DNA of 64,000 nucleotides from Pseudalkalibacillus salsuginis. GTDB taxonomy: Bacteria > Bacillota > Bacilli > Bacillales > Fictibacillaceae. Where the stretch lies: NCBI RefSeq assembly GCF_021646685.1, contig NZ_JAKJHW010000001.1:620001-684000 (forward strand), in the 5' to 3' direction. This document shows positions 1-64,000 of the stretch, piece after piece; position 1 is the stretch's first letter; each line of letters begins with the position of its first letter. Both the position numbers and the translations under genes were made by a program. The notes beneath the pieces were generated by a model, which was not told the DNA's origin, made no database searches, and worked only from the letters and a program-made list of their open reading frames with translations.

Positions 1-18
1 GTTATACTTTCTTAACGA
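1..18. repeat. Right tail of an A/B-type dispersed repeat, cut by window edge
   Basis: The first bases match the right-hand end (TATACTTTCTTAACG) shared by the repeat copies ending near 10841, 16555, 33219, 40457 and 52492. The leading GTTATAC resembles the B-module end (as at 10825 and 33202) more than the A-module end, which has TTTTTATAC. As in the other copies, it abuts the T-tract of the terminator of the leftward gene, here speD. The body of the element lies outside the window. Confidence 0.7.
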
Positions 19-46
19 TTAAAAAAGGTGTGCAGCTGCACACCTT
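19..46 (-). terminator. speD intrinsic terminator
   Basis: A perfect 22-bp palindrome at 25-46 (AAGGTGTGCAG and its complement) is followed on the minus strand by a run of six T. It lies 16 bp past the speD stop codon. Confidence 0.9.
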
Positions 47-61
47 GTTGGTTTTTTGTGA

Positions 62-445
62 TTACAAATATGCCGAGACCTTTTTCTGGTCAACTTTAAC
101 CGGACCCATACCTCTTGGAAGTTCTACATTCTCTTTGGACGTAGCACCAAGGGCCTCTGCAATATAATCAGCAGCGACATTTGGATCAAGGTCACCGCAT
201 GTATAAACATCAATGCTTGCATAACCATGCTCTGGAAAACTGTGAATGGTTAGGTGTGATTCAGAAATGATCACAACTCCACTAACTCCATGAGGTGCAA
301 ATTTATGAAAAGCAACTTCTCTTACCTCTGCACCTGATTTAAGTGCAGCCTCTACAAAAAGTTGTTCAATATAAGGCATATTGTTCAATTTCTCAACATC
401 ACAACCCCATAACTCAGCAATCACATGACGTCCCATTGTATCCAT
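62..445 (-). CDS. speD: S-adenosylmethionine decarboxylase proenzyme SpeD
   Basis: Makes decarboxylated AdoMet, the aminopropyl donor for spermidine synthesis. The prokaryotic class 1 proenzyme cleaves itself to create a pyruvoyl group, and the cleavage motif SESHLTIH is intact (Glu62-Ser63 from the chosen start). The motifs [17 protein letters not shown] and LPRGMGPV also match the family. The protein is 127 aa, close to the 126 aa of B. subtilis SpeD. I chose the second ATG (445): AAAGGGGGA lies 8-9 nt before it but only 2 nt before the ATG at 451, and the N-terminus MDTMGRH then aligns with METMGRH of B. subtilis. It follows gapB, as in the B. subtilis gapB-speD pair, but here a terminator and a 400-bp gap separate them, so it probably has its own promoter. 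Confidence 0.96.
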
Positions 446-787
446 TTGCATAGTCCCCCTTTAAAATTAATCATGCCTTCAAAAGCATGCGGAAATGGAA
501 TTTTACCACGGGGGAAAGTTAGTCCAAAGAGGTCCTAACCCTTTAAGTAGTATCCAGTTCCTGAATTGCTTATAACATGAAGTTCACGAAGAACAGTATA
601 CTGCTTTTCATCATTTTTTGCAAGTTGATTTTTCGATTTTCCACCTCCATAAAAAATACACCCTTGTACTTCCTCATTCCACAATGAAAGAAATAAAAAA
701 CATATAATCCCTTCAAGTATGGATGATCATATGTTTCCCACAAGCAATGTTAATCCGTTGGCAGCAGACTAAGCAGTCTTTTACACA
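446..787. other. Intergenic region speD-gapB, no gene seen
   Basis: About 340 bp between the speD start and the gapB terminator. A short inverted repeat (CATGC at 473-477, GCATG at 486-490) lies in the speD leader. A second small hairpin (AGACT at 765-769 and AGTCT at 774-778) lies downstream of the gapB terminator. I could not assign a convincing promoter and see no plausible ORF with a ribosome binding site. The speD promoter is presumably here. Confidence 0.5.
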
Positions 788-791
788 ATAT

Positions 792-826
792 AAAAAACGG
801 AGTTGACCATGAAGGTCTACCCCGTT
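792..826 (-). terminator. gapB intrinsic terminator
   Basis: On the minus strand an AACGG...CCGTT stem continues through GACC/GGTC with single-base interruptions and ends in TTTTTT. It lies about 24 bp after the gapB stop. Confidence 0.85.
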
Positions 827-849
827 CCACTTTCTGATTATAAGGATTG

Positions 850-1890
850 TTACGCAGTTCCGGACAAGCGCTTATTGGATAACGCACCAAGTGTTTCTCC
901 AACTTTCTCCGCAAGATCGACTACTCGGCAAGAATATCCCCATTCGTTGTCATACCAGGCAAGAACTTTAACTTTTCGATCTTCGATCACCATTGTAGAC
1001 AACCCATCAATGATTGAAGAATTTTCATTTCCGTTGAAGTCGATTGAGACAAGTGGATCTTTCGTATAACCCAGGATTCCTTGCAAAGTTCCTTTAGACG
1101 CTGTTTCGAGGGCTGCATTGACAGTTTCAACCGTCGCATCACGCTTCACGTCGACAACAAGATCAACTAGAGATACATTCGGTGTCGGCACCCGAAGCGC
1201 CATCCCGTGAAGTTTACCTTCTAATTGAGGCATAACCTTCGCGATTGCTTTCGCTGCACCGGTTGATGTAGGTATGATCGATTGACCGCAAGCACGAGCA
1301 CGTCTTAGGTCTTTGTGAGGATTATCGATATTCTTCTGATCATTTGTATAGGCATGAACGGTCGTCATCACACCGTTTTCGATCCCAAATTGTTCATCAA
1401 TAACTTTTACTACCGGTGCGAGACAGTTTGTCGTACATGAGGCATTGGAAAGAATATGGTGCTCTTCCGGAATGTAAGCGTCATCATTTACACCCATCAC
1501 GACTGTAAGATCTTCATCTTTACCTGGAGCAGTGATGATAACCTTCTTGGCACCAGCTTCTAAATGGTAAGCGGCAGTCTCTTTTGATTTGAACTTGCCT
1601 GTTGCTTCAATGACGATATCAATGCCCAAATGCCCCCATGGCAATTGTTTAGGATCCCTATTACTGAGCAACTTGATTTCTTTACCATCTACAAACAGAG
1701 AATTCTCATTCGCTTCAACCTCGAGATCGTAAGTACCATGAATGCTATCGTATTTGATAAGATGAGCTAATGTCTCAGAAGGATAACTTGCATTTATCGC
1801 AACAACATCTAATTGTTGGTTTTTCATCGCTTTACGGAATACCATCCGTCCAATTCGTCCAAATCCATTAATAGCTACTTTAGCTTTCAT
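850..1890 (-). CDS. gapB: Glyceraldehyde-3-phosphate dehydrogenase, GapB type (gluconeogenic)
   Basis: 346 aa. Rossmann fold begins INGFGRIGR (8-16). The catalytic cysteine is Cys152 in SNASCTTNC and the partner histidine is His179 in TVHAYTNDQ. The sequence resembles B. subtilis GapB rather than GapA. It has AINAS in the cofactor loop (31-35) instead of the Asp typical of strictly NAD-dependent enzymes, and the GapB-like stretch NPHKDLRRARACG. GapB enzymes run in the gluconeogenic direction and prefer NADP. Start: ATG preceded by GGAGGGATTTCAAC. In B. subtilis gapB is repressed by CcpN on glycolytic carbon; I could not identify such a site here. Its position downstream of coaE and upstream of speD matches the B. 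subtilis order. Confidence 0.96.
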   Translation of the reverse strand: MKAKVAINGFGRIGRMVFRKAMKNQQLDVVAINASYPSETLAHLIKYDSIHGTYDLEVEANENSLFVDGKEIKLLSNRDPKQLPWGHLGIDIVIEATGKFKSKETAAYHLEAGAKKVIITAPGKDEDLTVVMGVNDDAYIPEEHHILSNASCTTNCLAPVVKVIDEQFGIENGVMTTVHAYTNDQKNIDNPHKDLRRARACGQSIIPTSTGAAKAIAKVMPQLEGKLHGMALRVPTPNVSLVDLVVDVKRDATVETVNAALETASKGTLQGILGYTKDPLVSIDFNGNENSSIIDGLSTMVIEDRKVKVLAWYDNEWGYSCRVVDLAEKVGETLGALSNKRLSGTA

Positions 1891-2126
1891 GTTGAAATCC
1901 CTCCACTATATAAAGTGCTATACTTTTTTCTAAAAATCTAAAATTAGTATAACATATTATATGTAAAAGGGAACACTAAATTTATCAATATAAAAAAAAG
2001 AGGCCGGTGCCTGGCCCCTAAAGTTCAAAAAATCGACAAAAACATTACACATTCTGCTATTAGTGTGTCGGTTGATCGGAATTCATTGTCTCTTTTGTCG
2101 ATTAACCTGCTGGTTCTAACTCAGAA
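1891..2126. other. gapB promoter region and coaE 3' region with inverted repeat
   Basis: Contains the coaE terminator (1992-2018) and, between it and the coaE stop, a perfect 11-bp inverted repeat (AATCGACAAAA at 2031-2041, TTTTGTCGATT at 2093-2103) enclosing 51 nt. The role of the inverted repeat is unknown; it could be a 3'-UTR structure. The gapB promoter should lie at 1891-1990. Confidence 0.5.
1992..2018 (-). terminator. coaE operon terminator
   Basis: On the minus strand GGGGCC and GGCCTC form a six-pair stem with one G-U pair around AGGCACC or similar, followed by eight T. It would end the polA-mutM-ytaF-coaE transcript. Confidence 0.75.
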
Positions 2127-2717
2127 TTAGAGTATGTCCCATTTCGTGAATATATGTATCAACTGTTGACGGCTCTCTTCCACCGTCCCATTGTTGTCGA
2201 TGATTCCATCTGCCCATTTTGTCTTGTCGTCCAACGGTATTTGGGAGCGAATTCGGGATAGTGCATCCGCAGAGGAAGATTGATCACGTTTCATCAATCT
2301 TTCCAATTGTGTTTTTTTATCCACATAGACAAGTAATGTACGATCCACCATATGGGATAATTTACTCTCAAACAATAATGGTATATCCATGACGACGGAC
2401 TCCTGTACTTCCAGCAATTCATCTTTGCGAGCAAGCATTCGTTCCCGGACAGCAGGATGGACAAAACTGTTCAACTTTAGACGCTTTTCTTCATCATTGA
2501 ATATGATTGCACCTAACTTTTTGCGGTTGATGCTCCGATCTTCCTCCAAAATATCTCCGCCAAAGAATTCTACGATTTGCGCATATGCTGCTTCGCCCGG
2601 CGATACAACTTCCCGGGCGATTTTATCGGCATCAATTACAGGGATATTCAGCTCTTGAATCATAACGGAAATCGTGCTTTTCCCACTTCCAATCCCACCG
2701 GTCAAACCTACAATCAT
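2127..2717 (-). CDS. coaE: Dephospho-CoA kinase
   Basis: Catalyses the last step of coenzyme A synthesis, phosphorylation of the ribose 3' hydroxyl of dephospho-CoA. 196 aa, the usual length. Walker A motif GGIGSGKS at residues 7-14 directly after the N-terminal strand. The region DADKIAREVV matches the conserved CoA-site aspartate region, and LLFESKL matches the LID region of the family. It lies 10 bp downstream of ytaF at the end of the polA-mutM-ytaF-coaE run, an arrangement common in Bacillaceae. Confidence 0.95.
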   Translation of the reverse strand: MIVGLTGGIGSGKSTISVMIQELNIPVIDADKIAREVVSPGEAAYAQIVEFFGGDILEEDRSINRKKLGAIIFNDEEKRLKLNSFVHPAVRERMLARKDELLEVQESVVMDIPLLFESKLSHMVDRTLLVYVDKKTQLERLMKRDQSSSADALSRIRSQIPLDDKTKWADGIIDNNGTVEESRQQLIHIFTKWDIL

Positions 2718-2727
2718 TTATAACACC

Positions 2728-3375
2728 TCACAGTTTGAATATACCTAACACGATCAACATGACACCTGGCAAAAAGCTGATCAACCTCATGGATGGTATG
2801 GCAGACAACACTCTTCCAAGCTTCATACCAATCACAAGGAACAGTACACTCATACCTGCTACAAATACGGCTGTCATCAGATGGGGGAAACCGAGTAGTG
2901 ATGCCCCAAGTCCAGCAGCAAACGAATCTAACGATAAAGCCAGGCCGAGTAACAATGCTTCTAATCCTGTAATGGTTCCAGAACGGTCAATATCCGCGGC
3001 TGCAGGGGTACGTAAAATTTGAATGACGATACCTAACGATCGGATCTCCATGTTCCAAATATATTCCGATTCATGCTTTTTGATTGATGCCTCTTCACGT
3101 TCATCGCTGGTTTTAAAGAATTGCCATAAGACATACATCCCTAAACCGATCAGCAACATTCCACCCAACTTGCCTGCAAAAACAGGAGAAATGAATGTGC
3201 TGATGATTGTCCCTACATTCATAGCAGACAGCAACATCAAAGCTGAACATATTGCAATCAGAATAATGGAGAAGTAAGTGATTTTCATTCGTCGTACACC
3301 GTATGTTACACCGACCCCGAAGCTGTCCATGCTCACAGCAATCGTCAAAGTCAGTAAGGCTATCCATCCTGTCAC
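2728..3375 (-). CDS. ytaF: Sporulation membrane protein YtaF (MntP-like)
   Basis: About 215 aa with six predicted membrane segments in two similar halves. Each half carries the signature of the MntP/YtaF family: SMDSFGVGVTYG near the N-terminus and SLDSFAAGLGASL in the middle. MntP members export manganese, and YtaF is the sporulation-associated relative found beside coaE in bacilli. The open frame runs upstream to a TTG at 3399, but that would place the AAGGAGG box inside the gene. A GTG at 3375 (10 nt after AAGGAGG) or at 3381 (4 nt) is the likely start. The transported substrate is not known from the sequence. Confidence 0.85.
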   Translation of the reverse strand: MTGWIALLTLTIAVSMDSFGVGVTYGVRRMKITYFSIILIAICSALMLLSAMNVGTIISTFISPVFAGKLGGMLLIGLGMYVLWQFFKTSDEREEASIKKHESEYIWNMEIRSLGIVIQILRTPAAADIDRSGTITGLEALLLGLALSLDSFAAGLGASLLGFPHLMTAVFVAGMSVLFLVIGMKLGRVLSAIPSMRLISFLPGVMLIVLGIFKL

Positions 3376-3459
3376 TTCCACACATCCTCCTTGCTTCAAA
3401 CGCTAGGATAGTATATGGATAGGGCCTATCCGACGTACGACTTTTTCATGAATTTCTCA

Positions 3460-4284
3460 TCACTTTTGGCAGCTTGGACAAATATGTGTACCTCTCCCCC
3501 CTACAACAATACGCACGATTTCTGAGCCGCAATTGAGACAGGGTTCACCTTTCCGAGCATAAACAGCAAGCTTTTGCTGAAACATCCCCATATCTCCTTG
3601 GGAATTCACATAAGAACGAATCGTGCTTCCACCTTGATCCACGGCCTCATTCAATGTTTCGACGATGGCTTGATGCAACGCTTCTGCCTTCTTTTTCGAT
3701 AACGATCTTGCTTCAGCTTCAGGGTTGAGTCCGACTTTAAAAAGGGCTTCATCCACATAAATGTTGCCGAGTCCCACTAATACCGTCTGATCCAGTAAAA
3801 CAGGCTTGATTTTACGAGTCGTCTTTTGAAGCTTATTCCAGAGCTCTACTGGTTTGAAGTCCGGATCGAATGGTTCTGGGCCTAATTGGGATAAAGGTAG
3901 ATGTTCCTCTTCTTTCCCGATCGGATATACATGCATCGTTCCAAACTTACGTACATCACGATAACGCAATTCAGATCCATCCCTAAAAGCGAAGATCACA
4001 TGCGTATGCTTATCAGCTTCTTCACCGCCCTCAACATAAATATATCGTCCTTCCATCCGCAAATGCGAAACAAGAACTACATCATCGAGAATGATTTTCA
4101 GGAATTTTCCTCTTCTTCCGATGGAGCGGATCGTTTGGCCGATCAACAAGGATTTGAAATCTCCCAAATCATCTGGATGTTTGATGATTTTCGCCCACTT
4201 GACCGTTACATTTTCGATTTTTTTACCAAGCACTAGATTTTCCAAGGTACGTCTGACAGTTTCCACTTCAGGTAATTCTGGCAT
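3460..4284 (-). CDS. mutM: Formamidopyrimidine-DNA glycosylase (Fpg/MutM)
   Basis: Removes 8-oxoguanine and formamidopyrimidines and cuts the abasic site. 274 aa. The mature N-terminus PELPEVE gives the catalytic proline (Pro2) and Glu3. The helix-two-turn-helix region contains GLGNIYVDEALF, and a C-terminal zinc finger CLNCGS...CPSC is complete. Start: ATG with AGGGAGA upstream. The gene follows polA by 64 bp, a long-standing pairing in bacilli that joins lesion removal with gap filling. Confidence 0.97.
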   Translation of the reverse strand: MPELPEVETVRRTLENLVLGKKIENVTVKWAKIIKHPDDLGDFKSLLIGQTIRSIGRRGKFLKIILDDVVLVSHLRMEGRYIYVEGGEEADKHTHVIFAFRDGSELRYRDVRKFGTMHVYPIGKEEEHLPLSQLGPEPFDPDFKPVELWNKLQKTTRKIKPVLLDQTVLVGLGNIYVDEALFKVGLNPEAEARSLSKKKAEALHQAIVETLNEAVDQGGSTIRSYVNSQGDMGMFQQKLAVYARKGEPCLNCGSEIVRIVVGGRGTHICPSCQK

Positions 4285-4348
4285 TTCTGATCTCCCTATC
4301 TCTAATACCTGCCTGCAGCAGGGGCAGACTTAGCTTCTATCCAATTTA

Positions 4349-6985
4349 CTATTTCGCATCATACCAGGTGTCCCCATATGAATAATCGACTTTCAAAGGG
4401 ACATCCAGTTGTACAGCATGCTCCATGACATCCGGTACAATCTTCTCCAGTTTTTCAAGCTCGTCTTTCGGTGCTTCGAAAATCAATTCGTCATGCACCT
4501 GCAACAGCATCCTTGTCTTCAACTTTTCTTTCTCTAATCGTTTGGCCATCTCCACCATAGCCTTTTTGATGATATCTGCTGCTGAGCCTTGTATCGGTGT
4601 ATTCATGGCTGTACGTTCAGCAAAGCTTCTTAAGTTGAAATTACGGCTTGTGATTTCCGGAAGATATCTGCGACGGTTCAACATCGTCGTCACATAGCCT
4701 TCCTGTTTCGCCTGTTGGACAATATCATCCATGTACTGTTTGACGCCTGGGAAGCTTTTGAGGTACCGTTCGATAAATTGCCCAGCTTCCTTCCGGGTAA
4801 TGCCAAGACTTTGCGAAAGTCCATAATCACTGATTCCATATACGATTCCGAAATTGACAGCTTTCGCTTGCCTTCTCATATCCGACGTCACTTCATCTTT
4901 TTCAACATGAAAGACATCCATTGCTGTTTTCGTATGGATATCCATTTCATTATTGAATGCATCGATCAATTTATCGTCCTGTGCGATATGAGCAAGGACT
5001 CGCAGCTCGATTTGTGAATAATCCGCGGCGAACACGACCCAATTTTTTTCTGATGGTATGAATGCCTGGCGGATCTTTCTTCCCGCCTCCAGACGGATCG
5101 GGATGTTTTGAAGGTTCGGATCGATAGAACTCAAGCGGCCAGTCTGTGCCAGCGCTTGATTGAAACGTGTATGGATTTTCTCCGTAGCACGGTTCACCAC
5201 CTTCAGAAGCCCTTCTACATAAGTCGAATTGAGCTTGCCAAGCTGGCGGTAGTAAAGGATTTCCTCAACAATTTCATGCTTATCCTTCAGTTTTTCCAAA
5301 ACATCAGCTGACGTTGAATATCCTGTCTTTGTCTTTTTGATGACTGGAAGCTGCATTTTTTCAAATAAGATTTCACCAAGCTGTTTAGGGGAATTGATAT
5401 TGAACTCGGTTCCGGCAAGTTCGAAAATTTTCGCTTCGATCTTTTCCAATTGGTCATTCAACTCGGTGCCCATCTCCTCCAGCCGCTTCACATCGACCTG
5501 GACACCTTGCTGCTCCATTTTACCGAGGACAATGGACAGCGGCATCTCCAAATCATAGAACAACTGATCTTGTTCATTCTTTTTAAGGCTCTCTTGAAGA
5601 CGAGGGACGACTTGAAGAAGCATATTCGCTTTGCGTACAATGTGTTCACTTAAAAACTTTCCTTCTGGAACTTTCTGCTTTACCCCTTTTCCATAAATCG
5701 TTTCATTGTTTGATACGCCTTTCAATCCAAACCGGCTTGCTATCGAAGCAATATCATGTGAGGAGTCAGAAGGATTCAACAAGTAAGAAGCGATAAGAGC
5801 ATCAAATTTGACCCCTTTCAGGTCGATGCCTTTCCAAGCAAGCGATACAGTTGCCTGCTTTGCATCGGCTGCATACTTTTCTATCTTTTCATCTTCAAGC
5901 CATTCAATGAAGGCTTCTGACTTTAAAGCTACGTCAGTTGGAATAAAGTATTTTCCCTTTTCACTGACAATACCCATCCCTAGAATATCCCCATGATGAT
6001 AGTTTTCAGCTAAGCATTCGATGACCACCGCCGCGTCTGAACCGAAATCTGCCATCGTAACCTCTTCTAAAATTTCATAATCAATCTCATCAGTCGGTGT
6101 ATCCCCTTCTTCTGATTCTCCGCTGTCAACCCTATCAAGAAGTGAATTGAATCCTAACTCTTTGAACAGTTTAATGACTTTGTCAGAGATTTCATTCACA
6201 AACTCACAGCTGTCGAGCTTGACATCTACCGGGGCTTTTATTTCAATCGTAGCAAGTTTTTTGCTCATTTCAGCCTGTTCTTTGTTGTCTTCAAGCCTTT
6301 GCTTCAGCTTTTTACCAGAAACTTTATCAATTGAATCCAGCACTTCTTCAATTGTCCCAAATTCCTTCAACAGCTTGATCGCAGTCTTTTCACCGACACC
6401 TGGAACTCCAGGAATGTTGTCCGAACTGTCCCCCATAAGTCCTTTCATGTCGATGATCTGATCGGGTGTGAGGCCATAGCGTTCTTCGACAAGCTTCATG
6501 TCATATGTATCCATATCTGTTATGCCCTTTTTCGTCAATGCAACATGGACATGCTCGTCCACTAATTGGAGCAAGTCCTTATCCCCGGTGATGACTTTGA
6601 CATCCCATTCCTTAGGATCTGCTTGTTTCGATAATGTACCGATGATGTCATCCGCCTCATATTGTTCCAATTCATATCTCTTGATACCGAATGCATCCAG
6701 CAATTCACGGATCAAAGGTAATTGTTCTGAAAGTTCTGGCGGTGTCTTTTGCCGTCCGCCTTTATATTCATTAAAGGTCTTGTGACGAAACGTTGTCTTT
6801 CCGGCATCAAATGCAACCAGCATATGACTTGGTGCTTCATCATCAAGCACCTTCAATAACATCGTTGTAAACCCGTACACTGCATTCGTGTAAACTCCTT
6901 TATCATTGTTCAAAAGGGGTAATGCAAAAAATGCACGGTATGCGATACTGTTCCCATCTACTAAAACGAGTTTCTTTTTGCTCAT
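4349..6985 (-). CDS. polA: DNA polymerase I
   Basis: 878 aa. The N-terminal 5' nuclease domain spans about 1-290 (GDKDLLQLV and GLMGDSSDNIPGVPGVGEKTA motifs). The central 3'-5' exonuclease-like domain, about 300-470, looks degenerate as in other Bacillus and Geobacillus enzymes, so proofreading is probably absent. The polymerase domain carries motif A (DYSQIELR), motif B (RRQAKAVNFGIVYG) and motif C (VHDELIFE). It fills gaps in excision repair and matures Okazaki fragments. ATG preceded by GAGGAGGAAATC. It is first in the polA-mutM-ytaF-coaE run; phoR lies 509 bp upstream behind a terminator and a dispersed repeat, so polA has its own promoter. Confidence 0.97.
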   Translation of the reverse strand: MSKKKLVLVDGNSIAYRAFFALPLLNNDKGVYTNAVYGFTTMLLKVLDDEAPSHMLVAFDAGKTTFRHKTFNEYKGGRQKTPPELSEQLPLIRELLDAFGIKRYELEQYEADDIIGTLSKQADPKEWDVKVITGDKDLLQLVDEHVHVALTKKGITDMDTYDMKLVEERYGLTPDQIIDMKGLMGDSSDNIPGVPGVGEKTAIKLLKEFGTIEEVLDSIDKVSGKKLKQRLEDNKEQAEMSKKLATIEIKAPVDVKLDSCEFVNEISDKVIKLFKELGFNSLLDRVDSGESEEGDTPTDEIDYEILEEVTMADFGSDAAVVIECLAENYHHGDILGMGIVSEKGKYFIPTDVALKSEAFIEWLEDEKIEKYAADAKQATVSLAWKGIDLKGVKFDALIASYLLNPSDSSHDIASIASRFGLKGVSNNETIYGKGVKQKVPEGKFLSEHIVRKANMLLQVVPRLQESLKKNEQDQLFYDLEMPLSIVLGKMEQQGVQVDVKRLEEMGTELNDQLEKIEAKIFELAGTEFNINSPKQLGEILFEKMQLPVIKKTKTGYSTSADVLEKLKDKHEIVEEILYYRQLGKLNSTYVEGLLKVVNRATEKIHTRFNQALAQTGRLSSIDPNLQNIPIRLEAGRKIRQAFIPSEKNWVVFAADYSQIELRVLAHIAQDDKLIDAFNNEMDIHTKTAMDVFHVEKDEVTSDMRRQAKAVNFGIVYGISDYGLSQSLGITRKEAGQFIERYLKSFPGVKQYMDDIVQQAKQEGYVTTMLNRRRYLPEITSRNFNLRSFAERTAMNTPIQGSAADIIKKAMVEMAKRLEKEKLKTRMLLQVHDELIFEAPKDELEKLEKIVPDVMEHAVQLDVPLKVDYSYGDTWYDAK

Positions 6986-7091
6986 TCGATTTCCTCCTCG
7001 TTCAACACTAATTTCATTTTATCATGTTTGGATTTAGAAGGGAAAAAGGGAGTGTCAAGGGATGATTCCGTCCACTGTGCTGTCCAAACTA

Positions 7092-7133
7092 TGTCGAGTA
7101 GATTTTAGAGTGTATCGAGTAAGTCTATGAGCG
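7092..7133. repeat. Two imperfect 21-bp units upstream of polA
   Basis: Two adjacent 21-bp segments (7092-7112, 7113-7133) share T.TCGAGTA and scattered further positions. This may be a remnant of the 21-bp tandem arrays seen at 39391 and 60195, or chance; only two units are visible. Confidence 0.3.
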
Positions 7134-7207
7134 AAGTTGGAAAATACATGGCGGATGATCGAGCACGTTTGGACACAATTGTCCGACTAGTATAAATGTC
7201 TACGCCT

Positions 7208-7360
7208 AAAGAAAAGCGCAAACGCCCTGATTAGCCACGAAGGTCACTGGAAGTCCGACGAGGAGGCTGTTGCCGCCGCAGGAGGACTGAAGTGATCCAA
7301 GTGGTTGGGCGTTGGAGCTAGACATTCCTTCATCGATACAAATTTTATCCATTTATAACC
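7208..7360 (+). repeat. Dispersed repeat, module A, internally deleted (copy 1)
   Basis: Begins AAAGAAAAGCGCAAACGCCC and ends near CTAGACAT, with a diverged tail. Compared with the full copies at 16346, 40247 and 52283 it lacks the central GAACC...GGTTC hairpin block. The base of the fold, AACGCCC against GGGCGTT, is a perfect 7-bp stem. It lies directly after the ten-T tract of the phoR terminator. The 509 bp between polA and phoR hold no gene. Confidence 0.85.
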
Positions 7361-7396
7361 AAAAAAAAAAGACGAGAGTCCGTAGGTACACTCTCG
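7361..7396 (-). terminator. phoPR terminator
   Basis: CGAGAGT (7373-7379) pairs with ACTCTCG (7390-7396), and a run of ten T follows on the minus strand. It lies about 100 bp after the phoR stop. Confidence 0.85.
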
Positions 7397-7494
7397 CCAT
7401 CAATAAGGGGATCCTTTTGAAAAGGATTTTCAAATTCAGTCTAGCAAAGGTTTATGAAGCACGAATCTCATGGGTGTTAATGTTGTGTAAATTT

Positions 7495-9216
7495 TCAGTC
7501 TTGTCTCATTTTGAAAAAGGCTAATGTAAACGTTGTGCCAACATCCTTCTTGCTCGTCACCTTGACCTGCCCTTTATGGGCTTCTACCAAGTGCTTGACG
7601 ATCGCAAGACCTAGTCCTGTTCCACCAGAGTTACGGCTCCGAGCCTTATCGACTCTGTAAAATCGTTCAAAGACACGAGGAATTTCATCTTCATTGATAC
7701 CAATCCCCGTATCTTTAACTTCAAGGTAGACCTTTTCATGATCATCTTTTCCAGTAATCCATACAGTCCCGCCATTCGGAGTATAGGAAAAAGCATTGTT
7801 CAACAAATTGATCAAGATTTGTTTAAGACGCGCAGAATCACCCTCGATCCTAAGGTCCCCCTCTAACTCGACGAACACCTTGATCTGTTTCTCCTCCGCA
7901 CTCGGCTCAAGCAACGTAACCGTATCATTGACGATCGTTTCCAAATTGATCGACTGCCAGTTCAATTGGAAATTGGATTGCTCCATTTTCGTGAATTCAA
8001 GCAAATCCTGTATTAGATTTTGAAGACGATCACTTTCTTTCCAGATGATCGTTAAAAACTTCTTCCGCAACTCTTTGCTTTCCATTGCTCCATCCAATAG
8101 GGTTTCAGTAAACCCTTTCAGCGACGTGACTGGGGTACGCAACTCATGGGATACATTCGCTACAAAATCTTTCCTCATTTGTTCAAGGTTCTTTAATTCC
8201 GTGATATCATGGAAAACCAGAACGATTCCTTTGATTTTATCTTTATGCCCAAGGATCGGAACGCACGTGATATGAAAATGTTTTCGGTCAATCCCGATTG
8301 ACAATGTCACCTGTTTTCTGACAGTCGATTCTGTAAGGAACGCTTCATCGACCAGACCAATGACATCTTTGTTCGGAATGATTTCATGATACAGCTTATC
8401 ATTCCATGCCTTCGAATCAATTCCAAAAATGGTTTTGTAGGCTCTGTTCATCAAATTGATATAACCTTTAGAATCAATCAATAATAATCCGCTGTCCATA
8501 TTCTCGATAACGGTGGACATCCGTTCTTGTTCCGATTCCCTCAATTCCGTGATCTGCTCCAAATTTCGGGCAAGGATATTAAGGGAATGGTTCAGTTCAC
8601 CAGTCTCTTTCAACTGATATTCATGCGTCCTGGCTTTGAAATTACCACGAGCCAGTTCTTTCGCCACCCGCATTGCATCATCGACAGGCTTTGCAAGCTT
8701 ACCAGTCAATCGGAAGGTGACAGCGATCAACAGAGCATAGCTAACCAGGATGGTCAATAAGATCGGAATCCAATAACGACGTACTTCATTCGTCAACTTG
8801 CGCTTCTCAGTGGAAATGACCAGGTAATCAGAAGATGGCTGTCCAGGTGAAAGGGTCAAAACAAAATCAACCCTGTCATCCCTCTCGACTCTCTCTACGT
8901 GATCAGATGGACTGAATAGATCTTGATTGGTGAAAGGAGGCTTCTCAAATGTCGTTGCCGAAACCTCTCCCTCCTTTGTTATGTAAGAAATCTCTCCATC
9001 AATGTATTCCTTATACCAAGTCAATGCGGACTGCAGCTGTTCTGTTTCAGGATCGACAGCACGAGAAACAAGTTCAAGCTGGGTGACATAGGACTCAAAC
9101 TGCTCTCGCTCCATTGCTCCTATTGAGAGATTAGCAATCGCAAAACTTAGCAATAAGAAAATACCGCTTGTAAAAATGATGAAAGAATTTAAGATCCTTC
9201 CGCGAAAATTAACCAT
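7495..9216 (-). CDS. phoR: Phosphate-limitation sensor histidine kinase PhoR
   Basis: 573 aa. Two membrane helices (about 9-30 and 150-172) flank an extracytoplasmic domain. A HAMP linker, a PAS domain (about 235-340), a HisKA domain with His357 in VSHELRTP and an HATPase_c domain (NLLNNAF, DTGIGI, GGTGLGL) follow. It phosphorylates PhoP when phosphate is scarce; in B. subtilis the PAS region senses cell wall teichoic acid intermediates. The ATG directly follows the phoP stop (TAAATG) with only a weak ribosome binding site, which points to translational coupling. A terminator and a repeat lie downstream. Confidence 0.93.
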   Translation of the reverse strand: MVNFRGRILNSFIIFTSGIFLLLSFAIANLSIGAMEREQFESYVTQLELVSRAVDPETEQLQSALTWYKEYIDGEISYITKEGEVSATTFEKPPFTNQDLFSPSDHVERVERDDRVDFVLTLSPGQPSSDYLVISTEKRKLTNEVRRYWIPILLTILVSYALLIAVTFRLTGKLAKPVDDAMRVAKELARGNFKARTHEYQLKETGELNHSLNILARNLEQITELRESEQERMSTVIENMDSGLLLIDSKGYINLMNRAYKTIFGIDSKAWNDKLYHEIIPNKDVIGLVDEAFLTESTVRKQVTLSIGIDRKHFHITCVPILGHKDKIKGIVLVFHDITELKNLEQMRKDFVANVSHELRTPVTSLKGFTETLLDGAMESKELRKKFLTIIWKESDRLQNLIQDLLEFTKMEQSNFQLNWQSINLETIVNDTVTLLEPSAEEKQIKVFVELEGDLRIEGDSARLKQILINLLNNAFSYTPNGGTVWITGKDDHEKVYLEVKDTGIGINEDEIPRVFERFYRVDKARSRNSGGTGLGLAIVKHLVEAHKGQVKVTSKKDVGTTFTLAFFKMRQD

Positions 9217-9924
9217 TTATTGAGGCCCATCCAATTTATACCCTAACCCGCGAATTGTTTTAATATAAATTGGCTTCCTTGTGTTATGCTCTATCTTTTC
9301 CCGCAAATGGCTGATATGCACATCGACAATCCTCGTATCCCCGACAAAATCATAATCCCAGATCGCATTCAGCAATTGTTCACGGGAAAGGACTCTTCCA
9401 CGGTTTTTGACCAGATAGACGAGAAGTTCAAACTCTTTTGGTGTAAGTTCAAGCGGCTCTCCCTCAAAAAAGGCTTCATAATTGTCAGGAAACACCTTCA
9501 ATTCCCCGACTTTCATAGACTCAAGATCATCCCGGTTTTGGTTTTGAGAAGAAACGTATTGACTTCTTCTTAAAATCGCTTTAACCCGAGCTACAACTTC
9601 ACGAGGACTGAATGGCTTGGTCAAGTAATCATCAGCCCCAAGCTCCAAACCTAAAACCTTGTCGAACTCATCATCTTTAGCAGTTAACATAAGAATAGGA
9701 ATAAGATGCTGTGATTGACGGAGATTCTTACAGACATCCAATCCATCCATTTCGGGCAGCATTAAGTCCAATACGATCAAATCAGGGTGTTCTTCACGAG
9801 CTAGCTCAAGTCCGGTAACACCATCCATAGCCGTGATCACTTCGAAACCTGCTTGTTCAAGGTTGAATTGTAATAAGGTATTGATTGACTCCTCATCTTC
9901 AATTACTAGTATTTTCTCTTTCAT
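9217..9924 (-). CDS. phoP: Phosphate regulon response regulator PhoP
   Basis: OmpR-family regulator of 235 aa. The receiver domain (about 1-120) has the acidic pair EDEE and the phosphorylation site Asp53 in VLDLMLPE, with Lys in TKPF. The C-terminal winged helix contains LTPKEFELLVYL and TIRGLGYKL. I start it at the ATG at 9924, six nt after GGAG; a GTG at 9936 is possible but overlaps the ribosome binding site GAGGTGGAG. Forms the two-component pair with phoR and lies downstream of the TCA genes as in B. subtilis. Confidence 0.94.
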   Translation of the reverse strand: MKEKILVIEDEESINTLLQFNLEQAGFEVITAMDGVTGLELAREEHPDLIVLDLMLPEMDGLDVCKNLRQSQHLIPILMLTAKDDEFDKVLGLELGADDYLTKPFSPREVVARVKAILRRSQYVSSQNQNRDDLESMKVGELKVFPDNYEAFFEGEPLELTPKEFELLVYLVKNRGRVLSREQLLNAIWDYDFVGDTRIVDVHISHLREKIEHNTRKPIYIKTIRGLGYKLDGPQ

Positions 9925-9992
9925 CTTAAGCTCCACCTCATATTGGACATAATTTTGATTTTATTTTTACACATTAGAGCCGAAAAAAAAAC

Positions 9993-10015
9993 AAAAAAGA
10001 CGAAAACGTCTCTTT
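9993..10015 (-). terminator. Terminator of the MaoC-like gene
   Basis: Short hairpin AGACG-AAAA-CGTCT followed by TTTTTTG on the minus strand, between the MaoC-like gene and phoP. Confidence 0.75.
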
Positions 10016-10038
10016 TGTTACCGAATTTTTACACTGGC

Positions 10039-10515
10039 TTAAAAATTATCGAAGGTTCTAGATGTGATCGAGCGTGGTGCATAAGGCGGACATACTTCGA
10101 GTTCTCCGTCGATGACGAGAGTTTCGTCCTCATCATAACCTTTGACTATGACTGTCACAAGATGTTTCTCCGAATCTACATTCGTGATTTCGAATTTGAG
10201 TACAATCGTTGCATAATGGTAGACAGGCTTCGGAAATGAAATCGTCTGTTTTAAAATTGAACTTCCCGGACCTGGAAGGTATTTACTCACAGCAGAAGTT
10301 ATGAAACCGGTCAGCATGATCTGCGGGACGACTGGTTTTTTAAACGGTGTCAGTGAAGCATAATCATGTTGGATATATAGCGGATTATTGTCATCCGTCA
10401 AACCTAGATAGAGGAGAAGATCTTTATCATGAATTGTTTCCGTGATTTCTAGTTTTTCCCCAACGTTCATTTCATCAATTTTTCTTCCAAGCTTGCGTTT
10501 TTTACCTAGTAGCAT
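10039..10515 (-). CDS. MaoC-like hot-dog fold protein
   Basis: 158 aa. The segment LGLTDDNNPLYIQHDYA resembles the hydratase motif of MaoC/R-specific enoyl-CoA hydratases (D-x-N-P...), followed by GFITSAVSKYLPGPGS and the beta strands of a single hot-dog domain. Members act on acyl-CoA substrates, but the usual histidine after the NP is not in its standard place, so activity is uncertain. The open frame extends 39 codons upstream; the start is set at the ATG at 10515 because GAGGAGGGAACTGAC precedes it. It lies between mdh and phoP and is separated from both by terminators. Function unassigned. Confidence 0.7.
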   Translation of the reverse strand: MLLGKKRKLGRKIDEMNVGEKLEITETIHDKDLLLYLGLTDDNNPLYIQHDYASLTPFKKPVVPQIMLTGFITSAVSKYLPGPGSSILKQTISFPKPVYHYATIVLKFEITNVDSEKHLVTVIVKGYDEDETLVIDGELEVCPPYAPRSITSRTFDNF

Positions 10516-10602
10516 GTCAGTTCCCTCCTCGTGAAGTAAGCGTTTACACCATTTTAAAAAAGGAAATGCCAGATGAATAGAAACATTCTGACATTGTGGT
10601 GT

Positions 10603-10716
10603 AAGAAATGCGCAAACGCCCTGATCAGCCACGAAGGAGGACTGAAATGATCCAAGTGGCTGGGCGCTGAGCTGGACATTGCTTCATTGCAACAAAATAT
10701 TTATGCTTTCTTATCG
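10603..10716 (+). repeat. Dispersed repeat, module A, short form (copy 2)
   Basis: Begins CGCAAACGCCCTGATCAGCC and ends TTTATGCTTTCTTATCG. The central third of the module is missing. CAGCCAC at 10625-10631 pairs with GTGGCTG at 10656-10662 without mismatch. Together with the copy at 16346 this stem shows two compensatory changes. Confidence 0.85.
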
Positions 10717-10754
10717 TGTATAGAATACTTGGTAAAGCCAAGCCTAGGCGAAGG

Positions 10755-10841
10755 CTGAGCCTTAGTTACACTTATACTTAGTTCGTAAACTTTTCTGCTA
10801 CGTCGGTTAGCTACATCGCTGAAAAGTTATACTTTCTTAAG
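10755..10841 (+). repeat. Dispersed repeat, module B (copy 2)
   Basis: Nearly identical to 33130-33219: CTGAGCCTTAGTTACAC..., a hairpin-forming AACTTTTC...GAAAAGTT, and the terminal TATACTTTCTTAAGG. It abuts the T-tract of the mdh terminator. The 380 bp between the MaoC-like gene and mdh are filled by the two modules and the terminator. Confidence 0.85.
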
Positions 10842-10848
10842 GTGTAAA

Positions 10849-10876
10849 GAAAAAATTCGAGAAAGATTCCCGAATT
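10849..10876 (-). terminator. citZ-icd-mdh terminator
   Basis: On the minus strand AATTCGGGA pairs with TCTCGAATT with one mismatch, followed by TTTTTTC. It lies 22 bp after the mdh stop. Confidence 0.75.
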
Positions 10877-10898
10877 CCTCCTTTTCAGTGTTCCATTA

Positions 10899-11837
10899 TT
10901 AAGCTAAAACATTCATGACGGTACGGACTGAGTCTGCCGATTTATCCAATTCAGCTTTCTCATCTTCTGTAAGGTCAAGCTCGATAATTTCTTCCAAGCC
11001 ATTCCCGCCGAGGATAGTCGGTACACCTAAGCAGATTCCATCGTATCCATACTCACCTTCAAGATAAGCGATGGCAGGAAGTACACGTCGTTGGTCTTTG
11101 AGGATCGCTTCAATCATTTCAACAAGAGAGGCAGCAGGTGCATAATAGGCACTGCCGTTACCTAATAATTGTACGATTTCCCCTCCACCCTTACGTGTAC
11201 GCTCGATGATTGCATTCAAACGCTCCTTGCTGATCAACTTGTCTAATGGGATTCCTCCGGCATTGGAGTAACGGATCAATGGAACCATATCGTCTCCATG
11301 TCCACCAAGGACGAATCCACGGATATCTTTTACTGAAAGGTTGAGTTCTTCCGCAACGAAAGTACAGAAACGAGCAGTGTCAAGAATGCCAGACTGACCG
11401 ATCACTCGGTGTTTAGGGAAACCAGATTCTTTAAGCACTGTGTAAGTCATAGCATCAACCGGATTCGTCAATACGATGATCGTACAATCAGGAGAATATT
11501 TTACAATCTTCTGCGTTACACTCTTCATGATCTTAGCATTCGTATTGACCAGATCATCACGGCTCATACCTGGCTTGCGGGCAATACCTGCAGTAATTAC
11601 GACAATGTCAGAACCGGCAGTATCTTCATAATTTGCAGTCCCTGTAATCTTCGCGTCGAACCCTTGAACAGGGCTTGCTTCAAGCATATCAAGCGCTTTA
11701 CCCTTCGTAGGGTTTTCCATGTCGGGAATATCTACAAGGACAACATCACCAAGTTCTTTTTGACCAGTGATGAATGCTGTAGTGGCTCCAGTAAAGCCGC
11801 CGCCGATTACGGAAATTTTATTACGTCTGTTTGCCAT
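10899..11837 (-). CDS. mdh: Malate dehydrogenase
   Basis: 312 aa, LDH-like NAD-dependent malate dehydrogenase, TCA cycle. Nucleotide fold [13 protein letters not shown] at the N-terminus, substrate arginine region [23 protein letters not shown], and the catalytic histidine in [12 protein letters not shown]. The start is taken as the second in-frame ATG (11837): AAGGGGAG lies 6 nt before it, whereas the ATG at 11843 directly abuts the box. Only 12 bp separate it from icd, so citZ-icd-mdh is one run with terminators outside it. Confidence 0.96.
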
Positions 11838-11849
11838 GTCCATCTCCCC

Positions 11850-13121
11850 TTACGCCATATTTTTGATAAGTTCATTACCGAACTCAGAAGTCTTCACTTC
11901 AGTAGCGCCTTCCATAAGACGTGCGAAGTCGTATGTGACGACTTTGCTTGCAATCGTCTTCTCCATTGATTTCATAACTAATTCGGCTGCTTCAGTCCAT
12001 CCGATATGTTCTAATAATAAAACACCTGAAAGGATGACTGAAGATGGATTCACTTTATCTAACCCAGCATATTTTGGAGCTGTTCCATGTGTCGCTTCAA
12101 AGATTGCATGTCCGGTTTCATAGTTGATGTTTGCTCCTGGTGCAATACCGATTCCACCTACTTGGGCAGCAAGGGCATCAGACACATAGTCACCGTTCAA
12201 GTTCATAGTTGCTACAACATCAAATTCTGCAGGGCGTGTAAGGATTTGTTGAAGGAAAATATCCGCAATCGCATCCTTGATGATGATCTTGCCAGCAGCT
12301 TCAGCATCAGCTTGTGCCTTGTTTGCAGCTTCTTTACCATCTGCCTCTACAATACGGTCATATTCAGCCCATGTGAACACTTTATCTCCAAATTCCTGTT
12401 CGGCTACTTCATAACCCCAGTTCTTGAATGCTCCTTCCGTAAACTTCATGATGTTTCCTTTATGGACAAGTGTTACGCTCTTGCGTCCTTCATTCAATGC
12501 ATATTGGATTGCAGCACGCACAAGACGTTTCGTCCCTTCTTCTGATACCGGTTTAATCCCGATTCCAGATGTTTCAGGGAAACGGATTTTATTTGCACCC
12601 ATTTCCTCTTGAAGGAATTTGATGACTTTCTTGACTTCATCCGTCCCTTTGGCAAATTCGATTCCAGCATAGATATCCTCAGTGTTCTCACGGAAAATAA
12701 CCATGTCAGTATCTTCTGGTTTTTTAAGTGGTGATGGAACTCCAGTGAAATAACGAACCGGACGCAAGCAAGTGAAAAGATCCAATTCTTGGCGTAATGC
12801 TACGTTCAATGAGCGGATACCGCCACCAATAGGAGTTGTCAATGGTCCTTTGATCGCGAGTATGTATTCACGAATCATATCAAGAGTTTCGTCAGGGAGC
12901 CATTCACCAGTTTGGTCAAAAGCTTTCTGTCCTGCAAGGACTTCCGTCCAAACAATTTCTTTTTCTCCGTTATATGCTTTTTCAACTGCTGCTTCCAATA
13001 CTTTAGACGCTGCAGCCCAAATGTCCGGTCCAATACCGTCTCCTTCGATGAAAGGAATGATCGGCTTGTCCGGTACATTCAGTACCCCATTATCTACTGT
13101 AATACGTTCTCCGTTTGACAA
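11850..13121 (-). CDS. icd: NADP-dependent isocitrate dehydrogenase
   Basis: 423 aa, the standard length for the Bacillus/E. coli type. Ser104 in RSLNVALRQ is the isocitrate-binding serine that can be phosphorylated in this family. Further conserved parts are [11 protein letters not shown], the [11 protein letters not shown] loop and [11 protein letters not shown] in the NADP site. It makes 2-oxoglutarate and NADPH. Sits between citZ and mdh, as in B. subtilis citZ-citC-citH. Start ATG preceded by AGGAGGTAATTA. Confidence 0.97.
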
Positions 13122-13273
13122 GTTAATTACCTCCTGCTAAGAAATCTAATTTTTCATTTATTATCGTAACAAAAACACTTGGAAATGACTCATAAAAGGT
13201 ATCTGATGAAGTTGGACTTCCCATGCTCAATCTCATCCGACACTTTTGAAGTGAGCCGATACGTTCATTCCAA

Positions 13274-14389
13274 TCAGCGGTTTTCGATCGGAACATACTT
13301 TTGCTTTGATGGTCCTGTGTACTCAGCACGCGGACGAATTAGACGGTTATTTTCATATTGTTCTAGGATGTGTGCAAGCCAGCCGGAAACCCTGCTCATT
13401 GCAAAAATCGGTGTAAAAAGATCATGTTTTAGACCCAGGCTGTGATAGACGGATGCTGAATAGAAATCGACATTAGGTAGTAAGCCCTTTTCATTTTTCA
13501 TCAATTCATCAAGTTTCACAGACATATCGTACCATTTTGATTCACCCGTGATGTCCGTCAATTGTTTAGACATTTCACGAAGGTGTTTTGCCCGAGGATC
13601 TCCATCCTTATAGACGCGGTGTCCAAATCCCATTATTTTTTCCTTGCGTTCAAGCGCTTTTTTCAAATAGGATTCTACATTTTCCGGGTCACCGATTTCC
13701 GTAAGCATCTTCATGACCCTTTCATTGGCTCCGCCGTGAAGAGGTCCTTTCAATGCACCGATTGCAGCTGTTACACCTGAATATACATCGGATAGTGTTG
13801 CCACACAAACACGGGCTGTAAATGTAGAAGCGTTTAGCTCATGATCCGCATGAAGTACTAATGCTTTATTGACCGCTTTTTCGGAAATCTCATCAGGCTC
13901 TTTTCCGTTAAGCATGTACAAAAAGTTTGCAGCATAGCTAAGTTTTGAATTCGGCTGGATGACTTCCTGCCCATCACGTAAGCGGGATAATGCAGCGACG
14001 ATGGATGAAAGCTTCGCTTGAAGGCGGATCGCCTTCGTGAAATTCGCATCTTCACTCATTTCATCAGCTTCGCTGTCATATAATCCTAACGCTGATACTG
14101 CAGTTCTCACCGCGGCCATTGGGTGGATTTCATCAAGCGGAAAGCTTTTCATCATATCCAATACTTGTTCTGGCAAAGCATAGTGCTTGGATAACTCAGC
14201 ATTGAAGTCATCCAGTTCCTTTCGGTTAGGCAACTTACCATACCAAAGCAGGTAAACAACCTCTTCAAAACTTGCATAATCTGCAAGATCATCAATATTG
14301 TAGCCGCGGTAAGTCAACACACCGTCGATGATGGAACTTACCGAAGATGTAGTGGCTACAATGCCTTCTAAACCTCTAGTTGTGGTCAT
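13274..14389 (-). CDS. citZ: Citrate synthase
   Basis: 371 aa, short Gram-positive type. Catalytic His in GPLHGGANE, second His in MGFGHRVYK and Asp in NVDFYSASVY are all present. Condenses acetyl-CoA and oxaloacetate and is the first gene of citZ-icd-mdh; 152 bp separate it from icd. In B. subtilis the promoter is controlled by CcpC, CcpA and CodY. The region upstream here holds a perfect inverted repeat and a cre-like sequence (see 14485-14534). Confidence 0.96.
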   Translation of the reverse strand: MTTTRGLEGIVATTSSVSSIIDGVLTYRGYNIDDLADYASFEEVVYLLWYGKLPNRKELDDFNAELSKHYALPEQVLDMMKSFPLDEIHPMAAVRTAVSALGLYDSEADEMSEDANFTKAIRLQAKLSSIVAALSRLRDGQEVIQPNSKLSYAANFLYMLNGKEPDEISEKAVNKALVLHADHELNASTFTARVCVATLSDVYSGVTAAIGALKGPLHGGANERVMKMLTEIGDPENVESYLKKALERKEKIMGFGHRVYKDGDPRAKHLREMSKQLTDITGESKWYDMSVKLDELMKNEKGLLPNVDFYSASVYHSLGLKHDLFTPIFAMSRVSGWLAHILEQYENNRLIRPRAEYTGPSKQKYVPIENR

Positions 14390-14484
14390 GGCCTTCTCTC
14401 CTTTTAATAGATTGAAATCTCTGTTCTCTTAATACAATAAAGCCTGCGCCCAAAAAGTGACGAACTTCTTGTATCAAAGGAAAA

Positions 14485-14534
14485 TGTTTACTCCATAGTA
14501 AACACATTAATCAAGGAAGGATAAAACGCATACA
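14485..14534. promoter_or_regulatory. Candidate operator and cre-like site upstream of citZ
   Basis: TGTTTACT-CCAT-AGTAAACA (14485-14504) is a perfect 8-bp inverted repeat about 95 bp upstream of the citZ start. Next to it, ATAAAACGCATACA (14521-14534; complement TGTATGCGTTTTAT) resembles the catabolite-responsive element with about two mismatches. Both would suit carbon control of the TCA genes. The factor binding the first site is not identified; the sequence does not look like the CcpC ATAA-N7-TTAT pattern. Confidence 0.45.
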
Positions 14535-14620
14535 TATCAATTATAAACAAGTTTCTAAACTTTGTGAATGCATACGACTCGAAAACCTTAATCTATCAAT
14601 GAAATTCTCTTGTAGGTTGG

Positions 14621-15082
14621 TCATGATATAAGATGTACAACTTTCATGACCAAGTATGCAATCCCTGCTCCTATCAATGGACCAACTGCTATTCCATTGA
14701 ATAAACTTACTGCTAAAATTGTACCGAAAACAAGTGCTGTTGTGATATGTGGATCTTCAGCGAGAAGTTTGATCCCACTTGAGGCTATCAAAGCAACAGC
14801 TATACCTGATCCAAGGGCGATCCATGCATAGGATGATTTCAAAGCCTCTCCCAATTGCCTGAACCCGATATCCCCAGTGGCGATCGGGACCAGAACAGCA
14901 ATCGTAATAATGGTGACCCCCCATTCAATTCCCTTTTTTTGAAAGGTAGGAAAGACTTTATCACCAAGACCTACCCATTTAATCACGAGCAAAAACACGA
15001 CAGCGATCAATAATGACTTGTTCTTTGCCCAAAGAGCAATTCCCAATAAAATCAATAGAAATAAGGATGCCTGGTTGAACAT
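14621..15082 (-). CDS. DUF441 membrane protein (YtwI-like)
   Basis: 153 aa with about four membrane segments and no catalytic motif. The pattern GVTIITIAVLVPIATG and GAGIAYLVMKVVH fits the DUF441 (UPF0756) family found next to citZ in bacilli, called YtwI in B. subtilis. Function unknown. It runs divergently from ytvI and is separated from citZ by the citZ promoter region. Confidence 0.75.
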   Translation of the reverse strand: MFNQASLFLLILLGIALWAKNKSLLIAVVFLLVIKWVGLGDKVFPTFQKKGIEWGVTIITIAVLVPIATGDIGFRQLGEALKSSYAWIALGSGIAVALIASSGIKLLAEDPHITTALVFGTILAVSLFNGIAVGPLIGAGIAYLVMKVVHLIS

Positions 15083-15181
15083 TCTTTCCTTCCTTTCTAA
15101 TTAACATTGAATCTTCATGCTATGAATTGTAAAATAATACTATTCCACAGGGTGGAGACCCCTGCGAAAGGATCGAGGCCG

Positions 15182-16300
15182 TTGAATCTTCATTATGTAT
15201 ACAGCTTTCTAAGATTTCTATTCATCATTGCAATCATTATCTTCTCTTGCTATGCCTTATTGCTTACTGCAAAGGTTACATATCCATTCATCATCGCATT
15301 TTTCTTAGCCTTGATGATTAATCCGCTCGTAAACCTTCTAGAACGGAAAGGAAAGATGCCAAGGGGCATTGCTGTCATGATCGTTTTGATTTTACTGCTC
15401 GCGTTGATTGCAGGATTTTTGACTTTGTTGATTAGTGAGATGATATCCGGATTTGGCTATTTGGCAGAAGTTATTCCGCAGCATACGCAGACACTCGTTC
15501 ATTTTGGGCAAGCCTATTTCACCCAGCAGGTTTTACCGGTCTATTATGACCTGCTTGCAATGTTCAAAAACCTGGACCCGTCCCAGCGTGATACAGTCAT
15601 TGCCAATATTCAATCGATTGGTGAAAATATAACTGAAAACGTCAAGGGATTTGTACAATCTGTATTAATCGGATTACAGAACTTTTTACTTAGCTTGCCT
15701 AATGTCGTCACCGTTATGATTTTTTCTTTACTTGCAACGTTTTTCATCAGTAAGGATTGGTATCGTTTCAAAGGATGGTTGGAGAAAAAGACCCCTGAAC
15801 GGACTGTCGAGAGCGGGCGCAGCGTCTATATTGAGCTTCGTAAAGCGCTTGTAGGCTTCATAAAAGCGCAATTGACACTCATTTCGATTACTGCAGCGAT
15901 TGTCCTGGTCGGACTTCTGATTTTACGGGTAGACTACGCAATCACCATAGCTATCCTGATCGGTATAGTCGACCTCCTGCCTTATCTTGGCACTGGTGCC
16001 GTATTCGTTCCCTGGATCATTTACTCGTTCGTCATGGAAGAATTTACGCTTACAATCGGATTATCGATCTTATACGGGGTCGTCATTATACAGCGCCAAA
16101 TCATGGAACCTAAAATCCTATCATCCAGTATCGGTTTGGACCCACTTGCTACATTAATCTCTTTATTCGTGGGTTTCAAGTTATTCGGTTTCCTTGGCCT
16201 GATCATCGGGCCTGTTACCCTCGTTGTCATTCGTGCATTGAGCCAAGCGAATGTCTTCGAAGATCTCTGGCATTTTATTATCGGTAAAAAAGCAGCATGA
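15182..16300 (+). CDS. ytvI: AI-2E family transporter-like membrane protein YtvI
   Basis: About 372 aa, six to eight membrane helices. The conserved C-terminal region of the AI-2E/PerM family is present (IGIVDLLPYLGTGAVFVPW, GLDPLATLISLFVGFKLFG, LIIGPVTLVV). The frame is open 25 codons further upstream, but the extra residues are not membrane-like. The TTG at 15182 after AAAGGATCGAGG gives the 371-372 aa of B. subtilis YtvI. The transported substrate is unknown. Convergent with fxsA; a shared terminator and a repeat copy lie between. Confidence 0.8.
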   Translation: MNLHYVYSFLRFLFIIAIIIFSCYALLLTAKVTYPFIIAFFLALMINPLVNLLERKGKMPRGIAVMIVLILLLALIAGFLTLLISEMISGFGYLAEVIPQHTQTLVHFGQAYFTQQVLPVYYDLLAMFKNLDPSQRDTVIANIQSIGENITENVKGFVQSVLIGLQNFLLSLPNVVTVMIFSLLATFFISKDWYRFKGWLEKKTPERTVESGRSVYIELRKALVGFIKAQLTLISITAAIVLVGLLILRVDYAITIAILIGIVDLLPYLGTGAVFVPWIIYSFVMEEFTLTIGLSILYGVVIIQRQIMEPKILSSSIGLDPLATLISLFVGFKLFGFLGLIIGPVTLVVIRALSQANVFEDLWHFIIGKKAA

Positions 16301-16345
16301 TATAAAAAAAGATTTAGGCTCATTTCAGCTCCATTTTTCTGAACC

Positions 16346-16555
16346 GAAGAAAAGCGCAAGCGCCCTGGCTAACCATGAAGGTCACTGGAAGTCCGGCAAG
16401 GAGGCTCGAACCAAACCAAGTTCGGTTCTGCGTGGGTAAACCCTTCGACCTAAATCAATGTGGGGCCGCCGCAGGGGGACTGAAGTGATCCAAGTGGTTA
16501 GGCGTTGGAGCTAGACATCATATCGCCGCAACCAAAATTGTATACTTTCTTATCC
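16346..16555 (+). repeat. Dispersed repeat, module A, full length (copy 3)
   Basis: Full module: left end AAAGCGCAAGCGCC, central hairpin (GAACC...GGTTC), CTTCGACCTAAATCAATGTG, GCCGCCGCAG, GGACTGAAGTGATCCAAG and right end TATACTTTCTTATCC. CTAACCA (16368-16374) pairs with TGGTTAG (16496-16502). This differs from CAGCCAC/GTGGCTG of copy 2 by paired changes. Lies next to the fxsA terminator. Confidence 0.88.
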
Positions 16556-16564
16556 TTTGTAATT

Positions 16565-16599
16565 AAAACTGGACTGACTTTTAGTGTCAGTCCAGTTTT
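16565..16599. terminator. Bidirectional terminator between ytvI and fxsA
   Basis: A perfect 14-bp stem (16565-16578 with 16586-16599, core ACTGGACTGAC) with A-rich and T-rich ends works in both directions for the convergent genes. Confidence 0.85.
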
Positions 16600-16604
16600 T
16601 TTAG

Positions 16605-17000
16605 TTAACGACGTATTGTGAATGTGAATTGTCCTGATTCGATCTTCTTTTTTATGAATCGCCTCATCCAGATTTTCACAAAAGTCCGGGTATAAGGGAT
16701 CAGCAGCAAGAAACCTACTGTATCGGTAATGAAACCTGGTGTCAACAACAATGTACCGCCTACCAGGATACAGATCCCATCTAAGAGGACGTCACTCGGT
16801 ATTTGGGCATTTTGCAATTGGATCTGGACCAATCTCAGCGCTTGTATACCTTCTTTTTTTGCCAACCATGCACCTATGATCCCTGTCATGATAATCAAAA
16901 GAATTGTGAAAGGTACGCCGATTGTATTACCAGACCAAATCAATATGCCAATTTCCATGGCAGGTATGATGATAAGCAATAATAAGAGAATTCGAAACAT
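16605..17000 (-). CDS. fxsA: FxsA family membrane protein
   Basis: 131 aa. N-terminal membrane helix (FRILLLLLIIIPAMEIGILIW), a second long hydrophobic stretch (TIGVPFTILLIIMTGIIGAWLAKKEG) and a third (LLTPGFITDTVGFLLLIP) give the FxsA pattern, with the characteristic PGFITD motif before the last helix. In E. coli FxsA modifies exclusion of phage T7 by the F plasmid; the general role is unknown. Lies downstream of pyk with 51 bp between them, as in B. subtilis (ytzA). Confidence 0.85.
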   Translation of the reverse strand: MFRILLLLLIIIPAMEIGILIWSGNTIGVPFTILLIIMTGIIGAWLAKKEGIQALRLVQIQLQNAQIPSDVLLDGICILVGGTLLLTPGFITDTVGFLLLIPYTRTFVKIWMRRFIKKKIESGQFTFTIRR

Positions 17001-17051
17001 AGGACTCGCTCCTTAGGACGGGGTTACTACAATTATAGCCGAAAAAGTGTC

Positions 17052-18806
17052 TTATAGCACACTTGTCTTACCGCTATAAACAACACCACGCGAACCATCA
17101 ACAGTAATATCTTGACCATCCTGCAAAATTTCCGTAGCATTCTCAACCCCGACTATGACCGGAATCCCGAGACTCAAACCAACCACTGCTGCATGGCTTG
17201 TCAACCCACCTTCTTCTGTAATGACCGCCGAGGCTTTTTTCAAAGCTGGCATCATTTCCCGATCTGTGCCAATGGTAACAAGAATATCTCCTTCATTCAT
17301 TTTTGCAATTGCGTCCTCGGCATTGTTTGCCACAACCACTTTTCCAGCAACCGAACTTTGACCGATCCCTTGACCCTTGGCAATCACATCCCCGACAACG
17401 TGGACCTTCATAAGATTAGTAGTACCTGTTTCACCAACTGGTACCCCTGCAGTGATAAGGACGAGGTTTCCATGCTTGACAATACCGGACTTAAGGGAAG
17501 CATCTACAGCGATTTCCAACAGTTCATCCGTCGATCGTGCTTGCTCACTAAGCTGAGGTGTCACACCCCATACGAGGGACATCCTTCTGCAAACCACTTC
17601 AGAACTTGTTACCGCAATGATGGCCGCCTCTGGCCGGTATTTTGAAATCATCCGTGCAGTATGACCACTTTCAGTTGGTGCGATGATCGCAGATATATTC
17701 AAATTATATGCTGTATGAGATACAGATTGGCTGATTGCGTCCGTCACTGTCAGCCTACTTGATTTGCTTCTGGAATGAAGGATATCTGCATGGTTCATTG
17801 CCGTTTCTGCCTTCAGGGCAATCTTGTGCATCGTTTGGACTGCCTCAACTGGATACAGCCCTGCTGCCGTTTCTCCTGAAAGCATAATTGCGTCTGTCCC
17901 ATCAAAAATCGCATTTGCTACATCACTTGCTTCAGCACGCGTAGGGCGCGGATTACGCTGCATTGAATCTAGCATTTGGGTTGCTGTAATAACCGGTTTC
18001 CCTTTGTCATTACACTTACGGATCAACTCTTTTTGGACAAGGGGGACATCCTCAGCTGGGATTTCAACACCAAGATCTCCACGGGCAACCATCAATCCAT
18101 CTGAAACTGCGAGGATTTCGTTGATATTATCAACGCCTTCCTGATTTTCGATTTTCGGAATGATTTGGATATGTTCTGCATTATGACGTTCCAGGATTTC
18201 ACGGATTTCTAAAACATCCGATGCCCTGCGTACAAAAGAAGCGGCGATGAAATCGACGCCTTGACGAATACCAAACTCGATATCACGTGCATCTTTGTCT
18301 GTAATACCCGGGAGGTTGACGGACACGTTCGGGACGTTCACCCCTTTTTTGTTTTTCAATGTTCCACTATTCAATACACGTGTATACAGCTGTTTATCCT
18401 CTACTTTTATCACTTCCAGCTCAAAAAGGCCATCATCGAGCAGGATTTTCGAACCAACCTTGACATCGTCCACTAGTCTAGGATAAGTGACAGAAATCTT
18501 GGTCTCGTCCCCTATTACTTCTTCCATGGATACGATCAGGTCTTGTCCAGCCTTCAATTCGACCTCACCATTTTTTAAAGTTCCGGTACGGATTTCCGGC
18601 CCCTTCGTATCAAGGAGAATCGCGACCGTCTTGCCTGTTTTTTCTGCTGCTTGCCGGATGTTCGAGATCCTGGCACCGTGCTCGTCAGAATCTCCATGTG
18701 AAAAATTCAGTCTTGCAACATTCATCCCTGCATCAATCAATGATGTCAATGTTTCCACAGTTTCACTTGCTGGTCCTATTGTACAAACAATCTTGGTATT
18801 TCTCAT
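17052..18806 (-). CDS. pyk: Pyruvate kinase with C-terminal PEP-utilising domain
   Basis: 584 aa, about 110 residues longer than E. coli PykF because of a C-terminal swivelling PEP-utiliser domain (about 475-584, [23 protein letters not shown]) typical of Bacillus and Geobacillus enzymes. The catalytic barrel has TKGPEIRTG, the active-site Lys region [19 protein letters not shown] and ATQMLDSM. Converts PEP and ADP to pyruvate and ATP. Follows pfkA after 71 bp, so the two irreversible glycolytic steps are probably co-transcribed (pfkA-pyk). Confidence 0.97.
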
Positions 18807-18877
18807 TATGTTCCTCCTTGAAAATCACTCTTTTAAAAATGCATAGGGAGAACCATAACCCTCCCATCAAAGCATCT

Positions 18878-19882
<1,005 letters not shown>

Positions 19883-19924
19883 TCATGTTCCAAAATGGAA
19901 GACAATAGACAAAATCCAACAGAA

Positions 19925-19972
19925 AAAGGGACTGTCCCAAAACAATAGTGTCAGACACTTATGAGACAGCCC
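19925..19972 (+). terminator. Composite terminator between accA and pfkA
   Basis: The arms around GGGACTGTC (19928) and GACAGCCC (19965-19972) form the outer stem. Its loop contains a perfect inner hairpin AGTGTC-A-GACACT (19947-19959). On the minus strand the T-tract TTTTTC follows, so it ends the accDA transcript; strand is given as + only for the listed sequences. Confidence 0.7.
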
Positions 19973-19977
19973 TTTCT

Positions 19978-20955
19978 TTATTTCACACCAATGGAATCGT
20001 TTTCAAAGGTGTATTGTCCGATTTTTTTGTATTTTTCATACCGATGCGCTACGAGTTCATCCCTGGTCATCTTCGAGAGCTCGTCTAATGATGATTTGAG
20101 GACAGTTTCAATAAGAGAGGCTTGCTTAGGAAGATCGCGATGAGCCCCGCCTTCTACCTCTGGTACCATTTGATCGATGATGCCCATATCGAGCAAATCA
20201 GGGGCCGTGATCTTCATCGTGTCGGCTGCTCTTTTAGCTTGTGTTGAATCCTTCCACAATAATGCTGCAGCACCCTCAGGTGAAATCACCGAATACCATG
20301 AGTTTTCCAGCATGTGAACATGGTTCCCTACACCAATTGCAAGAGCTCCGCCACTAGCACCTTCACCGATGACAATACATATGACCGGTACCGTCAAACC
20401 TGCCATTTCCACAAGATTGCGAGCAATCGCTTCACTTTGCCCTCGTTCTTCAGCTGACATACCAGGATAGGCACCCTTTGTATCAAGAAGACATACGATT
20501 GGTCTGTTGAATTTCTCAGCCTGTTTCATTAAACGTAAAGCTTTTCTATATCCCTCTGGATGAGGCATGCCAAAATTCCTGCGCAGGTTTTCCTTCGTAT
20601 CCTTACCTCGCTGATGACCGATCACAGTCACTGGTTTACCATGGAATTTCGCTATTCCGCCAACAATCGCTTCATCATCCCCATAAAGACGGTCGCCATG
20701 GAGCTCTAGGAAATCGGTGAAGAGAGTGGTGATATAATCCAAGGTTGTCGGTCTTTCAGGATGACGAGCCAATTGGACACGGTCCCATGGGGTCATATTG
20801 CCGTAAATTTCTTTTTCCACTTTCTCAAGCCTCTCCTCCAACCGTTCAAGTTCGTCACTAAGATCGATCCCTTTATCATCCATAAATTTTTTGAGTTCAG
20901 CAATTTTATTGCGTAGTTCCTTAGCAGGACGTTCAAACTCTAAATCTCCTACCAT
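19978..20955 (-). CDS. accA: Acetyl-CoA carboxylase carboxyltransferase subunit alpha
   Basis: About 325 aa. Transfers the carboxyl group from biotin carboxyl carrier protein to acetyl-CoA, giving malonyl-CoA, together with AccD. Typical features: N-terminal coiled coil ([13 protein letters not shown]...), [39 protein letters not shown] and [13 protein letters not shown] (oxyanion loop). accD and accA overlap at GTGATG. The ATG at 20955 is 9 nt after GGAGG; the GTG at 20958 is also possible. The pair lies downstream of the FadR-type regulator. Confidence 0.96.
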
Positions 20956-21809
20956 CACTCTTCACCTCCTTGGTGAATATCCAATACAGTCGATAGTGTC
21001 GACTTCATTTTCGACCGATGAACCACAGCATCCAACTGGCCGTGCTTCAACAAAAATTCCGCTGTCTGGAAATCCTCCGGCAGCTCTTGCCGTATCGTCT
21101 GTTCAATGATCCGGCGCCCAGCAAACCCGATCAATGCCTGCGGTTCAGCAAAATTATAATCTCCTATCGAAGCAAAGCTTGCTGAAACTCCCCCTGTTGT
21201 AGGATGAGTCATCACAGAAATAAACAACAAACCTTCTTCATGGTGACGTTTCAATGCAACACTTGTTTTTGCCATTTGCATCAGACTGAGAACACCTTCT
21301 TGCATTCTAGCTCCACCAGATGCAGTAAAAATGATGAAGGGCTTTCGTTCTTCCGTTGCAACTTCTATTGCCCGCGTAATTTTTTCACCGACAACAGAAC
21401 CCATGCTTCCCATTCTGAAGTGTGCGTCCATCACGGCGAAAACGATCGAATGCCCATTAATATCGCCACTTCCAGTCACAACAGCTTCATTGATTCCTGT
21501 CTTTTTCCGATCTTTCTCTATTGTTTCCAGGTAATTTGGAAAGTTCAGGGGGTTTTCAGTCTGCATTCCTTTGTTGGTTTCGTTAAACGTACCCTGATCA
21601 ATGATAAGGTTGATGCGCTCTTGTGCAGTCATGCGGAAATGGTGATCACAAGAAATACACACTTTATTAGCCTTATTCAGTTCCTTTGTGGTCATGATTG
21701 ACTTACATACCGGGCATTTTGTCATCAATCCTTCAGGAACATCCTGCTTAACTCGATCAGAAGGTATCGTCGCATATTTTCTTTTCTTGGCAAACAAGTC
21801 TTTTAACAA
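20955..21809 (-). CDS. accD: Acetyl-CoA carboxylase carboxyltransferase subunit beta
   Basis: 284 aa. N-terminal zinc ribbon CPVC...CISC (about 33-56), which binds RNA and DNA in the E. coli protein, then the crotonase-like fold with [12 protein letters not shown] and [13 protein letters not shown]. Pairs with AccA. The stop overlaps the accA start, which fixes subunit stoichiometry through coupled translation. The last residues (HQGGEE) encode the accA ribosome binding site. Confidence 0.96.
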
Positions 21810-21839
21810 GTTGTTGCACCTCCATAAACACTAAATAAC

Positions 21840-21934
21840 AAGCACAAGCGCCACGCTCAGTGACAACAGAACATGGACTGTCCGTTGAAGAGCAAGCTGA
21901 AGCGAACGAGTAATGGCGCTGGAGCCAAGTATAA
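21840..21934 (+). repeat. Divergent short repeat with A-like ends (copy 4)
   Basis: The ends GCACAAGCGCCA and TGGCGCTGGAGC match the A-module termini (GCGCAAGCGCC and GGCGTTGGAGC) and give a perfect 7-bp terminal stem AGCGCCA/TGGCGCT. The interior is unrelated to module A. It lies 12 bp after the regulator stop codon and 30 bp before accD, where no terminator hairpin is visible, so it may itself shape the 3' end or be transcribed through. Confidence 0.6.
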
Positions 21935-21946
21935 TCCTAATCTGTT

Positions 21947-22582
21947 TTATTGCTGATACCTATGTATGGAAGACAACTGATTTTCTCCCATTCCTGATTG
22001 GACCAACGATGTTATATATTTGTAATCGGATAATTCATAAGCATATTCTTTCTTAGAGCTCGTATCGTCGTATTCATTCAATTCAATCCACAGTCTGTAT
22101 AATAAAAAGTTCTGTGCAGCGTTAAAAATGACTTTGAAAAAATCCCATTCCAATGCAGAAGATATTTTATCGGTATTGGATTTTTCCATCCGAGAAAGCA
22201 AATTCTTCAGTTTTGAAACCTGTTCCTCTGTTCTTCTTTTAGAAGCAAGCGTGATGGCGTTCTTTTCTATGAGGTTTCTTGTTTCCGCCAGCTCCTTTTT
22301 TGCTGTGGTATCGCTAAGGATAAAGGAAGCAAGCACCTCGACAAGACGATGCTTCTTCAGTTCCTTTATAAATGTTCCCTCGCCTCTCCGTGTTTCGATC
22401 AACCCTAACAATTCCATAGCCCTCAACGCTTCGCGAACTGAGGATCTGCCAACATTCAGCCTTTCTGACAGTTCCCTTTCGGAAGGAAGTTTGTCCCCTG
22501 GCTGAAGTTGATCATCCAACATGATTGTCTTAAGCTGGTTTAAAATTTCTACAAACACCTTTTCACGAGGTTTGGTTGTCAT
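21947..22582 (-). CDS. FadR-type GntR family transcriptional regulator
   Basis: 211 aa. Winged helix of the GntR family at about 8-75 (QLQPGDKLPSERELSERLNVGRSSVREALRAMELLGLIETRRGEGTFI region, in parts) followed by an all-helical FCD-like domain of about 130 residues with WDFFKVIFNAAQNFLLYRLW. The FCD metal-binding histidines are not obvious and the C-terminus is short, so the ligand is unclear. Lies between the malic enzyme gene and accDA, 31 bp after the former. A TGGTC-N-GACCA operator of the kind FadR-subfamily proteins bind lies upstream of the malic enzyme (24024-24040). I infer control of this cluster in response to an acyl-CoA or carboxylic acid. Confidence 0.8.
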   Translation of the reverse strand: MTTKPREKVFVEILNQLKTIMLDDQLQPGDKLPSERELSERLNVGRSSVREALRAMELLGLIETRRGEGTFIKELKKHRLVEVLASFILSDTTAKKELAETRNLIEKNAITLASKRRTEEQVSKLKNLLSRMEKSNTDKISSALEWDFFKVIFNAAQNFLLYRLWIELNEYDDTSSKKEYAYELSDYKYITSLVQSGMGENQLSSIHRYQQ

Positions 22583-22613
22583 TTATACGCCACCCACTTT
22601 TTCAGAAGCTTTA

Positions 22614-23852
22614 TTATTCTTCATCGATAAGAGCAAGTCGGCGGGTTTTTTCTGCAATCTCCTCAGGATCGACCTCGATTCTGGCAACACCAGTTTCCAT
22701 CGCGGCTTTTGCGACAGATGCCGCTACCGCTGGAGCAACCCGGGGGTCGAAAGGTGCAGGTATGACATAATCGTCAGAAAGTTCGGTCGGTTGGATAAGG
22801 TTGGCAATTGCATAAACGGCTGCAATCTTCATTTCTTCGTTTATATGGGTAGCACGTGTATCAAGTGCTCCACGGAATATCCCCGGGAATGCAAGTACGT
22901 TATTGACTTGATTCGCGAAATCTGAACGCCCTGTCCCGATCACTTTAGCACCAGCTGCCTTTGCCTCATCAGGCATGATTTCAGGGACCGGATTCGCCAT
23001 TGCGAAGATAATCGGATCTTCGTTCATGCTTTTTACCATATCAGGTGTCAATGCACCTTCTACAGAAACCCCGATGAAAACATCCATTCCTTTTACTGCC
23101 TCTTCTAACGATCCTTCTATCTGTTGCCGGTTCGTAAAGTGTGCAACTTCTGCTTTTACTCGATTCATTCCATAAGGGCGGCCTTCATAAATCGCCCCCT
23201 TCGAGTCGCACATGATGATGTCTTTAACGCCGAATCTGTTCAGAAGTTTGATGATGGCAATTCCGGCAGAACCCGCACCATTTACAACAACTTTGATTGA
23301 AGACATCGTCTTACGTGTCAATTTGAGCGCATTGACCAACCCAGCAACAGTTACGATTGCAGTTCCGTGTTGATCGTCATGGAAAATCGGAATGTTCGTT
23401 TCTTTCTTCAAGCGCTCTTCAATGATGAAACAGTTTGGTGCTGCGATATCTTCCAAATTGACCCCGCCAAAGGTCGGTTCCAGCAATTTGACTGTTTGGA
23501 CAATCTGATCCACATCACTTGTATTCAGACAGATTGGAAAGGCATCTACACCAGCGAAGCTTTTGAAAAGGACCGCTTTCCCTTCCATGACAGGGAGTGC
23601 CGCCTCCGGACCGATATTTCCCAGTCCAAGTACTGCTGTACCATCGGAAACTACAGCTACAGTATTCCCTTTCATCGTATATTCATAGACTCTGTTCTTA
23701 TCTTCATAAATATCCTTACAGGGTTCTGCGACTCCAGGAGAATAAGCAAGACTGAGGTCAGTCGCATTTCTCACGGGTACTTTTGCTTTGGATTCTAGTT
23801 TACCTTGATTGATTCTGTGCATGTGCAATGCTTCTTCTCGAGAAACAGACAT
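22614..23852 (-). CDS. ytsJ: NAD(P)-dependent malic enzyme (YtsJ-like)
   Basis: 412 aa, the short bacterial type without a phosphotransacetylase domain. Decarboxylates malate to pyruvate. Conserved: LSLAYSPGVAEPC with the catalytic Tyr, GLGNIGPEAALPVMEGK, FHDDQHGTAIV with metal-binding Asp, and VNGAGSAGIAI of the nucleotide fold. The B. subtilis gene at this locus, ytsJ, is the main NADPH-forming malic enzyme. Upstream of a FadR-type regulator and accDA, so NADPH and malonyl-CoA supply for lipid synthesis are encoded side by side. Two promoter candidates and an operator lie upstream. Confidence 0.92.
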   Translation of the reverse strand: MSVSREEALHMHRINQGKLESKAKVPVRNATDLSLAYSPGVAEPCKDIYEDKNRVYEYTMKGNTVAVVSDGTAVLGLGNIGPEAALPVMEGKAVLFKSFAGVDAFPICLNTSDVDQIVQTVKLLEPTFGGVNLEDIAAPNCFIIEERLKKETNIPIFHDDQHGTAIVTVAGLVNALKLTRKTMSSIKVVVNGAGSAGIAIIKLLNRFGVKDIIMCDSKGAIYEGRPYGMNRVKAEVAHFTNRQQIEGSLEEAVKGMDVFIGVSVEGALTPDMVKSMNEDPIIFAMANPVPEIMPDEAKAAGAKVIGTGRSDFANQVNNVLAFPGIFRGALDTRATHINEEMKIAAVYAIANLIQPTELSDDYVIPAPFDPRVAPAVAASVAKAAMETGVARIEVDPEEIAEKTRRLALIDEE

Positions 23853-23983
23853 AAGTTCATCTCCCTTATCCTTTTAAAATATATAGGCTTTGTCATATAA
23901 CGGGTTGATCCAAAGACTTAAACGAAGTCAAATGGAATATAAAATATGATTAAACTAACCTGACGATTTATTGACACTGCCTG

Positions 23984-24080
23984 ATTATAATCTCTGTCTG
24001 TTGTAGTACAAATTGATAAATCGAGGTGGTCTGACCACCTTTTGACCTATTCATTATAACAAACCACGTCAAGCTGTAAA
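23984..24080 (-). promoter_or_regulatory. Two promoter candidates flanking a FadR-type operator
   Basis: P1: -35 TTGTAC (24006-24011), 16-bp spacer, -10 TATAAT (23984-23989). P2: -35 TTTACA (24075-24080), 16-bp spacer, -10 TATAAT (24053-24058). Between them AGGTGGTC-T-GACCACCT (24024-24040) is a perfect 17-bp palindrome containing TGGTCTGACCA, the core recognised by FadR-subfamily GntR proteins. It would cover about +6 to +22 of P2 and end 12 bp upstream of the P1 -35, so binding should block P2 directly and could affect P1. Confidence 0.7.
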
Positions 24081-24091
24081 GAAATTGCGGT

Positions 24092-27000
24092 TTATTTTAA
24101 AACCACGTTTTCCGTTCCTAGTAATGATTCAAACTTTACAATACATTCCTGAGTAGGGTCAATACAAAACTCGTTTGATAATTTTACAGTCTTTCTTCTT
24201 TGCTCATAATATAAAATAACATCAGTGTTACCTGGATATTGCAGGACAATCTTCTTAATATGATGCAAAACTCCACTTTCCTGCTGGGATGGCTCCACCT
24301 TGAGGAATAGACTTCTATTCTTCTTTTCTCCTGGATTCGGGAGCATTTGTATGTCAGCCGCTTTTTCGATGATGACCTTCAGGCCTTCAGAATTTTCCAC
24401 CTTTCCTTCAACAAACAGGAGTCTTCCCTCCTGATACAGATCAGGATTTTTTTGATACGCCTTCGGAAAGACGATCCCCTCAATTTTACCCGTTTCATCA
24501 CTTAGCTGGACAAATGCCATCCAATCTCCTTTTTTCGTTTTGATAAGCTTAGCTTTTGTGACCAAGACACCTAATCGGATGTGTTGTCCATCATTATCAA
24601 TCTCTCCAATTTGCTTGCGGTTATAAACATCAAGAAGTGAATTAAATTCCTCTAAAGGATGTCCTGTCAAATAAAAGCCGAGGACTTCATACTCGAACTG
24701 AAGATTTTCTTTGTCCTGAAAAGGCGGTACATCTTCCATGACAGGTTTATCTGAATGATCATCAGCCTCAAACAAGTCAATTTGACCTTCCTCTTCAGCC
24801 TTTTGAATTTTAGACCCATAATCGATCGCCATATCTAAATTAGCCAAAAGCTGGGCTCGGTTGTTTGAAAATTCATCTAGGCAACCTGCGAGTATCAACG
24901 ATTCCAACGATCGTTTATTCAACGTTTTAAGGGATACTCTCCTGCACAAGTCGAAAACATCCTGATAGGGCCCCTTCCTTCGCTCGTTTAAAATAGCCCT
25001 GATTGCACGTAACCCTACATTCTTGATGACAAGGAACCCAAGCCGTAAGCCTCCATTTTCGACTGTAAATCCAGCGTCACTTGAATTGATGGAAGGCGGC
25101 AACACTTCAATCCCTTTTTGCCGTGCTTCGCTTAGATATGCTGTCGTCTTTCCTTGATTTCCTACCGTACTGCTGAGAAGTTCAGCTAGGAAATAGAGTG
25201 GGTAGTTCGCTTTCAAGTAAGCTAGCTGATAAGCGATTACACTATAAGCTACAGCGTGGGATCGATTGAATCCATAATTGGCGAACCGGACGATCAGATC
25301 ATAAATGTCGTTTGCTGAATCGGCATCATAGCCTTTACGAATGGCACCATCAACAAAGAATTTCCTCTGTTCATGGAGAACATCTGCTTTTTTCTTACTT
25401 ACAGCCCGCCTCAACAAATCGGCTTCTCCCAAGGAGAATCCCGCCATGGCTGAAGCGATTTGCATGATCTGTTCTTGATAGACGATGACACCATAAGTCT
25501 TGTTCAATATCGGCTCTAAAACAGGATGTGGATAGTTTACTTGAGTCTCCATGTGTTTCCGCTCAATATAGGTTGGAATGTTTTCCATCGGGCCAGGACG
25601 ATATAAGGCATTTACTGCAACAATATCCTCAAATTCAGTAGGCTTCAGCTTCCGTAGAACCTTTCTCATCCCATCTGATTCTAGTTGGAATATGCCGGTC
25701 GTATCCCCTTGGCTTAACAGTTGATAGGTTTTATCATCATCAAATTCCAACTCATTCAGGATGATTTCTTCCCCAGTACTCTTCTTTATTGAAGCTGTGA
25801 TATTTTCAAGCAACGTTAAGTTTCGAAGGCCTAAAAAATCCATTTTGAGAAGTCCGATCTCCTCTAAACCATCCATCGTATATTGAGTCAGATCCAGGAA
25901 TTCACTTCCAGATTGAGTAGGTACGACTTCATGAAGAGGATCCCTGCTGATGATGATACCCGCTGCATGAGTTGAAGAGTGCCTTGGCAGTCCTTCAATC
26001 GTTTTTGAAATATTCCATAAGGTCTGAGCCTCTTGTGATTGTTCTAGTGTCTTTTTAAGTAACGGAGATTCAGTGATCGCCTTTTCCAATGTAATTCCTG
26101 GCCGTGAAGGAATCTGCTTTGCCACTTTATCCACTAAACGGTTATCAAGGTTCAAAACACGGCCGACGTCCCTTACAGCCGCCTTTGCTGCCAATGTACC
26201 AAACGTGATGATTTGAGCAACCCGATCTTTCCCATATTTATTCGAAACATACTCAATGACTGCGTCTCTCTTTGTATCGGGAAAATCAATGTCAATATCA
26301 GGCATTGTTACCCTCTCAGGGTTTAAGAACCGCTCGAAAAGCAATTCTTTTTCGATAGGATCCACTTGAGTGATATATAACACGTACGCAACGAGTGAAC
26401 CTGCTGCTGAACCCCGTCCAGGACCTGTCATTATCTTGTTTTCACGGGCATATTTCATAAAATCCCAAACAATCAAGAAATAATCATTGAAACCCATTTC
26501 CTCAATAATCTTCAACTCGTAATCCAGACGATCGACTACCTTGTTGGACGGATTTCCATACCTTTCATGTACGCCTTTTTTACACAGCCTTCTTAAAAAT
26601 GTACCACTACTCTCTTCAGGTGGTAAAGGATATTGTGGTAGAATTGGGTTTCCGAATTCCAATTCAACACTGCACTTTTCTGCAATTTCTCTTGTATTTT
26701 GAATCGCTTCAGGAATATGTGCGAAATGGCTCTCCATTTCTGAACCTGATTTGAAATAATAACCATCTGTCGGGTAACGTTCATGATCTCCATCGTTCAA
26801 TTTAGTACCAAGCTTGATTGCTCTCAATGCCTCAAAAGCGTTTGCGTCGCCTTTTTCTATGTAATGGATATCATTTGTCACCACAATCGGAACATCGGTT
26901 TGTTTGGATAATTGGCTGATATTCAGGTTAAGTTCTTTCTCCTTTCCGATACCGTGATCCTCTATTCCCAAATAAAAATCCTTCCCGAACGACTGCTTCA

Positions 27001-27460
27001 TTTTCCTGCATATCTGATCAGCAATCTGCCTGTCAGTCTGAAGAAAACGCTGAATGATTCCATTCAAACCTGTGGAAATAACGAGAAGACCTTCCTTGAA
27101 CTTGTGGATGTCCGATAGACGAAGAGCTGGTTGCTGTTTACCTTCATATGTCTGGAGCATAGAACTCAGTTTGATCAATTGACGGTAACCCATTTTGTCC
27201 TTAGCGTATAAAAGAAGCTTTGCGGGTGATGAATCTGTGTCCGAAGTGAATTGAAGGTCAGCTTCGAGTCCAAGGATCGGTTTAATACCTTTCTCAACAC
27301 AAGATGTATAGAACGGGAGTATGCCATACATGACATTACGATCGGTAAGCGCTAATGCATGCATTCCAACCTCTTTGGCACGCTCGGTTAGCCGATCGAT
27401 CCTGCAAGCACTTTCTAACAATGAATACTCACTATGTACGTGCAAATGAACAAATCCCAC
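24092..27460 (-). CDS. dnaE: DNA polymerase III alpha subunit DnaE
   Basis: About 1122 aa. N-terminal PHP domain (FVHLHVHSEYSLLESA), polymerase core with GPGRGSAAGSLVAY and the PDIDIDFPD catalytic aspartates, the helix-hairpin-helix region and a C-terminal OB fold (IGEIDNDGQHIRLGVLVTKAKLIKTKKG region). It is the DnaE type, which in B. subtilis extends primers on the lagging strand before PolC takes over. Two GTG codons, 27469 and 27460, are possible starts; the second lies 9 nt after AAGGGA and leaves the PHP domain intact. Located upstream of the malic enzyme as in B. subtilis. Confidence 0.95.
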   Translation of the reverse strand: MGFVHLHVHSEYSLLESACRIDRLTERAKEVGMHALALTDRNVMYGILPFYTSCVEKGIKPILGLEADLQFTSDTDSSPAKLLLYAKDKMGYRQLIKLSSMLQTYEGKQQPALRLSDIHKFKEGLLVISTGLNGIIQRFLQTDRQIADQICRKMKQSFGKDFYLGIEDHGIGKEKELNLNISQLSKQTDVPIVVTNDIHYIEKGDANAFEALRAIKLGTKLNDGDHERYPTDGYYFKSGSEMESHFAHIPEAIQNTREIAEKCSVELEFGNPILPQYPLPPEESSGTFLRRLCKKGVHERYGNPSNKVVDRLDYELKIIEEMGFNDYFLIVWDFMKYARENKIMTGPGRGSAAGSLVAYVLYITQVDPIEKELLFERFLNPERVTMPDIDIDFPDTKRDAVIEYVSNKYGKDRVAQIITFGTLAAKAAVRDVGRVLNLDNRLVDKVAKQIPSRPGITLEKAITESPLLKKTLEQSQEAQTLWNISKTIEGLPRHSSTHAAGIIISRDPLHEVVPTQSGSEFLDLTQYTMDGLEEIGLLKMDFLGLRNLTLLENITASIKKSTGEEIILNELEFDDDKTYQLLSQGDTTGIFQLESDGMRKVLRKLKPTEFEDIVAVNALYRPGPMENIPTYIERKHMETQVNYPHPVLEPILNKTYGVIVYQEQIMQIASAMAGFSLGEADLLRRAVSKKKADVLHEQRKFFVDGAIRKGYDADSANDIYDLIVRFANYGFNRSHAVAYSVIAYQLAYLKANYPLYFLAELLSSTVGNQGKTTAYLSEARQKGIEVLPPSINSSDAGFTVENGGLRLGFLVIKNVGLRAIRAILNERRKGPYQDVFDLCRRVSLKTLNKRSLESLILAGCLDEFSNNRAQLLANLDMAIDYGSKIQKAEEEGQIDLFEADDHSDKPVMEDVPPFQDKENLQFEYEVLGFYLTGHPLEEFNSLLDVYNRKQIGEIDNDGQHIRLGVLVTKAKLIKTKKGDWMAFVQLSDETGKIEGIVFPKAYQKNPDLYQEGRLLFVEGKVENSEGLKVIIEKAADIQMLPNPGEKKNRSLFLKVEPSQQESGVLHHIKKIVLQYPGNTDVILYYEQRRKTVKLSNEFCIDPTQECIVKFESLLGTENVVLK

Positions 27461-27601
27461 TAGAATCACTCCCTTCCTTTAATCCTAGTTTCATTATATA
27501 CAAGACTGCAACAACATGAAATCAAGCATACTTATCCGTAGTTGTCCATACTTATAAACTGAGAGCGTTTATCAGATTTTCATGAAAAGGCGGGGTCTGT
27601 T

Positions 27602-27928
27602 TTGGTCAGAGAATTTGTTTCAACCACAATAATCTATTTCTCTATTGCCTTTGGAATCATACTGGGAGGCTGTTTAGTTGGGGCGATCGGTATGATGCTG
27701 ACTGGAAAGCCCCCATTCCTTTCCATGTCTCAATTATCCAGAAGTTTAAAGATCTGGGCGATTGTCGCAGCAATCGGTGGAACGTTTGACACCATTGATA
27801 ATTTTGAAAGAGGGTTTGAAAGCGAAGCTTGGATTGAAGTCATCAAGCAAATCCTCTATATCGTCTCGGCTCTGCTTGGTGCGAATGCGGGCGGGGTGAT
27901 CATCCAATGGATAACCCAGGAGAATTAG
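27602..27928 (+). CDS. ytrH: Sporulation membrane protein YtrH
   Basis: 108 aa, mostly hydrophobic, three membrane helices with glycine-rich turns (ILGGCLVGAIGMM, LLGANAGGVII). Matches the YtrH family, expressed in the mother cell under SigE in B. subtilis and needed for efficient sporulation. TTG start with GGCGGGG upstream. Divergent from dnaE and followed after 3 bp by ytrI. Confidence 0.85.
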   Translation: MVREFVSTTIIYFSIAFGIILGGCLVGAIGMMLTGKPPFLSMSQLSRSLKIWAIVAAIGGTFDTIDNFERGFESEAWIEVIKQILYIVSALLGANAGGVIIQWITQEN

Positions 27929-27931
27929 AAG

Positions 27932-28435
27932 ATGAGGATTCCTCCCCTACATCGTCGTAAAGGTTACCAACGTTTTTTTGCCGGTATTGTCATTGGCTTC
28001 ATATGCGGATGGCTTTTCTTTCTATTGAGTTTTGGAAGTTTACAGGATTTCTACATGACAGAGATCGATCGAAGAGACGAGAAGATTAAAGACTTGAATG
28101 AGAAATTCAAACATTTCAGAGAAGATTATGAAGAAAAAAATAAAGAAAATGAAAAGAAGCTGCGTATTCAAGAAATTAAAGTCAGTTTTTTGAACCGGGA
28201 ACAAGTCGGATTGAAAGGGCTCCCATTGATTGAACTAGAAAATAGCGTGAAATCACAGCTACATGACGTCCTGACAAAAGACATCGAATCTGTTGGCCAA
28301 AACTCAAATTTATTGATCCGCACGCTTGAAAACAAAAACTTCTTGATTGGGAAAGAAACGTATAATGTAAAGGTTTATCAGATGCATCTTTATACAACAT
28401 TACGACTATATTTAAAAGTAGAACGTGCTGACTAG
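27932..28435 (+). CDS. ytrI: Sporulation membrane protein YtrI
   Basis: 167 aa. One N-terminal membrane helix (FFAGIVIGFICGWLFFLLSFG), then a charged coiled coil (about 40-75, RRDEKIKDLNEKFKHFR region) and a C-terminal globular part. This is the layout of YtrI, the partner of YtrH in sporulation. Tightly coupled to ytrH. Precise function unknown. Confidence 0.85.
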   Translation: MRIPPLHRRKGYQRFFAGIVIGFICGWLFFLLSFGSLQDFYMTEIDRRDEKIKDLNEKFKHFREDYEEKNKENEKKLRIQEIKVSFLNREQVGLKGLPLIELENSVKSQLHDVLTKDIESVGQNSNLLIRTLENKNFLIGKETYNVKVYQMHLYTTLRLYLKVERAD

Positions 28436-28538
28436 GCTTGTTTTTTACAATTGTGAGACATTTGGGTTCTACCATTAGCAAAGGACACGCAAATCGAATA
28501 CAATATAAATAGGAAAAAACATGTAAGGGGGATTGTGA

Positions 28539-28721
28539 ATGATCATCAATCGAAAAGAAATGGCGAGGGCGAAAGTCGAAAAGCTGAAAAACGGTTACTC
28601 AGCGTTTGCTGAAACAAAAGAGGTCGCAGAACTGATTAAAAAGCAAGCTGCCGAACTGAACATCGAATTTGTAGAGGACGTGACAGAAATTGGATCCTGG
28701 TTCATCCCAGCCAAACGATAA
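28539..28721 (+). CDS. Small conserved hypothetical protein, 60 aa
   Basis: 60 aa, soluble, with a strong start (GTAAGGGGGATTGTGA then ATG). The N-terminus is helical and basic, followed by a short beta-like C-terminus (FVEDVTEIGSWFIPAKR). A gene of this size at this position, between ytrI and nrnA, occurs in related bacilli (I recall it as ytzJ in B. subtilis but am not certain). A terminator follows directly. No function can be inferred. Confidence 0.7.
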   Translation: MIINRKEMARAKVEKLKNGYSAFAETKEVAELIKKQAAELNIEFVEDVTEIGSWFIPAKR

Positions 28722-28734
28722 TTTACCGAAAACC

Positions 28735-28769
28735 TAGCCCCAGCCTTTTCACAAAAAGGATTGGGGCTA
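28735..28769. terminator. Bidirectional terminator between the 60-aa gene and nrnA
   Basis: TAGCCCCA...TGGGGCTA with an inner CCTTTT/AAAAGG extension gives a long stem with a 3-4 nt loop between convergent genes; TTATTTT follows on the plus strand. Confidence 0.8.
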
Positions 28770-28787
28770 TTATTTTCGCTGAAATCA

Positions 28788-29729
28788 TTAATGGGCACGG
28801 CATGCTTCCACAAGATCCTGAATGATCTGCTCAGTTTCCTCCATGGTATATACTGTGGCACCAGATGCCATCGGGTGTCCTCCGCCATTGTATTTTGCTG
28901 CGATCGTATTGACAATCGGCCCCTTTGAGCGGAGTCTCACACGAATCTGATCAGGTTCTTCTACAAAGAAAACCCACGACAAAAGGCCTTCAACATTGGA
29001 AAAGGAATTGACAAGCAAGGAAGATTCATTTGGGGTGGTATTGAATTTCTCCATTACTTCTTTCGTCAAATAAATATAGCCTACACCTGGCTGGATGTAT
29101 TTGAAATTAGTCAATACATAACCATTTAACCGGGCTAAATTCAATTTCACTTTATACATTTCATCATAGACTTTCGAGATATCGAAATCGTAATTCCTTA
29201 ATTCCCCAGCATATTTCATCGTCTTCTCTGTCGTATTCGGAAACAAGAAACGTCCTGTGTCTCCAACGATCCCTGCATAAAGGAGTCCGGCCCCTTTATC
29301 AGATAATTTGAATTGATGCTGTTCTTTCCCGTATAAAAAGAACTCATAAATCATCTCACTGACACTGCTTGCTTCTGTATCAACCCAAATCAAATCTCCG
29401 TAGCGGTCTTCATTTGGGTGGTGATCGATTTTTATAAGAAAGTCTCCTGATGAGTAGCGGCTGTCACTGATCCGAGCTTGATTCGCTGTATCACAAATAA
29501 TAACAAGGGCATCCTCGTATACCTCATCTGAAATCTGATCCATTTCAATCAGGAATTTCAGGGATGCTTCTTCCTCCCCGACCACATGGATCGTTTTTTC
29601 CGGAAAGCTTGCTTTTAAGATTTCTGACAGACCTCCTTGTGAACCAAGCGCATCCGGATCAGGACGTACATGCCGGTGAATGATGATTTTTTCATATTCT
29701 TTGATCTTCTGTGTAATTTGTTCTTTCAT
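28788..29729 (-). CDS. nrnA: Bifunctional oligoribonuclease and pAp phosphatase NrnA
   Basis: 313 aa. DHH/DHHA1 phosphoesterase. Metal-binding motifs HRHVRPDPDALGSQ (N-terminal), VIICDTANQAR, KIDHHPNED and the C-terminal GGGHPMASGA are all there. Degrades nanoRNAs of 2-5 nt and dephosphorylates 3'-phosphoadenosine 5'-phosphate to AMP. Start at the ATG at 29729 behind AAAGGAGTCCAGA; the frame is open further upstream without a ribosome binding site. Known as ytqI in B. subtilis, same neighbourhood. Confidence 0.93.
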   Translation of the reverse strand: MKEQITQKIKEYEKIIIHRHVRPDPDALGSQGGLSEILKASFPEKTIHVVGEEEASLKFLIEMDQISDEVYEDALVIICDTANQARISDSRYSSGDFLIKIDHHPNEDRYGDLIWVDTEASSVSEMIYEFFLYGKEQHQFKLSDKGAGLLYAGIVGDTGRFLFPNTTEKTMKYAGELRNYDFDISKVYDEMYKVKLNLARLNGYVLTNFKYIQPGVGYIYLTKEVMEKFNTTPNESSLLVNSFSNVEGLLSWVFFVEEPDQIRVRLRSKGPIVNTIAAKYNGGGHPMASGATVYTMEETEQIIQDLVEACRAH

Positions 29730-29845
29730 TCTGGACTCCTTTAACTGTAACCTAATGTTCACTTTAGAATCGTACAATCTATGGAATTTTTATTCGTTTT
29801 TCTATACAATGGAACTCGAAGAATCACTAACATTGGAGGATTGTC

Positions 29846-30148
29846 ATGCCCGTTTTCATCATTATCATCGTATTGTCAATAAGCCTTTATATATTCTATA
29901 AAGTCAAGGAATTTCGTGTGAAGGCTCCTTATGAGAAGAGATGGACGAAATCCAAATCTAATATAGCGCTAGGTATTTTCATTGGGGTGTTCGGGCTTAA
30001 TCGTTTATTCATCAATGAATCTACGTATGATTTGGTCATAGGCAGCGTATTTTTGATCTTAGGTTTGATCAACGTTTATATGGGTTATAAGGCTTATAAA
30101 TATTTCCTTCCGCTTGCTGTTGAGGAGAATCAACGATCTGAGTCTTAG
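29846..30148 (+). CDS. ytpI: YtpI family membrane protein
   Basis: 100 aa with three membrane helices (N-terminal FIIIIVLSISLYIFYKV, middle ALGIFIGVFGLNRLFI, C-terminal GSVFLILGLINVYMGYKAYKYF). Matches YtpI, an uncharacterised protein between nrnA and ytoI in bacilli. ATG preceded by GGAGGATTGTC. Followed by a composite terminator. Confidence 0.8.
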   Translation: MPVFIIIIVLSISLYIFYKVKEFRVKAPYEKRWTKSKSNIALGIFIGVFGLNRLFINESTYDLVIGSVFLILGLINVYMGYKAYKYFLPLAVEENQRSES

Positions 30149-30163
30149 ATTATTGCCCCCCTG

Positions 30164-30231
30164 CGGGATCTCAACGATTCAAAATAGCTTACATGTTAAA
30201 ACATGATGCCTCTTTTCGAATTGAGATCCCG
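30164..30231 (+). terminator. Composite terminator of ytpI
   Basis: Outer stem CGGGATCTCAA (30164-30174) and TTGAGATCCCG (30221-30231), 11 perfect pairs, around a 46-nt loop that contains the hairpin CATGTT-AA-AACATG. TTTTCG follows on the plus strand; there is no T-tract on the minus side. Confidence 0.7.
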
Positions 30232-30327
30232 TTTTCGCTTTGTTAAAAACCATATCAGTTTTTTGAAGGAGCAAAGATGGTTACTCACACCGGAGAGTTT
30301 TTTGAGTATTATTGTTGATTTGGCACT

Positions 30328-30390
30328 GGAATAAACGGACTTTTCGATTTATAAGCCGAATTAAACTTTTATCAGCCGTCACCATAGAAT
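30328..30390. repeat. Possible degenerate tandem repeat, about 20 bp period
   Basis: Three consecutive segments begin ATAAACGGA, ATAAGCCGA and ATCAGCCGT at 20-bp spacing. It looks like the remnant of a short tandem array in the space between ytpI and ytoI, but only three weakly similar units are visible. Confidence 0.35.
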
Positions 30391-30417
30391 CATGTGCCAA
30401 GTTCCCTTCTTTTCTAA

Positions 30418-31734
30418 TCAGAGATGGCGTTCGATAAGTTGTGCCATCATTAGCGCCTTGCCGACGATGTCCCCTTCATGGTAGATTTCAACATCTACTT
30501 TCCCATACCGTCTGCTTAGTTCAAGAATTTTTGGGCGGATAGTAATTTTACTATCGATCTGTACAGGCTTTAAAAAGTACAGTGTGATATTTTCAACGAC
30601 CAGGTCACCCTTTTTCCGCTTCCGCAATGCCCTGCTTCCAACCTCAGATACCAGTGTCGTCATTACACCGTAAGAGAGAGTCCCCAAATAGCTCGTCATC
30701 TGTGGAGTGATTTCACAGGTGAAGAATACATCCTGTTCGTTTTCATTATCTTGAACATGGCTTGTTATCAGATCATCGAAGGTTTCACCGACCTGTGGCT
30801 GTTTTTGAATCATTTGTAGAGCCTTCAACACATCTTGTCTGCTGATGATCCCCTGCAGTGTTTGATGTGAACCGATGACAGGTAAAAGCTCAATACCCTC
30901 CCAAATCATCATATGAGCTGCGTTGGCAACCGATGTAGTACCACTGACAGTGATTGGATTTTTGGTCATCACTTTCTCGATTGTCAATTCGTTGTCCTTC
31001 CCTATAATGTCTTTGGAAGTGACGACCCCAACAATGCGCTTTTTCCTGTCCACAACAGGATAACGGCTATGATTGGTCTCCTTGTTCAACTCGTACCATT
31101 TAGAGACCTTCTCTTCGTTCACCAGATAATTCGTTTGTTCGATTGGGATCGTTATGTCACTGACAAGGACGATTTCCTTTTTGATCAGCTGGTCATAAAT
31201 GGCCCGGTTGATCATTGCAGCCACGGTAAACGTATCATAACTCGTCGAAATGACTGGAAGTTCCAAATCGTCTGCCAGCTTCGTCACCGTCTCATCGGTA
31301 TCAAAGCCACCTGTTATAAGGACCGCTGCCCCCGCTTTTAATCCAAGTGCATGTGCTTTTGTCCTGTTTCCAACGATCAATAGGCTATCCGGATCCACAT
31401 AACGCATCATCGCCTCAAGCTTCATAGCACCAATGACGAACTTGTTAAGAGTCTTATGCAGTCCTTTTTTCCCACCAAGAACTTGTCCATCAACAATATT
31501 GACAACCTCTGCAAATGTAAGTTTTTCGATGTTATCTTTACGTTTTTTTTCGATACGGATCGTTCCTACACGCTCAATCGTGCTGACTGTCCCTTGGTTT
31601 TCTGCATCTTTTATAGCTCTATAGGCAGTACCTTCACTAACGGAAAGAGCTTTTGCAATTTGTCTTACAGATATTTTACTTCCGATTTCCAATGTTTCGA
31701 TATACGTTAATATTTGTTCATGTTTTGTAGCCAT
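30418..31734 (-). CDS. ytoI: CBS-DRTGG-hotdog regulatory protein YtoI
   Basis: 438 aa. Order of domains: N-terminal winged helix (about 1-70, SVRQIAKALSVSEGTAYRAIKDAENQG region), DRTGG domain (about 75-185), a CBS pair (about 190-310, with TKDIIGKDNELTIEKVM and SRQDVL) and a C-terminal hot-dog/thioesterase-like domain. The combination suggests a DNA-binding sensor of adenine nucleotides and perhaps acyl-CoA. In B. subtilis ytoI lies between ytpI and ytnP; function not established. Start set at the ATG at 31734; no strong ribosome binding site is visible. Confidence 0.85.
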   Translation of the reverse strand: MATKHEQILTYIETLEIGSKISVRQIAKALSVSEGTAYRAIKDAENQGTVSTIERVGTIRIEKKRKDNIEKLTFAEVVNIVDGQVLGGKKGLHKTLNKFVIGAMKLEAMMRYVDPDSLLIVGNRTKAHALGLKAGAAVLITGGFDTDETVTKLADDLELPVISTSYDTFTVAAMINRAIYDQLIKKEIVLVSDITIPIEQTNYLVNEEKVSKWYELNKETNHSRYPVVDRKKRIVGVVTSKDIIGKDNELTIEKVMTKNPITVSGTTSVANAAHMMIWEGIELLPVIGSHQTLQGIISRQDVLKALQMIQKQPQVGETFDDLITSHVQDNENEQDVFFTCEITPQMTSYLGTLSYGVMTTLVSEVGSRALRKRKKGDLVVENITLYFLKPVQIDSKITIRPKILELSRRYGKVDVEIYHEGDIVGKALMMAQLIERHL

Positions 31735-31810
31735 CTTTTCACCAAGCTTTCTAAAAACCATCTACCAAATTGCTAAGTCTTTCCTATTATACTAAGGGTG
31801 ACCCATTACA

Positions 31811-32056
31811 TCAATGTTGTCTGATTCTCTTCCGTTCTTTTGCTGCACGTTTAAGAGATGTGCTTTCGGTGGATTGTTGTGGATATCTTTTGTAAAGCAA
31901 CGCTGAAAAATTCCCACCGATCACAAGCAGCGCAAAGAATAACCAGATAGCCGAAAACCATCCACCTGATCCTGTCCCGATTTCAGGCAGATAGGGAACA
32001 GCAAAATATACAAGCGCCAGGGCAGCTAGCAAGGATAAAATCAGTCTGTTTTTCAT
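31811..32056 (-). CDS. Small two-helix membrane protein
   Basis: 81 aa from the ATG at 32056, which follows AAAGGAGAATGACTTA; the frame is open 16 codons further. Two membrane helices (RLILSLLAALALVYFAVPYLP and AIWLFFALLVIGGNFSALLY) are followed by a strongly basic tail (KRAAKERKRIRQH). Not recognised. Lies between ytoI and ytkL, reading in the same direction. Confidence 0.65.
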   Translation of the reverse strand: MKNRLILSLLAALALVYFAVPYLPEIGTGSGGWFSAIWLFFALLVIGGNFSALLYKRYPQQSTESTSLKRAAKERKRIRQH

Positions 32057-32143
32057 TAAGTCATTCTCCTTTCCATTTGCATAGGGGATGTCCCTTTTTA
32101 TCAAATGTATGCAAATACCCTCTTGGAAAGAAGAATGAGCTCG

Positions 32144-32824
32144 TTAAAGTTCGATGGATTCTCCAGATTTCAATGCTCGTCCTTTTTTGCCTTCCAGCTC
32201 ATTTACAAATGCTTCAGGATCCTGTTCAATTACTGGAAACGTATTGTAATGGATCGGTACGACATAATTTGCTTTCAACCAGCTTGCAGCGATCGAAGCA
32301 TCTTCTGGCCCCATCGTAAAGTTATCACCGATTGGCAGGAAAGCGAGGTTGATATAGTTCTGGTCACCAATCAATTTCATATCGGAAAACAATGCTGTAT
32401 CACCTGCATGGTATACTGTTTTGTCCTCAGCTGTAAATAGGATCCCTGCGGGCATCCCTGTGTAAACGACAGTTCCATCCTCTTCCGCATAGCTCGAACC
32501 ATGGAAAGCCTGGGTCAACTTCACTTTTCCGAAATCAAACTGGTATGCACCACCGATATGCATTGCATGGGCCTCTACACCTTTAGAACCTAGGTAATTT
32601 GCTAATTCAAATGGTGCGACGACCAAAGCATCGTTCCTTTTCGCAATGTCGATGGTATCTCCTACATGGTCGTTGTGACCATGGGAAAGTAAAATTACAT
32701 CTGCTTTTACATCCTCTGCTTTAATGTGACATTGTTCATTTCCTGTGATGAAGGGATCAATCCAAATTGATTTTCCATTTGTTTCGATAGCGACTACTGA
32801 ATGGCCATAGTACGTTACTTTCAT
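32144..32824 (-). CDS. ytkL: Metal-dependent hydrolase YtkL (UPF0173)
   Basis: 226 aa, metallo-beta-lactamase fold of the UPF0173 group. Motif [10 protein letters not shown] supplies HxHxDH; further ligands are in [19 protein letters not shown] and VPIHYNTF. Such proteins are close to the ribonuclease Z and lactonase branches but their substrate is unknown. ATG preceded by GGAGAGATCTTGA. Reading frame and length match B. subtilis YtkL (227 aa). Confidence 0.88.
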
Positions 32825-32993
32825 TCAAGATCTCTCCTCTTTCAAATTTAGTTTCTGTGTATTTCCTTCTTTTAAAGTATTTCCGTTTCCTTCTGGCAGT
32901 AGAAACAAAACACAAGATACATACCATCCTTGTACCCGTCTCACCCTTCATTTTACACATGAGGTCCGAATTTAAAAAATGATTTGGATTTAT

Positions 32994-33219
32994 AAAGAAA
33001 AGCGCAAGCGCCCTGGTCAGCCACGCAGGCCACTGGAAGTTAGACGAGGAGGCTTAACCAAACAAAGTTCGGTTCTGGGTGGGTAAACCCTTCGACCTAA
33101 ATCAATGTGTCGCCGCCGTAGAAGAAAGACTGAGCCTTAGTTACACACTTATACTTAGTTCGTAAACTTTTCTGCTGTTCCGGTTAGCTACTTCGCTAAA
33201 AAGTTATACGTTCTTAACG
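32994..33219 (+). repeat. Dispersed repeat, A left half fused to module B (copy 5)
   Basis: 32994-33120 is the left half of module A (AAAGAAAAGCGCAAGCGCCC, central GTTCGGTTC hairpin, CGCCGCCGTAG). From about 33128 it continues as module B (GACTGAGCCTTAGTTACAC... to TTATACGTTCTTAACG). The right half of A, including the 3' arm of the basal stem, is absent. It abuts the T-tract of the ald terminator and occupies most of the 447 bp between ytkL and ald. Confidence 0.85.
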
Positions 33220-33255
33220 TGAAAAAAAGAGACTAGCCACCTGCAGGCCAGTCTC
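33220..33255 (-). terminator. ald terminator
   Basis: GAGACTAGCC (33229-33238) pairs with GGCCAGTCTC (33246-33255) with one mismatch; seven T follow on the minus strand. Confidence 0.85.
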
Positions 33256-33271
33256 GATGTTCATTAAACAT

Positions 33272-34396
33272 TCATATTTTATTTGAGAGCATCTCTTTAA
33301 CATCATTGTACTCTAAACCATGAGCCTCAGAAACTGCTTCATAAGTCACGTATCCATCAAGTGTGTTGATGCCTTTAAGGAGTGCATCATTATTACTGCA
33401 AGCCTTGACGTAACCTTTATTGGCAATTTCCAAAGCATAAGGGACGGTGACATTTGTCAAAGCAATCGTAGAGGTTCGTGGAACCGCACCTGGCATGTTT
33501 GCAACAGCATAATGGACTACTCCGTGCTTTTCATACGTTGGGTTATCATGGGTTGTAATTCGATCGGTCGTTTCAAAAATTCCTCCCTGGTCGATTGCAA
33601 CATCAACGAGAACAGATCCTATTCTCATTTTCTGGATCATTTCCTCAGTGACAAGCTTAGGCGCTTTTGCGCCAGGAATCAGTACAGCACCGATAACAAG
33701 GTCAGAATCTACTACTGCTTCGGCAATATTCAGTGGATTGGACATTAACGTATTGATATCGGAACCGAAAATATCATCCAACTGGCGGAGCCTCTCTGGG
33801 TTCAAGTCGATGACCGTCACACTTGCACCCAAACCAACAGCGATTTTTGCTGCATTTGTACCTGCTACACCACCGCCGATAACTGTAACTTTGCCCCTAC
33901 GTACTCCAGGAACGCCTCCGAGCAGAATTCCCCTTCCTCCATGAGGTTTTTCAAGGAATGATGCACCGATTTGTGTCGCCATTCTGCCTGCTACCTCACT
34001 CATAGGTGTCAACAATGGAAGGCTGCGATTAGGAAGCTGCACTGTTTCGTAAGCAATACCAATAACTTTATTTTCGATCAGCGCTTTTGTCAATTCTGAT
34101 TCTGCCGCCAAATGTAAATATGTAAACAAAATTAGTCCTTCGCGGAAATATTGGTATTCTTCCTGTAAAGGTTCTTTCACCTTCATGACCATTTCCGTGC
34201 TCCAAGCTTCTGCTGCAGAATCCACGATCTCCGCGCCGGCTTCTTGGTATTGTTCATTCGTAAACCCTGATCCAAGACCAGCATCTCTTTCAATAAAAAC
34301 CTTATGTCCTGATGATTTCAGATTAACTACACCAGCAGGCGTCATTGCGATACGATTTTCATTATTTTTAATTTCTCTTGGTACACCAATACGCAT
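33272..34396 (-). CDS. ald: Alanine dehydrogenase
   Basis: 374 aa. Reversible NAD-dependent deamination of L-alanine to pyruvate and ammonia; used for alanine catabolism and during sporulation in B. subtilis. N-terminal [13 protein letters not shown], catalytic His in [10 protein letters not shown], the nucleotide fold [17 protein letters not shown] and the C-terminal [14 protein letters not shown] region are intact. ATG behind AGGAGGTCGTAAAA. Monocistronic: its own terminator lies downstream and an open intergenic region upstream. Confidence 0.96.
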
Positions 34397-34735
34397 TTTT
34401 ACGACCTCCTAAATCAACAAATCTTCAATAACTACTGTGTCCTCGTTCCAGTCCAAATTGACTGCCATTTAAAGATAACACCAATTGACAAAAAGAAAAA
34501 GTGAAAAATCGTGGTGTACACTGGAATGAGCGTATTCTTCACACCTTTCCATACGTTTCCATCATAACATAAAACACAAATGAAGATAGCCTATAATCAT
34601 AAGGTTTGTTTTATCGGATCATTTTATTTATTTTTTTGTCTTTGTTGAGTCGTAATGTTAATTTTCCAACAAATTCGAGAACTTTTTTAAAGACCCCTTC
34701 TTTTCAGATGCTTTAGAAGAGGTCTTCACTGGACC
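34397..34735. other. Intergenic region upstream of ald, with terminator of a small gene
   Basis: Holds the ald promoter region and, at 34687-34726, a hairpin (AAGACC-CTTCT with AGAAG-GGTCTT, minus strand, weak T-tract) that may end the small gene at 34736-34906. A GTGTACAC palindrome lies at about 34513-34520; its meaning is unknown. No ORF was seen. Confidence 0.45.
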
Positions 34736-34906
34736 TTATCTCAATTGATTCTGGCTTTCATCCTCTTCGTGAGGTGTATCAATATGATTCGGTCCTGCTT
34801 GACCTACAACACCGCTTTGATAGGACTGCATGATTTGATCTTGAACTTCCATTTCACCTTCTTTTTCAAATTGATATTTTCTATTTTTATCAGTTTTTTT
34901 CTCCAT
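34736..34906 (-). CDS. Small hydrophilic protein, 56 aa
   Basis: An ORF of 56 codons starting at ATG 34906, ten nt after GGAGG within GAAGGAGGCGCAG, and ending at TAA 34736. It is rich in Glu, Gln, Lys and Asp (begins MEKKTDKNRKYQFEKEG, ends EEDESQNQLR) with no hydrophobic segment and no Cys. The strong ribosome binding site, the compositional coherence and a downstream hairpin argue that it is a real gene. I do not recognise the family; small hydrophilic proteins of this type are often sporulation products, but that is only a guess. Confidence 0.6.
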   Translation of the reverse strand: MEKKTDKNRKYQFEKEGEMEVQDQIMQSYQSGVVGQAGPNHIDTPHEEDESQNQLR

Positions 34907-35059
34907 GATAATCTGCGCCTCCTTCTCCTATGGTTTCATTTTTAGTATGTGAAGAAGACCAACTCGTTATTTAAACCAATAAGAGCCAAAGCCACGTCAT
35001 ATGGATAGCAGAAATCCCCCATTTTATGTACAATGTGTGTTAGTAGGGGGAATGGATCG

Positions 35060-35374
35060 ATGACCTATACATTTACAAATAATGAGCGCTTAGGGATTAA
35101 GCTTCCGTTATTAGAGCAATCATGGAATAACTATACAAAAGAAACTCAGGAATCGATATTAGCAGAATGGGAAACGATTCGAGGAAAAATTCCAGATCGG
35201 ATCAAGGATTTAGAAAATGAAATCAACGACAGGCAAAGCCAACTCTATCAAGAAGAAGACTTCGAACGATCATGTAAGTTGAATTCGGAAATCTCTGAGT
35301 TAGCCTCCATCATCAATGATTTGTGGATCTGGTACAGGACGAACAACCACATCACCAGCAAAGTCCCTTATTGA
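35060..35374 (+). CDS. Hypothetical protein with a UVR-like helical hairpin
   Basis: 104 aa from the ATG at 35060, eight nt after GGGGGA. Middle and C-terminal parts are helical and charged. EEDFERSCKLNSEISEL (about 75-91) resembles the UVR motif shared by UvrB, UvrC and McsA/ClpC, followed by LASIINDLWIWYR. No cysteines apart from one in that motif. It lies alone between divergent/convergent neighbours with its own terminator. Function not known; a protein-binding helical hairpin is a plausible reading. Confidence 0.65.
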   Translation: MTYTFTNNERLGIKLPLLEQSWNNYTKETQESILAEWETIRGKIPDRIKDLENEINDRQSQLYQEEDFERSCKLNSEISELASIINDLWIWYRTNNHITSKVPY

Positions 35375-35382
35375 TATTTGTT

Positions 35383-35410
35383 AAAAACTCATCTAAAAAT
35401 GAGTTTTTTC
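35383..35410 (+). terminator. Terminator of the 104-aa gene
   Basis: AACTCAT and ATGAGTT (35386-35392, 35399-35405) form the stem; TTTTTTC follows on the plus strand and AAAAA precedes it. Confidence 0.8.
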
Positions 35411-35418
35411 TTTTGGGT

Positions 35419-35449
35419 AAAAATAAAAGATGACTCAATAAGCCATCTT
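35419..35449 (-). terminator. moaB terminator
   Basis: On the minus strand AAGATG pairs with CATCTT around an 11-nt loop, followed by TTATTTTTA, just past the moaB stop. Confidence 0.6.
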
Positions 35450-35452
35450 CTC

Positions 35453-35965
35453 TTACAAATCTTTTTTGATTTCACGTATGACATGATTGATTTCTGGGAG
35501 GATCAATTTATTCATGGCTAGCTTTACCGCACCGGTCGACCCTGGTACCGAAAAAACCGCTGTATCGTTATAGACCCCAGCAATAGCTCTGCTTAGTATT
35601 GCTGCTGGACCGATATCCTCTGTATAACTCAACATCCTGAAAAGCTCTCCAAACCCTGGAATCTCCTTATCCAATAACTCCGATACTACCTCTACAGAAA
35701 CATCCCGCTTAGCAATGCCTGTCCCGCCATTCATGATGATCGCGTCTGTTCCTGAATCACTTGCCCCGCTCCTTAAAATCTCATGAAGAACCATCGACTC
35801 ATCTTTTACGATTTTATATGAAGAGACCTTATGACCGTTATCCTCAAGTGCACCTAAAATATACTTTCCGCTCTTGTCCGTTTCCTTTGTTCGTGTATCA
35901 CTGACTGTAATGACCATGACACGAACATAGTCTGGGGCTTCCTGTTTGTGTTCTTCTACACTCAT
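35453..35965 (-). CDS. moaB: Molybdopterin adenylyltransferase-like protein MoaB
   Basis: 170 aa. MoaB/MogA fold: VMVITVSDTRTKETDKSG, IIMNGGTGIAKRDVSVEVV (the GGTG motif) and AIAGVYNDTAVFSVPGSTGAVKLAMNKLI. Family members adenylylate molybdopterin before metal insertion. No other molybdenum cofactor gene is in the window, as in B. subtilis where moaB is likewise solitary near ackA. The ATG at 35965 lies 7 nt after AAGGAGG; the adjacent ATG at 35968 lies 4 nt after it. Confidence 0.9.
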   Translation of the reverse strand: MSVEEHKQEAPDYVRVMVITVSDTRTKETDKSGKYILGALEDNGHKVSSYKIVKDESMVLHEILRSGASDSGTDAIIMNGGTGIAKRDVSVEVVSELLDKEIPGFGELFRMLSYTEDIGPAAILSRAIAGVYNDTAVFSVPGSTGAVKLAMNKLILPEINHVIREIKKDL

Positions 35966-35977
35966 CATATATCCTCC

Positions 35978-36814
35978 TTAGCCATGCTTTTCTAAGAGCC
36001 AACGTTTCTGATAGAACTGGTTTGCAAAATCAGTGATCTGTCTTGAAAGTTGATAATTAGCTGTTGCTCCATATACCATCCCCATCAATGGAATCCCTTG
36101 GATCAGACGTTTTCGGAGCATGAAAAGAACCATTCCTTTACCGACAAGACCTACCAAGTGCCGCATCCATTGACTGTCGGCGACCAGCTCGTCTGACTCG
36201 AATAAGTATGGATTGATATCCTGTTCCAAAACCTCGCTCATCAACTGTTCCCATCCTTGAAGCTGATGTTGCTTCGGCAATGTAGCCGCATGAAACAATT
36301 TCAGAGACAACATGGTTTCATAAGGTTGGTTGATCGAATATCCGTATGAAAGGGCAAGTACTTGGATCGATCTCAAGTGTGCGGCAATGCTTGCAGGGAT
36401 ATCAATTCCTAGAAACAAAATCCCTCCTCCCCCTGATAAACCGCCTTGTGCAAAAGAAAGGAGTCTATGTTTCGCTACTTGATGCTGTGCTATGTATCTA
36501 AGCTGCTCAATCCGGCAATCCTGGACATCTTCCCATACCTCTACATCTTTGTTCATTGATTGAGCTGAAAGCAGCACCCGCTGTTTTGTATCTTGTTGGA
36601 ATTGTGAATTCAGAATGATCGAATGCAGATGGAAAAGCAGATTGTCGATCGTTTGAAGTGCTTTCTCCCTAATCTTTGGAGAAATCCTGTTGAAGACATC
36701 CTCGAATGTTTTTTCGTACGCTCTGTTGAAGTCAGTCGGAACATAGGTAAAATATTCTTGCTCCCATTTTTCAATGGAAGACCATACTTGCTTTTCATTT
36801 TGAGACCATTCCAT
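35978..36814 (-). CDS. EcsC family protein
   Basis: 278 aa. Contains the EcsC features: RLLSFAQGGLSGGGGILFLGIDIPASIAAHLRSIQVLALSYGYS region (glycine-rich, amphipathic) in the middle and a C-terminal hydrophobic stretch (GLVGKGMVLFMLRKRLIQGIPLMGMVYG). EcsC is encoded beside the EcsAB ABC transporter in B. subtilis, but no transporter gene is near here, so a role in export is not supported. Start at the ATG at 36814 after GGAGGTGTACGT. 12 bp upstream of moaB and probably co-transcribed. Confidence 0.8.
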   Translation of the reverse strand: MEWSQNEKQVWSSIEKWEQEYFTYVPTDFNRAYEKTFEDVFNRISPKIREKALQTIDNLLFHLHSIILNSQFQQDTKQRVLLSAQSMNKDVEVWEDVQDCRIEQLRYIAQHQVAKHRLLSFAQGGLSGGGGILFLGIDIPASIAAHLRSIQVLALSYGYSINQPYETMLSLKLFHAATLPKQHQLQGWEQLMSEVLEQDINPYLFESDELVADSQWMRHLVGLVGKGMVLFMLRKRLIQGIPLMGMVYGATANYQLSRQITDFANQFYQKRWLLEKHG

Positions 36815-36881
36815 ACGTACACCTCCAAGAAGCACTTTTCATTCATTATACCAAAACTAGCACGATTAAAATAATGAGCAT

Positions 36882-36915
36882 AAAAAGAACTCCACCGGAA
36901 AATCGGCGAAGTTCT
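36882..36915 (-). terminator. ackA terminator
   Basis: AGAACT/AGTTCT and CCG/CGG arms with two single mismatches, then TTTTTATG on the minus strand, 13 bp after the stop. Confidence 0.75.
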
Positions 36916-36928
36916 GTCTTTGGATTTT

Positions 36929-38116
36929 TTACTGAGCTAACCGCACTGTGTCTCTAGCAATCATCACTTCTTCGTTCGTAGGGATGATTAACACTTTTAC
37001 TGGAGAATGCGGATAATTCAAGAATGCTTCTTTTCCACGAACCTTGTTCAAGGCCGGGTCCCAATAGACACCCATGAATTCAAGGCCTCGGAGGACACGT
37101 TCACGGATGACATCACTATTTTCCCCGATACCCGCTGTGAAAATGATCGCATCGATGCCGTGCATTTTTGATGCGTAGGAGCCGATGTATTTATGGATTC
37201 GTCCTCCAAATACTTCTAGTGCTAGCTCGGCTCTTTCATTCCCTGCTTCAGCTTGTTGTTCAATATCACGTAAGTCACTTGAAAAGCCAGAAACGCCAAG
37301 GAGTCCACTTTCCTTATTCAAGACGTTCATCACTTCTTCAGCGGTTTTCCCCGTCTTTTCCATGATATAAGGAATAAGCGCAGGATCGATGTTCCCTGAA
37401 CGAGTTCCCATCGTAACTCCAGCAAGCGGCGTAAAGCCCATGGATGTATCAATGGATTTTCCTCCTTCGATCGCCGCGATACTCGCACCGTTCCCAAGAT
37501 GGCAAGAAATCAATCGCAACTGTTCAATCGGTCTTCCTAATAATTCAGCACAACGCTGGGACACATACTTATGGCTTGTCCCATGGAATCCATACTTCCG
37601 GATACCATATTCTTTGTAGTAATCATAGGGAAGGCTGTATAAATAAGATTGCTCTGGCATCGTTTGATGGAATGCTGTGTCAAAAACTGCTACGGCAGGA
37701 ACATCCGGCAGGATTTCTTTGAAAGCACGGATTCCGACGATGTTGGCAGGATTATGAAGGGGTGCAAGGTCGGATACCTCTTCAATCTCTTTGATGATAT
37801 CTTCATCAATCAGGACTGCATCGTTGAATTTTTCACCACCGTGTACGACACGATGTCCGATCCCTTCGATTTCATCATAAGACTCAATAATATGGTGAGA
37901 CTTCAGTTTATCTAACAGCATCTTCACTGCAACAGCATGATTTCCGATGTCTGTCACTTCTTTTACTTTTTCCCCATTCACTTCAATTATAAAAACACTC
38001 TCAGGAATCCCGATGCGTTCCACCAGGCCTTTTGTGATGACCTTTTCCTCCGGCATCTTCAATAATTGAAATTTCAGCGATGAACTTCCCGCATTAATGG
38101 CGAGTACCTTTCGCAT
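36929..38116 (-). CDS. ackA: Acetate kinase
   Basis: 395 aa. Converts acetyl phosphate and ADP to acetate and ATP in overflow metabolism. ASKHA signatures: [15 protein letters not shown] at the N-terminus, [43 protein letters not shown] and FTAGIGENS. The frame is open for 46 more codons upstream, but the conserved start is the ATG at 38116, behind GAAGGAGTTGTCG. In B. subtilis CcpA activates ackA through a cre site; I did not find a clear one in the 170 bp upstream. The ytxK-like gene lies upstream. Confidence 0.96.
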
Positions 38117-38288
38117 ATATCGACAACTCCTTCGTTGTTCAAGTTCATTTACCACAAAACCAATTACCATTAAACCACCGGTCCAGAGTTCATGCAAGGA
38201 AGAAAAGCGGTTTCCGTCAATATTTGTTATTTTCAGATTTGAATCCGATTTCACTCAGCTCATCCGGAACTTCCTTTGTAAGTTTAAG

Positions 38289-39278
38289 TTAACCAGTAAA
38301 CGAAGTCTTAAACCAGGCATCGATTTTCTCCATGATGGATTGCAAAGCCCTGGGATCTGAAAAACTCGGAAGCTCTGCCATCAATGCTTCCTTAGGCGCT
38401 GTCACTTCTTCACCTTTTTTCTGTATGAAAAAGATGCTTTTCGCCTGCTCTTCTTTTTTGAACATCGTCAATGGCAGCTGGAGAAGTCCGTGGATGACTG
38501 CTTCCTCCCTAAGGTATTTATTCAGTTTCTGTGCTTGATCACCGGCAAATAGGAAGTTCGGAATCAAGAAGAAGAGAAACCCGCCTTCCTTCGTATGGTT
38601 GAGTGCCTGTTCAATCATCAGATGATGTGAAAATGAATGACCTGTGTCTGCCTTCAATCGGTATTTTGAAGCCATATCATCATTCGGATAATACCCCACT
38701 GGCAAATCAGTGATAACGAGATCGACAGGATCGATCATCAATGATTGTAAGCTGTCCTGATGATAAAGCTGGATATCGTGCTCCTGTGCATTCATATTGA
38801 CATACGCTAGCTTGATCAATGTTTCATCAACTTCTGAACCATAACTGAAGACTTTCATTTTTGTCTGGTTAAGAACTGCTGAAACAAGATTTCCTGTCCC
38901 TATCGCAGGATCCAAGAGGGTGATCCGCTCTTTTTTACTCATCGTCTTTTCAACAAGATAGCCGACGAATAACGCTACTGCATCAGGCGTCATCGCATGC
39001 TGGGACTGGACCCCATCCTGCATTCCCTTCAGAATCGCTAACTGATATCCTTTCCGGATTTCTTCCTTGGATAATTCATCTAACGAAAGTGATTCATATT
39101 TATAAATGAGATCATTCTTCGTCTGTTCATCATACTTGTCCTGTATACCACCCTGTACGAGGTTTTCCCCCGTCATGATCAGAGCGTCCAGATAGGAAAC
39201 CTGTTCCTTCTCAGAAATAATAGTAGCCGTTTCATGTAATAATCTATAGATTGATTCAACGTTCTTAAAATCAGCCAT
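38289..39278 (-). CDS. ytxK: Class I SAM-dependent DNA methyltransferase-like protein YtxK
   Basis: 329 aa. SAM-binding motif I LDPAIGTGNLVSAVL (centre), followed by SEVDE and a modified catalytic motif TDLPVGYY in place of (D/N)PPY, the pattern of the YtxK group. The N-terminal helical domain and GGFLFFLIPNFLF resemble N6-adenine methylases of the HsdM type. No restriction or specificity subunit is nearby, and motif IV is altered (LPVGY), so DNA methylation activity is doubtful. Start at the ATG at 39278 after TAGGAGGAATTATACC. Confidence 0.88.
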   Translation of the reverse strand: MADFKNVESIYRLLHETATIISEKEQVSYLDALIMTGENLVQGGIQDKYDEQTKNDLIYKYESLSLDELSKEEIRKGYQLAILKGMQDGVQSQHAMTPDAVALFVGYLVEKTMSKKERITLLDPAIGTGNLVSAVLNQTKMKVFSYGSEVDETLIKLAYVNMNAQEHDIQLYHQDSLQSLMIDPVDLVITDLPVGYYPNDDMASKYRLKADTGHSFSHHLMIEQALNHTKEGGFLFFLIPNFLFAGDQAQKLNKYLREEAVIHGLLQLPLTMFKKEEQAKSIFFIQKKGEEVTAPKEALMAELPSFSDPRALQSIMEKIDAWFKTSFTG

Positions 39279-39390
39279 GGTATAATTCCTCCTAACATAC
39301 ACTAGTCCTATTGTAACAAATACATGTAGAATCACCGAATCAAAGTACCTTAGATTTGAAGTTACTGGGATGGTGCTTATGATGTCATGA

Positions 39391-39537
39391 TATTCTGTTC
39401 ACTTCCAAGATTAATTTGTTCACTTCACAGGATAATCTGTTCACTTCACAGCATAATCTGTTCACACTCAGGAATATTCTGTTCACTTCTCAGCATAATT
39501 TGTTCGCTTCCAGGAATAATCTGTTAACTTCTAAGGG
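39391..39537. repeat. Tandem array of seven 21-bp units
   Basis: Seven contiguous units of exactly 21 bp, starts at 39391, 39412, 39433, 39454, 39475, 39496 and 39517. Consensus TAATCTGTTCACTTC followed by a variable six (CAGGAA-like). The core TGTTCACTTC is the best conserved part. The array sits between the ytxK-like gene and the tpx terminator. On the minus strand one frame is open (repeat S-C-E-V-N-R-L), but no start or ribosome binding site supports a gene. The 380-bp gap holds nothing else besides the terminator. Confidence 0.95.
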
Positions 39538-39559
39538 TGGTGATGTCAATCCTTCCAAA

Positions 39560-39630
39560 ATAAAAAGGGTTAACCTTTCAGTGAGATAAGACACATTTCA
39601 GTGTATGTCCAACTCTTCTGTGGTTAACCC
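39560..39630 (-). terminator. Composite tpx terminator
   Basis: GGGTTAACC (39567-39575) pairs with GGTTAACCC (39622-39630). The 46-nt loop holds an inner hairpin ACAC-ATTTCA-GTGT. TTTTTATTTTGG follows on the minus strand. Confidence 0.75.
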
Positions 39631-39659
39631 CTTCCTATTAAACTTTCTGCTGTAGAGGA

Positions 39660-40160
39660 TTACTGGGCAGACTTGGCTGCTTCAATAGCTGCCTCATAAT
39701 CCGGATGATTTGTTGCTTCGTTTACATACTCTACATATGTAACTTTATCGTTGCTATCTACAACGAAAACGGCGCGAGTCAAAAGACGCAGCTCTTCAAT
39801 TGCTACACCATATGCTTTTCCAAATGAAAGATCTCTGTGGTCTGAAAGAGTATGAAGGTTTTCAACTCCTGCAGCAGCACACCATCTCTTTTGTGCCATT
39901 GGAAGGTCAACGCTAACCGTCAATACTTTGACATTATCAAGCTTAGATGCTTCCTCGTTAAAACGGCGGGTTTGTTGGTCACATACGCCAGTATCAACAG
40001 ATGGGACCACACTGATCAGCCTTACAGAACCTTTTGTGTCTTGTAGAGTTACAGGAGACATGTCATTTGCCAATACTTTGAAGTCAGGAGCTGTATCCCC
40101 TACTTTCACTTCATTTCCTAATAATGTTACAGGATTTTGTTTAAATGTTACTGCTGCCAT
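39660..40160 (-). CDS. tpx: Thiol peroxidase Tpx (2-Cys atypical)
   Basis: 166 aa. Reduces hydroperoxides using thioredoxin. Peroxidatic Cys60 in [12 protein letters not shown] and resolving Cys94 in KRWCAAAG are both present, as is the FGKAYGV region. ATG preceded by GAGGAGATGTTTTAAAA. Same position as tpx (ytgI) in B. subtilis. Ends at a composite terminator behind which the seven-unit array lies. Confidence 0.96.
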
Positions 40161-40246
40161 TTTTTAAAACATCTCCTCATTAAAGTATTCTCACATCGTT
40201 CATGTTAAACTTTCTGAAATTTGTTATCAAGTAAATTGCCCGGAAC

Positions 40247-40457
40247 AAGAAAAGCGTAAGCCCCCTGATCATCCACAAAGGCACTGGAAGTCCGACGAGG
40301 AGGCTCGAACCAAACAAAGTTCGGTTTTGCGCGGGCTAACACTTCCACCTAAATCAATGTGTCGACCGCCGCAGGAGGACTGAAGTGATCCAAGTGGTTG
40401 GGTGTTGGAGCTAGACATAATATCACAGAAACCAAAATTTTTATACTTTCTTAACGT
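40247..40457 (+). repeat. Dispersed repeat, module A, full length (copy 6)
   Basis: Full module: AAAAGCGTAAGCC at the left, central GAACC...GGTTT hairpin, CACCTAAATCAATGTGTCG, GGACTGAAGTGATCCAAG and TATACTTTCTTAACG at the right. The basal stem has decayed (AGCCCCC against GGGTGTT). Abuts the ytfJ terminator T-tract. It occupies most of the 363 bp between tpx and ytfJ. Confidence 0.88.
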
Positions 40458-40459
40458 AC

Positions 40460-40504
40460 AAAAAAGCTGGCCGAGAACATCGGTTCAAGCGATGTTCGGC
40501 CAGC
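40460..40504 (-). terminator. ytfIJ terminator
   Basis: GCTGGCCG-GAACATCG and CGATGTTC-GGCCAGC form a stem of about 15 pairs with a 7-nt loop, followed by six T on the minus strand. Confidence 0.9.
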
Positions 40505-40523
40505 CCTTCAACATTCAAGGTCT

Positions 40524-41039
40524 TTAAAAATCAAGGTCTTGCTTTTGGCGCCTTTCAGGTTGTTGTTGCTGCATTTGTGAATTGTTGTTCGATTGTTGAT
40601 TGTTGTTTCTATTAGAATTTGATTTCATCTGAAACCCGCTGTTGCTCATCATTCTCTGTACTCTGTCCACTACTTGCGGGGCTAAATCCAGCAGCCGTTC
40701 ATACAAGTGTGTACTGTTATCGAGGTGGATCGTTTTCACTCCGGAAGAATTGACGATCAAAAACGCGATTGGTGTGATGGATACTCCCCCACCACTACCC
40801 CCTCCGAAAGGGTGTGATTCCCCCTCTGAAGAATCTCGCTTTGATTGTCCTGTCCCTCCTGATTGACCATTGAACTGGCTACCTCCAGCTGCAAAACCGA
40901 ATCCAACCTTTGAAACTGTCAGGATCACACTTCCATCCGGTGTTTCAACTGGATCACCGATAATTGTATTCACATCGATCATTTCTTTAATATTTTCCAT
41001 TGCTGTCTGCATCAAGCCCTGAATTGGATGTTCTGACAT
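40524..41039 (-). CDS. ytfJ: Spore protein YtfJ (GerW family)
   Basis: 171 aa. N-terminal part (PIQGLMQTAMENIKEMIDVNTIIGDPVETPDG) and the glycine-rich segment GGGSGGGVSITPIAFLIV match the YtfJ/GerW family, which is made during sporulation and affects germination in related species. The C-terminal about 45 residues are low-complexity, rich in Asn and Gln, ending RRQKQDLDF. Its start lies within the end of ytfI (53-bp overlap), so the pair is translationally linked. Confidence 0.88.
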   Translation of the reverse strand: MSEHPIQGLMQTAMENIKEMIDVNTIIGDPVETPDGSVILTVSKVGFGFAAGGSQFNGQSGGTGQSKRDSSEGESHPFGGGSGGGVSITPIAFLIVNSSGVKTIHLDNSTHLYERLLDLAPQVVDRVQRMMSNSGFQMKSNSNRNNNQQSNNNSQMQQQQPERRQKQDLDF

Positions 41040-41688
41040 GCTGTTTCCTTCCCTTCCAATTTTTTACGATCAGATATGCTGCGAGCATAGCTTGCCCGAT
41101 TCTAAAAGAAAACATACAGAATAATTCCGTTTGGACCACTGGTGTTTGAAAAGAAGGTGTAACCTCGAGGACCGGCGGTTTGATCATATTTGTCGTAAAA
41201 CTGATAAATCCAGCTACACTCCCTTTGATCGTCCATAGCAAACCTGCAAATATCCCTGTTGAAGCTGCATCTCCTGTACCAATCGTACTGACCCATTCGA
41301 ACTCCTCTACCGTCATTTTCTTTAAAAATCCCCTGACGATCCTACTCAGTTGATACACAGAGTCCAGCAATTCCCTTATTTCCCGGGCTCGGTCAATCAA
41401 CGATTCAGCCTCGAAAGTCGATTCTTTCTCATCTTTCTGTTTTTGATTAGCGATTTCCTTTTCCGTTTCATATTCCATATGCATGAGGCCATCCTTACCA
41501 CGCTCAATTTTATTCAAAGGAATCACCCAGGCATAGTCGAATAACCCTTTTAAGAATTGGGCTTGGACCAAAAATGTATCCTTTTTTCCTTGATGAATGT
41601 ATTTCATTGTGATCCTTACTCGGCTGACCAAAATGATGGCGAACACTATACAGAAACAGAGCAGGATACCAATAATCCAATACAACAT
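40987..41688 (-). CDS. ytfI: DUF2953 membrane protein YtfI
   Basis: 233 aa. N-terminal membrane helix (YWIIGILLCFCIVFAIILVSRV), a charged loop and C-terminal hydrophobic segments; the conserved EEFEWVSTIGTGDAASTGIFAGLLWTIKG region, in parts, fits DUF2953. Encoded upstream of ytfJ in bacilli and thought to be sporulation-linked through that pairing. The ATG at 41688 is preceded by GAGGTGGTCCTC; a GTG three codons upstream is inside the ribosome binding site. Confidence 0.8.
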   Translation of the reverse strand: MLYWIIGILLCFCIVFAIILVSRVRITMKYIHQGKKDTFLVQAQFLKGLFDYAWVIPLNKIERGKDGLMHMEYETEKEIANQKQKDEKESTFEAESLIDRAREIRELLDSVYQLSRIVRGFLKKMTVEEFEWVSTIGTGDAASTGIFAGLLWTIKGSVAGFISFTTNMIKPPVLEVTPSFQTPVVQTELFCMFSFRIGQAMLAAYLIVKNWKGRKQHVRTSNSGLDADSNGKY

Positions 41689-41761
41689 GAGGACCACCTC
41701 GGTATCTAGAAAGACATGGAAATTCGTATCTCAATGAACCTATGTTTCTTCCGAAAAAAAT

Positions 41762-41793
41762 AAGACCTATCAGCATTATGTGCTGACAGGTCT
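41762..41793 (-). terminator. sppA-yteJ terminator
   Basis: AGACCTATCAGCA (41763-41775) pairs with TGCTGACAGGTCT (41781-41793) with one mismatch; TTATTTTTTT follows on the minus strand. Confidence 0.85.
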
Positions 41794-41804
41794 ATAACAA
41801 TACC

Positions 41805-42296
41805 TTATTTTCGGATGTGGACGACTCTAGTGTCCGCAAATATGTCGTGCAATGATTGCTTTTCCCTTGTAAATGCTGTGACGATATAGCCGATCAAAAA
41901 AATGGTCTTACTGATGAACCGCCCGACCACTTCACGAAAAAGCACAGTAGACCAGGGCAGCTTTTCACCCAAATCCTTGGACACGACTTTTATCGCAAAA
42001 AGCATTTTCCCTATTGTTTGGCCGAAAAAGCGTGTCATCAATACGAAATAACCGTAAAAGAAGATTGCCGCCAATATCGCCCTCAGTGAAAACATCCCCC
42101 CATCATCGAGAGGGAGATTCAACAGGACGAGAAATGGTTTCACAATGAGACTGTTCAAACTCCAAATGACAATGAGATCCAAAAGAAATGCCCAAAACCG
42201 CATCCAAAATCCTGCATAGACGGGAGGAGCAGTTGTTGGTGTCATAGGTTGGGATGGTTCTGCAACCTGTTCTTCACCTGATAATGTATGGTCCAT
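41805..42296 (-). CDS. yteJ: RDD family membrane protein YteJ
   Basis: 163 aa. YAGFWMRFWAFLLDLIVIWSL gives the Arg and Asp residues that name the RDD family, and GQTIGKMLFAIKVVSKDLGEKLPW the second signature. Three to four membrane helices. 11 bp downstream of sppA. In B. subtilis YteJ inhibits SppA and protects against lantibiotics together with it. Confidence 0.88.
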   Translation of the reverse strand: MDHTLSGEEQVAEPSQPMTPTTAPPVYAGFWMRFWAFLLDLIVIWSLNSLIVKPFLVLLNLPLDDGGMFSLRAILAAIFFYGYFVLMTRFFGQTIGKMLFAIKVVSKDLGEKLPWSTVLFREVVGRFISKTIFLIGYIVTAFTREKQSLHDIFADTRVVHIRK

Positions 42297-42307
42297 TCCA
42301 ATCCCTC

Positions 42308-43315
42308 CTATTCCGTATACAAGTACTTGATTTGAGGTGTATTCGTTTGACTCATCAATTCATGAATCCCCAACAAATCTTTATTCGGTTGGAATAATTT
42401 TTGAGCTGTCATGTTCAAGAAGGAATTCCAACCAAGGCGGTTTTCATACTTGATGACATTCAAATGTGAATTACCGAGATCTTTTTTCATCGCTTTTACG
42501 GTATCATTCAAATCCCCAAGCTCATCCACCAGATCCGTTTCTTTTGCCTGTTGGCCATCGTATACACGTCCATCAGCTAATTCTCTCACTCTATTTTCAG
42601 GTATGTCACGTCCAGAAGCGATCACATCGACAAATTGATTGTAAGAATTATCGACGATCGATTGTAAGATCTCCCTTTCTTCATCTGTCATCTCACGTGT
42701 TGGGGATAGAATATCTTTATGAGCGCCACTCTTGATCGTTTCCCATTTTACACCTAGTTTGTCAGCAAGCTCCCCATAATTCATGGATTGGATAATGACT
42801 CCTAGAGAACCTGTCAATGTGGAAGGGTGGGCAAAAATCTTATCTGCTGGGGCTGAAATATAATAGCCGCCGGATGCAGCCATATTCCCCATCGATATGT
42901 ATACTGGTTTTTTATGTTCCTTTTGGATGGAAGTTATAGCGTCATGGATCTCTGCGCTTTCAACGACCCCACCTCCAGGACTATTCACCCGGATGATGAT
43001 CCCCTCTACATTCCTGTCTTCACCAGCGTGCTTCAACATATCCAAAAATCTCTGGTGATTGTATCCCGGTGATTGAAAGAATGAGGTTGCATCTCCAGTA
43101 TCCTGGATGACTCCTTCAACGTCGAGCAGAACAATATTCTGCTTATCGCTACCTTTTTCAACGACCTTCTCTACAAAAGGATCCTCATCTAAAAGTCCAG
43201 TGTTCTGTAATCCTGATAAATTGTTGGATGCAGCTGACGATAATACATTCATCATAATAGAACCAATGAACAATACTGCTGCAATTCCAAGTGCAATCCA
43301 ACGTTTCCCGTTCAT
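42308..43315 (-). CDS. sppA: Signal peptide peptidase SppA
   Basis: 335 aa, single N-terminal membrane helix, catalytic domain outside. Short Gram-positive form. Ser148 in NMAASGGYYISAP is the nucleophile and Lys200 in KSGAHKD the general base (B. subtilis Ser147 and Lys199). NSPGGGV is the substrate-binding loop. Degrades cleaved signal peptides and helps in resistance to membrane-active peptides. ATG start at 43315 behind AGGAGGC. Operon with yteJ. Confidence 0.95.
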   Translation of the reverse strand: MNGKRWIALGIAAVLFIGSIMMNVLSSAASNNLSGLQNTGLLDEDPFVEKVVEKGSDKQNIVLLDVEGVIQDTGDATSFFQSPGYNHQRFLDMLKHAGEDRNVEGIIIRVNSPGGGVVESAEIHDAITSIQKEHKKPVYISMGNMAASGGYYISAPADKIFAHPSTLTGSLGVIIQSMNYGELADKLGVKWETIKSGAHKDILSPTREMTDEEREILQSIVDNSYNQFVDVIASGRDIPENRVRELADGRVYDGQQAKETDLVDELGDLNDTVKAMKKDLGNSHLNVIKYENRLGWNSFLNMTAQKLFQPNKDLLGIHELMSQTNTPQIKYLYTE

Positions 43316-43506
43316 ATAAAGCCTCCTAGCACATCTTCATTTGGTAATTATGTCCAGCACATGTAAGAATATCATATTTTCATCATGGAATCATGAACAT
43401 TTGACAAAAACTTTGTGAAAAACGAAGATAAAATAAGCAGTACAATTTTAGTCACGCAACAATCAGGGTAAAACTAGATACCACAGCAACTCATAGGAGG
43501 TTCGTA

Positions 43507-44304
43507 ATGTCTGATCGTAAGAATATCCATTTTTTCCACAAAAGAGACAGTCAATATGAAGAACAAATACTTAAGTTGAAAAACTTAGCGACCGATAATG
43601 GATTTACATTGGTTGAAAACCCAGACGATGCAAACATCATAGCGAGCATCGGGGGAGATGGAACCTTCCTCCAAGCCGTCCGCCAAACCGGATTTCGGGA
43701 CAATGCGCTTTATGTCGGTGTAAGTACTGGACAGTTAGGGTTTTATTGTGATTTCGACATAGAAGATATTGCCGGTATGATTGATGCGATGATGAATGAA
43801 CAAGTTGAAGTCCGCAGATATCCGACTATTCTCGTAAGCATGGAGAATGACGCTGCTTTTCATTGTTTGAATGAATGTTCCATCCGCTCAGGCATCATTA
43901 AGACACTGTCCATGGATTTGTATATTGATGACTTATTTTTTGAGCGATTTAAAGGGGACGGTATGATCATATCGACGCCAACCGGAAGTACTGCTTACAA
44001 CAAATCATTGGATGGAGCGATCGTCGATCCGAAACTTCCATGTATGCAGATCAGTGAAGTGGCGTCCCTCAATAATAATCATTACCGTACACTCGGAAGT
44101 TCGTTCATATTAAGTGAATCAAGAGCACTTGAAATTCAAATCATCAAAGAAGGGAACAACTTTCCGATCATCGGCATGGACAATGAAGCACTGAGTATTC
44201 GTGAACCCGGGGCAATCCGTATCCAACTATCCGATAAAAGGATCAAGACCGTCAAGCTTAAAGACAACTCCTTCTGGCACAAGGTCAAGCGAAGCTTTTT
44301 ATAA
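43507..44304 (+). CDS. nadF: NAD kinase (NadF/PpnKB type)
   Basis: 265 aa. Phosphorylates NAD to NADP. GGDGT motif in IASIGGDGTFLQA, NE region FHCLNECSI and the TPTGSTAYN loop are intact. B. subtilis has two NAD kinases; this one matches the second (PpnKB/YtdI, 267 aa) found beside sppA. ATG preceded by TAGGAGGTTCGTA. Divergent from sppA, convergent with ytcJ. Confidence 0.92.
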   Translation: MSDRKNIHFFHKRDSQYEEQILKLKNLATDNGFTLVENPDDANIIASIGGDGTFLQAVRQTGFRDNALYVGVSTGQLGFYCDFDIEDIAGMIDAMMNEQVEVRRYPTILVSMENDAAFHCLNECSIRSGIIKTLSMDLYIDDLFFERFKGDGMIISTPTGSTAYNKSLDGAIVDPKLPCMQISEVASLNNNHYRTLGSSFILSESRALEIQIIKEGNNFPIIGMDNEALSIREPGAIRIQLSDKRIKTVKLKDNSFWHKVKRSFL

Positions 44305-44315
44305 CCATGCTTTAT

Positions 44316-44403
44316 AAAATTAGAGGACTCTCGAGACCTTAAATCATGGACTTTCAGCACTGGTTCTAGCCGAACAGCAGTAGAGATGTCCTCTAATTTT
44401 TTT
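44316..44403 (+). terminator. Composite terminator between nadF and ytcJ
   Basis: AAAATTAGAGGAC (44316-44328) pairs perfectly with GTCCTCTAATTTT (44388-44400), 13 bp, followed by TTT. The 59-nt loop contains at least one further hairpin (ACTG-GTTC...GAAC-AG-CAGT) and the palindrome TCTCGAGA. It is unusually large for an intrinsic terminator. Confidence 0.7.
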
Positions 44404-44457
44404 AAATCACCAGATACTGCTGCCCCCCAATGAGTCAGAAACTGATCGGATCATCGT

Positions 44458-46044
44458 TTAAGCTTGATAGACAGTCAAGTTGTTCACGACTGTCTTTACT
44501 ACTTTAATATTCGGAATTTCTTCTGGATCGATATGGAACAAGTCTCCGTTCAAGATTGTGAAATCAGCACTGTATCCTTTTTCGATCATCCCATTTCCGT
44601 TTTCATTTCCGATAGCATAGGCACTTCCCTTCGTATATAGTTCAACAGCTTCATATACAGATAATTTTTGTTCAGGATAATAGCCTTCGTGTTTATCGCC
44701 TTGCTTTTTACGCATGACAGCTGCATAGATCGTCAACAAAGGATCCGCCGTCTCGATTGGCGCATCTGAGCCAGCAGCACATGCAATCCCTTCTTTTAAT
44801 AACGTTTTCCAGGCAAAACTATACATCATCCTCGCTTCCCCTAACCGTTCAATCACCCATGGAAAATCAGAGGCAACAAAGTGAGGCTGGATATCGATGA
44901 TGACAGGGACCCTTTTCAAGCGTTCTAGTAAATCTGGACGAACAACCTGACCGTGGACGAAGCGATCGCGTAAGCCTTCTGGTGGCGGATATTCTTCAAC
45001 CGCGTAAAGGGCAAATTCCAAAGCAAGATCCCCTATCGTATGGATTGCGACTGGCATTTGATAGTGACGTGCCTTTTTGACCAGCTCCTTCAACTCTGTC
45101 AATGAATGGATTGCTACACCATACGTCTCTGGCATGTCATTATAAGGTTTACTCAAATAAGCTGTACGGCCGCCAAGGGCTCCATCAGCAAAAATCTTCA
45201 TCGCACCTAGCTCGACCAATCCATTTGAATCTCCATATTCCAACCCTTCCTCATGCATATCCTTAACTACTTCGTGATGCACTAACAAATTCGCTTTGAA
45301 TTGAAGCTGACCTGGATTGAGAACGTCGAGGAAAGTTTGATAGGTCCGTTTGAAACCACCATAATAGTTGAGATCCTCCGTATGTCCGCCAACAAGGCCG
45401 AGACGGGTCAGATCCTGTACAGAAGTTCTCAGTGCACGTTGTAAATAGTCCTCCGTTACTTGTGGAAGGGCATTTTTCACCAACTCCTGTGCTTTATCCA
45501 ATAAAAATCCTGTTGGCCGCCCATTCGAATCCCTGACGATCACACCCCCTGGGGGATCCTCAGTATCTTCGGTGATACCCGCAAGCTCCAAGGCTTTTGA
45601 GTTAGCTAACAAAGCATGGCGACAGATCCGGGTCAGCATCATCGGGTGGTGTGGTGCAAGCTCATCGAGTTCAAATCGATGAAATATTTTTCGATCCACA
45701 AAGTTATTTTCATTCCATCCTTCGCCCATGATCCAATCCCCGACTGATGTTGAATACACTTTCTCCCTTAAAGTCGTTCTCATCTCTTCAGCTGACATCA
45801 CTTCAGAAAGGTCCAACCGTAACAGTTTTTCTCCATGACCAATCATATGTAAGTGGCTATCAACAAAGCCGGGATACATGATGGCCCCCTGCAGATCCTC
45901 GATATGGTCAATTTTGTATTCCTTTTCAAGGCGTGAACGGTCACCCCTGTCAATAATTTTATCGTCTTCCACCAAAACAGCTTCGACTTTATCAAATTCA
46001 TGCTTCATCGTATAAATGGTACCGTTCGTCCACAACGTATTCAT
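44458..46044 (-). CDS. ytcJ: YtcJ-like metal-dependent amidohydrolase
   Basis: 528 aa. YtcJ group of the amidohydrolase superfamily. Metal ligands in VDSHLHMIGHG, the His in MPVAIHTIGDLALE, RFVHGQVVRPDL, and the Asp in AAGSDAPIETADP. N-terminal and C-terminal beta sandwich segments (NGTIYTMKHE; GYSADFTILNGDLF) complete the fold. Substrate unknown. The ATG at 46044 follows TTGGAGTGTAAAG; the frame is open 33 codons upstream but not conserved-looking. An inverted repeat AGATTT-ACTAGG-AAATCT lies about 50 bp upstream. Confidence 0.88.
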   Translation of the reverse strand: MNTLWTNGTIYTMKHEFDKVEAVLVEDDKIIDRGDRSRLEKEYKIDHIEDLQGAIMYPGFVDSHLHMIGHGEKLLRLDLSEVMSAEEMRTTLREKVYSTSVGDWIMGEGWNENNFVDRKIFHRFELDELAPHHPMMLTRICRHALLANSKALELAGITEDTEDPPGGVIVRDSNGRPTGFLLDKAQELVKNALPQVTEDYLQRALRTSVQDLTRLGLVGGHTEDLNYYGGFKRTYQTFLDVLNPGQLQFKANLLVHHEVVKDMHEEGLEYGDSNGLVELGAMKIFADGALGGRTAYLSKPYNDMPETYGVAIHSLTELKELVKKARHYQMPVAIHTIGDLALEFALYAVEEYPPPEGLRDRFVHGQVVRPDLLERLKRVPVIIDIQPHFVASDFPWVIERLGEARMMYSFAWKTLLKEGIACAAGSDAPIETADPLLTIYAAVMRKKQGDKHEGYYPEQKLSVYEAVELYTKGSAYAIGNENGNGMIEKGYSADFTILNGDLFHIDPEEIPNIKVVKTVVNNLTVYQA

Positions 46045-46165
46045 CTTTACACTCCAATCACTAACCTCGTTTGTATCAGCATACCTAAGATTTACTAGGA
46101 AATCTAGTATGGAGAACGTAGTATAAACCTGCTGAGAAGTCATGTTTTTGCTCGAGAAAAATCGA

Positions 46166-46187
46166 AAGGACCGTCTGTACGGCCCTT
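46166..46187 (-). terminator. Terminator of the acyl-CoA synthetase gene
   Basis: AAGG(A)CCGT and ACGG(C)CCTT arms with a 4-nt loop, T-rich on the minus strand (TTTCGATTTTTC). It overlaps the end of the region between ytcI and ytcJ. Confidence 0.65.
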
Positions 46188-46192
46188 CAATT

Positions 46193-47782
46193 TTAATATA
46201 CTGTTGTGTTGGCTTCTTTCATCCTCAATTCGATCCTCCTGATCTTACCCGAGGTCGTTTTCGGGAGTTCCTCGATGAATTCGATTTTACGCGGATATTT
46301 ATAAGGTGCGGTGAGTTCTTTCACATGGTCTTGCAGTGCCGGTATCAATTCCTCCGAAGAAGCTTCCGCTGGATTTTTCAAAACGATGTAGGCTTTGACG
46401 ACATGGCCGCGAACCTCATCAGGACTTGCTACAACCGCACACTCTTTTACAGAAGGGTGCTTGACGAGAGCATCTTCGACTTCAAACGGTCCAATCGTAT
46501 AACCTGAGCTGATGATGATGTCATCCCCTCTGCCTTCGAACCAGAAGTACCCGTCTTCATCTTTTTTCGCTTTGTCACCTGTCAGATAATAATCGCCACG
46601 AAAGGCCATTATGGTCCGTTCATGATCTTTATAATATTCTTTGAACAGTGCTGGTACATCCCGATGGACAGCGATGTCCCCTACCTCTCCCACTTGAGCA
46701 GGCTTGCCTTCATCATTAATGATTTCTACACGGTTTCCAGGCGTCGGTTTGCCCATTGATCCAGGGCGGACTTCCATCCCTTCCACAATACCAACCAGCA
46801 ATGTGTTCTCTGTCTGGCCATAACCATCCCTGACAGTTACATTGAAATAGTTGCGGAATATATCGATGACTTCACGGTTCAGCGGTTCTCCAGCTGAGAC
46901 CGCACTTCTCAAGCTTGAAAGATCGTAATCTTTCAGGTTATCCACTTTTGCCATCAACCGGTACTCAGTCGGTGTACAGCAAAGGACATTGATCTGTTCC
47001 TTCTCCAACAAACCTAGATATGTATTCGGGTCGAATTTGCCGTTGTAGACATACCCTGTCGAACCCGTACCTAGAACAGATACGAATGGACTCCAGATCC
47101 ACTTTTGCCATCCAGGACCGGCGGTCGCCCATACAATATCACCTTCATTGATATTCAGCCATGATTTAGCTGCGGTCCGGATATGAGCATAGGTCCACCC
47201 ATGTGTATGGACGACACCTTTCGGCTGGCCAGTTGTTCCAGATGTATAGGAAAGAAAGGCCGTATCATCACGTATGGTTTTCGGCATTTCAACAGATGGG
47301 TCCAGCGATTGGATCACTTCCTCGGCCGTCGACCATCCCTCAACATATCCGCCGACTGTAATTTTATGCTCCAAACTTTCGACAGGTTCCTCAATTTCAT
47401 CAATGAGAGAAGTCAAAGGTTCATAAGCGATCACTGCTTTCACTTCCCCATGATTGATACGATAACTTAAATCTGCAGGCCTGAGCATTTCAGAACAAGG
47501 AATGACGACAAGACCTGATTTCAAAATGGCCAGATATACTTTGTACGTGTCAATCAAACGCGGCATCAAGACGAGGATACGGTCACCTTTGCCTAATCCT
47601 AAAGATAGAAGAGCCTTTGCTAAATCATTTGCTTGATCAAATAACTCTTTGTATGTGATTTCATCTATTACCCCCTGCTCGCTGCGGTACTTGATCGCTA
47701 AACGTGATGGATCATTCGCAAACTTTTCCATTTCTTCAGTTGCATTGTACTGTTGAGGAGCAATTAATGCTTGGTTATTCAA
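46193..47782 (-). CDS. ytcI: Acyl-CoA synthetase (YtcI-like, ANL superfamily)
   Basis: 529 aa. Adenylate-forming enzyme that activates a carboxylic acid with CoA. P-loop-like FLSYTSGTTGQPKGVVHTHG, VRDGYGQTENTL, YLTGDKAKKDEDGYFWFEGR with the hinge Asp, and the C-terminal Lys in PKTTSGKIRR. Resembles medium-chain or branched-chain acyl-CoA synthetases more than strict acetate enzymes. TTG start at 47782 behind AAGGAGGCGTCCAC; an ATG 7 codons upstream lies before the ribosome binding site. Confidence 0.88.
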   Translation of the reverse strand: MNNQALIAPQQYNATEEMEKFANDPSRLAIKYRSEQGVIDEITYKELFDQANDLAKALLSLGLGKGDRILVLMPRLIDTYKVYLAILKSGLVVIPCSEMLRPADLSYRINHGEVKAVIAYEPLTSLIDEIEEPVESLEHKITVGGYVEGWSTAEEVIQSLDPSVEMPKTIRDDTAFLSYTSGTTGQPKGVVHTHGWTYAHIRTAAKSWLNINEGDIVWATAGPGWQKWIWSPFVSVLGTGSTGYVYNGKFDPNTYLGLLEKEQINVLCCTPTEYRLMAKVDNLKDYDLSSLRSAVSAGEPLNREVIDIFRNYFNVTVRDGYGQTENTLLVGIVEGMEVRPGSMGKPTPGNRVEIINDEGKPAQVGEVGDIAVHRDVPALFKEYYKDHERTIMAFRGDYYLTGDKAKKDEDGYFWFEGRGDDIIISSGYTIGPFEVEDALVKHPSVKECAVVASPDEVRGHVVKAYIVLKNPAEASSEELIPALQDHVKELTAPYKYPRKIEFIEELPKTTSGKIRRIELRMKEANTTVY

Positions 47783-47874
47783 AGTGGACGCCTCCTTATG
47801 CATTCGTTTACACTTTCTATTATACATAATCTTTAGAAAATTTCTATTTTGGGTGGATGATGAAACACCACAAA

Positions 47875-47896
47875 GGCCAGCATCATTGTGCTGACC
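47875..47896 (-). terminator. SASP gene terminator
   Basis: GGCCAGCA (47875-47882) and TGCTGACC (47889-47896) form the stem with one mismatch; TTTGTGG follows on the minus strand. Confidence 0.7.
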
Positions 47897-47929
47897 TGTA
47901 TTCCATCAATATCTTATTGTAGAGGTGTA

Positions 47930-48121
47930 TTATTTTTGAGGTTGTTGACCTTGAGCCATAGCAACTAGACGCTTAGTGATTTCACCACCAACAGATCCGT
48001 TAGCACGAGCTGGAGAGTCAGCACCAAGTTGTACTCCGAATTCAGAAGCAATCTCAGCCTTCATAGCGTTAAGAGCTTGTTCAGCACCAGGTACGACCAA
48101 TTTGTTTGATTGACGAGCCAT
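47930..48121 (-). CDS. sspA: Small acid-soluble spore protein, alpha/beta type
   Basis: 63 aa. Coats and protects spore DNA. Contains the germination protease site EIASEFGV and the DNA-binding C-terminal helix [16 protein letters not shown]. Start at the ATG at 48121 after AAAGGAGGTGAATATC; upstream in-frame codons precede the ribosome binding site. Neighbours thiI and ytcI as in B. subtilis sspA. Expected to be under SigG. Confidence 0.95.
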
Positions 48122-48211
48122 GATATTCACCTCCTTTGTATGCATAGGTTACGGAGGTAAAGATGAATTCATACTCGATTGGGGGTGGTAAATCTTGAAA
48201 GAGAAGGAAGG

Positions 48212-49420
48212 TTAAAACAAGTCCTCCAACGCATCATGACGGGTTTCGGCGTCCTCTTTAAAATAAACTGTTTCGGTATTACCCACAGCTTCCTCGACAA
48301 GTGCATCGATTTCCATAAATTGCTCAAATCGATTCGCTTTTTCCCGTCGAGGCTTTGTTTTGGGAGCAGATGGCAAGAACACCGTACAGCAATCCTCATA
48401 TGGTCGGATTGAGATATCGTACGTCCCGATCCTCCTTGATATCTCCATGATTTCGATCTTATCCATTGTGATCAATGGTCTGATGATCGGCAAGTTGGTC
48501 ACCTCATTGATCGTATTCATGCTGGATAAGGTTTGACTGGCTACCTGACCCAGGCTTTCCCCTGTCGCAATCGCCAGAGCATCATTCTGGGCTGCCAACT
48601 GCTCTGTGATTCGAAGCATATACCGCCGCATGATGGTCATACTGTAATTATCCGGAATTTGTTTTTTGATTGCTTTTTGAATGTCTGTAAAAGGAACTAC
48701 ATGCATTTTGATCGTTCCACCGAACTTGGTAAGAACTTTCGTCAGGTCCTCCACTTTTTGCCTTGCTCTTTCACTTGTAAAAGGGGGACTGTGAAAATGA
48801 ACCATTTCCAGGCGGATTCCCCGTTTCATTGTCAGATATCCAGCGACAGGACTGTCAATACCACCTGATAGCATCAGCATGACTTTGCCGCTGCTTCCGA
48901 TCGGCAACCCTCCAGCGCCGGGATAATCGATACAACTGATATAAGTTGCTTCCGGTTTGATCTCCACTTTTATCTCTACATCAGGATGATGGACATCTAC
49001 AGTAATGTTTTCGGAGTGTTTCAATACATAACCGCCGATCAAATGGTTCAACTCCTGTGAATCATGGGGATACTGCTTATAATTACGTTTGGTGGAAACC
49101 TTGAATGTCTCTACTGAAGAACCTGCTTCTCTCAAAGCCTTAAGTGCTGTCTTTTGGATGTTTTCCAATTCAAGATCGGTTCTGACAGCAAGGGTCAATC
49201 CTTGGATACCGAATACTTCTTGCAACTTTTCTACCACCGGTTCATGATCTTCTCCATTCAACTCAATATACATACGATCAAACGCTTTCTTTACTGTGAC
49301 ACCTTCAAAAGGCTTCAATTTTCTTCGGATCGTATCCCTAAGCTGGTTTACAAAATGATGTCTGTTTTTCCCTTTAAGTGACAACTCACCGTATTTGACA
49401 ATGATATGGTCGTAAATCAT
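48212..49420 (-). CDS. thiI: tRNA 4-thiouridine synthetase ThiI
   Basis: 402 aa. N-terminal ferredoxin-like and THUMP domains (about 1-165), then the PP-loop ATPase with LMLSGGIDSPVAGYL. It lacks the C-terminal rhodanese domain of E. coli ThiI, as usual in bacilli, and so needs the dedicated desulfurase NifZ next to it. Adenylates U8 of tRNA; the Cys in CCTVFLPSAPKTKP-like segment may take part in sulfur transfer. Starts 1 bp after the nifZ stop. Confidence 0.94.
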   Translation of the reverse strand: MIYDHIIVKYGELSLKGKNRHHFVNQLRDTIRRKLKPFEGVTVKKAFDRMYIELNGEDHEPVVEKLQEVFGIQGLTLAVRTDLELENIQKTALKALREAGSSVETFKVSTKRNYKQYPHDSQELNHLIGGYVLKHSENITVDVHHPDVEIKVEIKPEATYISCIDYPGAGGLPIGSSGKVMLMLSGGIDSPVAGYLTMKRGIRLEMVHFHSPPFTSERARQKVEDLTKVLTKFGGTIKMHVVPFTDIQKAIKKQIPDNYSMTIMRRYMLRITEQLAAQNDALAIATGESLGQVASQTLSSMNTINEVTNLPIIRPLITMDKIEIMEISRRIGTYDISIRPYEDCCTVFLPSAPKTKPRREKANRFEQFMEIDALVEEAVGNTETVYFKEDAETRHDALEDLF

Positions 49421-49421
49421 A

Positions 49422-50567
49422 TTAGTACCTCATTACTTTCGTTAAATTATTAAGAATATCCTCAAGGATGGCAATAAAACGTTCTCCCTCGTTCATTGTG
49501 TTATCAAAACTCAGGCTTATACGGATAGCACTGCTTGCCCGTTTAAGTTCATAGCCTGTAGCTTCCAATACCCTGCTGACCTCTGTCGACTTAGAGGAAC
49601 AAGCAGATTTTGTCGAGACAAAAACGTCTCTTTCTTCTAAAGAATGGATCAACACTTCTGGCTTGATACCCGGAACAGAAAAATTGATGATATGAGGGGC
49701 ACTTTGTTTCTCAGGTGTATTTAGGACAACTCCTTCAATTTCCACCAATTTTGACCGTAAAAGACGATTTAATCGAAGAAGCCCATCCATTTCTTTTTTT
49801 GATTTTTCCATCGTCAAACGGAGAGCTTTTGCCATTGCAATGATTCCAGGTATATTTTCTGTTCCAGCCCGATGTTTGAATTCTTGCGATCCTCCATGAA
49901 GCAGAGGCGATAGCGTTACACCATTGCGAATATATAAGATTCCAACACCTTTTGGCCCATGGAATTTATGGCTCGAGAAAGAACATAGATCAACACCCGA
50001 TTGTACATACTGAAGGGGGACTTTTCCTATTCCCTGGACGTGATCGACATGGAAAAAGATCTTCGGATGTTTTTTTAGAAATTGACCGATTTCCTCCACA
50101 GGTTGAATCGTCCCTATTTCATTATTGACATGCATGACAGAGACAAGGATCGAATCATGCCTGATTGCGTTCCGAAGGTCCTGGATTGACACATGACCAT
50201 TCCTATCTACAGGTAGAAACGTTATATCAAAGCCGAGATGCTCCAGCTGCCTAAAGGATTCATAACAGGAAGCATGTTCAATTTCAGTCGAAATCAGATG
50301 TTTCCCCCGTGTCTGATGTTCAATTGCAATCCCTTTTATCGCCAGGTTATTCGCTTCTGTTCCACCTGAAGTGAATACAACCTCACCAGGATTCACCCGA
50401 AGGAGGCCAGCAATTTGATTGCGCGCAGTACTGATCAACTTTTCCACTTCTCCTCCTAAGCGGTGGATCGATGAAGGATTCGCAAAGTAACTCTCAGAGA
50501 CCGTCATATATGTTTTCAGTGCTTCAGGATAAGGTTTTGTAGTTGCACTATTATCGAAATAAATCAT
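49422..50567 (-). CDS. nifZ: Cysteine desulfurase NifZ (ThiI partner)
   Basis: 381 aa, class V aminotransferase fold. FDNSATTKPYPE start, His in VMHVNNEIGTIQP region, PLP lysine in SSHKFHGPKGVG and the reactive Cys in TKSACSSKSTEV. It supplies persulfide sulfur to ThiI for 4-thiouridine. Overlap-close with thiI (operon nifZ-thiI), as in B. subtilis. ATG start at 50567; ribosome binding site AAAGGGGTAAAGGA. Confidence 0.93.
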   Translation of the reverse strand: MIYFDNSATTKPYPEALKTYMTVSESYFANPSSIHRLGGEVEKLISTARNQIAGLLRVNPGEVVFTSGGTEANNLAIKGIAIEHQTRGKHLISTEIEHASCYESFRQLEHLGFDITFLPVDRNGHVSIQDLRNAIRHDSILVSVMHVNNEIGTIQPVEEIGQFLKKHPKIFFHVDHVQGIGKVPLQYVQSGVDLCSFSSHKFHGPKGVGILYIRNGVTLSPLLHGGSQEFKHRAGTENIPGIIAMAKALRLTMEKSKKEMDGLLRLNRLLRSKLVEIEGVVLNTPEKQSAPHIINFSVPGIKPEVLIHSLEERDVFVSTKSACSSKSTEVSRVLEATGYELKRASSAIRISLSFDNTMNEGERFIAILEDILNNLTKVMRY

Positions 50568-50891
50568 TATTCCTTTACCCCTTTTATATTCGTATTACTG
50601 CATCATTTAATAATAGCATATATAGGCTTGATTCCAAACCAAGAAATAAAACGTATGTACTCGACACAAAATGACAAAAAATACTTTTCTTCTTAAAGGT
50701 CGTTCACCTACTAGTTTCAGAAGAAAGCCGAAATATATGCAAGAAATTAAGAGGTGTTCAAACATTGGGAATCGATACAATTTTTCAACTTTTTTCTAAA
50801 GTGTCTATTTTATATAAAGATTATGTTAAGCTTTAACCGATTTTAGAAAACTCAATGATTTCAGTCGATAATTGCACGGAGGTTTTACAGC
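50568..50891. other. Divergent intergenic region nifZ / brnQ
   Basis: 324 bp, AT-rich, must hold both promoters. A TATATAAAG stretch at about 50810-50820 could be the -10 region of brnQ. I looked for a CodY box and a T-box and found neither convincingly. No ORF. Confidence 0.4.
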
Positions 50892-52238
50892 ATGAAAGCA
50901 ACAAAATCACTTCCTTTTAAAGAAACATTAACTATCGGACTTATGATGTTCGCTCTATTCCTCGGAGCAGGCAATATGATATTTCCTCCTCTGCTTGGTC
51001 AAACTGCAGGAACCAATGTATGGACTGCCATTTTCGGCTTTCTGATCACTGGTGCCGGCCTGCCGCTTGTAGGCATAGTTGCCGTAGGACTGACAGGGGG
51101 AACGTTGAAGGATTTAGCTAGTCGAGTCCATCCTGCTTTTGCCATCATCTTTTCAACATTAATCTATTTGGCGATTGGACCTTTTTTCGGAATACCACGA
51201 ACAGGTACAGTTGCATTTGAAATAGGTGCAGTTCCTTTTTTGCCTGAAACAATGAATCCGAACGGCTTGCCATTATTCATCTATACAGTCATCTTTTTCA
51301 CGATTACATTTTGGGTTGCTTTGAATCCAACGAAACTTGTGGATCGGATCGGTAAGATTTTAACACCGATTCTCATTTTTGTGATCGGACTTATCGTGAT
51401 TAAAGGAATTATCAATCCGATTGGAAACTTTTCAACTCCTACAGGTGAGTACGCATCCAACTCTTTCTTTACCGGGTTCATCAATGGATATTTGACAATG
51501 GATGCGATTGCAGCACTCGTTTTCGGAATTGTGGTCATCAATGCTGTAAAATCCCGAGGGGTTACTGATAAAAAAGAGATTGCTAAGGCCACAACAAAAG
51601 CAGGGTTCATCGCTGTCAGCGGATTAGCATTGGTATATCTCTCACTTGCCTATATCGGAGCAACTAGTCGAAACGTTTTAGGAGAAAGTGACAATGGAGG
51701 AGCGATCCTAACTGGAGCCGCAGATCTTTTATTCGGTCAATTTGGCATCATGTTGCTGGCAATAGCCATTACATTTGCCTGTCTGACAACTTCAATCGGA
51801 TTAGTAACAGCTTGTGGCGAATATTTCAATGGAATCATGCCGAAAGTATCGTATAAATTGATCATCGCTGTATTATGTTTGTTCAGTGCAGCTGTAGCCA
51901 ATGTCGGCCTCACCCAATTGATCAACTTGACATTGCCAGTATTGATCGGCATTTATCCCCTTGCCATTGCATTAGTCGCCTATTCCTTCTTGCATCGCCA
52001 TTTTGGAGGCTATCGAGAAGTATATATAGGCGGGCTGTTAGGGGCAGGAGTTGTGAGCATCTTTGATGCCTTAAAGCAAATGAATGTTGATATAACTGTG
52101 TTCAACAATGTCATGAGTGCCTATCTGCCGCTTTACGAGCAAGGTGTAGGATGGGTGATTCCTTCATTGATCGGAGCGATCATAGGATATGTCATCGGAC
52201 GATCACAAAACCACGTCATCACACCTAATAAAGCCTAA
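50892..52238 (+). CDS. brnQ: Branched-chain amino acid transporter, BrnQ/LIVCS family
   Basis: 448 aa, about 12 membrane helices. The N-terminal signature TIGLMMFALFLGAGNMIFPP is typical of LIVCS sodium- or proton-coupled importers of leucine, isoleucine and valine. Further conserved: AIGPFFGIPRTGTVAFEIG. ATG behind CGGAGGTTTTACAGC. B. subtilis carries braB at this position. Convergent with ezrA; a repeat and terminator lie between. Confidence 0.92.
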   Translation: MKATKSLPFKETLTIGLMMFALFLGAGNMIFPPLLGQTAGTNVWTAIFGFLITGAGLPLVGIVAVGLTGGTLKDLASRVHPAFAIIFSTLIYLAIGPFFGIPRTGTVAFEIGAVPFLPETMNPNGLPLFIYTVIFFTITFWVALNPTKLVDRIGKILTPILIFVIGLIVIKGIINPIGNFSTPTGEYASNSFFTGFINGYLTMDAIAALVFGIVVINAVKSRGVTDKKEIAKATTKAGFIAVSGLALVYLSLAYIGATSRNVLGESDNGGAILTGAADLLFGQFGIMLLAIAITFACLTTSIGLVTACGEYFNGIMPKVSYKLIIAVLCLFSAAVANVGLTQLINLTLPVLIGIYPLAIALVAYSFLHRHFGGYREVYIGGLLGAGVVSIFDALKQMNVDITVFNNVMSAYLPLYEQGVGWVIPSLIGAIIGYVIGRSQNHVITPNKA

Positions 52239-52282
52239 AGAGGCGTTGTCAATCCCCTGGGTAAATGAAAAATCTTCAGCAT

Positions 52283-52492
52283 AAAGAAAAGCGCAAACTC
52301 CCTGATCAGCCACGAAGGTCACTGGAAGTCCGACGAGGAGACTCGAACCAAACAAAGTTCGGTTCTGCGTGGGTAACACTTCGACCTAATCAATGTGTCG
52401 GCCGCCGCAGGAGGACTGAAGGGATCCAAGGGGTTGAGCGTTGGAGCTGGACATCACATCACCGCAACCAAAATTTTTATACTTTCTTAACG
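52283..52492 (+). repeat. Dispersed repeat, module A, full length (copy 7)
   Basis: Full module from AAAGAAAAGCGCAAACTCCC, with the central GAACC...GGTTC hairpin and TCGGCCGCCGCAGGAGG, to TATACTTTCTTAACG. Abuts the ezrA terminator stem. Confidence 0.88.
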
Positions 52493-52493
52493 T

Positions 52494-52531
52494 AAAGAAA
52501 AGCGAATCCAATTACGGATTCGCTTTTCTTT
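52494..52531. terminator. Bidirectional terminator between brnQ and ezrA
   Basis: AAAGAAAAGCGAATCC (52494-52509) pairs perfectly with GGATTCGCTTTTCTTT (52516-52531), a 16-bp stem with a 6-nt loop. The left arm begins with the same eleven bases (AAAGAAAAGCG) as the left end of the repeat module A. Confidence 0.9.
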
Positions 52532-54245
52532 AATGAACTTTTTCCATTTCTTGTTGATAGTTTTCTTCAAGGTCCCTTATGATCTGGGGATTGACCGTTT
52601 GTAGAGCTTCTGCTGCATGCTCCATGGCTTCTTCATAATCATACGTACGGAAGGCTTGTTCAGCTTCTGATAGCTTTACAGCTACAGTCACATACTGTCT
52701 TCGGTATCGATTTCCGTGTTGTATGAGCCGCTCCGCCCATATTGCCCGATCAATCAGCTTGTAAGTCTTAGCATGTACTTCGACGATGGCTTCTTCCGCT
52801 TCAATCAACCTGTGAAGGACTTCACCCATTTGTAATGGTTTATCATTCAATTTCATTGTAACTGTCTGTAATTTGTTCTCAGCATCATGAAGGGATACAT
52901 AATATTGTTCCGGCAGACCCGGTAAATTGTTTCGATGGATTTCTTTCTTAGCCTCGATCAGCTTTTTTCGGAATTCATGAATCTTTTCAATAGCTTCTAA
53001 TTCGTCTTTACGCAGGTTGTGCAATTTCTCTTGATATACTTCCGTCATGACCCGTAAATCTTCTAATTGTTTCGTTATGCTCTCCAGCATCTCTTTAACA
53101 GAGGTATAGGTCTGGTTTTTTTCCTCTACAGAATGGAAAATCGTTCTTACCCGCTTTTCTAATTTTTCATAGGAAGATTCCAACCGTTCTTGCAATTCGA
53201 TGTTTTCTTGCTCGATTTGGTAGCTCAAACGAACGACATTCGTTTCTTCTTTTATCTTGTTGATTTCTACACCTAGCTCTTCAACTTCTGCCTTTACTTC
53301 TTTTCCATCTGTCATCACATATTGCTTTGCTAAGACTTCAGCTTCAAGCCTGTCGTAAAGCTCCTCAATTTTCTTATTCATTTGAGCTATTTCTTCTTGT
53401 GCATCTTCAATGTTTACGGCATTCACTTGCTCTTTGACGATTTGATAAGCGTAGTCGATCACTTCAAGTTCTTTTTCAACACCAAGTTGCTCCACCCGGA
53501 ATCCCTGATCAGACATTTGCTCCAGACCTTCCTTCAACTGCTTTAGCGTTTCAGGGATTTCAGACTGCAATTGATATTGAAGCTCAGGAACGACTTCTAA
53601 TTCATATTGTAGGCGGCGGATTTTTTTATCAAGCTGTATGATATAGGTGCGAGCCGCTATATGATTTCCATTTTCCGTCTCTTCATTATAGCTCGTAAAA
53701 TCTTCAGAAATGTTCTCCAGGCGCTTTTCGAATGTCTCTACAAGCGTTCCAAGTGCTCGGTAATGCGTAAGGAGATGCTTCCGGAGATCTTTGTAGCTCT
53801 CTTTAAGCTTCCCGATTTCTTTTCGGTTCAATTCTTCACTTTCCACAAATTCATTGATTTCAGAGGAGATTTCATCAATCTTCTCTTCTATGGAGAAGAG
53901 TGTTTTTCTTGTGTCACTTAGAATGTTCCTCGCTTTCTTGAAGCGGTATTTATCAGCTGCATCTTCTGCATCAAATAGATTCTCTTCAAGGCCAGGAAGT
54001 TGGACAGTTACGATGTCATCCCATTCTTCGCGCCATACTTCGAATTTTTTTTCGGTTTCCCCGATCATCTCAAGTGCTTTCACTTTAGCAATCTCATCAG
54101 ATAACGGCCTGTTCATAATATTGACTTTCTGTGTTTCAAGATGATCGATTTGATCATAAATTTTCTTTCGAATATATGTACCGTACCCAATAAATACGGA
54201 GAGCAATACGATCAGCACAATAAAAATATATATCACAGGGACCAT
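52530..54245 (-). CDS. ezrA: Septation ring formation regulator EzrA
   Basis: 571 aa. One N-terminal membrane helix (VIYIFIVLIVLLSVFIGYGTYI) with a short outside tail, then almost entirely helical with spectrin-like coiled-coil repeats. The conserved C-terminal patch RYRRQYVTVAVKLSEAEQAFRTYDYEEAMEHAAEAL, in parts, is present. EzrA limits FtsZ ring formation to midcell and recruits PBP1. The stop lies inside the terminator stem. Confidence 0.94.
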   Translation of the reverse strand: MVPVIYIFIVLIVLLSVFIGYGTYIRKKIYDQIDHLETQKVNIMNRPLSDEIAKVKALEMIGETEKKFEVWREEWDDIVTVQLPGLEENLFDAEDAADKYRFKKARNILSDTRKTLFSIEEKIDEISSEINEFVESEELNRKEIGKLKESYKDLRKHLLTHYRALGTLVETFEKRLENISEDFTSYNEETENGNHIAARTYIIQLDKKIRRLQYELEVVPELQYQLQSEIPETLKQLKEGLEQMSDQGFRVEQLGVEKELEVIDYAYQIVKEQVNAVNIEDAQEEIAQMNKKIEELYDRLEAEVLAKQYVMTDGKEVKAEVEELGVEINKIKEETNVVRLSYQIEQENIELQERLESSYEKLEKRVRTIFHSVEEKNQTYTSVKEMLESITKQLEDLRVMTEVYQEKLHNLRKDELEAIEKIHEFRKKLIEAKKEIHRNNLPGLPEQYYVSLHDAENKLQTVTMKLNDKPLQMGEVLHRLIEAEEAIVEVHAKTYKLIDRAIWAERLIQHGNRYRRQYVTVAVKLSEAEQAFRTYDYEEAMEHAAEALQTVNPQIIRDLEENYQQEMEKVH

Positions 54246-54449
54246 CCTTTCTTCCCTTTTTCAATTATGTATATTAGACTTATATAAAATATCGACATAT
54301 TCAACCGTTTTTCGCTAAATATCATCGAGTTTCGGCGTTCATCGTAACTACTATAATACCATGTATACTACTTTTAGAACTACATTTTTTCTGAAATTAG
54401 ATAAAAAATTGCTTTTTTCTTACAAAAGTACCAATTTAGGAGGAACACC

Positions 54450-55268
54450 ATGAACATTTATGACGGTCACATCCATACCCCATATTGTCCTCATGGCACG
54501 AAAGACTCATTCCATCTGTACATCGATCGTGCAATCAATCTAGGGTACAAGGGTTTGACATTTACTGAGCATGCACCTTTGCCTGACGGGTTTGAAGACC
54601 CTACTCCAGATAAAGACAGCAGTATGCAACTTGAAGAACTTGAGAATTATATTGAACAAATTAATCAGCTGAAAAAAGAATATAGAAAAGATATCCTCAT
54701 TCAGACAGGTTTAGAGATTGATTATATCGATGGATTCGAAAATGAAACGGCTTCATTCTTGAACCGTTATGGACCATACCTTGATGACTCAATCTTATCC
54801 GTCCATTTTTTAAAGGCAAAAACTGGTTACTACTGTATGGATTACAGCCCTGATATGTTCGGTAAAATACTTCGTGAATTTGATTCCATCCAAGATTTAT
54901 ATTCCTTGTACTACAATACGGTCAAAAAATCTGTTCTTGCAGAACTGGGAGCATATAAACCAAAAAGGATCGGACATATCAGCCTCGTAATGAAGTTCCA
55001 GAAAAAATATCCAAATGTTGATATCGACAAGAACGAAATTTTAGAAACAATTGATTTGATCGCCAAACAAAAATTACAGTTAGACTATAATGGTTCGGGT
55101 GTAAATAAACCTTTATGTCGGGAACCTTATCCACCAGAATGGATTATATCCGAGGCTTTGAAAAGAAACATTCCTCTAATTTATGGTTCCGATGCCCACA
55201 GGGCTGGTGAGCTTGGACAGGGTTTCGGGAAGTTAAAGGAAGAAGCACCGCTGATGCAGCCGATGTAA
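54450..55268 (+). CDS. hisJ: Histidinol-phosphatase, PHP family
   Basis: 272 aa. PHP fold with metal ligands in DGHIHTPYCPHG, TEHAPLP, the Glu in GLEIDYIDGFE, SVHFLK and YGSDAHRAGE. Converts histidinol phosphate to histidinol. Called hisJ/hisK (ytvP) in B. subtilis, same locus, away from the his operon. ATG behind TTAGGAGGAACACC. Confidence 0.93.
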   Translation: MNIYDGHIHTPYCPHGTKDSFHLYIDRAINLGYKGLTFTEHAPLPDGFEDPTPDKDSSMQLEELENYIEQINQLKKEYRKDILIQTGLEIDYIDGFENETASFLNRYGPYLDDSILSVHFLKAKTGYYCMDYSPDMFGKILREFDSIQDLYSLYYNTVKKSVLAELGAYKPKRIGHISLVMKFQKKYPNVDIDKNEILETIDLIAKQKLQLDYNGSGVNKPLCREPYPPEWIISEALKRNIPLIYGSDAHRAGELGQGFGKLKEEAPLMQPM

Positions 55269-55291
55269 AGGGCCGCAAGCGGTGCTTTTTT
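55245..55291 (+). terminator. hisJ terminator overlapping the coding end
   Basis: GCACCGCT (55245-55252) inside the last codons pairs with AGCGGTGC (55278-55285), then six T. The coding 3' end forms the left arm. Confidence 0.75.
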
Positions 55292-55316
55292 GCTTTTTAA
55301 AGATAACCAAACTGGC

Positions 55317-55997
55317 TCAGCCTGTGCCAAGACTCGGCTTTGCTATGTTTTCATTATCTTTTCCAGAAATCGTTTTGGAATCATACTGGATACATAATGT
55401 TTCATTCACCCACTCATGTAAAACGTCTAAATATTTCGAAGTAAAATAGCGGTCATGTACAGAAAATTGATAGATTTCCCTGACATATTGCGGATATAGA
55501 AAAGGCATGAATAACATGCTTCTCAATTGCATCGTCACCATGTTTTTAGAACAAGGCTTGAACTCCTTCTGTTTCACTCCTTGCTCAAGGATGGCATTCA
55601 AGTAGAATTTCTCTTTCATCAGGTAGGTAGTCATGATTTCACGGACAAGCGTGGTATCGATACTGATTTCACGATGAACCAACCTTGCAGCTTGTGAACG
55701 GTTTTGTTGATAAAGAATGACTTCGTCGATCAAATGAATTAGACAATTGCTTGCCGAGTCTTTTTCCAGTCGATCGTAAGCGTCTTGCAATACATGAAGA
55801 TACCCTTCCAAGAATGACGACATCAAAAATTCCAACAGTCCTCTTTTCCCGCCAAAATAGTAAGAGATCAGAGAAACATTCACACCAGCTTTTTCAGCGA
55901 TAACACGTACAGAAGTCCCGGCATAACCATTGTTATTGAAAAGGGAGGCGGCTGATTCTGCGACTTTTTCTTTGGTGATGGATAAAGCCTTCTTCAT
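55317..55997 (-). CDS. yttP: TetR family transcriptional regulator (YttP-like)
   Basis: 226 aa. TetR winged DNA-binding part at about 8-55 (SAASLFNNNGYAGTSVRVIAEKAGVNVSLISYYFGGKRGLL region, in parts), followed by a helical ligand domain with no recognised ligand. Start at the ATG at 55997 after GAGGTGATTGCC. A palindrome AATGTACATT (56010-56019) covers the region just upstream of the ribosome binding site and may be its own operator. Divergent from ytsP, as in B. subtilis. Confidence 0.88.
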   Translation of the reverse strand: MKKALSITKEKVAESAASLFNNNGYAGTSVRVIAEKAGVNVSLISYYFGGKRGLLEFLMSSFLEGYLHVLQDAYDRLEKDSASNCLIHLIDEVILYQQNRSQAARLVHREISIDTTLVREIMTTYLMKEKFYLNAILEQGVKQKEFKPCSKNMVTMQLRSMLFMPFLYPQYVREIYQFSVHDRYFTSKYLDVLHEWVNETLCIQYDSKTISGKDNENIAKPSLGTG

Positions 55998-56009
55998 GGC
56001 AATCACCTC

Positions 56010-56019
56010 AATGTACATT
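56010..56019. promoter_or_regulatory. Palindrome at the yttP start, possible autoregulatory site
   Basis: AATGTACATT is a perfect 10-bp palindrome flanked by near-symmetric TC/CA, located 12 bp upstream of the yttP ATG in the divergent yttP-ytsP region. TetR proteins often bind such sites, but this is shorter than most. Confidence 0.3.
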
Positions 56020-56145
56020 CATTACTGAACAACTTTCTTCATTTTCTATGGAAATCCTTTGAAAACCTCTCGACATATCTAATGAAAGTTTCAACAAATT
56101 CTGATATCATAGGACTAATTTCTATGGATTGTGAGGAGAAGGAAC

Positions 56146-56625
56146 ATGTTTCACGTCGAATCATACGCAGGAAATCGCGAAGAAAATTATGAAATGCTCA
56201 ACAAACAGTTGAAAGCATTATTGGAAGGTGAAACAAGCCAGATTGCGAACCTTGCAAATGCCTCAGCACTTTTGAATCAATTCCTTAATGAAGTCAATTG
56301 GGTCGGTTTCTACCTGATGGAAGAGGATGACCTTGTTTTAGGACCGTTTCAGGGACTGCCGGCTTGTGTCAGAATTCCAGTTGGGAGAGGGGTATGCGGG
56401 ACTGCAGTCAAAGATAAGAAAACAATGCTTGTTGAAGATGTGCATCAATTCCCTGGCCATATCGCCTGTGACGCAGCATCCCGGTCTGAAATCGTCGTTC
56501 CGGTCTTGAAAGATCAGAAAGTTATCGGTGTTCTTGATATTGATAGTCCTGTTACTTCACGTTTTGATGAAATCGATAAAAAACATCTTGAACGATTCGT
56601 ACAAGCCTTAACGGAATTCCTTTAG
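56146..56625 (+). CDS. ytsP: Free methionine-(R)-sulfoxide reductase (GAF domain, YtsP/fRMsr)
   Basis: 159 aa, single GAF domain. Three cysteines at Cys74, Cys84 and Cys108 (LPACVRIPVGRGVCG...HIACDA) have exactly the spacing of the catalytic Cys84, Cys94 and Cys118 of the E. coli enzyme. Reduces free methionine-R-sulfoxide to methionine. The ATG at 56146 follows GAGGAGAAGGAAC; five upstream codons are possible. Convergent with the methionine gamma-lyase gene. Confidence 0.93.
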   Translation: MFHVESYAGNREENYEMLNKQLKALLEGETSQIANLANASALLNQFLNEVNWVGFYLMEEDDLVLGPFQGLPACVRIPVGRGVCGTAVKDKKTMLVEDVHQFPGHIACDAASRSEIVVPVLKDQKVIGVLDIDSPVTSRFDEIDKKHLERFVQALTEFL

Positions 56626-56666
56626 CAGAAATCAGGAGAACGTTTTCCAGGGTATACCCTTGGTTT

Positions 56667-56703
56667 AAAAAACGAGGCTTCTATCAGAGCGCCTCGTTTT
56701 TTT
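56667..56703. terminator. Bidirectional terminator between ytsP and mgl
   Basis: AAAACGAGGC and GCCTCGTTTT stem (56667-56678, 56691-56703) with a 12-nt loop, A-run and T-run on both sides. Confidence 0.88.
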
Positions 56704-56706
56704 ACT

Positions 56707-57909
56707 CTATACCGTTTTCGTTTTACTTATGTGTTGTTGTAAAGCCTGCTCGAGATCTTCCCATATGTCTTCCTTTGCCTCAAGCCCGACAGATAAACGG
56801 ATCAGGTTATCGGAAATGCCCATTCGATCTCTAGCATCCTTCGGCACCACAGCATGAGTCATGGTAGCCGGATGTTGAATCAACGTTTCTGCATCACCAA
56901 GACTTACAGCGATCTTCAATAATTTCAGCGAGTTGATGAGATGCTGTGCGTCTTTCTTATCCCCTTTGATTTTAAAGGAAATAAGTCCCCCAAAACGCGT
57001 CATCTGTTTTTGAGCAATTGTAAAATCTGCAAAATCCGGATCACCTGGGTAATGGACCGTTTCCACTGATGGATGCCCCTTTAGTTTTTGTGTGATATAC
57101 ATTGCATTATCGCAATGACGATCCATACGGACAGGTAGTGTTTTCAAACCCCGAAGTAATAGCCATGCATCAAAAGGGGACATGATTCCACCTATATCCT
57201 TCTGTGTGGTAGCAGCGAAAAGGTCGATCGTTTCCCTGTCACCTACGACAAGGCCCGCAATAACATCACCATGGCCGCCGATGTATTTCGTCGCACTATG
57301 GATGACGATATGACAACCATGCTCTAAAGGTCTTTGCAGGTAAGGTGTACAGAAAGTATTGTCTACCACGACCTTAATATTATATTTAGCAGCTATTCTT
57401 CCGATCATTTCAAGATCGACGAGTTCCATCGTCGGGTTGATCGGCGTTTCTATGAAAATGACTTTCGTATTCGGACGAATATAACCCTCGATTACATCCG
57501 GATGAGACATCGCGATAAGGTCGTGTTCTACATTATATTTATCCCGAAGCATTTGGAGAAGCCCGAATGTACATCCATATACGCCTTGAGAACATAAAAT
57601 GTGATCCTCTGATCTAGTCAACCCCATCAGGACTGCAGACACTGCTGCCATTCCTGAACCGAAGGCCAAACCTTTGTCTCCCCCTTCTAACACAGCAATG
57701 CGCTCCACAAGCATTTTCACCGTAGGATTGCCGAGCCTTGAATAGATGTATCCTTCTTGGTCACCGGCAAATCGATGTTCTCCCGTTTCTGCATCAGGAA
57801 AGACGAAGGTGGAAGTCGGAAAGATTGGAGGGACTAACGCGCCATGATGCTGATCAGACGAGTAGCCTGAATGGATAACTTTTGTCTCAAACCTGTTGTC
57901 TTTTTTCAC
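56707..57909 (-). CDS. mgl: Methionine gamma-lyase (trans-sulfuration PLP enzyme)
   Basis: 400 aa, Cys/Met metabolism PLP family. PLP lysine Lys208 in HSATKYIGGHGD. Tyr111 and Cys113 in GVYGCTFGLL match the active-site cysteine (Cys116 of Pseudomonas enzyme) that distinguishes methionine gamma-lyase from cystathionine gamma-lyase and gamma-synthase, so degradation of methionine to methanethiol, ammonia and 2-oxobutyrate is the likely reaction. ATG behind AAGGAGTGTTCAGGA. In B. subtilis the position next to ytsP and rpsD is held by a GGDEF protein (dgcP/ytrP) instead. Confidence 0.88.
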   Translation of the reverse strand: MKKDNRFETKVIHSGYSSDQHHGALVPPIFPTSTFVFPDAETGEHRFAGDQEGYIYSRLGNPTVKMLVERIAVLEGGDKGLAFGSGMAAVSAVLMGLTRSEDHILCSQGVYGCTFGLLQMLRDKYNVEHDLIAMSHPDVIEGYIRPNTKVIFIETPINPTMELVDLEMIGRIAAKYNIKVVVDNTFCTPYLQRPLEHGCHIVIHSATKYIGGHGDVIAGLVVGDRETIDLFAATTQKDIGGIMSPFDAWLLLRGLKTLPVRMDRHCDNAMYITQKLKGHPSVETVHYPGDPDFADFTIAQKQMTRFGGLISFKIKGDKKDAQHLINSLKLLKIAVSLGDAETLIQHPATMTHAVVPKDARDRMGISDNLIRLSVGLEAKEDIWEDLEQALQQHISKTKTV

Positions 57910-58104
57910 TCCTGAACACTCCTTTTTTCTATACGCGAATGAAAGCGTTTTCTAAATTTATCCTATCACACTCTTATGTCATTTTGTGTTAAATTATTTT
58001 TGTATTTCCCTCACAGAAAGTGTTTAAAAGTAAGTCGCAACAAACCTACGGGAAAAGCAAGCCAGGCGAGAGCCAGCAGTGACCGCTTCCGATTTTCTTT
58101 ATGT

Positions 58105-58122
58105 CTTGGATCACTTCAATCC
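58105..58122 (-). repeat. Fragment of module A in opposite orientation
   Basis: CTTGGATCACTTCAATCC matches the minus strand of the module A core (GGACTGAAGTGATCCAAG) in 17 of 18 positions, followed by CGCAGG. The surrounding sequence is otherwise unrelated. It is the only piece in the opposite orientation, in the region between mgl and rpsD. Confidence 0.5.
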
Positions 58123-58197
58123 ATTTTCGCAGGAAATTAACGATTAAGGAATTAACAATGCGAGGTATAAAAGAAAGACAGATGCCAGGACTTTCTC

Positions 58198-58226
58198 TTG
58201 ACTTTACTCCTCAAACGTTATACACT
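58198..58226 (+). promoter_or_regulatory. rpsD promoter
   Basis: -35 TTGACT (58198-58203), 17-bp spacer, -10 TACACT (58221-58226). This would give a leader of about 200 nt before rpsD. Confidence 0.65.
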
Positions 58227-58229
58227 GTT

Positions 58230-58434
58230 CTTTGTGTAAATTAAGACAGCCATGTGAATTCATGTGAGCCCTCTCATTATGTTCCTTGTAATAGCGGCTG
58301 ATAAAATATTTCAAGGTGCATCGCGTAGCTTCATGCTGTCGAAGTGAAGGTGTATGAAAACATAATGAACACATGAACGATCACACCGGCACTGTTTTTT
58401 TTACAACAAAAAAATGGTGAAGGAGGAGCTATTA
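58230..58434 (+). promoter_or_regulatory. rpsD 5' leader, likely S4 autoregulatory
   Basis: About 200 nt of untranslated leader with several complementary segments, for example GGTGT (58348) with ACACC (58385), and T8 after CACTG near 58391-58399. In B. subtilis the rpsD leader binds free S4 and blocks its own translation. The size and structure fit that, but I could not fold the sequence to confirm it. Confidence 0.5.
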
Positions 58435-59037
58435 ATGGCTCGTTATACAGGACCAAAATGGAAATTATCTCGCCGCTTAGGAATCTCCCTTAGCGGAACA
58501 GGAAAGGAACTTGAAAAGCGTCCGTACGCTCCAGGACAACACGGTCCAAACCAGCGTAAGAAAATCTCTGAATTCGGATTGCAACTTCAAGAAAAGCAAA
58601 AGCTTCGTCATATGTATGGAGTTAACGAACGTCAATTCCGTCGTTTGTTTGACCAAGCAGGTAAAATGAATGGTATCCACGGTGAAAACTTCATGATTCT
58701 TCTTGAATCTCGTTTGGATAACCTTGTTTACCGTTTAGGACTTGCACGTACACGTCGTCAAGCTCGCCAATTGGTTGGTCACGGACACGTTACTGTTGAT
58801 GGTAAGCGTGTAGATATCCCATCTTACCGTGTAGCTCCAGGACAAGTGATCGGTTTACGTGAAAAATCCCGTAACCTTGACATAGTTAAGGAAGCACTGG
58901 ATGTAAACAACTACGTACCTGAATATCTTACAATTGATGAAAACAAGCTTGAAGGAACGTACACTCGTTACCCTGAGCGTTCTGAACTTCCAGCAGAAAT
59001 CACAGAAGCACTTATCGTCGAGTTCTACTCACGTTAA
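58435..59037 (+). CDS. rpsD: 30S ribosomal protein S4
   Basis: 200 aa. Primary 16S rRNA-binding protein. Conserved [25 protein letters not shown], in parts, and the S4 domain [10 protein letters not shown]...[13 protein letters not shown]. No cysteine is present, so this is the zinc-free (C-) form. The ATG at 58435 lies behind GAAGGAGGAGCTATTA. Followed by a terminator (59052-59076, ACCCCT/AGGGGT). Confidence 0.97.
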
Positions 59038-59051
59038 TAGGAGCTTGAACT

Positions 59052-59081
59052 ACCCCTGGGCATCTCGTCTAGGGGTTTTAT
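59052..59081 (+). terminator. rpsD terminator
   Basis: ACCCCT (59052-59057) and AGGGGT (59071-59076) stem, then TTTATTATTG. Confidence 0.75.
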
Positions 59082-59114
59082 TATTGATTTAAATGATACG
59101 AAACCGATTGCATG

Positions 59115-60101
59115 TCATTCATTTATTCGCTTTAAAAGTAGACTCAAGTTGTAGATGCGGCTTTTTGTAATGCCTTCATAATCAAGATCCAATGAAATGA
59201 GAAGGTAATTCGCCACTGCTTCTGAATCTATATGCAGGAATTTTCTTAATTCTACATTAGTGATAGCCGGGTTGATCAACAGAGCATAGTCACGAAGGGC
59301 TTGAAGGTGGGCATTTTTGGAGATTGTACTGCAATCGTGGCAAATCCATCTACCATGGATTCTTTTCATCGGACATCGAGAACACTCAGGGCAAAATACC
59401 CCTGTTAAAAGGTCTTCCCTATTCAGTTTAAGCAGATTGAGTAGTTCCGGGTCGCTCGGAATATGCTTTTTGATGAGGAGTTCCTGAAGATTTTGGAGGT
59501 CATTATGGGTGAAGAAAGTCTTTTTATGGGTATTATGAAGGGATATTACTGTGTCTAATAGCTTGGTATCCCGAATCACTTTTTTGCTGAGCAGACCGTC
59601 TTCGTTTTTTGGTTCTATTTTGGCATTTTCATTTACTATGACTACGAAAGAATAAATCGGGATCCTATCATTGAATCTATGCCGTTTCAACCAGTTTTCG
59701 AGTTGAAAATGCTGGTGGTTTACCTGTTGGATGGGATCCTTGTAATAATCCTCCCTATCCTCTTGTTGGCGTATAAGCTGATTGTATTCAGTATCAAAGA
59801 TCAATTTACCAGATAAATTTTTCACTTCAAGAATTACGAAAAAATTAGGATGGGTCAGAAGGATATCGATTTGAAAATGATATTTGCCACTGGTTAAGCG
59901 CAAACCTTGAAAAATGTCGTGACCATAGTCATCCAGGAAACTTAAATGATAATCTAATGACCGCTCCCCACGGTCTCCTGCTTTACTTGTAGCTAACCAC
60001 TTTTCCGCTCTGGCTTTTGCAGAATGGTTTGAGACAATTCTTCTGATTAAGGCTTCCAGTTTTTCGATTTTATATGATTTAAAGTATATCTTTGGGCTCA
60101 A
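59115..60101 (-). CDS. NERD-domain protein with C-terminal zinc ribbon
   Basis: 328 aa. The NERD (nuclease-related) domain at about 43-155 shows the acidic residues of the fold: Glu47 in GERSLDY, Asp79 in FQIDILL and Glu92-Lys94 in LEVKN. A C-terminal zinc ribbon with Cys237, Cys240, Cys243, Cys254 and Cys257 (CPEC..C...CHDC) follows, then an all-helical tail. TTG start at 60101 behind GGAGGGATTTT. Proteins of this type occur alone in many bacilli; nucleic-acid cleavage or binding is likely but unproven. It is isolated between rpsD and tyrS. Confidence 0.85.
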   Translation of the reverse strand: MSPKIYFKSYKIEKLEALIRRIVSNHSAKARAEKWLATSKAGDRGERSLDYHLSFLDDYGHDIFQGLRLTSGKYHFQIDILLTHPNFFVILEVKNLSGKLIFDTEYNQLIRQQEDREDYYKDPIQQVNHQHFQLENWLKRHRFNDRIPIYSFVVIVNENAKIEPKNEDGLLSKKVIRDTKLLDTVISLHNTHKKTFFTHNDLQNLQELLIKKHIPSDPELLNLLKLNREDLLTGVFCPECSRCPMKRIHGRWICHDCSTISKNAHLQALRDYALLINPAITNVELRKFLHIDSEAVANYLLISLDLDYEGITKSRIYNLSLLLKRINE

Positions 60102-60194
60102 AAAATCCCTCCGTTCTTTCTAGATAGATATAACTTCAACACCGGGTTCTGAAATCCTTCAAGTCGCTGTAAGAGCTTTGTTTATTAGAAAAGG

Positions 60195-60320
60195 AATCCT
60201 AGAAATATTGAGTATAATCCTAGAAATTTGAAGAGGAATCCTAGAAAATACAAACTGAATCCTAGAAATTTTGAACATAATCCTAGAAAAAACAAACTGA
60301 ATCCTAGAAATTAGTAAAAA
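60195..60320. repeat. Tandem array of six 21-bp units
   Basis: Six contiguous 21-bp units starting at 60195, 60216, 60237, 60258, 60279 and 60300, consensus AATCCTAGAAA followed by a variable ten. One decayed unit at each end extends the array. It sits between the NERD gene and the tyrS terminator. Same period as the array at 39391 but with an unrelated unit. Confidence 0.95.
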
Positions 60321-60345
60321 GGAATCGCAAAAAATTCTTAACACA

Positions 60346-60374
60346 GGAAAAAGAGCCGTCCACTGACGGCTCTT
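60346..60374 (-). terminator. tyrS terminator
   Basis: GAGCCGTC (60353-60360) and GACGGCTC (60365-60372), 4-nt loop, five T followed by CC on the minus strand. Confidence 0.9.
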
Positions 60375-60380
60375 CCCTAT

Positions 60381-61622
60381 TTATTTTTTTATCTTGACAA
60401 ACTTCCGTTTACCAACTTGGATGATCATGCCGTCTTCAACTGCAATCTGCTGCTGAACATCATCCACTTTCTCCTGATTGATCTTCACTCCGCCATTCTG
60501 GATCATACGGCGTGCTTCCCCTTTTGAATTCAACAAGCCAAGATTTACAATCATATCGACAATCCAAATTTCGTCTTCGCCCTTCCAGGCATGTTCAGGA
60601 ATATCGTCAGGCAAGGCCCCTTTTGAGAAAACGGTCCGGAAATGCTTTTCAGCAAGCTCTGCCTCATCCATGCCATGGTACATCTCCACAAATGTTTTTG
60701 CTAGTTTGATTTTCATATCTCTTGGATGTAGTTCTCCACTTTGGATACCCTCTTCAATCGCTCTAATTTCGTTCATTGGAACTGGTGTTGCAAGCTCAAA
60801 ATATTTAATCATCAAGTCATCCGGAATCGACATCGATTTCCCGAAGATTTCATTCGGATGCTCATCAATTCCAATGTAGTTGTTAAGGGATTTAGACATC
60901 TTACGGACTCCATCCAAACCTTCGATCAACGGTACTGTCATCATCACTTGCTTCTCTTTCCCGTATTCTTCCTGAAGTTGGCGGCCCATCAATAAGTTGA
61001 ACTTCTGATCCGTTCCCCCGAGTTCGATATCACTTTCAAGTGCCACTGAGTCGTAGCCTTGCATCAACGGATAAAAGAATTCATGGATCGAAATTGGCTG
61101 GTTCGCTTTATAACGTTTCTCGAAATCATCACGCTCGAGCATTCGGGCTACTGTAACCTTTCCTGCTAACTCGAGTACATCTGCGAAGTTTAATGTTGAC
61201 AACCATTTCGAGTTGAAGTGGACCTCCGTTTTATCCATATCGATGATCTTGCCGAATTGTTCTACATAAGTTTTTGCATTTTCCCTGATTTCATAATCCG
61301 TCAGCTGTTTCCTAGTTTCCGACTTTCCGGTTGGATCTCCGATTCGACCAGTGAAATCACCGATCAGCAGCTGGATATCATGCCCGAATTCTTGAAATTG
61401 GCGAAGCTTGTGTAAAACGACTGTATGTCCGACATGAACGTCAGGTGCCGATGGATCGAGGCCAAGCTTGACCTTCAACGGCTTACCGGTAGCAATCGAC
61501 ATTTCAAGCTTCTTCTTCAAATCCTCTTCAGGAACGATTTCAACGGTTCCCCTTTTTAAAATCGTCAGCTGCTTTTCAATCTCTTCCTGTTGTGCAGCTG
61601 TGAGTATATGTTCTTTTCCCAC
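60381..61622 (-). CDS. tyrS: Tyrosyl-tRNA synthetase (TyrZ-like class)
   Basis: 413 aa. Class I aminoacyl-tRNA synthetase with HVGH in [17 protein letters not shown] and KMSKS in [11 protein letters not shown], and a C-terminal S4-like domain ([20 protein letters not shown]). From memory, B. subtilis TyrS has HIGH and KFGKT, whereas its second enzyme TyrZ is 413 aa with HVGH and KMSKS, so this gene is of the TyrZ class although it sits at the tyrS locus. No second gene is in the window. ATG behind AAGGAAGGATGAAGGAAAGTGG. Regulated by a T-box leader. Confidence 0.93.
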
Positions 61623-61677
61623 TTTCCTTCATCCTTCCCTTTTTATCTATCTTTTTTGGAATTTGATTATTGGTAAA

Positions 61678-61920
61678 TAAAAAACGCCCCTTTCATAATG
61701 AAAGGAACGTATATACGCGGTACCATCCTTCTTGAAGCATCAATCGCTTCCACTTCATTCAGATAACGGTAAAGGTTACCGCCTTTTGCTACTATTTTTT
61801 CACAAAAGGTGCTCGAGGAGGTAATTCACAGTATTCCTTTGTTCTGGTTTTCACCGGACACCAGCTCTCTGTTTACAGGGAGGAAACTGCTACTTATTCC
61901 TGTCTATGCTCTATCAGTAT
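61678..61920 (-). promoter_or_regulatory. T-box riboswitch upstream of tyrS
   Basis: On the minus strand the T-box sequence AAGGATGGTACCGCG (61716-61730) is followed by a terminator hairpin (CGTTCCTTTC/GAAAGGGGCG) and TTTTTT at 61678-61709. Upstream, a Stem I-like structure contains GAATACTG with UAC (tyrosine codon, 61831-61833) as candidate specifier. Uncharged tRNA-Tyr would stabilise the antiterminator and allow read-through into tyrS. Confidence 0.92.
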
Positions 61921-61938
61921 GTAAAAAAGTATAATCAT

Positions 61939-61968
61939 TTTGTACCACATTCATAATCGAAATGTCAA
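61939..61968 (-). promoter_or_regulatory. tyrS promoter
   Basis: -35 TTGACA (61963-61968) and, after 18 bp, -10 TACAAA (61939-61944) on the minus strand, just upstream of the T-box leader. Confidence 0.6.
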
Positions 61969-62057
61969 ATTTACTCCTCTAGTTAATCAACATGAAAGGT
62001 ATTCCATATGTTGTCTATGTGCTATAATGAAAATTGGAAATTTAGGGGGGTATGACC

Positions 62058-64000
62058 ATGAATCACCTATCATCCTTCATCAATAAAGTGAAACATTACA
62101 TGAAGGTTTTAGATGATAAGAACATTTTTAAAATTAGTCGGATAACAGGGAAAGTAGTATGGAACCTGTTTTTAGTCTTGTTAGTCTTAGCGGTTGCCGG
62201 CGGCTTTTTTGCAACTGGAGTTGGTGCTGGTTACTTTGCTTCACTTGTCAAAGACGAAGAAATAAGAACGTATGACAATATGAGAGGCGAAATCTACAAC
62301 TATACAGAAACTAGTAAAATATATTTTACTGATGGAACCTTGTTAGGTAATCTCCGTTCTGATATCGTTCGTCAAGAAGTGGATATCAAGGAAGTTTCAC
62401 CTCATTTGGTAGATGCAGTCATCGCGACGGAAGACGAATATTTTCAAGAGCATGAAGGAATTGTTCCTAAAGCGATTGCCCGTGCAATTTTCCAGGAAGT
62501 TACCGGTGCGGCAGTTCAAACGGGTGGTAGCACATTGACACAGCAGCTCGTAAAAAACCAGATGCTGACTAGGGAGGTCTCTTTTGATCGGAAAGCAAAG
62601 GAAATGCTTCTCGCTTTAAGATTGGAGCGGTTCTTTGAAAAAGAAGAAATACTAGAAGCATACCTTAATATCGTACCATTCGGACGGAATGCTTCAGGTC
62701 ATAACATTGCTGGGATTCAGGCCGCAGCTCAGGGGATTTTCGGTGTGGATGCTAAAGATCTGAGCCTTGCACAGGCCGCTTTTATCGCAGGAATGCCGCA
62801 AAGTCCATTCGGATACACCCCATTCACGAATGATGGAAAAGTCAAAGAGAATTTAGAGCCTGGGCTCAACAGGATGAAGACGGTACTGTCGAGAATGCTT
62901 TCTGGTGGATACATAACCAAAGAGCAATACAATGAAGCTCTAGCACATGATGTTACAAAGGAATTCACTAAAAACTCGCCAAGCCCATTTGAAAATTATC
63001 CGCATTTGACGATGGAAATCGAACGCAGAGCAGTTGATGTCATGAAGGTGAAATTAGCAGAGCAGGACGGTAAGAAATATTCCGAATTGACTCCGACTGA
63101 AAAGAGCAGCTATCAAAAAGCAGCCGACCTTGAATTAAGGAAAAATGGTTACAAAATTGATATTACAATCGATAAAGAGATTTATGATGCATGGCAAAAA
63201 ACAAAAAATAAAGTCGCATATGGACCTGATACAACAAACCCTGAAACAGGTGAAAAAGAACTTGAAGATGTAGGTGCCATGCTGCTCAAGAATGATACAG
63301 GGGAAATTCTAAGTTTCGTCGGTGGGCGTGATTATGAGCAAGAAAACTTGAATCACGCGACACAGTCGTATCGACCGAACGGCTCCACAATGAAACCGAT
63401 CCTTGTATATGCTCCGGCAATGGAGATGGGGTTGGTGCAACCCGGATCGATCATACCAGATACAAAATTTACGTATGCAAATAAAGGTGGAGCTAAACCA
63501 TGGAGTCCAAATAACTACGATGGCAGATACCATGGATTGGTAACAGCTAGAGAAGCATTGAAAAAGTCTTATAACATCCCTGCTGCTCGTACGTATGTAA
63601 AGATGGACCGGTTAAAAGCGACTGAATACCTTTATAAGATGGGATTCACGACTTTAAGTGAAGAAGAACGCCATTACCCTTCACTTTCCCTTGGAGGTAT
63701 GACTACAGGTGTTACTGTGGAAGAAGCAACGAATGCCTATACCACTTTCAGCAATCAAGGAAAGTTCGTCGATGCCTATATGATCAAATCGATCAAGTCC
63801 AAAGATGGCGAGGTCGTATATGAACATAAATCGAAGAAAACAGAGGTCTTCTCTCCTCAAACCGCTTATTTGACTTTAGATATCATGCGGGATGTCGTAC
63901 GGAGCGGGACTGCTGCAGGATTACCAAGCATGCTTAAACATCCATCCGTTGATTGGGCTGGTAAAACAGGTACGACCCAAGATTTCCATGATGCCTGGTT
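62058..64000 (+). CDS. Class A penicillin-binding protein, PBP1A family, 3' truncated by window
   Basis: 647 codons are in the window and the gene runs past its right end. Cytoplasmic N-terminus, membrane helix at about 34-60, glycosyltransferase domain (GT51) with catalytic Glu125 in ATEDEYFQEHEG and GGSTLTQQLVKN (157-168), then a transpeptidase domain with Ser443-Lys446 (NGSTMKP), SYN at 504-506 and KTGT at 636-639. Bifunctional peptidoglycan polymerase and cross-linker. ATG behind AGGGGGG (62044-62050); another in-frame ATG at 62052 is less likely. Found beside tyrS in several bacilli. Confidence 0.93.
   Translation, partial: MNHLSSFINKVKHYMKVLDDKNIFKISRITGKVVWNLFLVLLVLAVAGGFFATGVGAGYFASLVKDEEIRTYDNMRGEIYNYTETSKIYFTDGTLLGNLRSDIVRQEVDIKEVSPHLVDAVIATEDEYFQEHEGIVPKAIARAIFQEVTGAAVQTGGSTLTQQLVKNQMLTREVSFDRKAKEMLLALRLERFFEKEEILEAYLNIVPFGRNASGHNIAGIQAAAQGIFGVDAKDLSLAQAAFIAGMPQSPFGYTPFTNDGKVKENLEPGLNRMKTVLSRMLSGGYITKEQYNEALAHDVTKEFTKNSPSPFENYPHLTMEIERRAVDVMKVKLAEQDGKKYSELTPTEKSSYQKAADLELRKNGYKIDITIDKEIYDAWQKTKNKVAYGPDTTNPETGEKELEDVGAMLLKNDTGEILSFVGGRDYEQENLNHATQSYRPNGSTMKPILVYAPAMEMGLVQPGSIIPDTKFTYANKGGAKPWSPNNYDGRYHGLVTAREALKKSYNIPAARTYVKMDRLKATEYLYKMGFTTLSEEERHYPSLSLGGMTTGVTVEEATNAYTTFSNQGKFVDAYMIKSIKSKDGEVVYEHKSKKTEVFSPQTAYLTLDIMRDVVRSGTAAGLPSMLKHPSVDWAGKTGTTQDFHDAW

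What the first reader, a model, noticed from the sequence alone, without database searches (positions are those of the whole stretch)
7208..52492. Dispersed structured repeat family placed directly behind leftward terminators
Six to seven copies of a repeat of about 115-240 bp (7208, 10603, 16346, 32994, 40247, 52283, plus the tail at 1) share ends (AAAGAAAAGCGC... and ...TATACTTTCTTAACG). All have the same orientation, and six end within about 15 nt of the T-tract of an intrinsic terminator of a minus-strand gene (phoR, mdh, fxsA, ald, ytfJ, ezrA; speD for the edge tail). The conserved TTAAGAAAGTATAA on the minus strand would be the first sequence a read-through polymerase meets. This is either a mobile element with a terminator-linked target site or a secondary 3'-end structure that catches read-through.
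Basis: partly seen in the sequence, partly recalled or inferred. Interest (0 to 1): 0.72.

Follow-up and report, generated by a model that had tools for sequence, protein, structure and literature searches.

The report
Mobile repeats inserted behind gene terminators
The repeats look like small parasitic DNA elements that insert directly behind the 'stop transcription' signals of bacterial genes, the same place where a widespread small transposon (IS200) lands, which would explain how such elements spread without breaking genes.

Summary
The window carries six copies of repeat R1. It also carries three copies, one fused and one cut by the edge, of a second family, R2, which shares the right-end 'tail'. 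In 1.14 Mb of this genome, 39 of 67 complete right ends lie beside an opposite-strand intrinsic terminator; random intergenic placement gives 2.8. Sister genomes show empty sites and turnover (of 27 mapped loci 11 scored absent in one sister, 8 of them clearly), so these are mobile elements rather than conserved 3' structures.

Read on the gene strand, an element starts with a tail (TTAAGAAAGTATAA) whose GAAAG lies about 16 nt after the T-tract starts, and ends in its own hairpin plus TTTTCTT(T)A. No target duplication was detected. IS200 transposons of the same order sit behind terminators with the same geometry (18 of 25 left ends; about 17 nt). Best reading: non-autonomous elements moved by an IS200-like (Y1/HUH) single-strand transposase.

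Against it: no IS200 transposase was found in this genome, R1 lacks a clear left-end hairpin, and the replication-strand bias seen here (34/213 leading, 0/67 lagging terminators) is absent in the high-copy relative G002 (14/91, 8/34).

The parts
1..21 (+). R2 right end with tail (cut by window edge), then speD terminator
   Evidence: R2 profile hit C7m 219975-220021 = window -25..21; sequence
22..46 (-). T-tract and hairpin of the speD terminator (target side)
   Evidence: by eye, sequence; speD; ends approximate
7209..7356 (+). R1 copy without middle module
   Evidence: nhmmer
7357..7396 (-). terminator of the PhoR/PnpS-type kinase gene
   Evidence: sequence, script; gene; ends approximate
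10603..10715 (+). R1 copy, internally deleted
   Evidence: nhmmer
10719..10847 (+). R2 copy inserted between R1 and the mdh terminator; absent in sister genome G005
10845..10880 (-). mdh terminator
   Evidence: by eye, sequence; gene; ends approximate
16347..16554 (+). R1 copy, full length; unrelated DNA in its place in G005
16564..16594 (-). fxsA terminator
   Evidence: sequence, script; gene; ends approximate
32995..33132 (+). R1 copy, truncated, fused to R2
   Evidence: nhmmer
33098..33224 (+). R2 part with tail
   Evidence: R2 profile hit
33222..33257 (-). ald terminator
   Evidence: by eye, sequence; gene; ends approximate
40247..40454 (+). R1 copy, full length; empty site in G005
40459..40504 (-). 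ytfJ terminator (T-tract and hairpin)
   Evidence: by eye, sequence; gene; ends approximate
52284..52490 (+). R1 copy, full length; empty site in G005
52494..52533 (-). ezrA terminator
   Evidence: sequence, script; gene

Best explanation
R1 and R2 are small non-autonomous mobile elements. They are cut and joined as single-stranded DNA by an IS200-like (Y1/HUH) transposase supplied in trans. On the strand of the gene, the enzyme cleaves a T-tract behind a terminator hairpin, after about TTTR, and joins the element's tail end there. The tail TTAAGAAAG can pair with CTTTTTTAA-like T-tracts and with the element's own other end (hairpin + CTTTTCTT(T)A), so it may act as the target guide. Shown: placement, polarity relative to the terminator, insertion at the T-tract without a detectable target duplication, turnover, and the shared geometry with real IS200 elements. 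Inferred: the enzyme, the single-strand route, the guide pairing.
For: Terminator adjacency: 39 of 67 ends vs 2.8 expected (G000); 34 of 86 tails vs 3.3 (G002). Empty sites with junctions at the T-tract: three R1 and two R2. Turnover: of 27 mapped G000 loci 11 scored absent in G005, 8 of them clearly; of 20 mapped G005 loci 3 scored absent in G000. No target duplication detected: the pyrimidine before the left end is not associated with that at the target (CC 2, CT 10, TC 26, TT 80; Fisher p 0.73). IS200 copies: 18 of 25 left ends found, among 30 loci, follow a terminator, against 538 of 14400 random intergenic points of G000. T-tract start to GAAAG in R tails: median 16, IQR 15-17 (32 tails with a terminator of 122, G000) and 15-18 (43 of 145, G002); T-tract start to GAAAAC in IS200: median 17, IQR 16-18 (18 loci). 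R2 of G002 has a 9-bp left-end hairpin and a right hairpin + TTTTCTTTA. In G000, 34 of 213 leading-strand but 0 of 67 lagging-strand terminators carry an element (p 6e-5), and polarity flips across oriC beside dnaA.
Against: No IS200 TnpA was found in G000, only a RAYT-like Y1 protein. G054, with 47 exact tails, has only a damaged fragment, while several genomes with a good Y1 match have no exact tail (for example G034, G042). R1 shows no clear left-end hairpin. In G002 elements follow lagging-strand terminators as often as leading ones (8/34 vs 14/91, p 0.30). No autonomous element with the R tail was seen in the stretches read. The end similarity to IS200 is short (GTTWAGAAA) and was judged by eye. 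The flank association test has little power, as only 12 of 118 left letters are C.
Confidence: 0.6

Rival explanations
1. Mobile elements moved by the RAYT (TnpA-REP) protein, that is, a REP/REPIN-like system of Bacillaceae.
For: A RAYT-like gene is the only Y1 match in G000, and an R1 copy lies just upstream of it (its NCBIfam score is below that model's cut-off). R1 is a long imperfect hairpin, like a REPIN.
Against: Similar weaker Y1 matches (model 5-119, not checked one by one as RAYT) occur in many genomes with no exact tail. The repeats right next to the RAYT gene are a different GGTGCCAGGCACT array. The conserved R1 foot is CTAGCTCC, not a GTAG tag.
Confidence: 0.16
2. Retro-insertion: a group IIC intron-like or other reverse-transcriptase route that inserts RNA copies behind terminators.
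For: Group IIC introns insert behind terminator stem-loops (passages of PMC7923331). The element ends like a terminated transcript. Two reverse-transcriptase matches are present.
Against: No intron signature: no Rfam group II hit in the window at gathering score or on the 52-kb copy at E up to 5. IS200 gives the same placement without RNA.
Confidence: 0.08
3. Functional secondary 3'-end element (back-up terminator or read-through trap) kept by selection behind terminators.
For: The elements end in a hairpin plus T-run on the gene strand. Placement is strongly terminator-linked. A paired stem core is kept with a few two-sided changes.
Against: 8 clear (11 scored) of 27 loci absent in a sister. 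Slots hold other DNA in the sister. Elements lie after an existing terminator. Only about 1 in 6 leading-strand terminators has one, and none of 67 lagging-strand ones in G000.
Confidence: 0.08
4. Ordinary TIR-type MITE moved by a DDE transposase with a 3-4 bp target duplication.
For: Short imperfect inverted ends (TTAAGAAA / TTTCTTAA). TAAA or a near copy appears on both sides of the R2 insertions.
Against: Left and right flanking letters are not associated (p 0.73; low power). Ends are asymmetric. Such enzymes are not expected to read terminator polarity.
Confidence: 0.08

Closest known systems
IS200 (IS200/IS605 family, Y1 HUH transposase TnpA)
   Same: Lands directly behind intrinsic terminators in the same orientation, with the left-end GAAA motif at the same distance from the T-tract; right end is a hairpin plus T-run. 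No target duplication is a family trait (passage of PMC7290912) and none was detected here.
   Different: R1/R2 carry no gene, have different hairpins and bodies, and their ends share only a short motif with IS200.
PATEs (palindrome-associated transposable elements, IS605-derived; Haloquadratum, PMC3119063, passages read)
   Same: Transposase-free, hairpins near the ends, no target duplication, more copies than the autonomous elements.
   Different: Described there in an archaeon; the passages seen do not speak of terminator-directed insertion. R1 lacks a clear left hairpin.
REP/REPIN with RAYT (PMC3733652, PMC6006769, passages read)
   Same: Extragenic hairpins, often downstream of genes, Y1-type protein in the genome.
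   Different: No GTAG tag, larger modular body, terminator junction.
Group IIC introns (PMC7923331, passages read)
   Same: Insert behind terminator stem-loops.
   Different: No intron core or reverse transcriptase in the element.
Bacillus cereus repeat bcr1
   Same: Small dispersed repeat of a Bacillus relative listed among MITEs (PMC3733652, passage).
   Different: Not compared by sequence here.

Membership tests
IS200/IS605-derived non-autonomous element (PATE type) | No transposase gene; short | tested here: met
   R1 ~110-240 nt per unit, R2 ~92-130 nt; too short for a transposase, no separate ORF test
IS200/IS605-derived non-autonomous element (PATE type) | No target duplication, precise insertion | tested here: inconclusive
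   No association of flank letters (low power). Of five empty sites one R2 site is exact to the letter (C7m 339258); the other four differ by one or more letters from the sister
IS200/IS605-derived non-autonomous element (PATE type) | Left end joined 3' of a fixed short target; right end carries a similar cleavage site | tested here: met
   target about TTTR, element end mostly CTT(T)A/G
IS200/IS605-derived non-autonomous element (PATE type) | Hairpin near both ends | tested here: inconclusive
   R2 yes; R1 right side yes, left end no clear hairpin
IS200/IS605-derived non-autonomous element (PATE type) | Ends match those of an autonomous relative | tested here: inconclusive
   same spacing and a short GTTWAGAAA-like motif only
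IS200/IS605-derived non-autonomous element (PATE type) | Preference for the lagging-strand template | tested here: inconclusive
   G000 34/213 vs 0/67; G002 14/91 vs 8/34, no bias
IS200/IS605-derived non-autonomous element (PATE type) | Mobilised by TnpA | not testable with these tools
   needs an assay; no IS200 TnpA found in G000
REP/REPIN (RAYT) | GTAG-type tag at the hairpin foot | tested here: not met
   conserved foot CTAGCTCC/GGAGCTAG
REP/REPIN (RAYT) | RAYT gene flanked by the repeat | tested here: inconclusive
   one R1 copy upstream of the RAYT gene, but another repeat array is nearer
Group II intron | Intron RNA core | tested here: not met
   no Rfam group II hit in the window at gathering score nor at E up to 5 on 52240-52540
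TIR MITE with target duplication | Duplicated target flanking the element | tested here: inconclusive
   flank letters not associated, p 0.73, but few C letters

The most novel reading that the evidence does not exclude
Intrinsic terminators are the landing pads of a whole layer of Bacillales mobile DNA. IS200 and several small elements with unrelated bodies share an end that can pair with the terminator T-tract. Each insertion leaves a new hairpin plus T-run behind, which is itself a pad for the next insertion (an IS200 copy sits behind an R1 end in L156 and, by eye, behind an R1-like end in L211), so the pads renew themselves while genes stay intact.
Probability: 0.4. Interest if true: 0.75.

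Novelty: new variant of a known kind. Interest (0 to 1): 0.58.

Why it matters
It would explain a class of intergenic repeats in Bacillaceae, for which I found no description, by a single rule: insertion behind terminator T-tracts. It would also give IS200-type elements a concrete target, terminators, a 'safe harbour' that spares genes and operons. The rule is directly testable, predicts where copies will be found in genomes of the order, and bears on how terminators and 3' regions are remodelled between close species.

Tried and rejected
Rfam: no family covers the repeat; only a T-box elsewhere in the window passes, and the hits at 52 kb are far below their families' gathering scores. Plasmid and phage records: no match at E 1e-5 in distant mode (the tool may leave out records of this genome). 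Strict replication coupling as the general cause: it fits G000 but fails in G002, so it was dropped as a general claim. A 3-4 bp target duplication was first suspected from R2 junctions; the flank association test gives no support for it. No autonomous R element was seen among the ten tails without an adjacent R1 body printed; these were R2 or truncated copies. RNAalifold on 24 R1 copies gave a paired core (23 pairs, 6 with two-sided changes) but almost no covariation energy (-0.05), so it is weak evidence.

Limits of the counts. The terminator finder is my own, simple, and misses some real ones; one search used looser settings for its IS200 loci, and the random points come from G000, not from the IS200 genomes. 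One search left out terminators lying inside elements; one search's count of 34 of 86 did not. Genes were called by an ORF-plus-hexamer script. The genome search scored only 40 of 273 candidates, so tallies come from sampled stretches. In one search, 8 of 35 G000 loci and 4 of 24 G005 loci could not be mapped and were left out; of the 11 'absent' G000 loci, two (80341, 85917) hold R1-like fragments in G005 and one (414694) is a mapping slip, as its partner is seen, which leaves 8 clear; of the 3 'absent' G005 loci one (244202) has an R1-like remnant in G000. One search counts 118 of 146 rows, which include one element twice and a few chance matches; the other 28 had no readable flank letter on one side. 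In G000 the R1 left flank is a mix of YAA and YAAA; only in G002 and G054 is it nearly constant by family. One search took L062 (C17:1-20000) with one leading strand, which gave 32/210 and 2/70; one search showed that the skew flips inside it, so recounted with the local strand: 34/213 and 0/67. In one search the IS200 distances are the first site listed, the R distances the nearest site, which may differ by a few nt; its tails allow 2 mismatches and include chance ones. In one search, 7 of 15 loci, and, 5 of 30, had no left end found by the script and were not scored; two of the latter (L220, L221) show one by eye behind a terminator. Of the 7 misses, three (L209, L211, L213) have a hairpin plus T-run by eye, and two (L233, L235) look like other IS types. 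Three of the 25 scored loci (L212, L218, L223) had already been.

Full report
CHECK. The window is G000 C7:620001-684000 of a 4.29-Mb genome in 19 contigs. The six copies exist as stated, and the seven neighbour genes are as named. A profile of 27 copies finds 118 segments at 82 R1 loci in 1.14 Mb of this genome. The tail belongs to more than one family. A second repeat, R2, carries the same right end and owns the right ends after 10603 and 32994 and the tail at the window edge.

TERMINATORS. Of 67 complete R1/R2 right ends, 39 lie beside an opposite-strand terminator; 1000 random intergenic placements give 2.84 +- 1.63, maximum 9. In G002, a high-copy species of the same genus (347 exact 14-nt tails), 34 of 86 tails in 579 kb do so, against 3.3 +- 1.7, maximum 9 in 500 draws.

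POLARITY. In G000, 76 of 82 R1 loci run against the leading strand, while 812 of 1043 called genes run with it. Polarity flips inside L062, where GC skew flips beside dnaA: three loci on one side, one on the other. Elements follow 34 of 213 leading-strand gene terminators and 0 of 67 lagging-strand ones (p 6e-5). The exact 13-nt tail agrees: of 53 hits in the genome, 45 lie on the seven contigs whose skew was sampled, and 44 of these have the expected strand; the other 8 lie on contigs not sampled. But G002 does not share this: 14 of 91 leading and 8 of 34 lagging (p 0.30). What is common to both species is that the terminator sets the orientation.

MOBILITY. G005 is collinear over most of 400 kb at about 93-97% identity. 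Of 27 mapped G000 R1 loci, 16 are shared and 11 scored absent in G005, 8 of these clearly so; of 20 mapped G005 loci, 17 are shared and 3 scored absent. Empty sites show the junction at the far end of the T-tract: three R1 (two of them window 40247 and 52283) and two R2, one of which sits between an R1 copy and its terminator. One R2 site is exact to the letter; the others carry small differences. At other loci unrelated DNA fills the same slot.

ANATOMY. On the gene strand: terminator hairpin, T-tract, then the element: tail (CACG)TTAAGAAAGTATAA, body, GC hairpin, CTTTTCTTA (R1) or GTTTTCTTTA (R2), then arbitrary flank. The tail is shared where bodies are not. The exact 25-nt tail is also in contigs named Alkalihalobacillus sp. 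YIM B00296 (four) and Roseburia sp. 1XD42-34 (one), whose bodies I did not read. R1-type bodies across genera keep mainly the foot AGCGCAAGCGCC...GGCGCTGGAGCTAGACA. The pyrimidine just left of the element is not associated with that at the target (p 0.73; 118 of 146 rows), so no target duplication is seen, though the test has little power.

IS200. Full-length IS200 transposase genes of other genomes proved informative. Of the first 15 loci, 8 have the GAAAACC-type left end. Seven of these follow a terminator found by script, and the eighth (G002) follows an R1 copy's own hairpin and T-run. In a wider draw of 299 genomes of the order, 48 have the protein, and 30 loci were fetched. A left end was found in 25 (three of them seen before), and 18 of these follow a terminator; a random intergenic point of G000 does so in 538 of 14400 draws. 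The distance from T-tract start to GAAAAC has median 17; in R elements T-tract start to GAAAG has median 16 in both species. R elements therefore land as IS200 does.

MECHANISM. IS200/IS605 enzymes insert 3' of a short fixed target, leave no duplication and use hairpins at both ends (passages of PMC7290912). The junctions here fit that. Strand bias is not a firm criterion: the same paper reports no apparent preference (10 of 22 on the leading strand), which leaves room for G002. R2 has hairpins at both ends; R1 lacks a clear left one. No IS200 TnpA was found in G000, only a RAYT-like protein, so the mover may have been lost or may be another Y1 enzyme. I hold 'mobile element aimed at terminators' as nearly certain and 'moved by an IS200-like enzyme' at about 0.6.

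KNOWN OR NEW. PATEs are the nearest named kind (passages of PMC3119063). I did not find in print that IS200 or such elements target terminators, nor this repeat family (searches; open-licence papers only; listings and the passages of the five papers named above and in Closest known systems).

Noticed in passing
window 39390-39552: Six tandem copies of a 21-nt unit (..TCTGTTCACTTC..) in a gap between genes next to the ytfJ region; the array is shorter in sister G005.
   Followed up: partly
window 60186-60311: Tandem 21-nt units around AATCCTAGAAA.
   Followed up: no
window 61700-61915: T-box leader on the minus strand (Rfam RF00230, 134.5 bits).
   Followed up: no
L071 926-1470: RAYT-like gene preceded by an R1 copy and by a tandem GGTGCCAGGCACT repeat, perhaps a REP array of its own.
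   Followed up: partly
L062 (C17:1-20000) about 10.2-12.5 kb: Probable replication origin region: dnaA, GC-skew flip, and R1 polarity flip.
   Followed up: yes
G000 C7 vs G005 C70: Many other small indels between the sisters with other repeat families, e.g. GTACCAGGCACC and GAGCGCTAT tandem arrays.
   Followed up: no
L150-L159, L207-L236: IS200 elements across the order mostly sit directly behind intrinsic terminators; possibly a general IS200 rule.
   Followed up: yes
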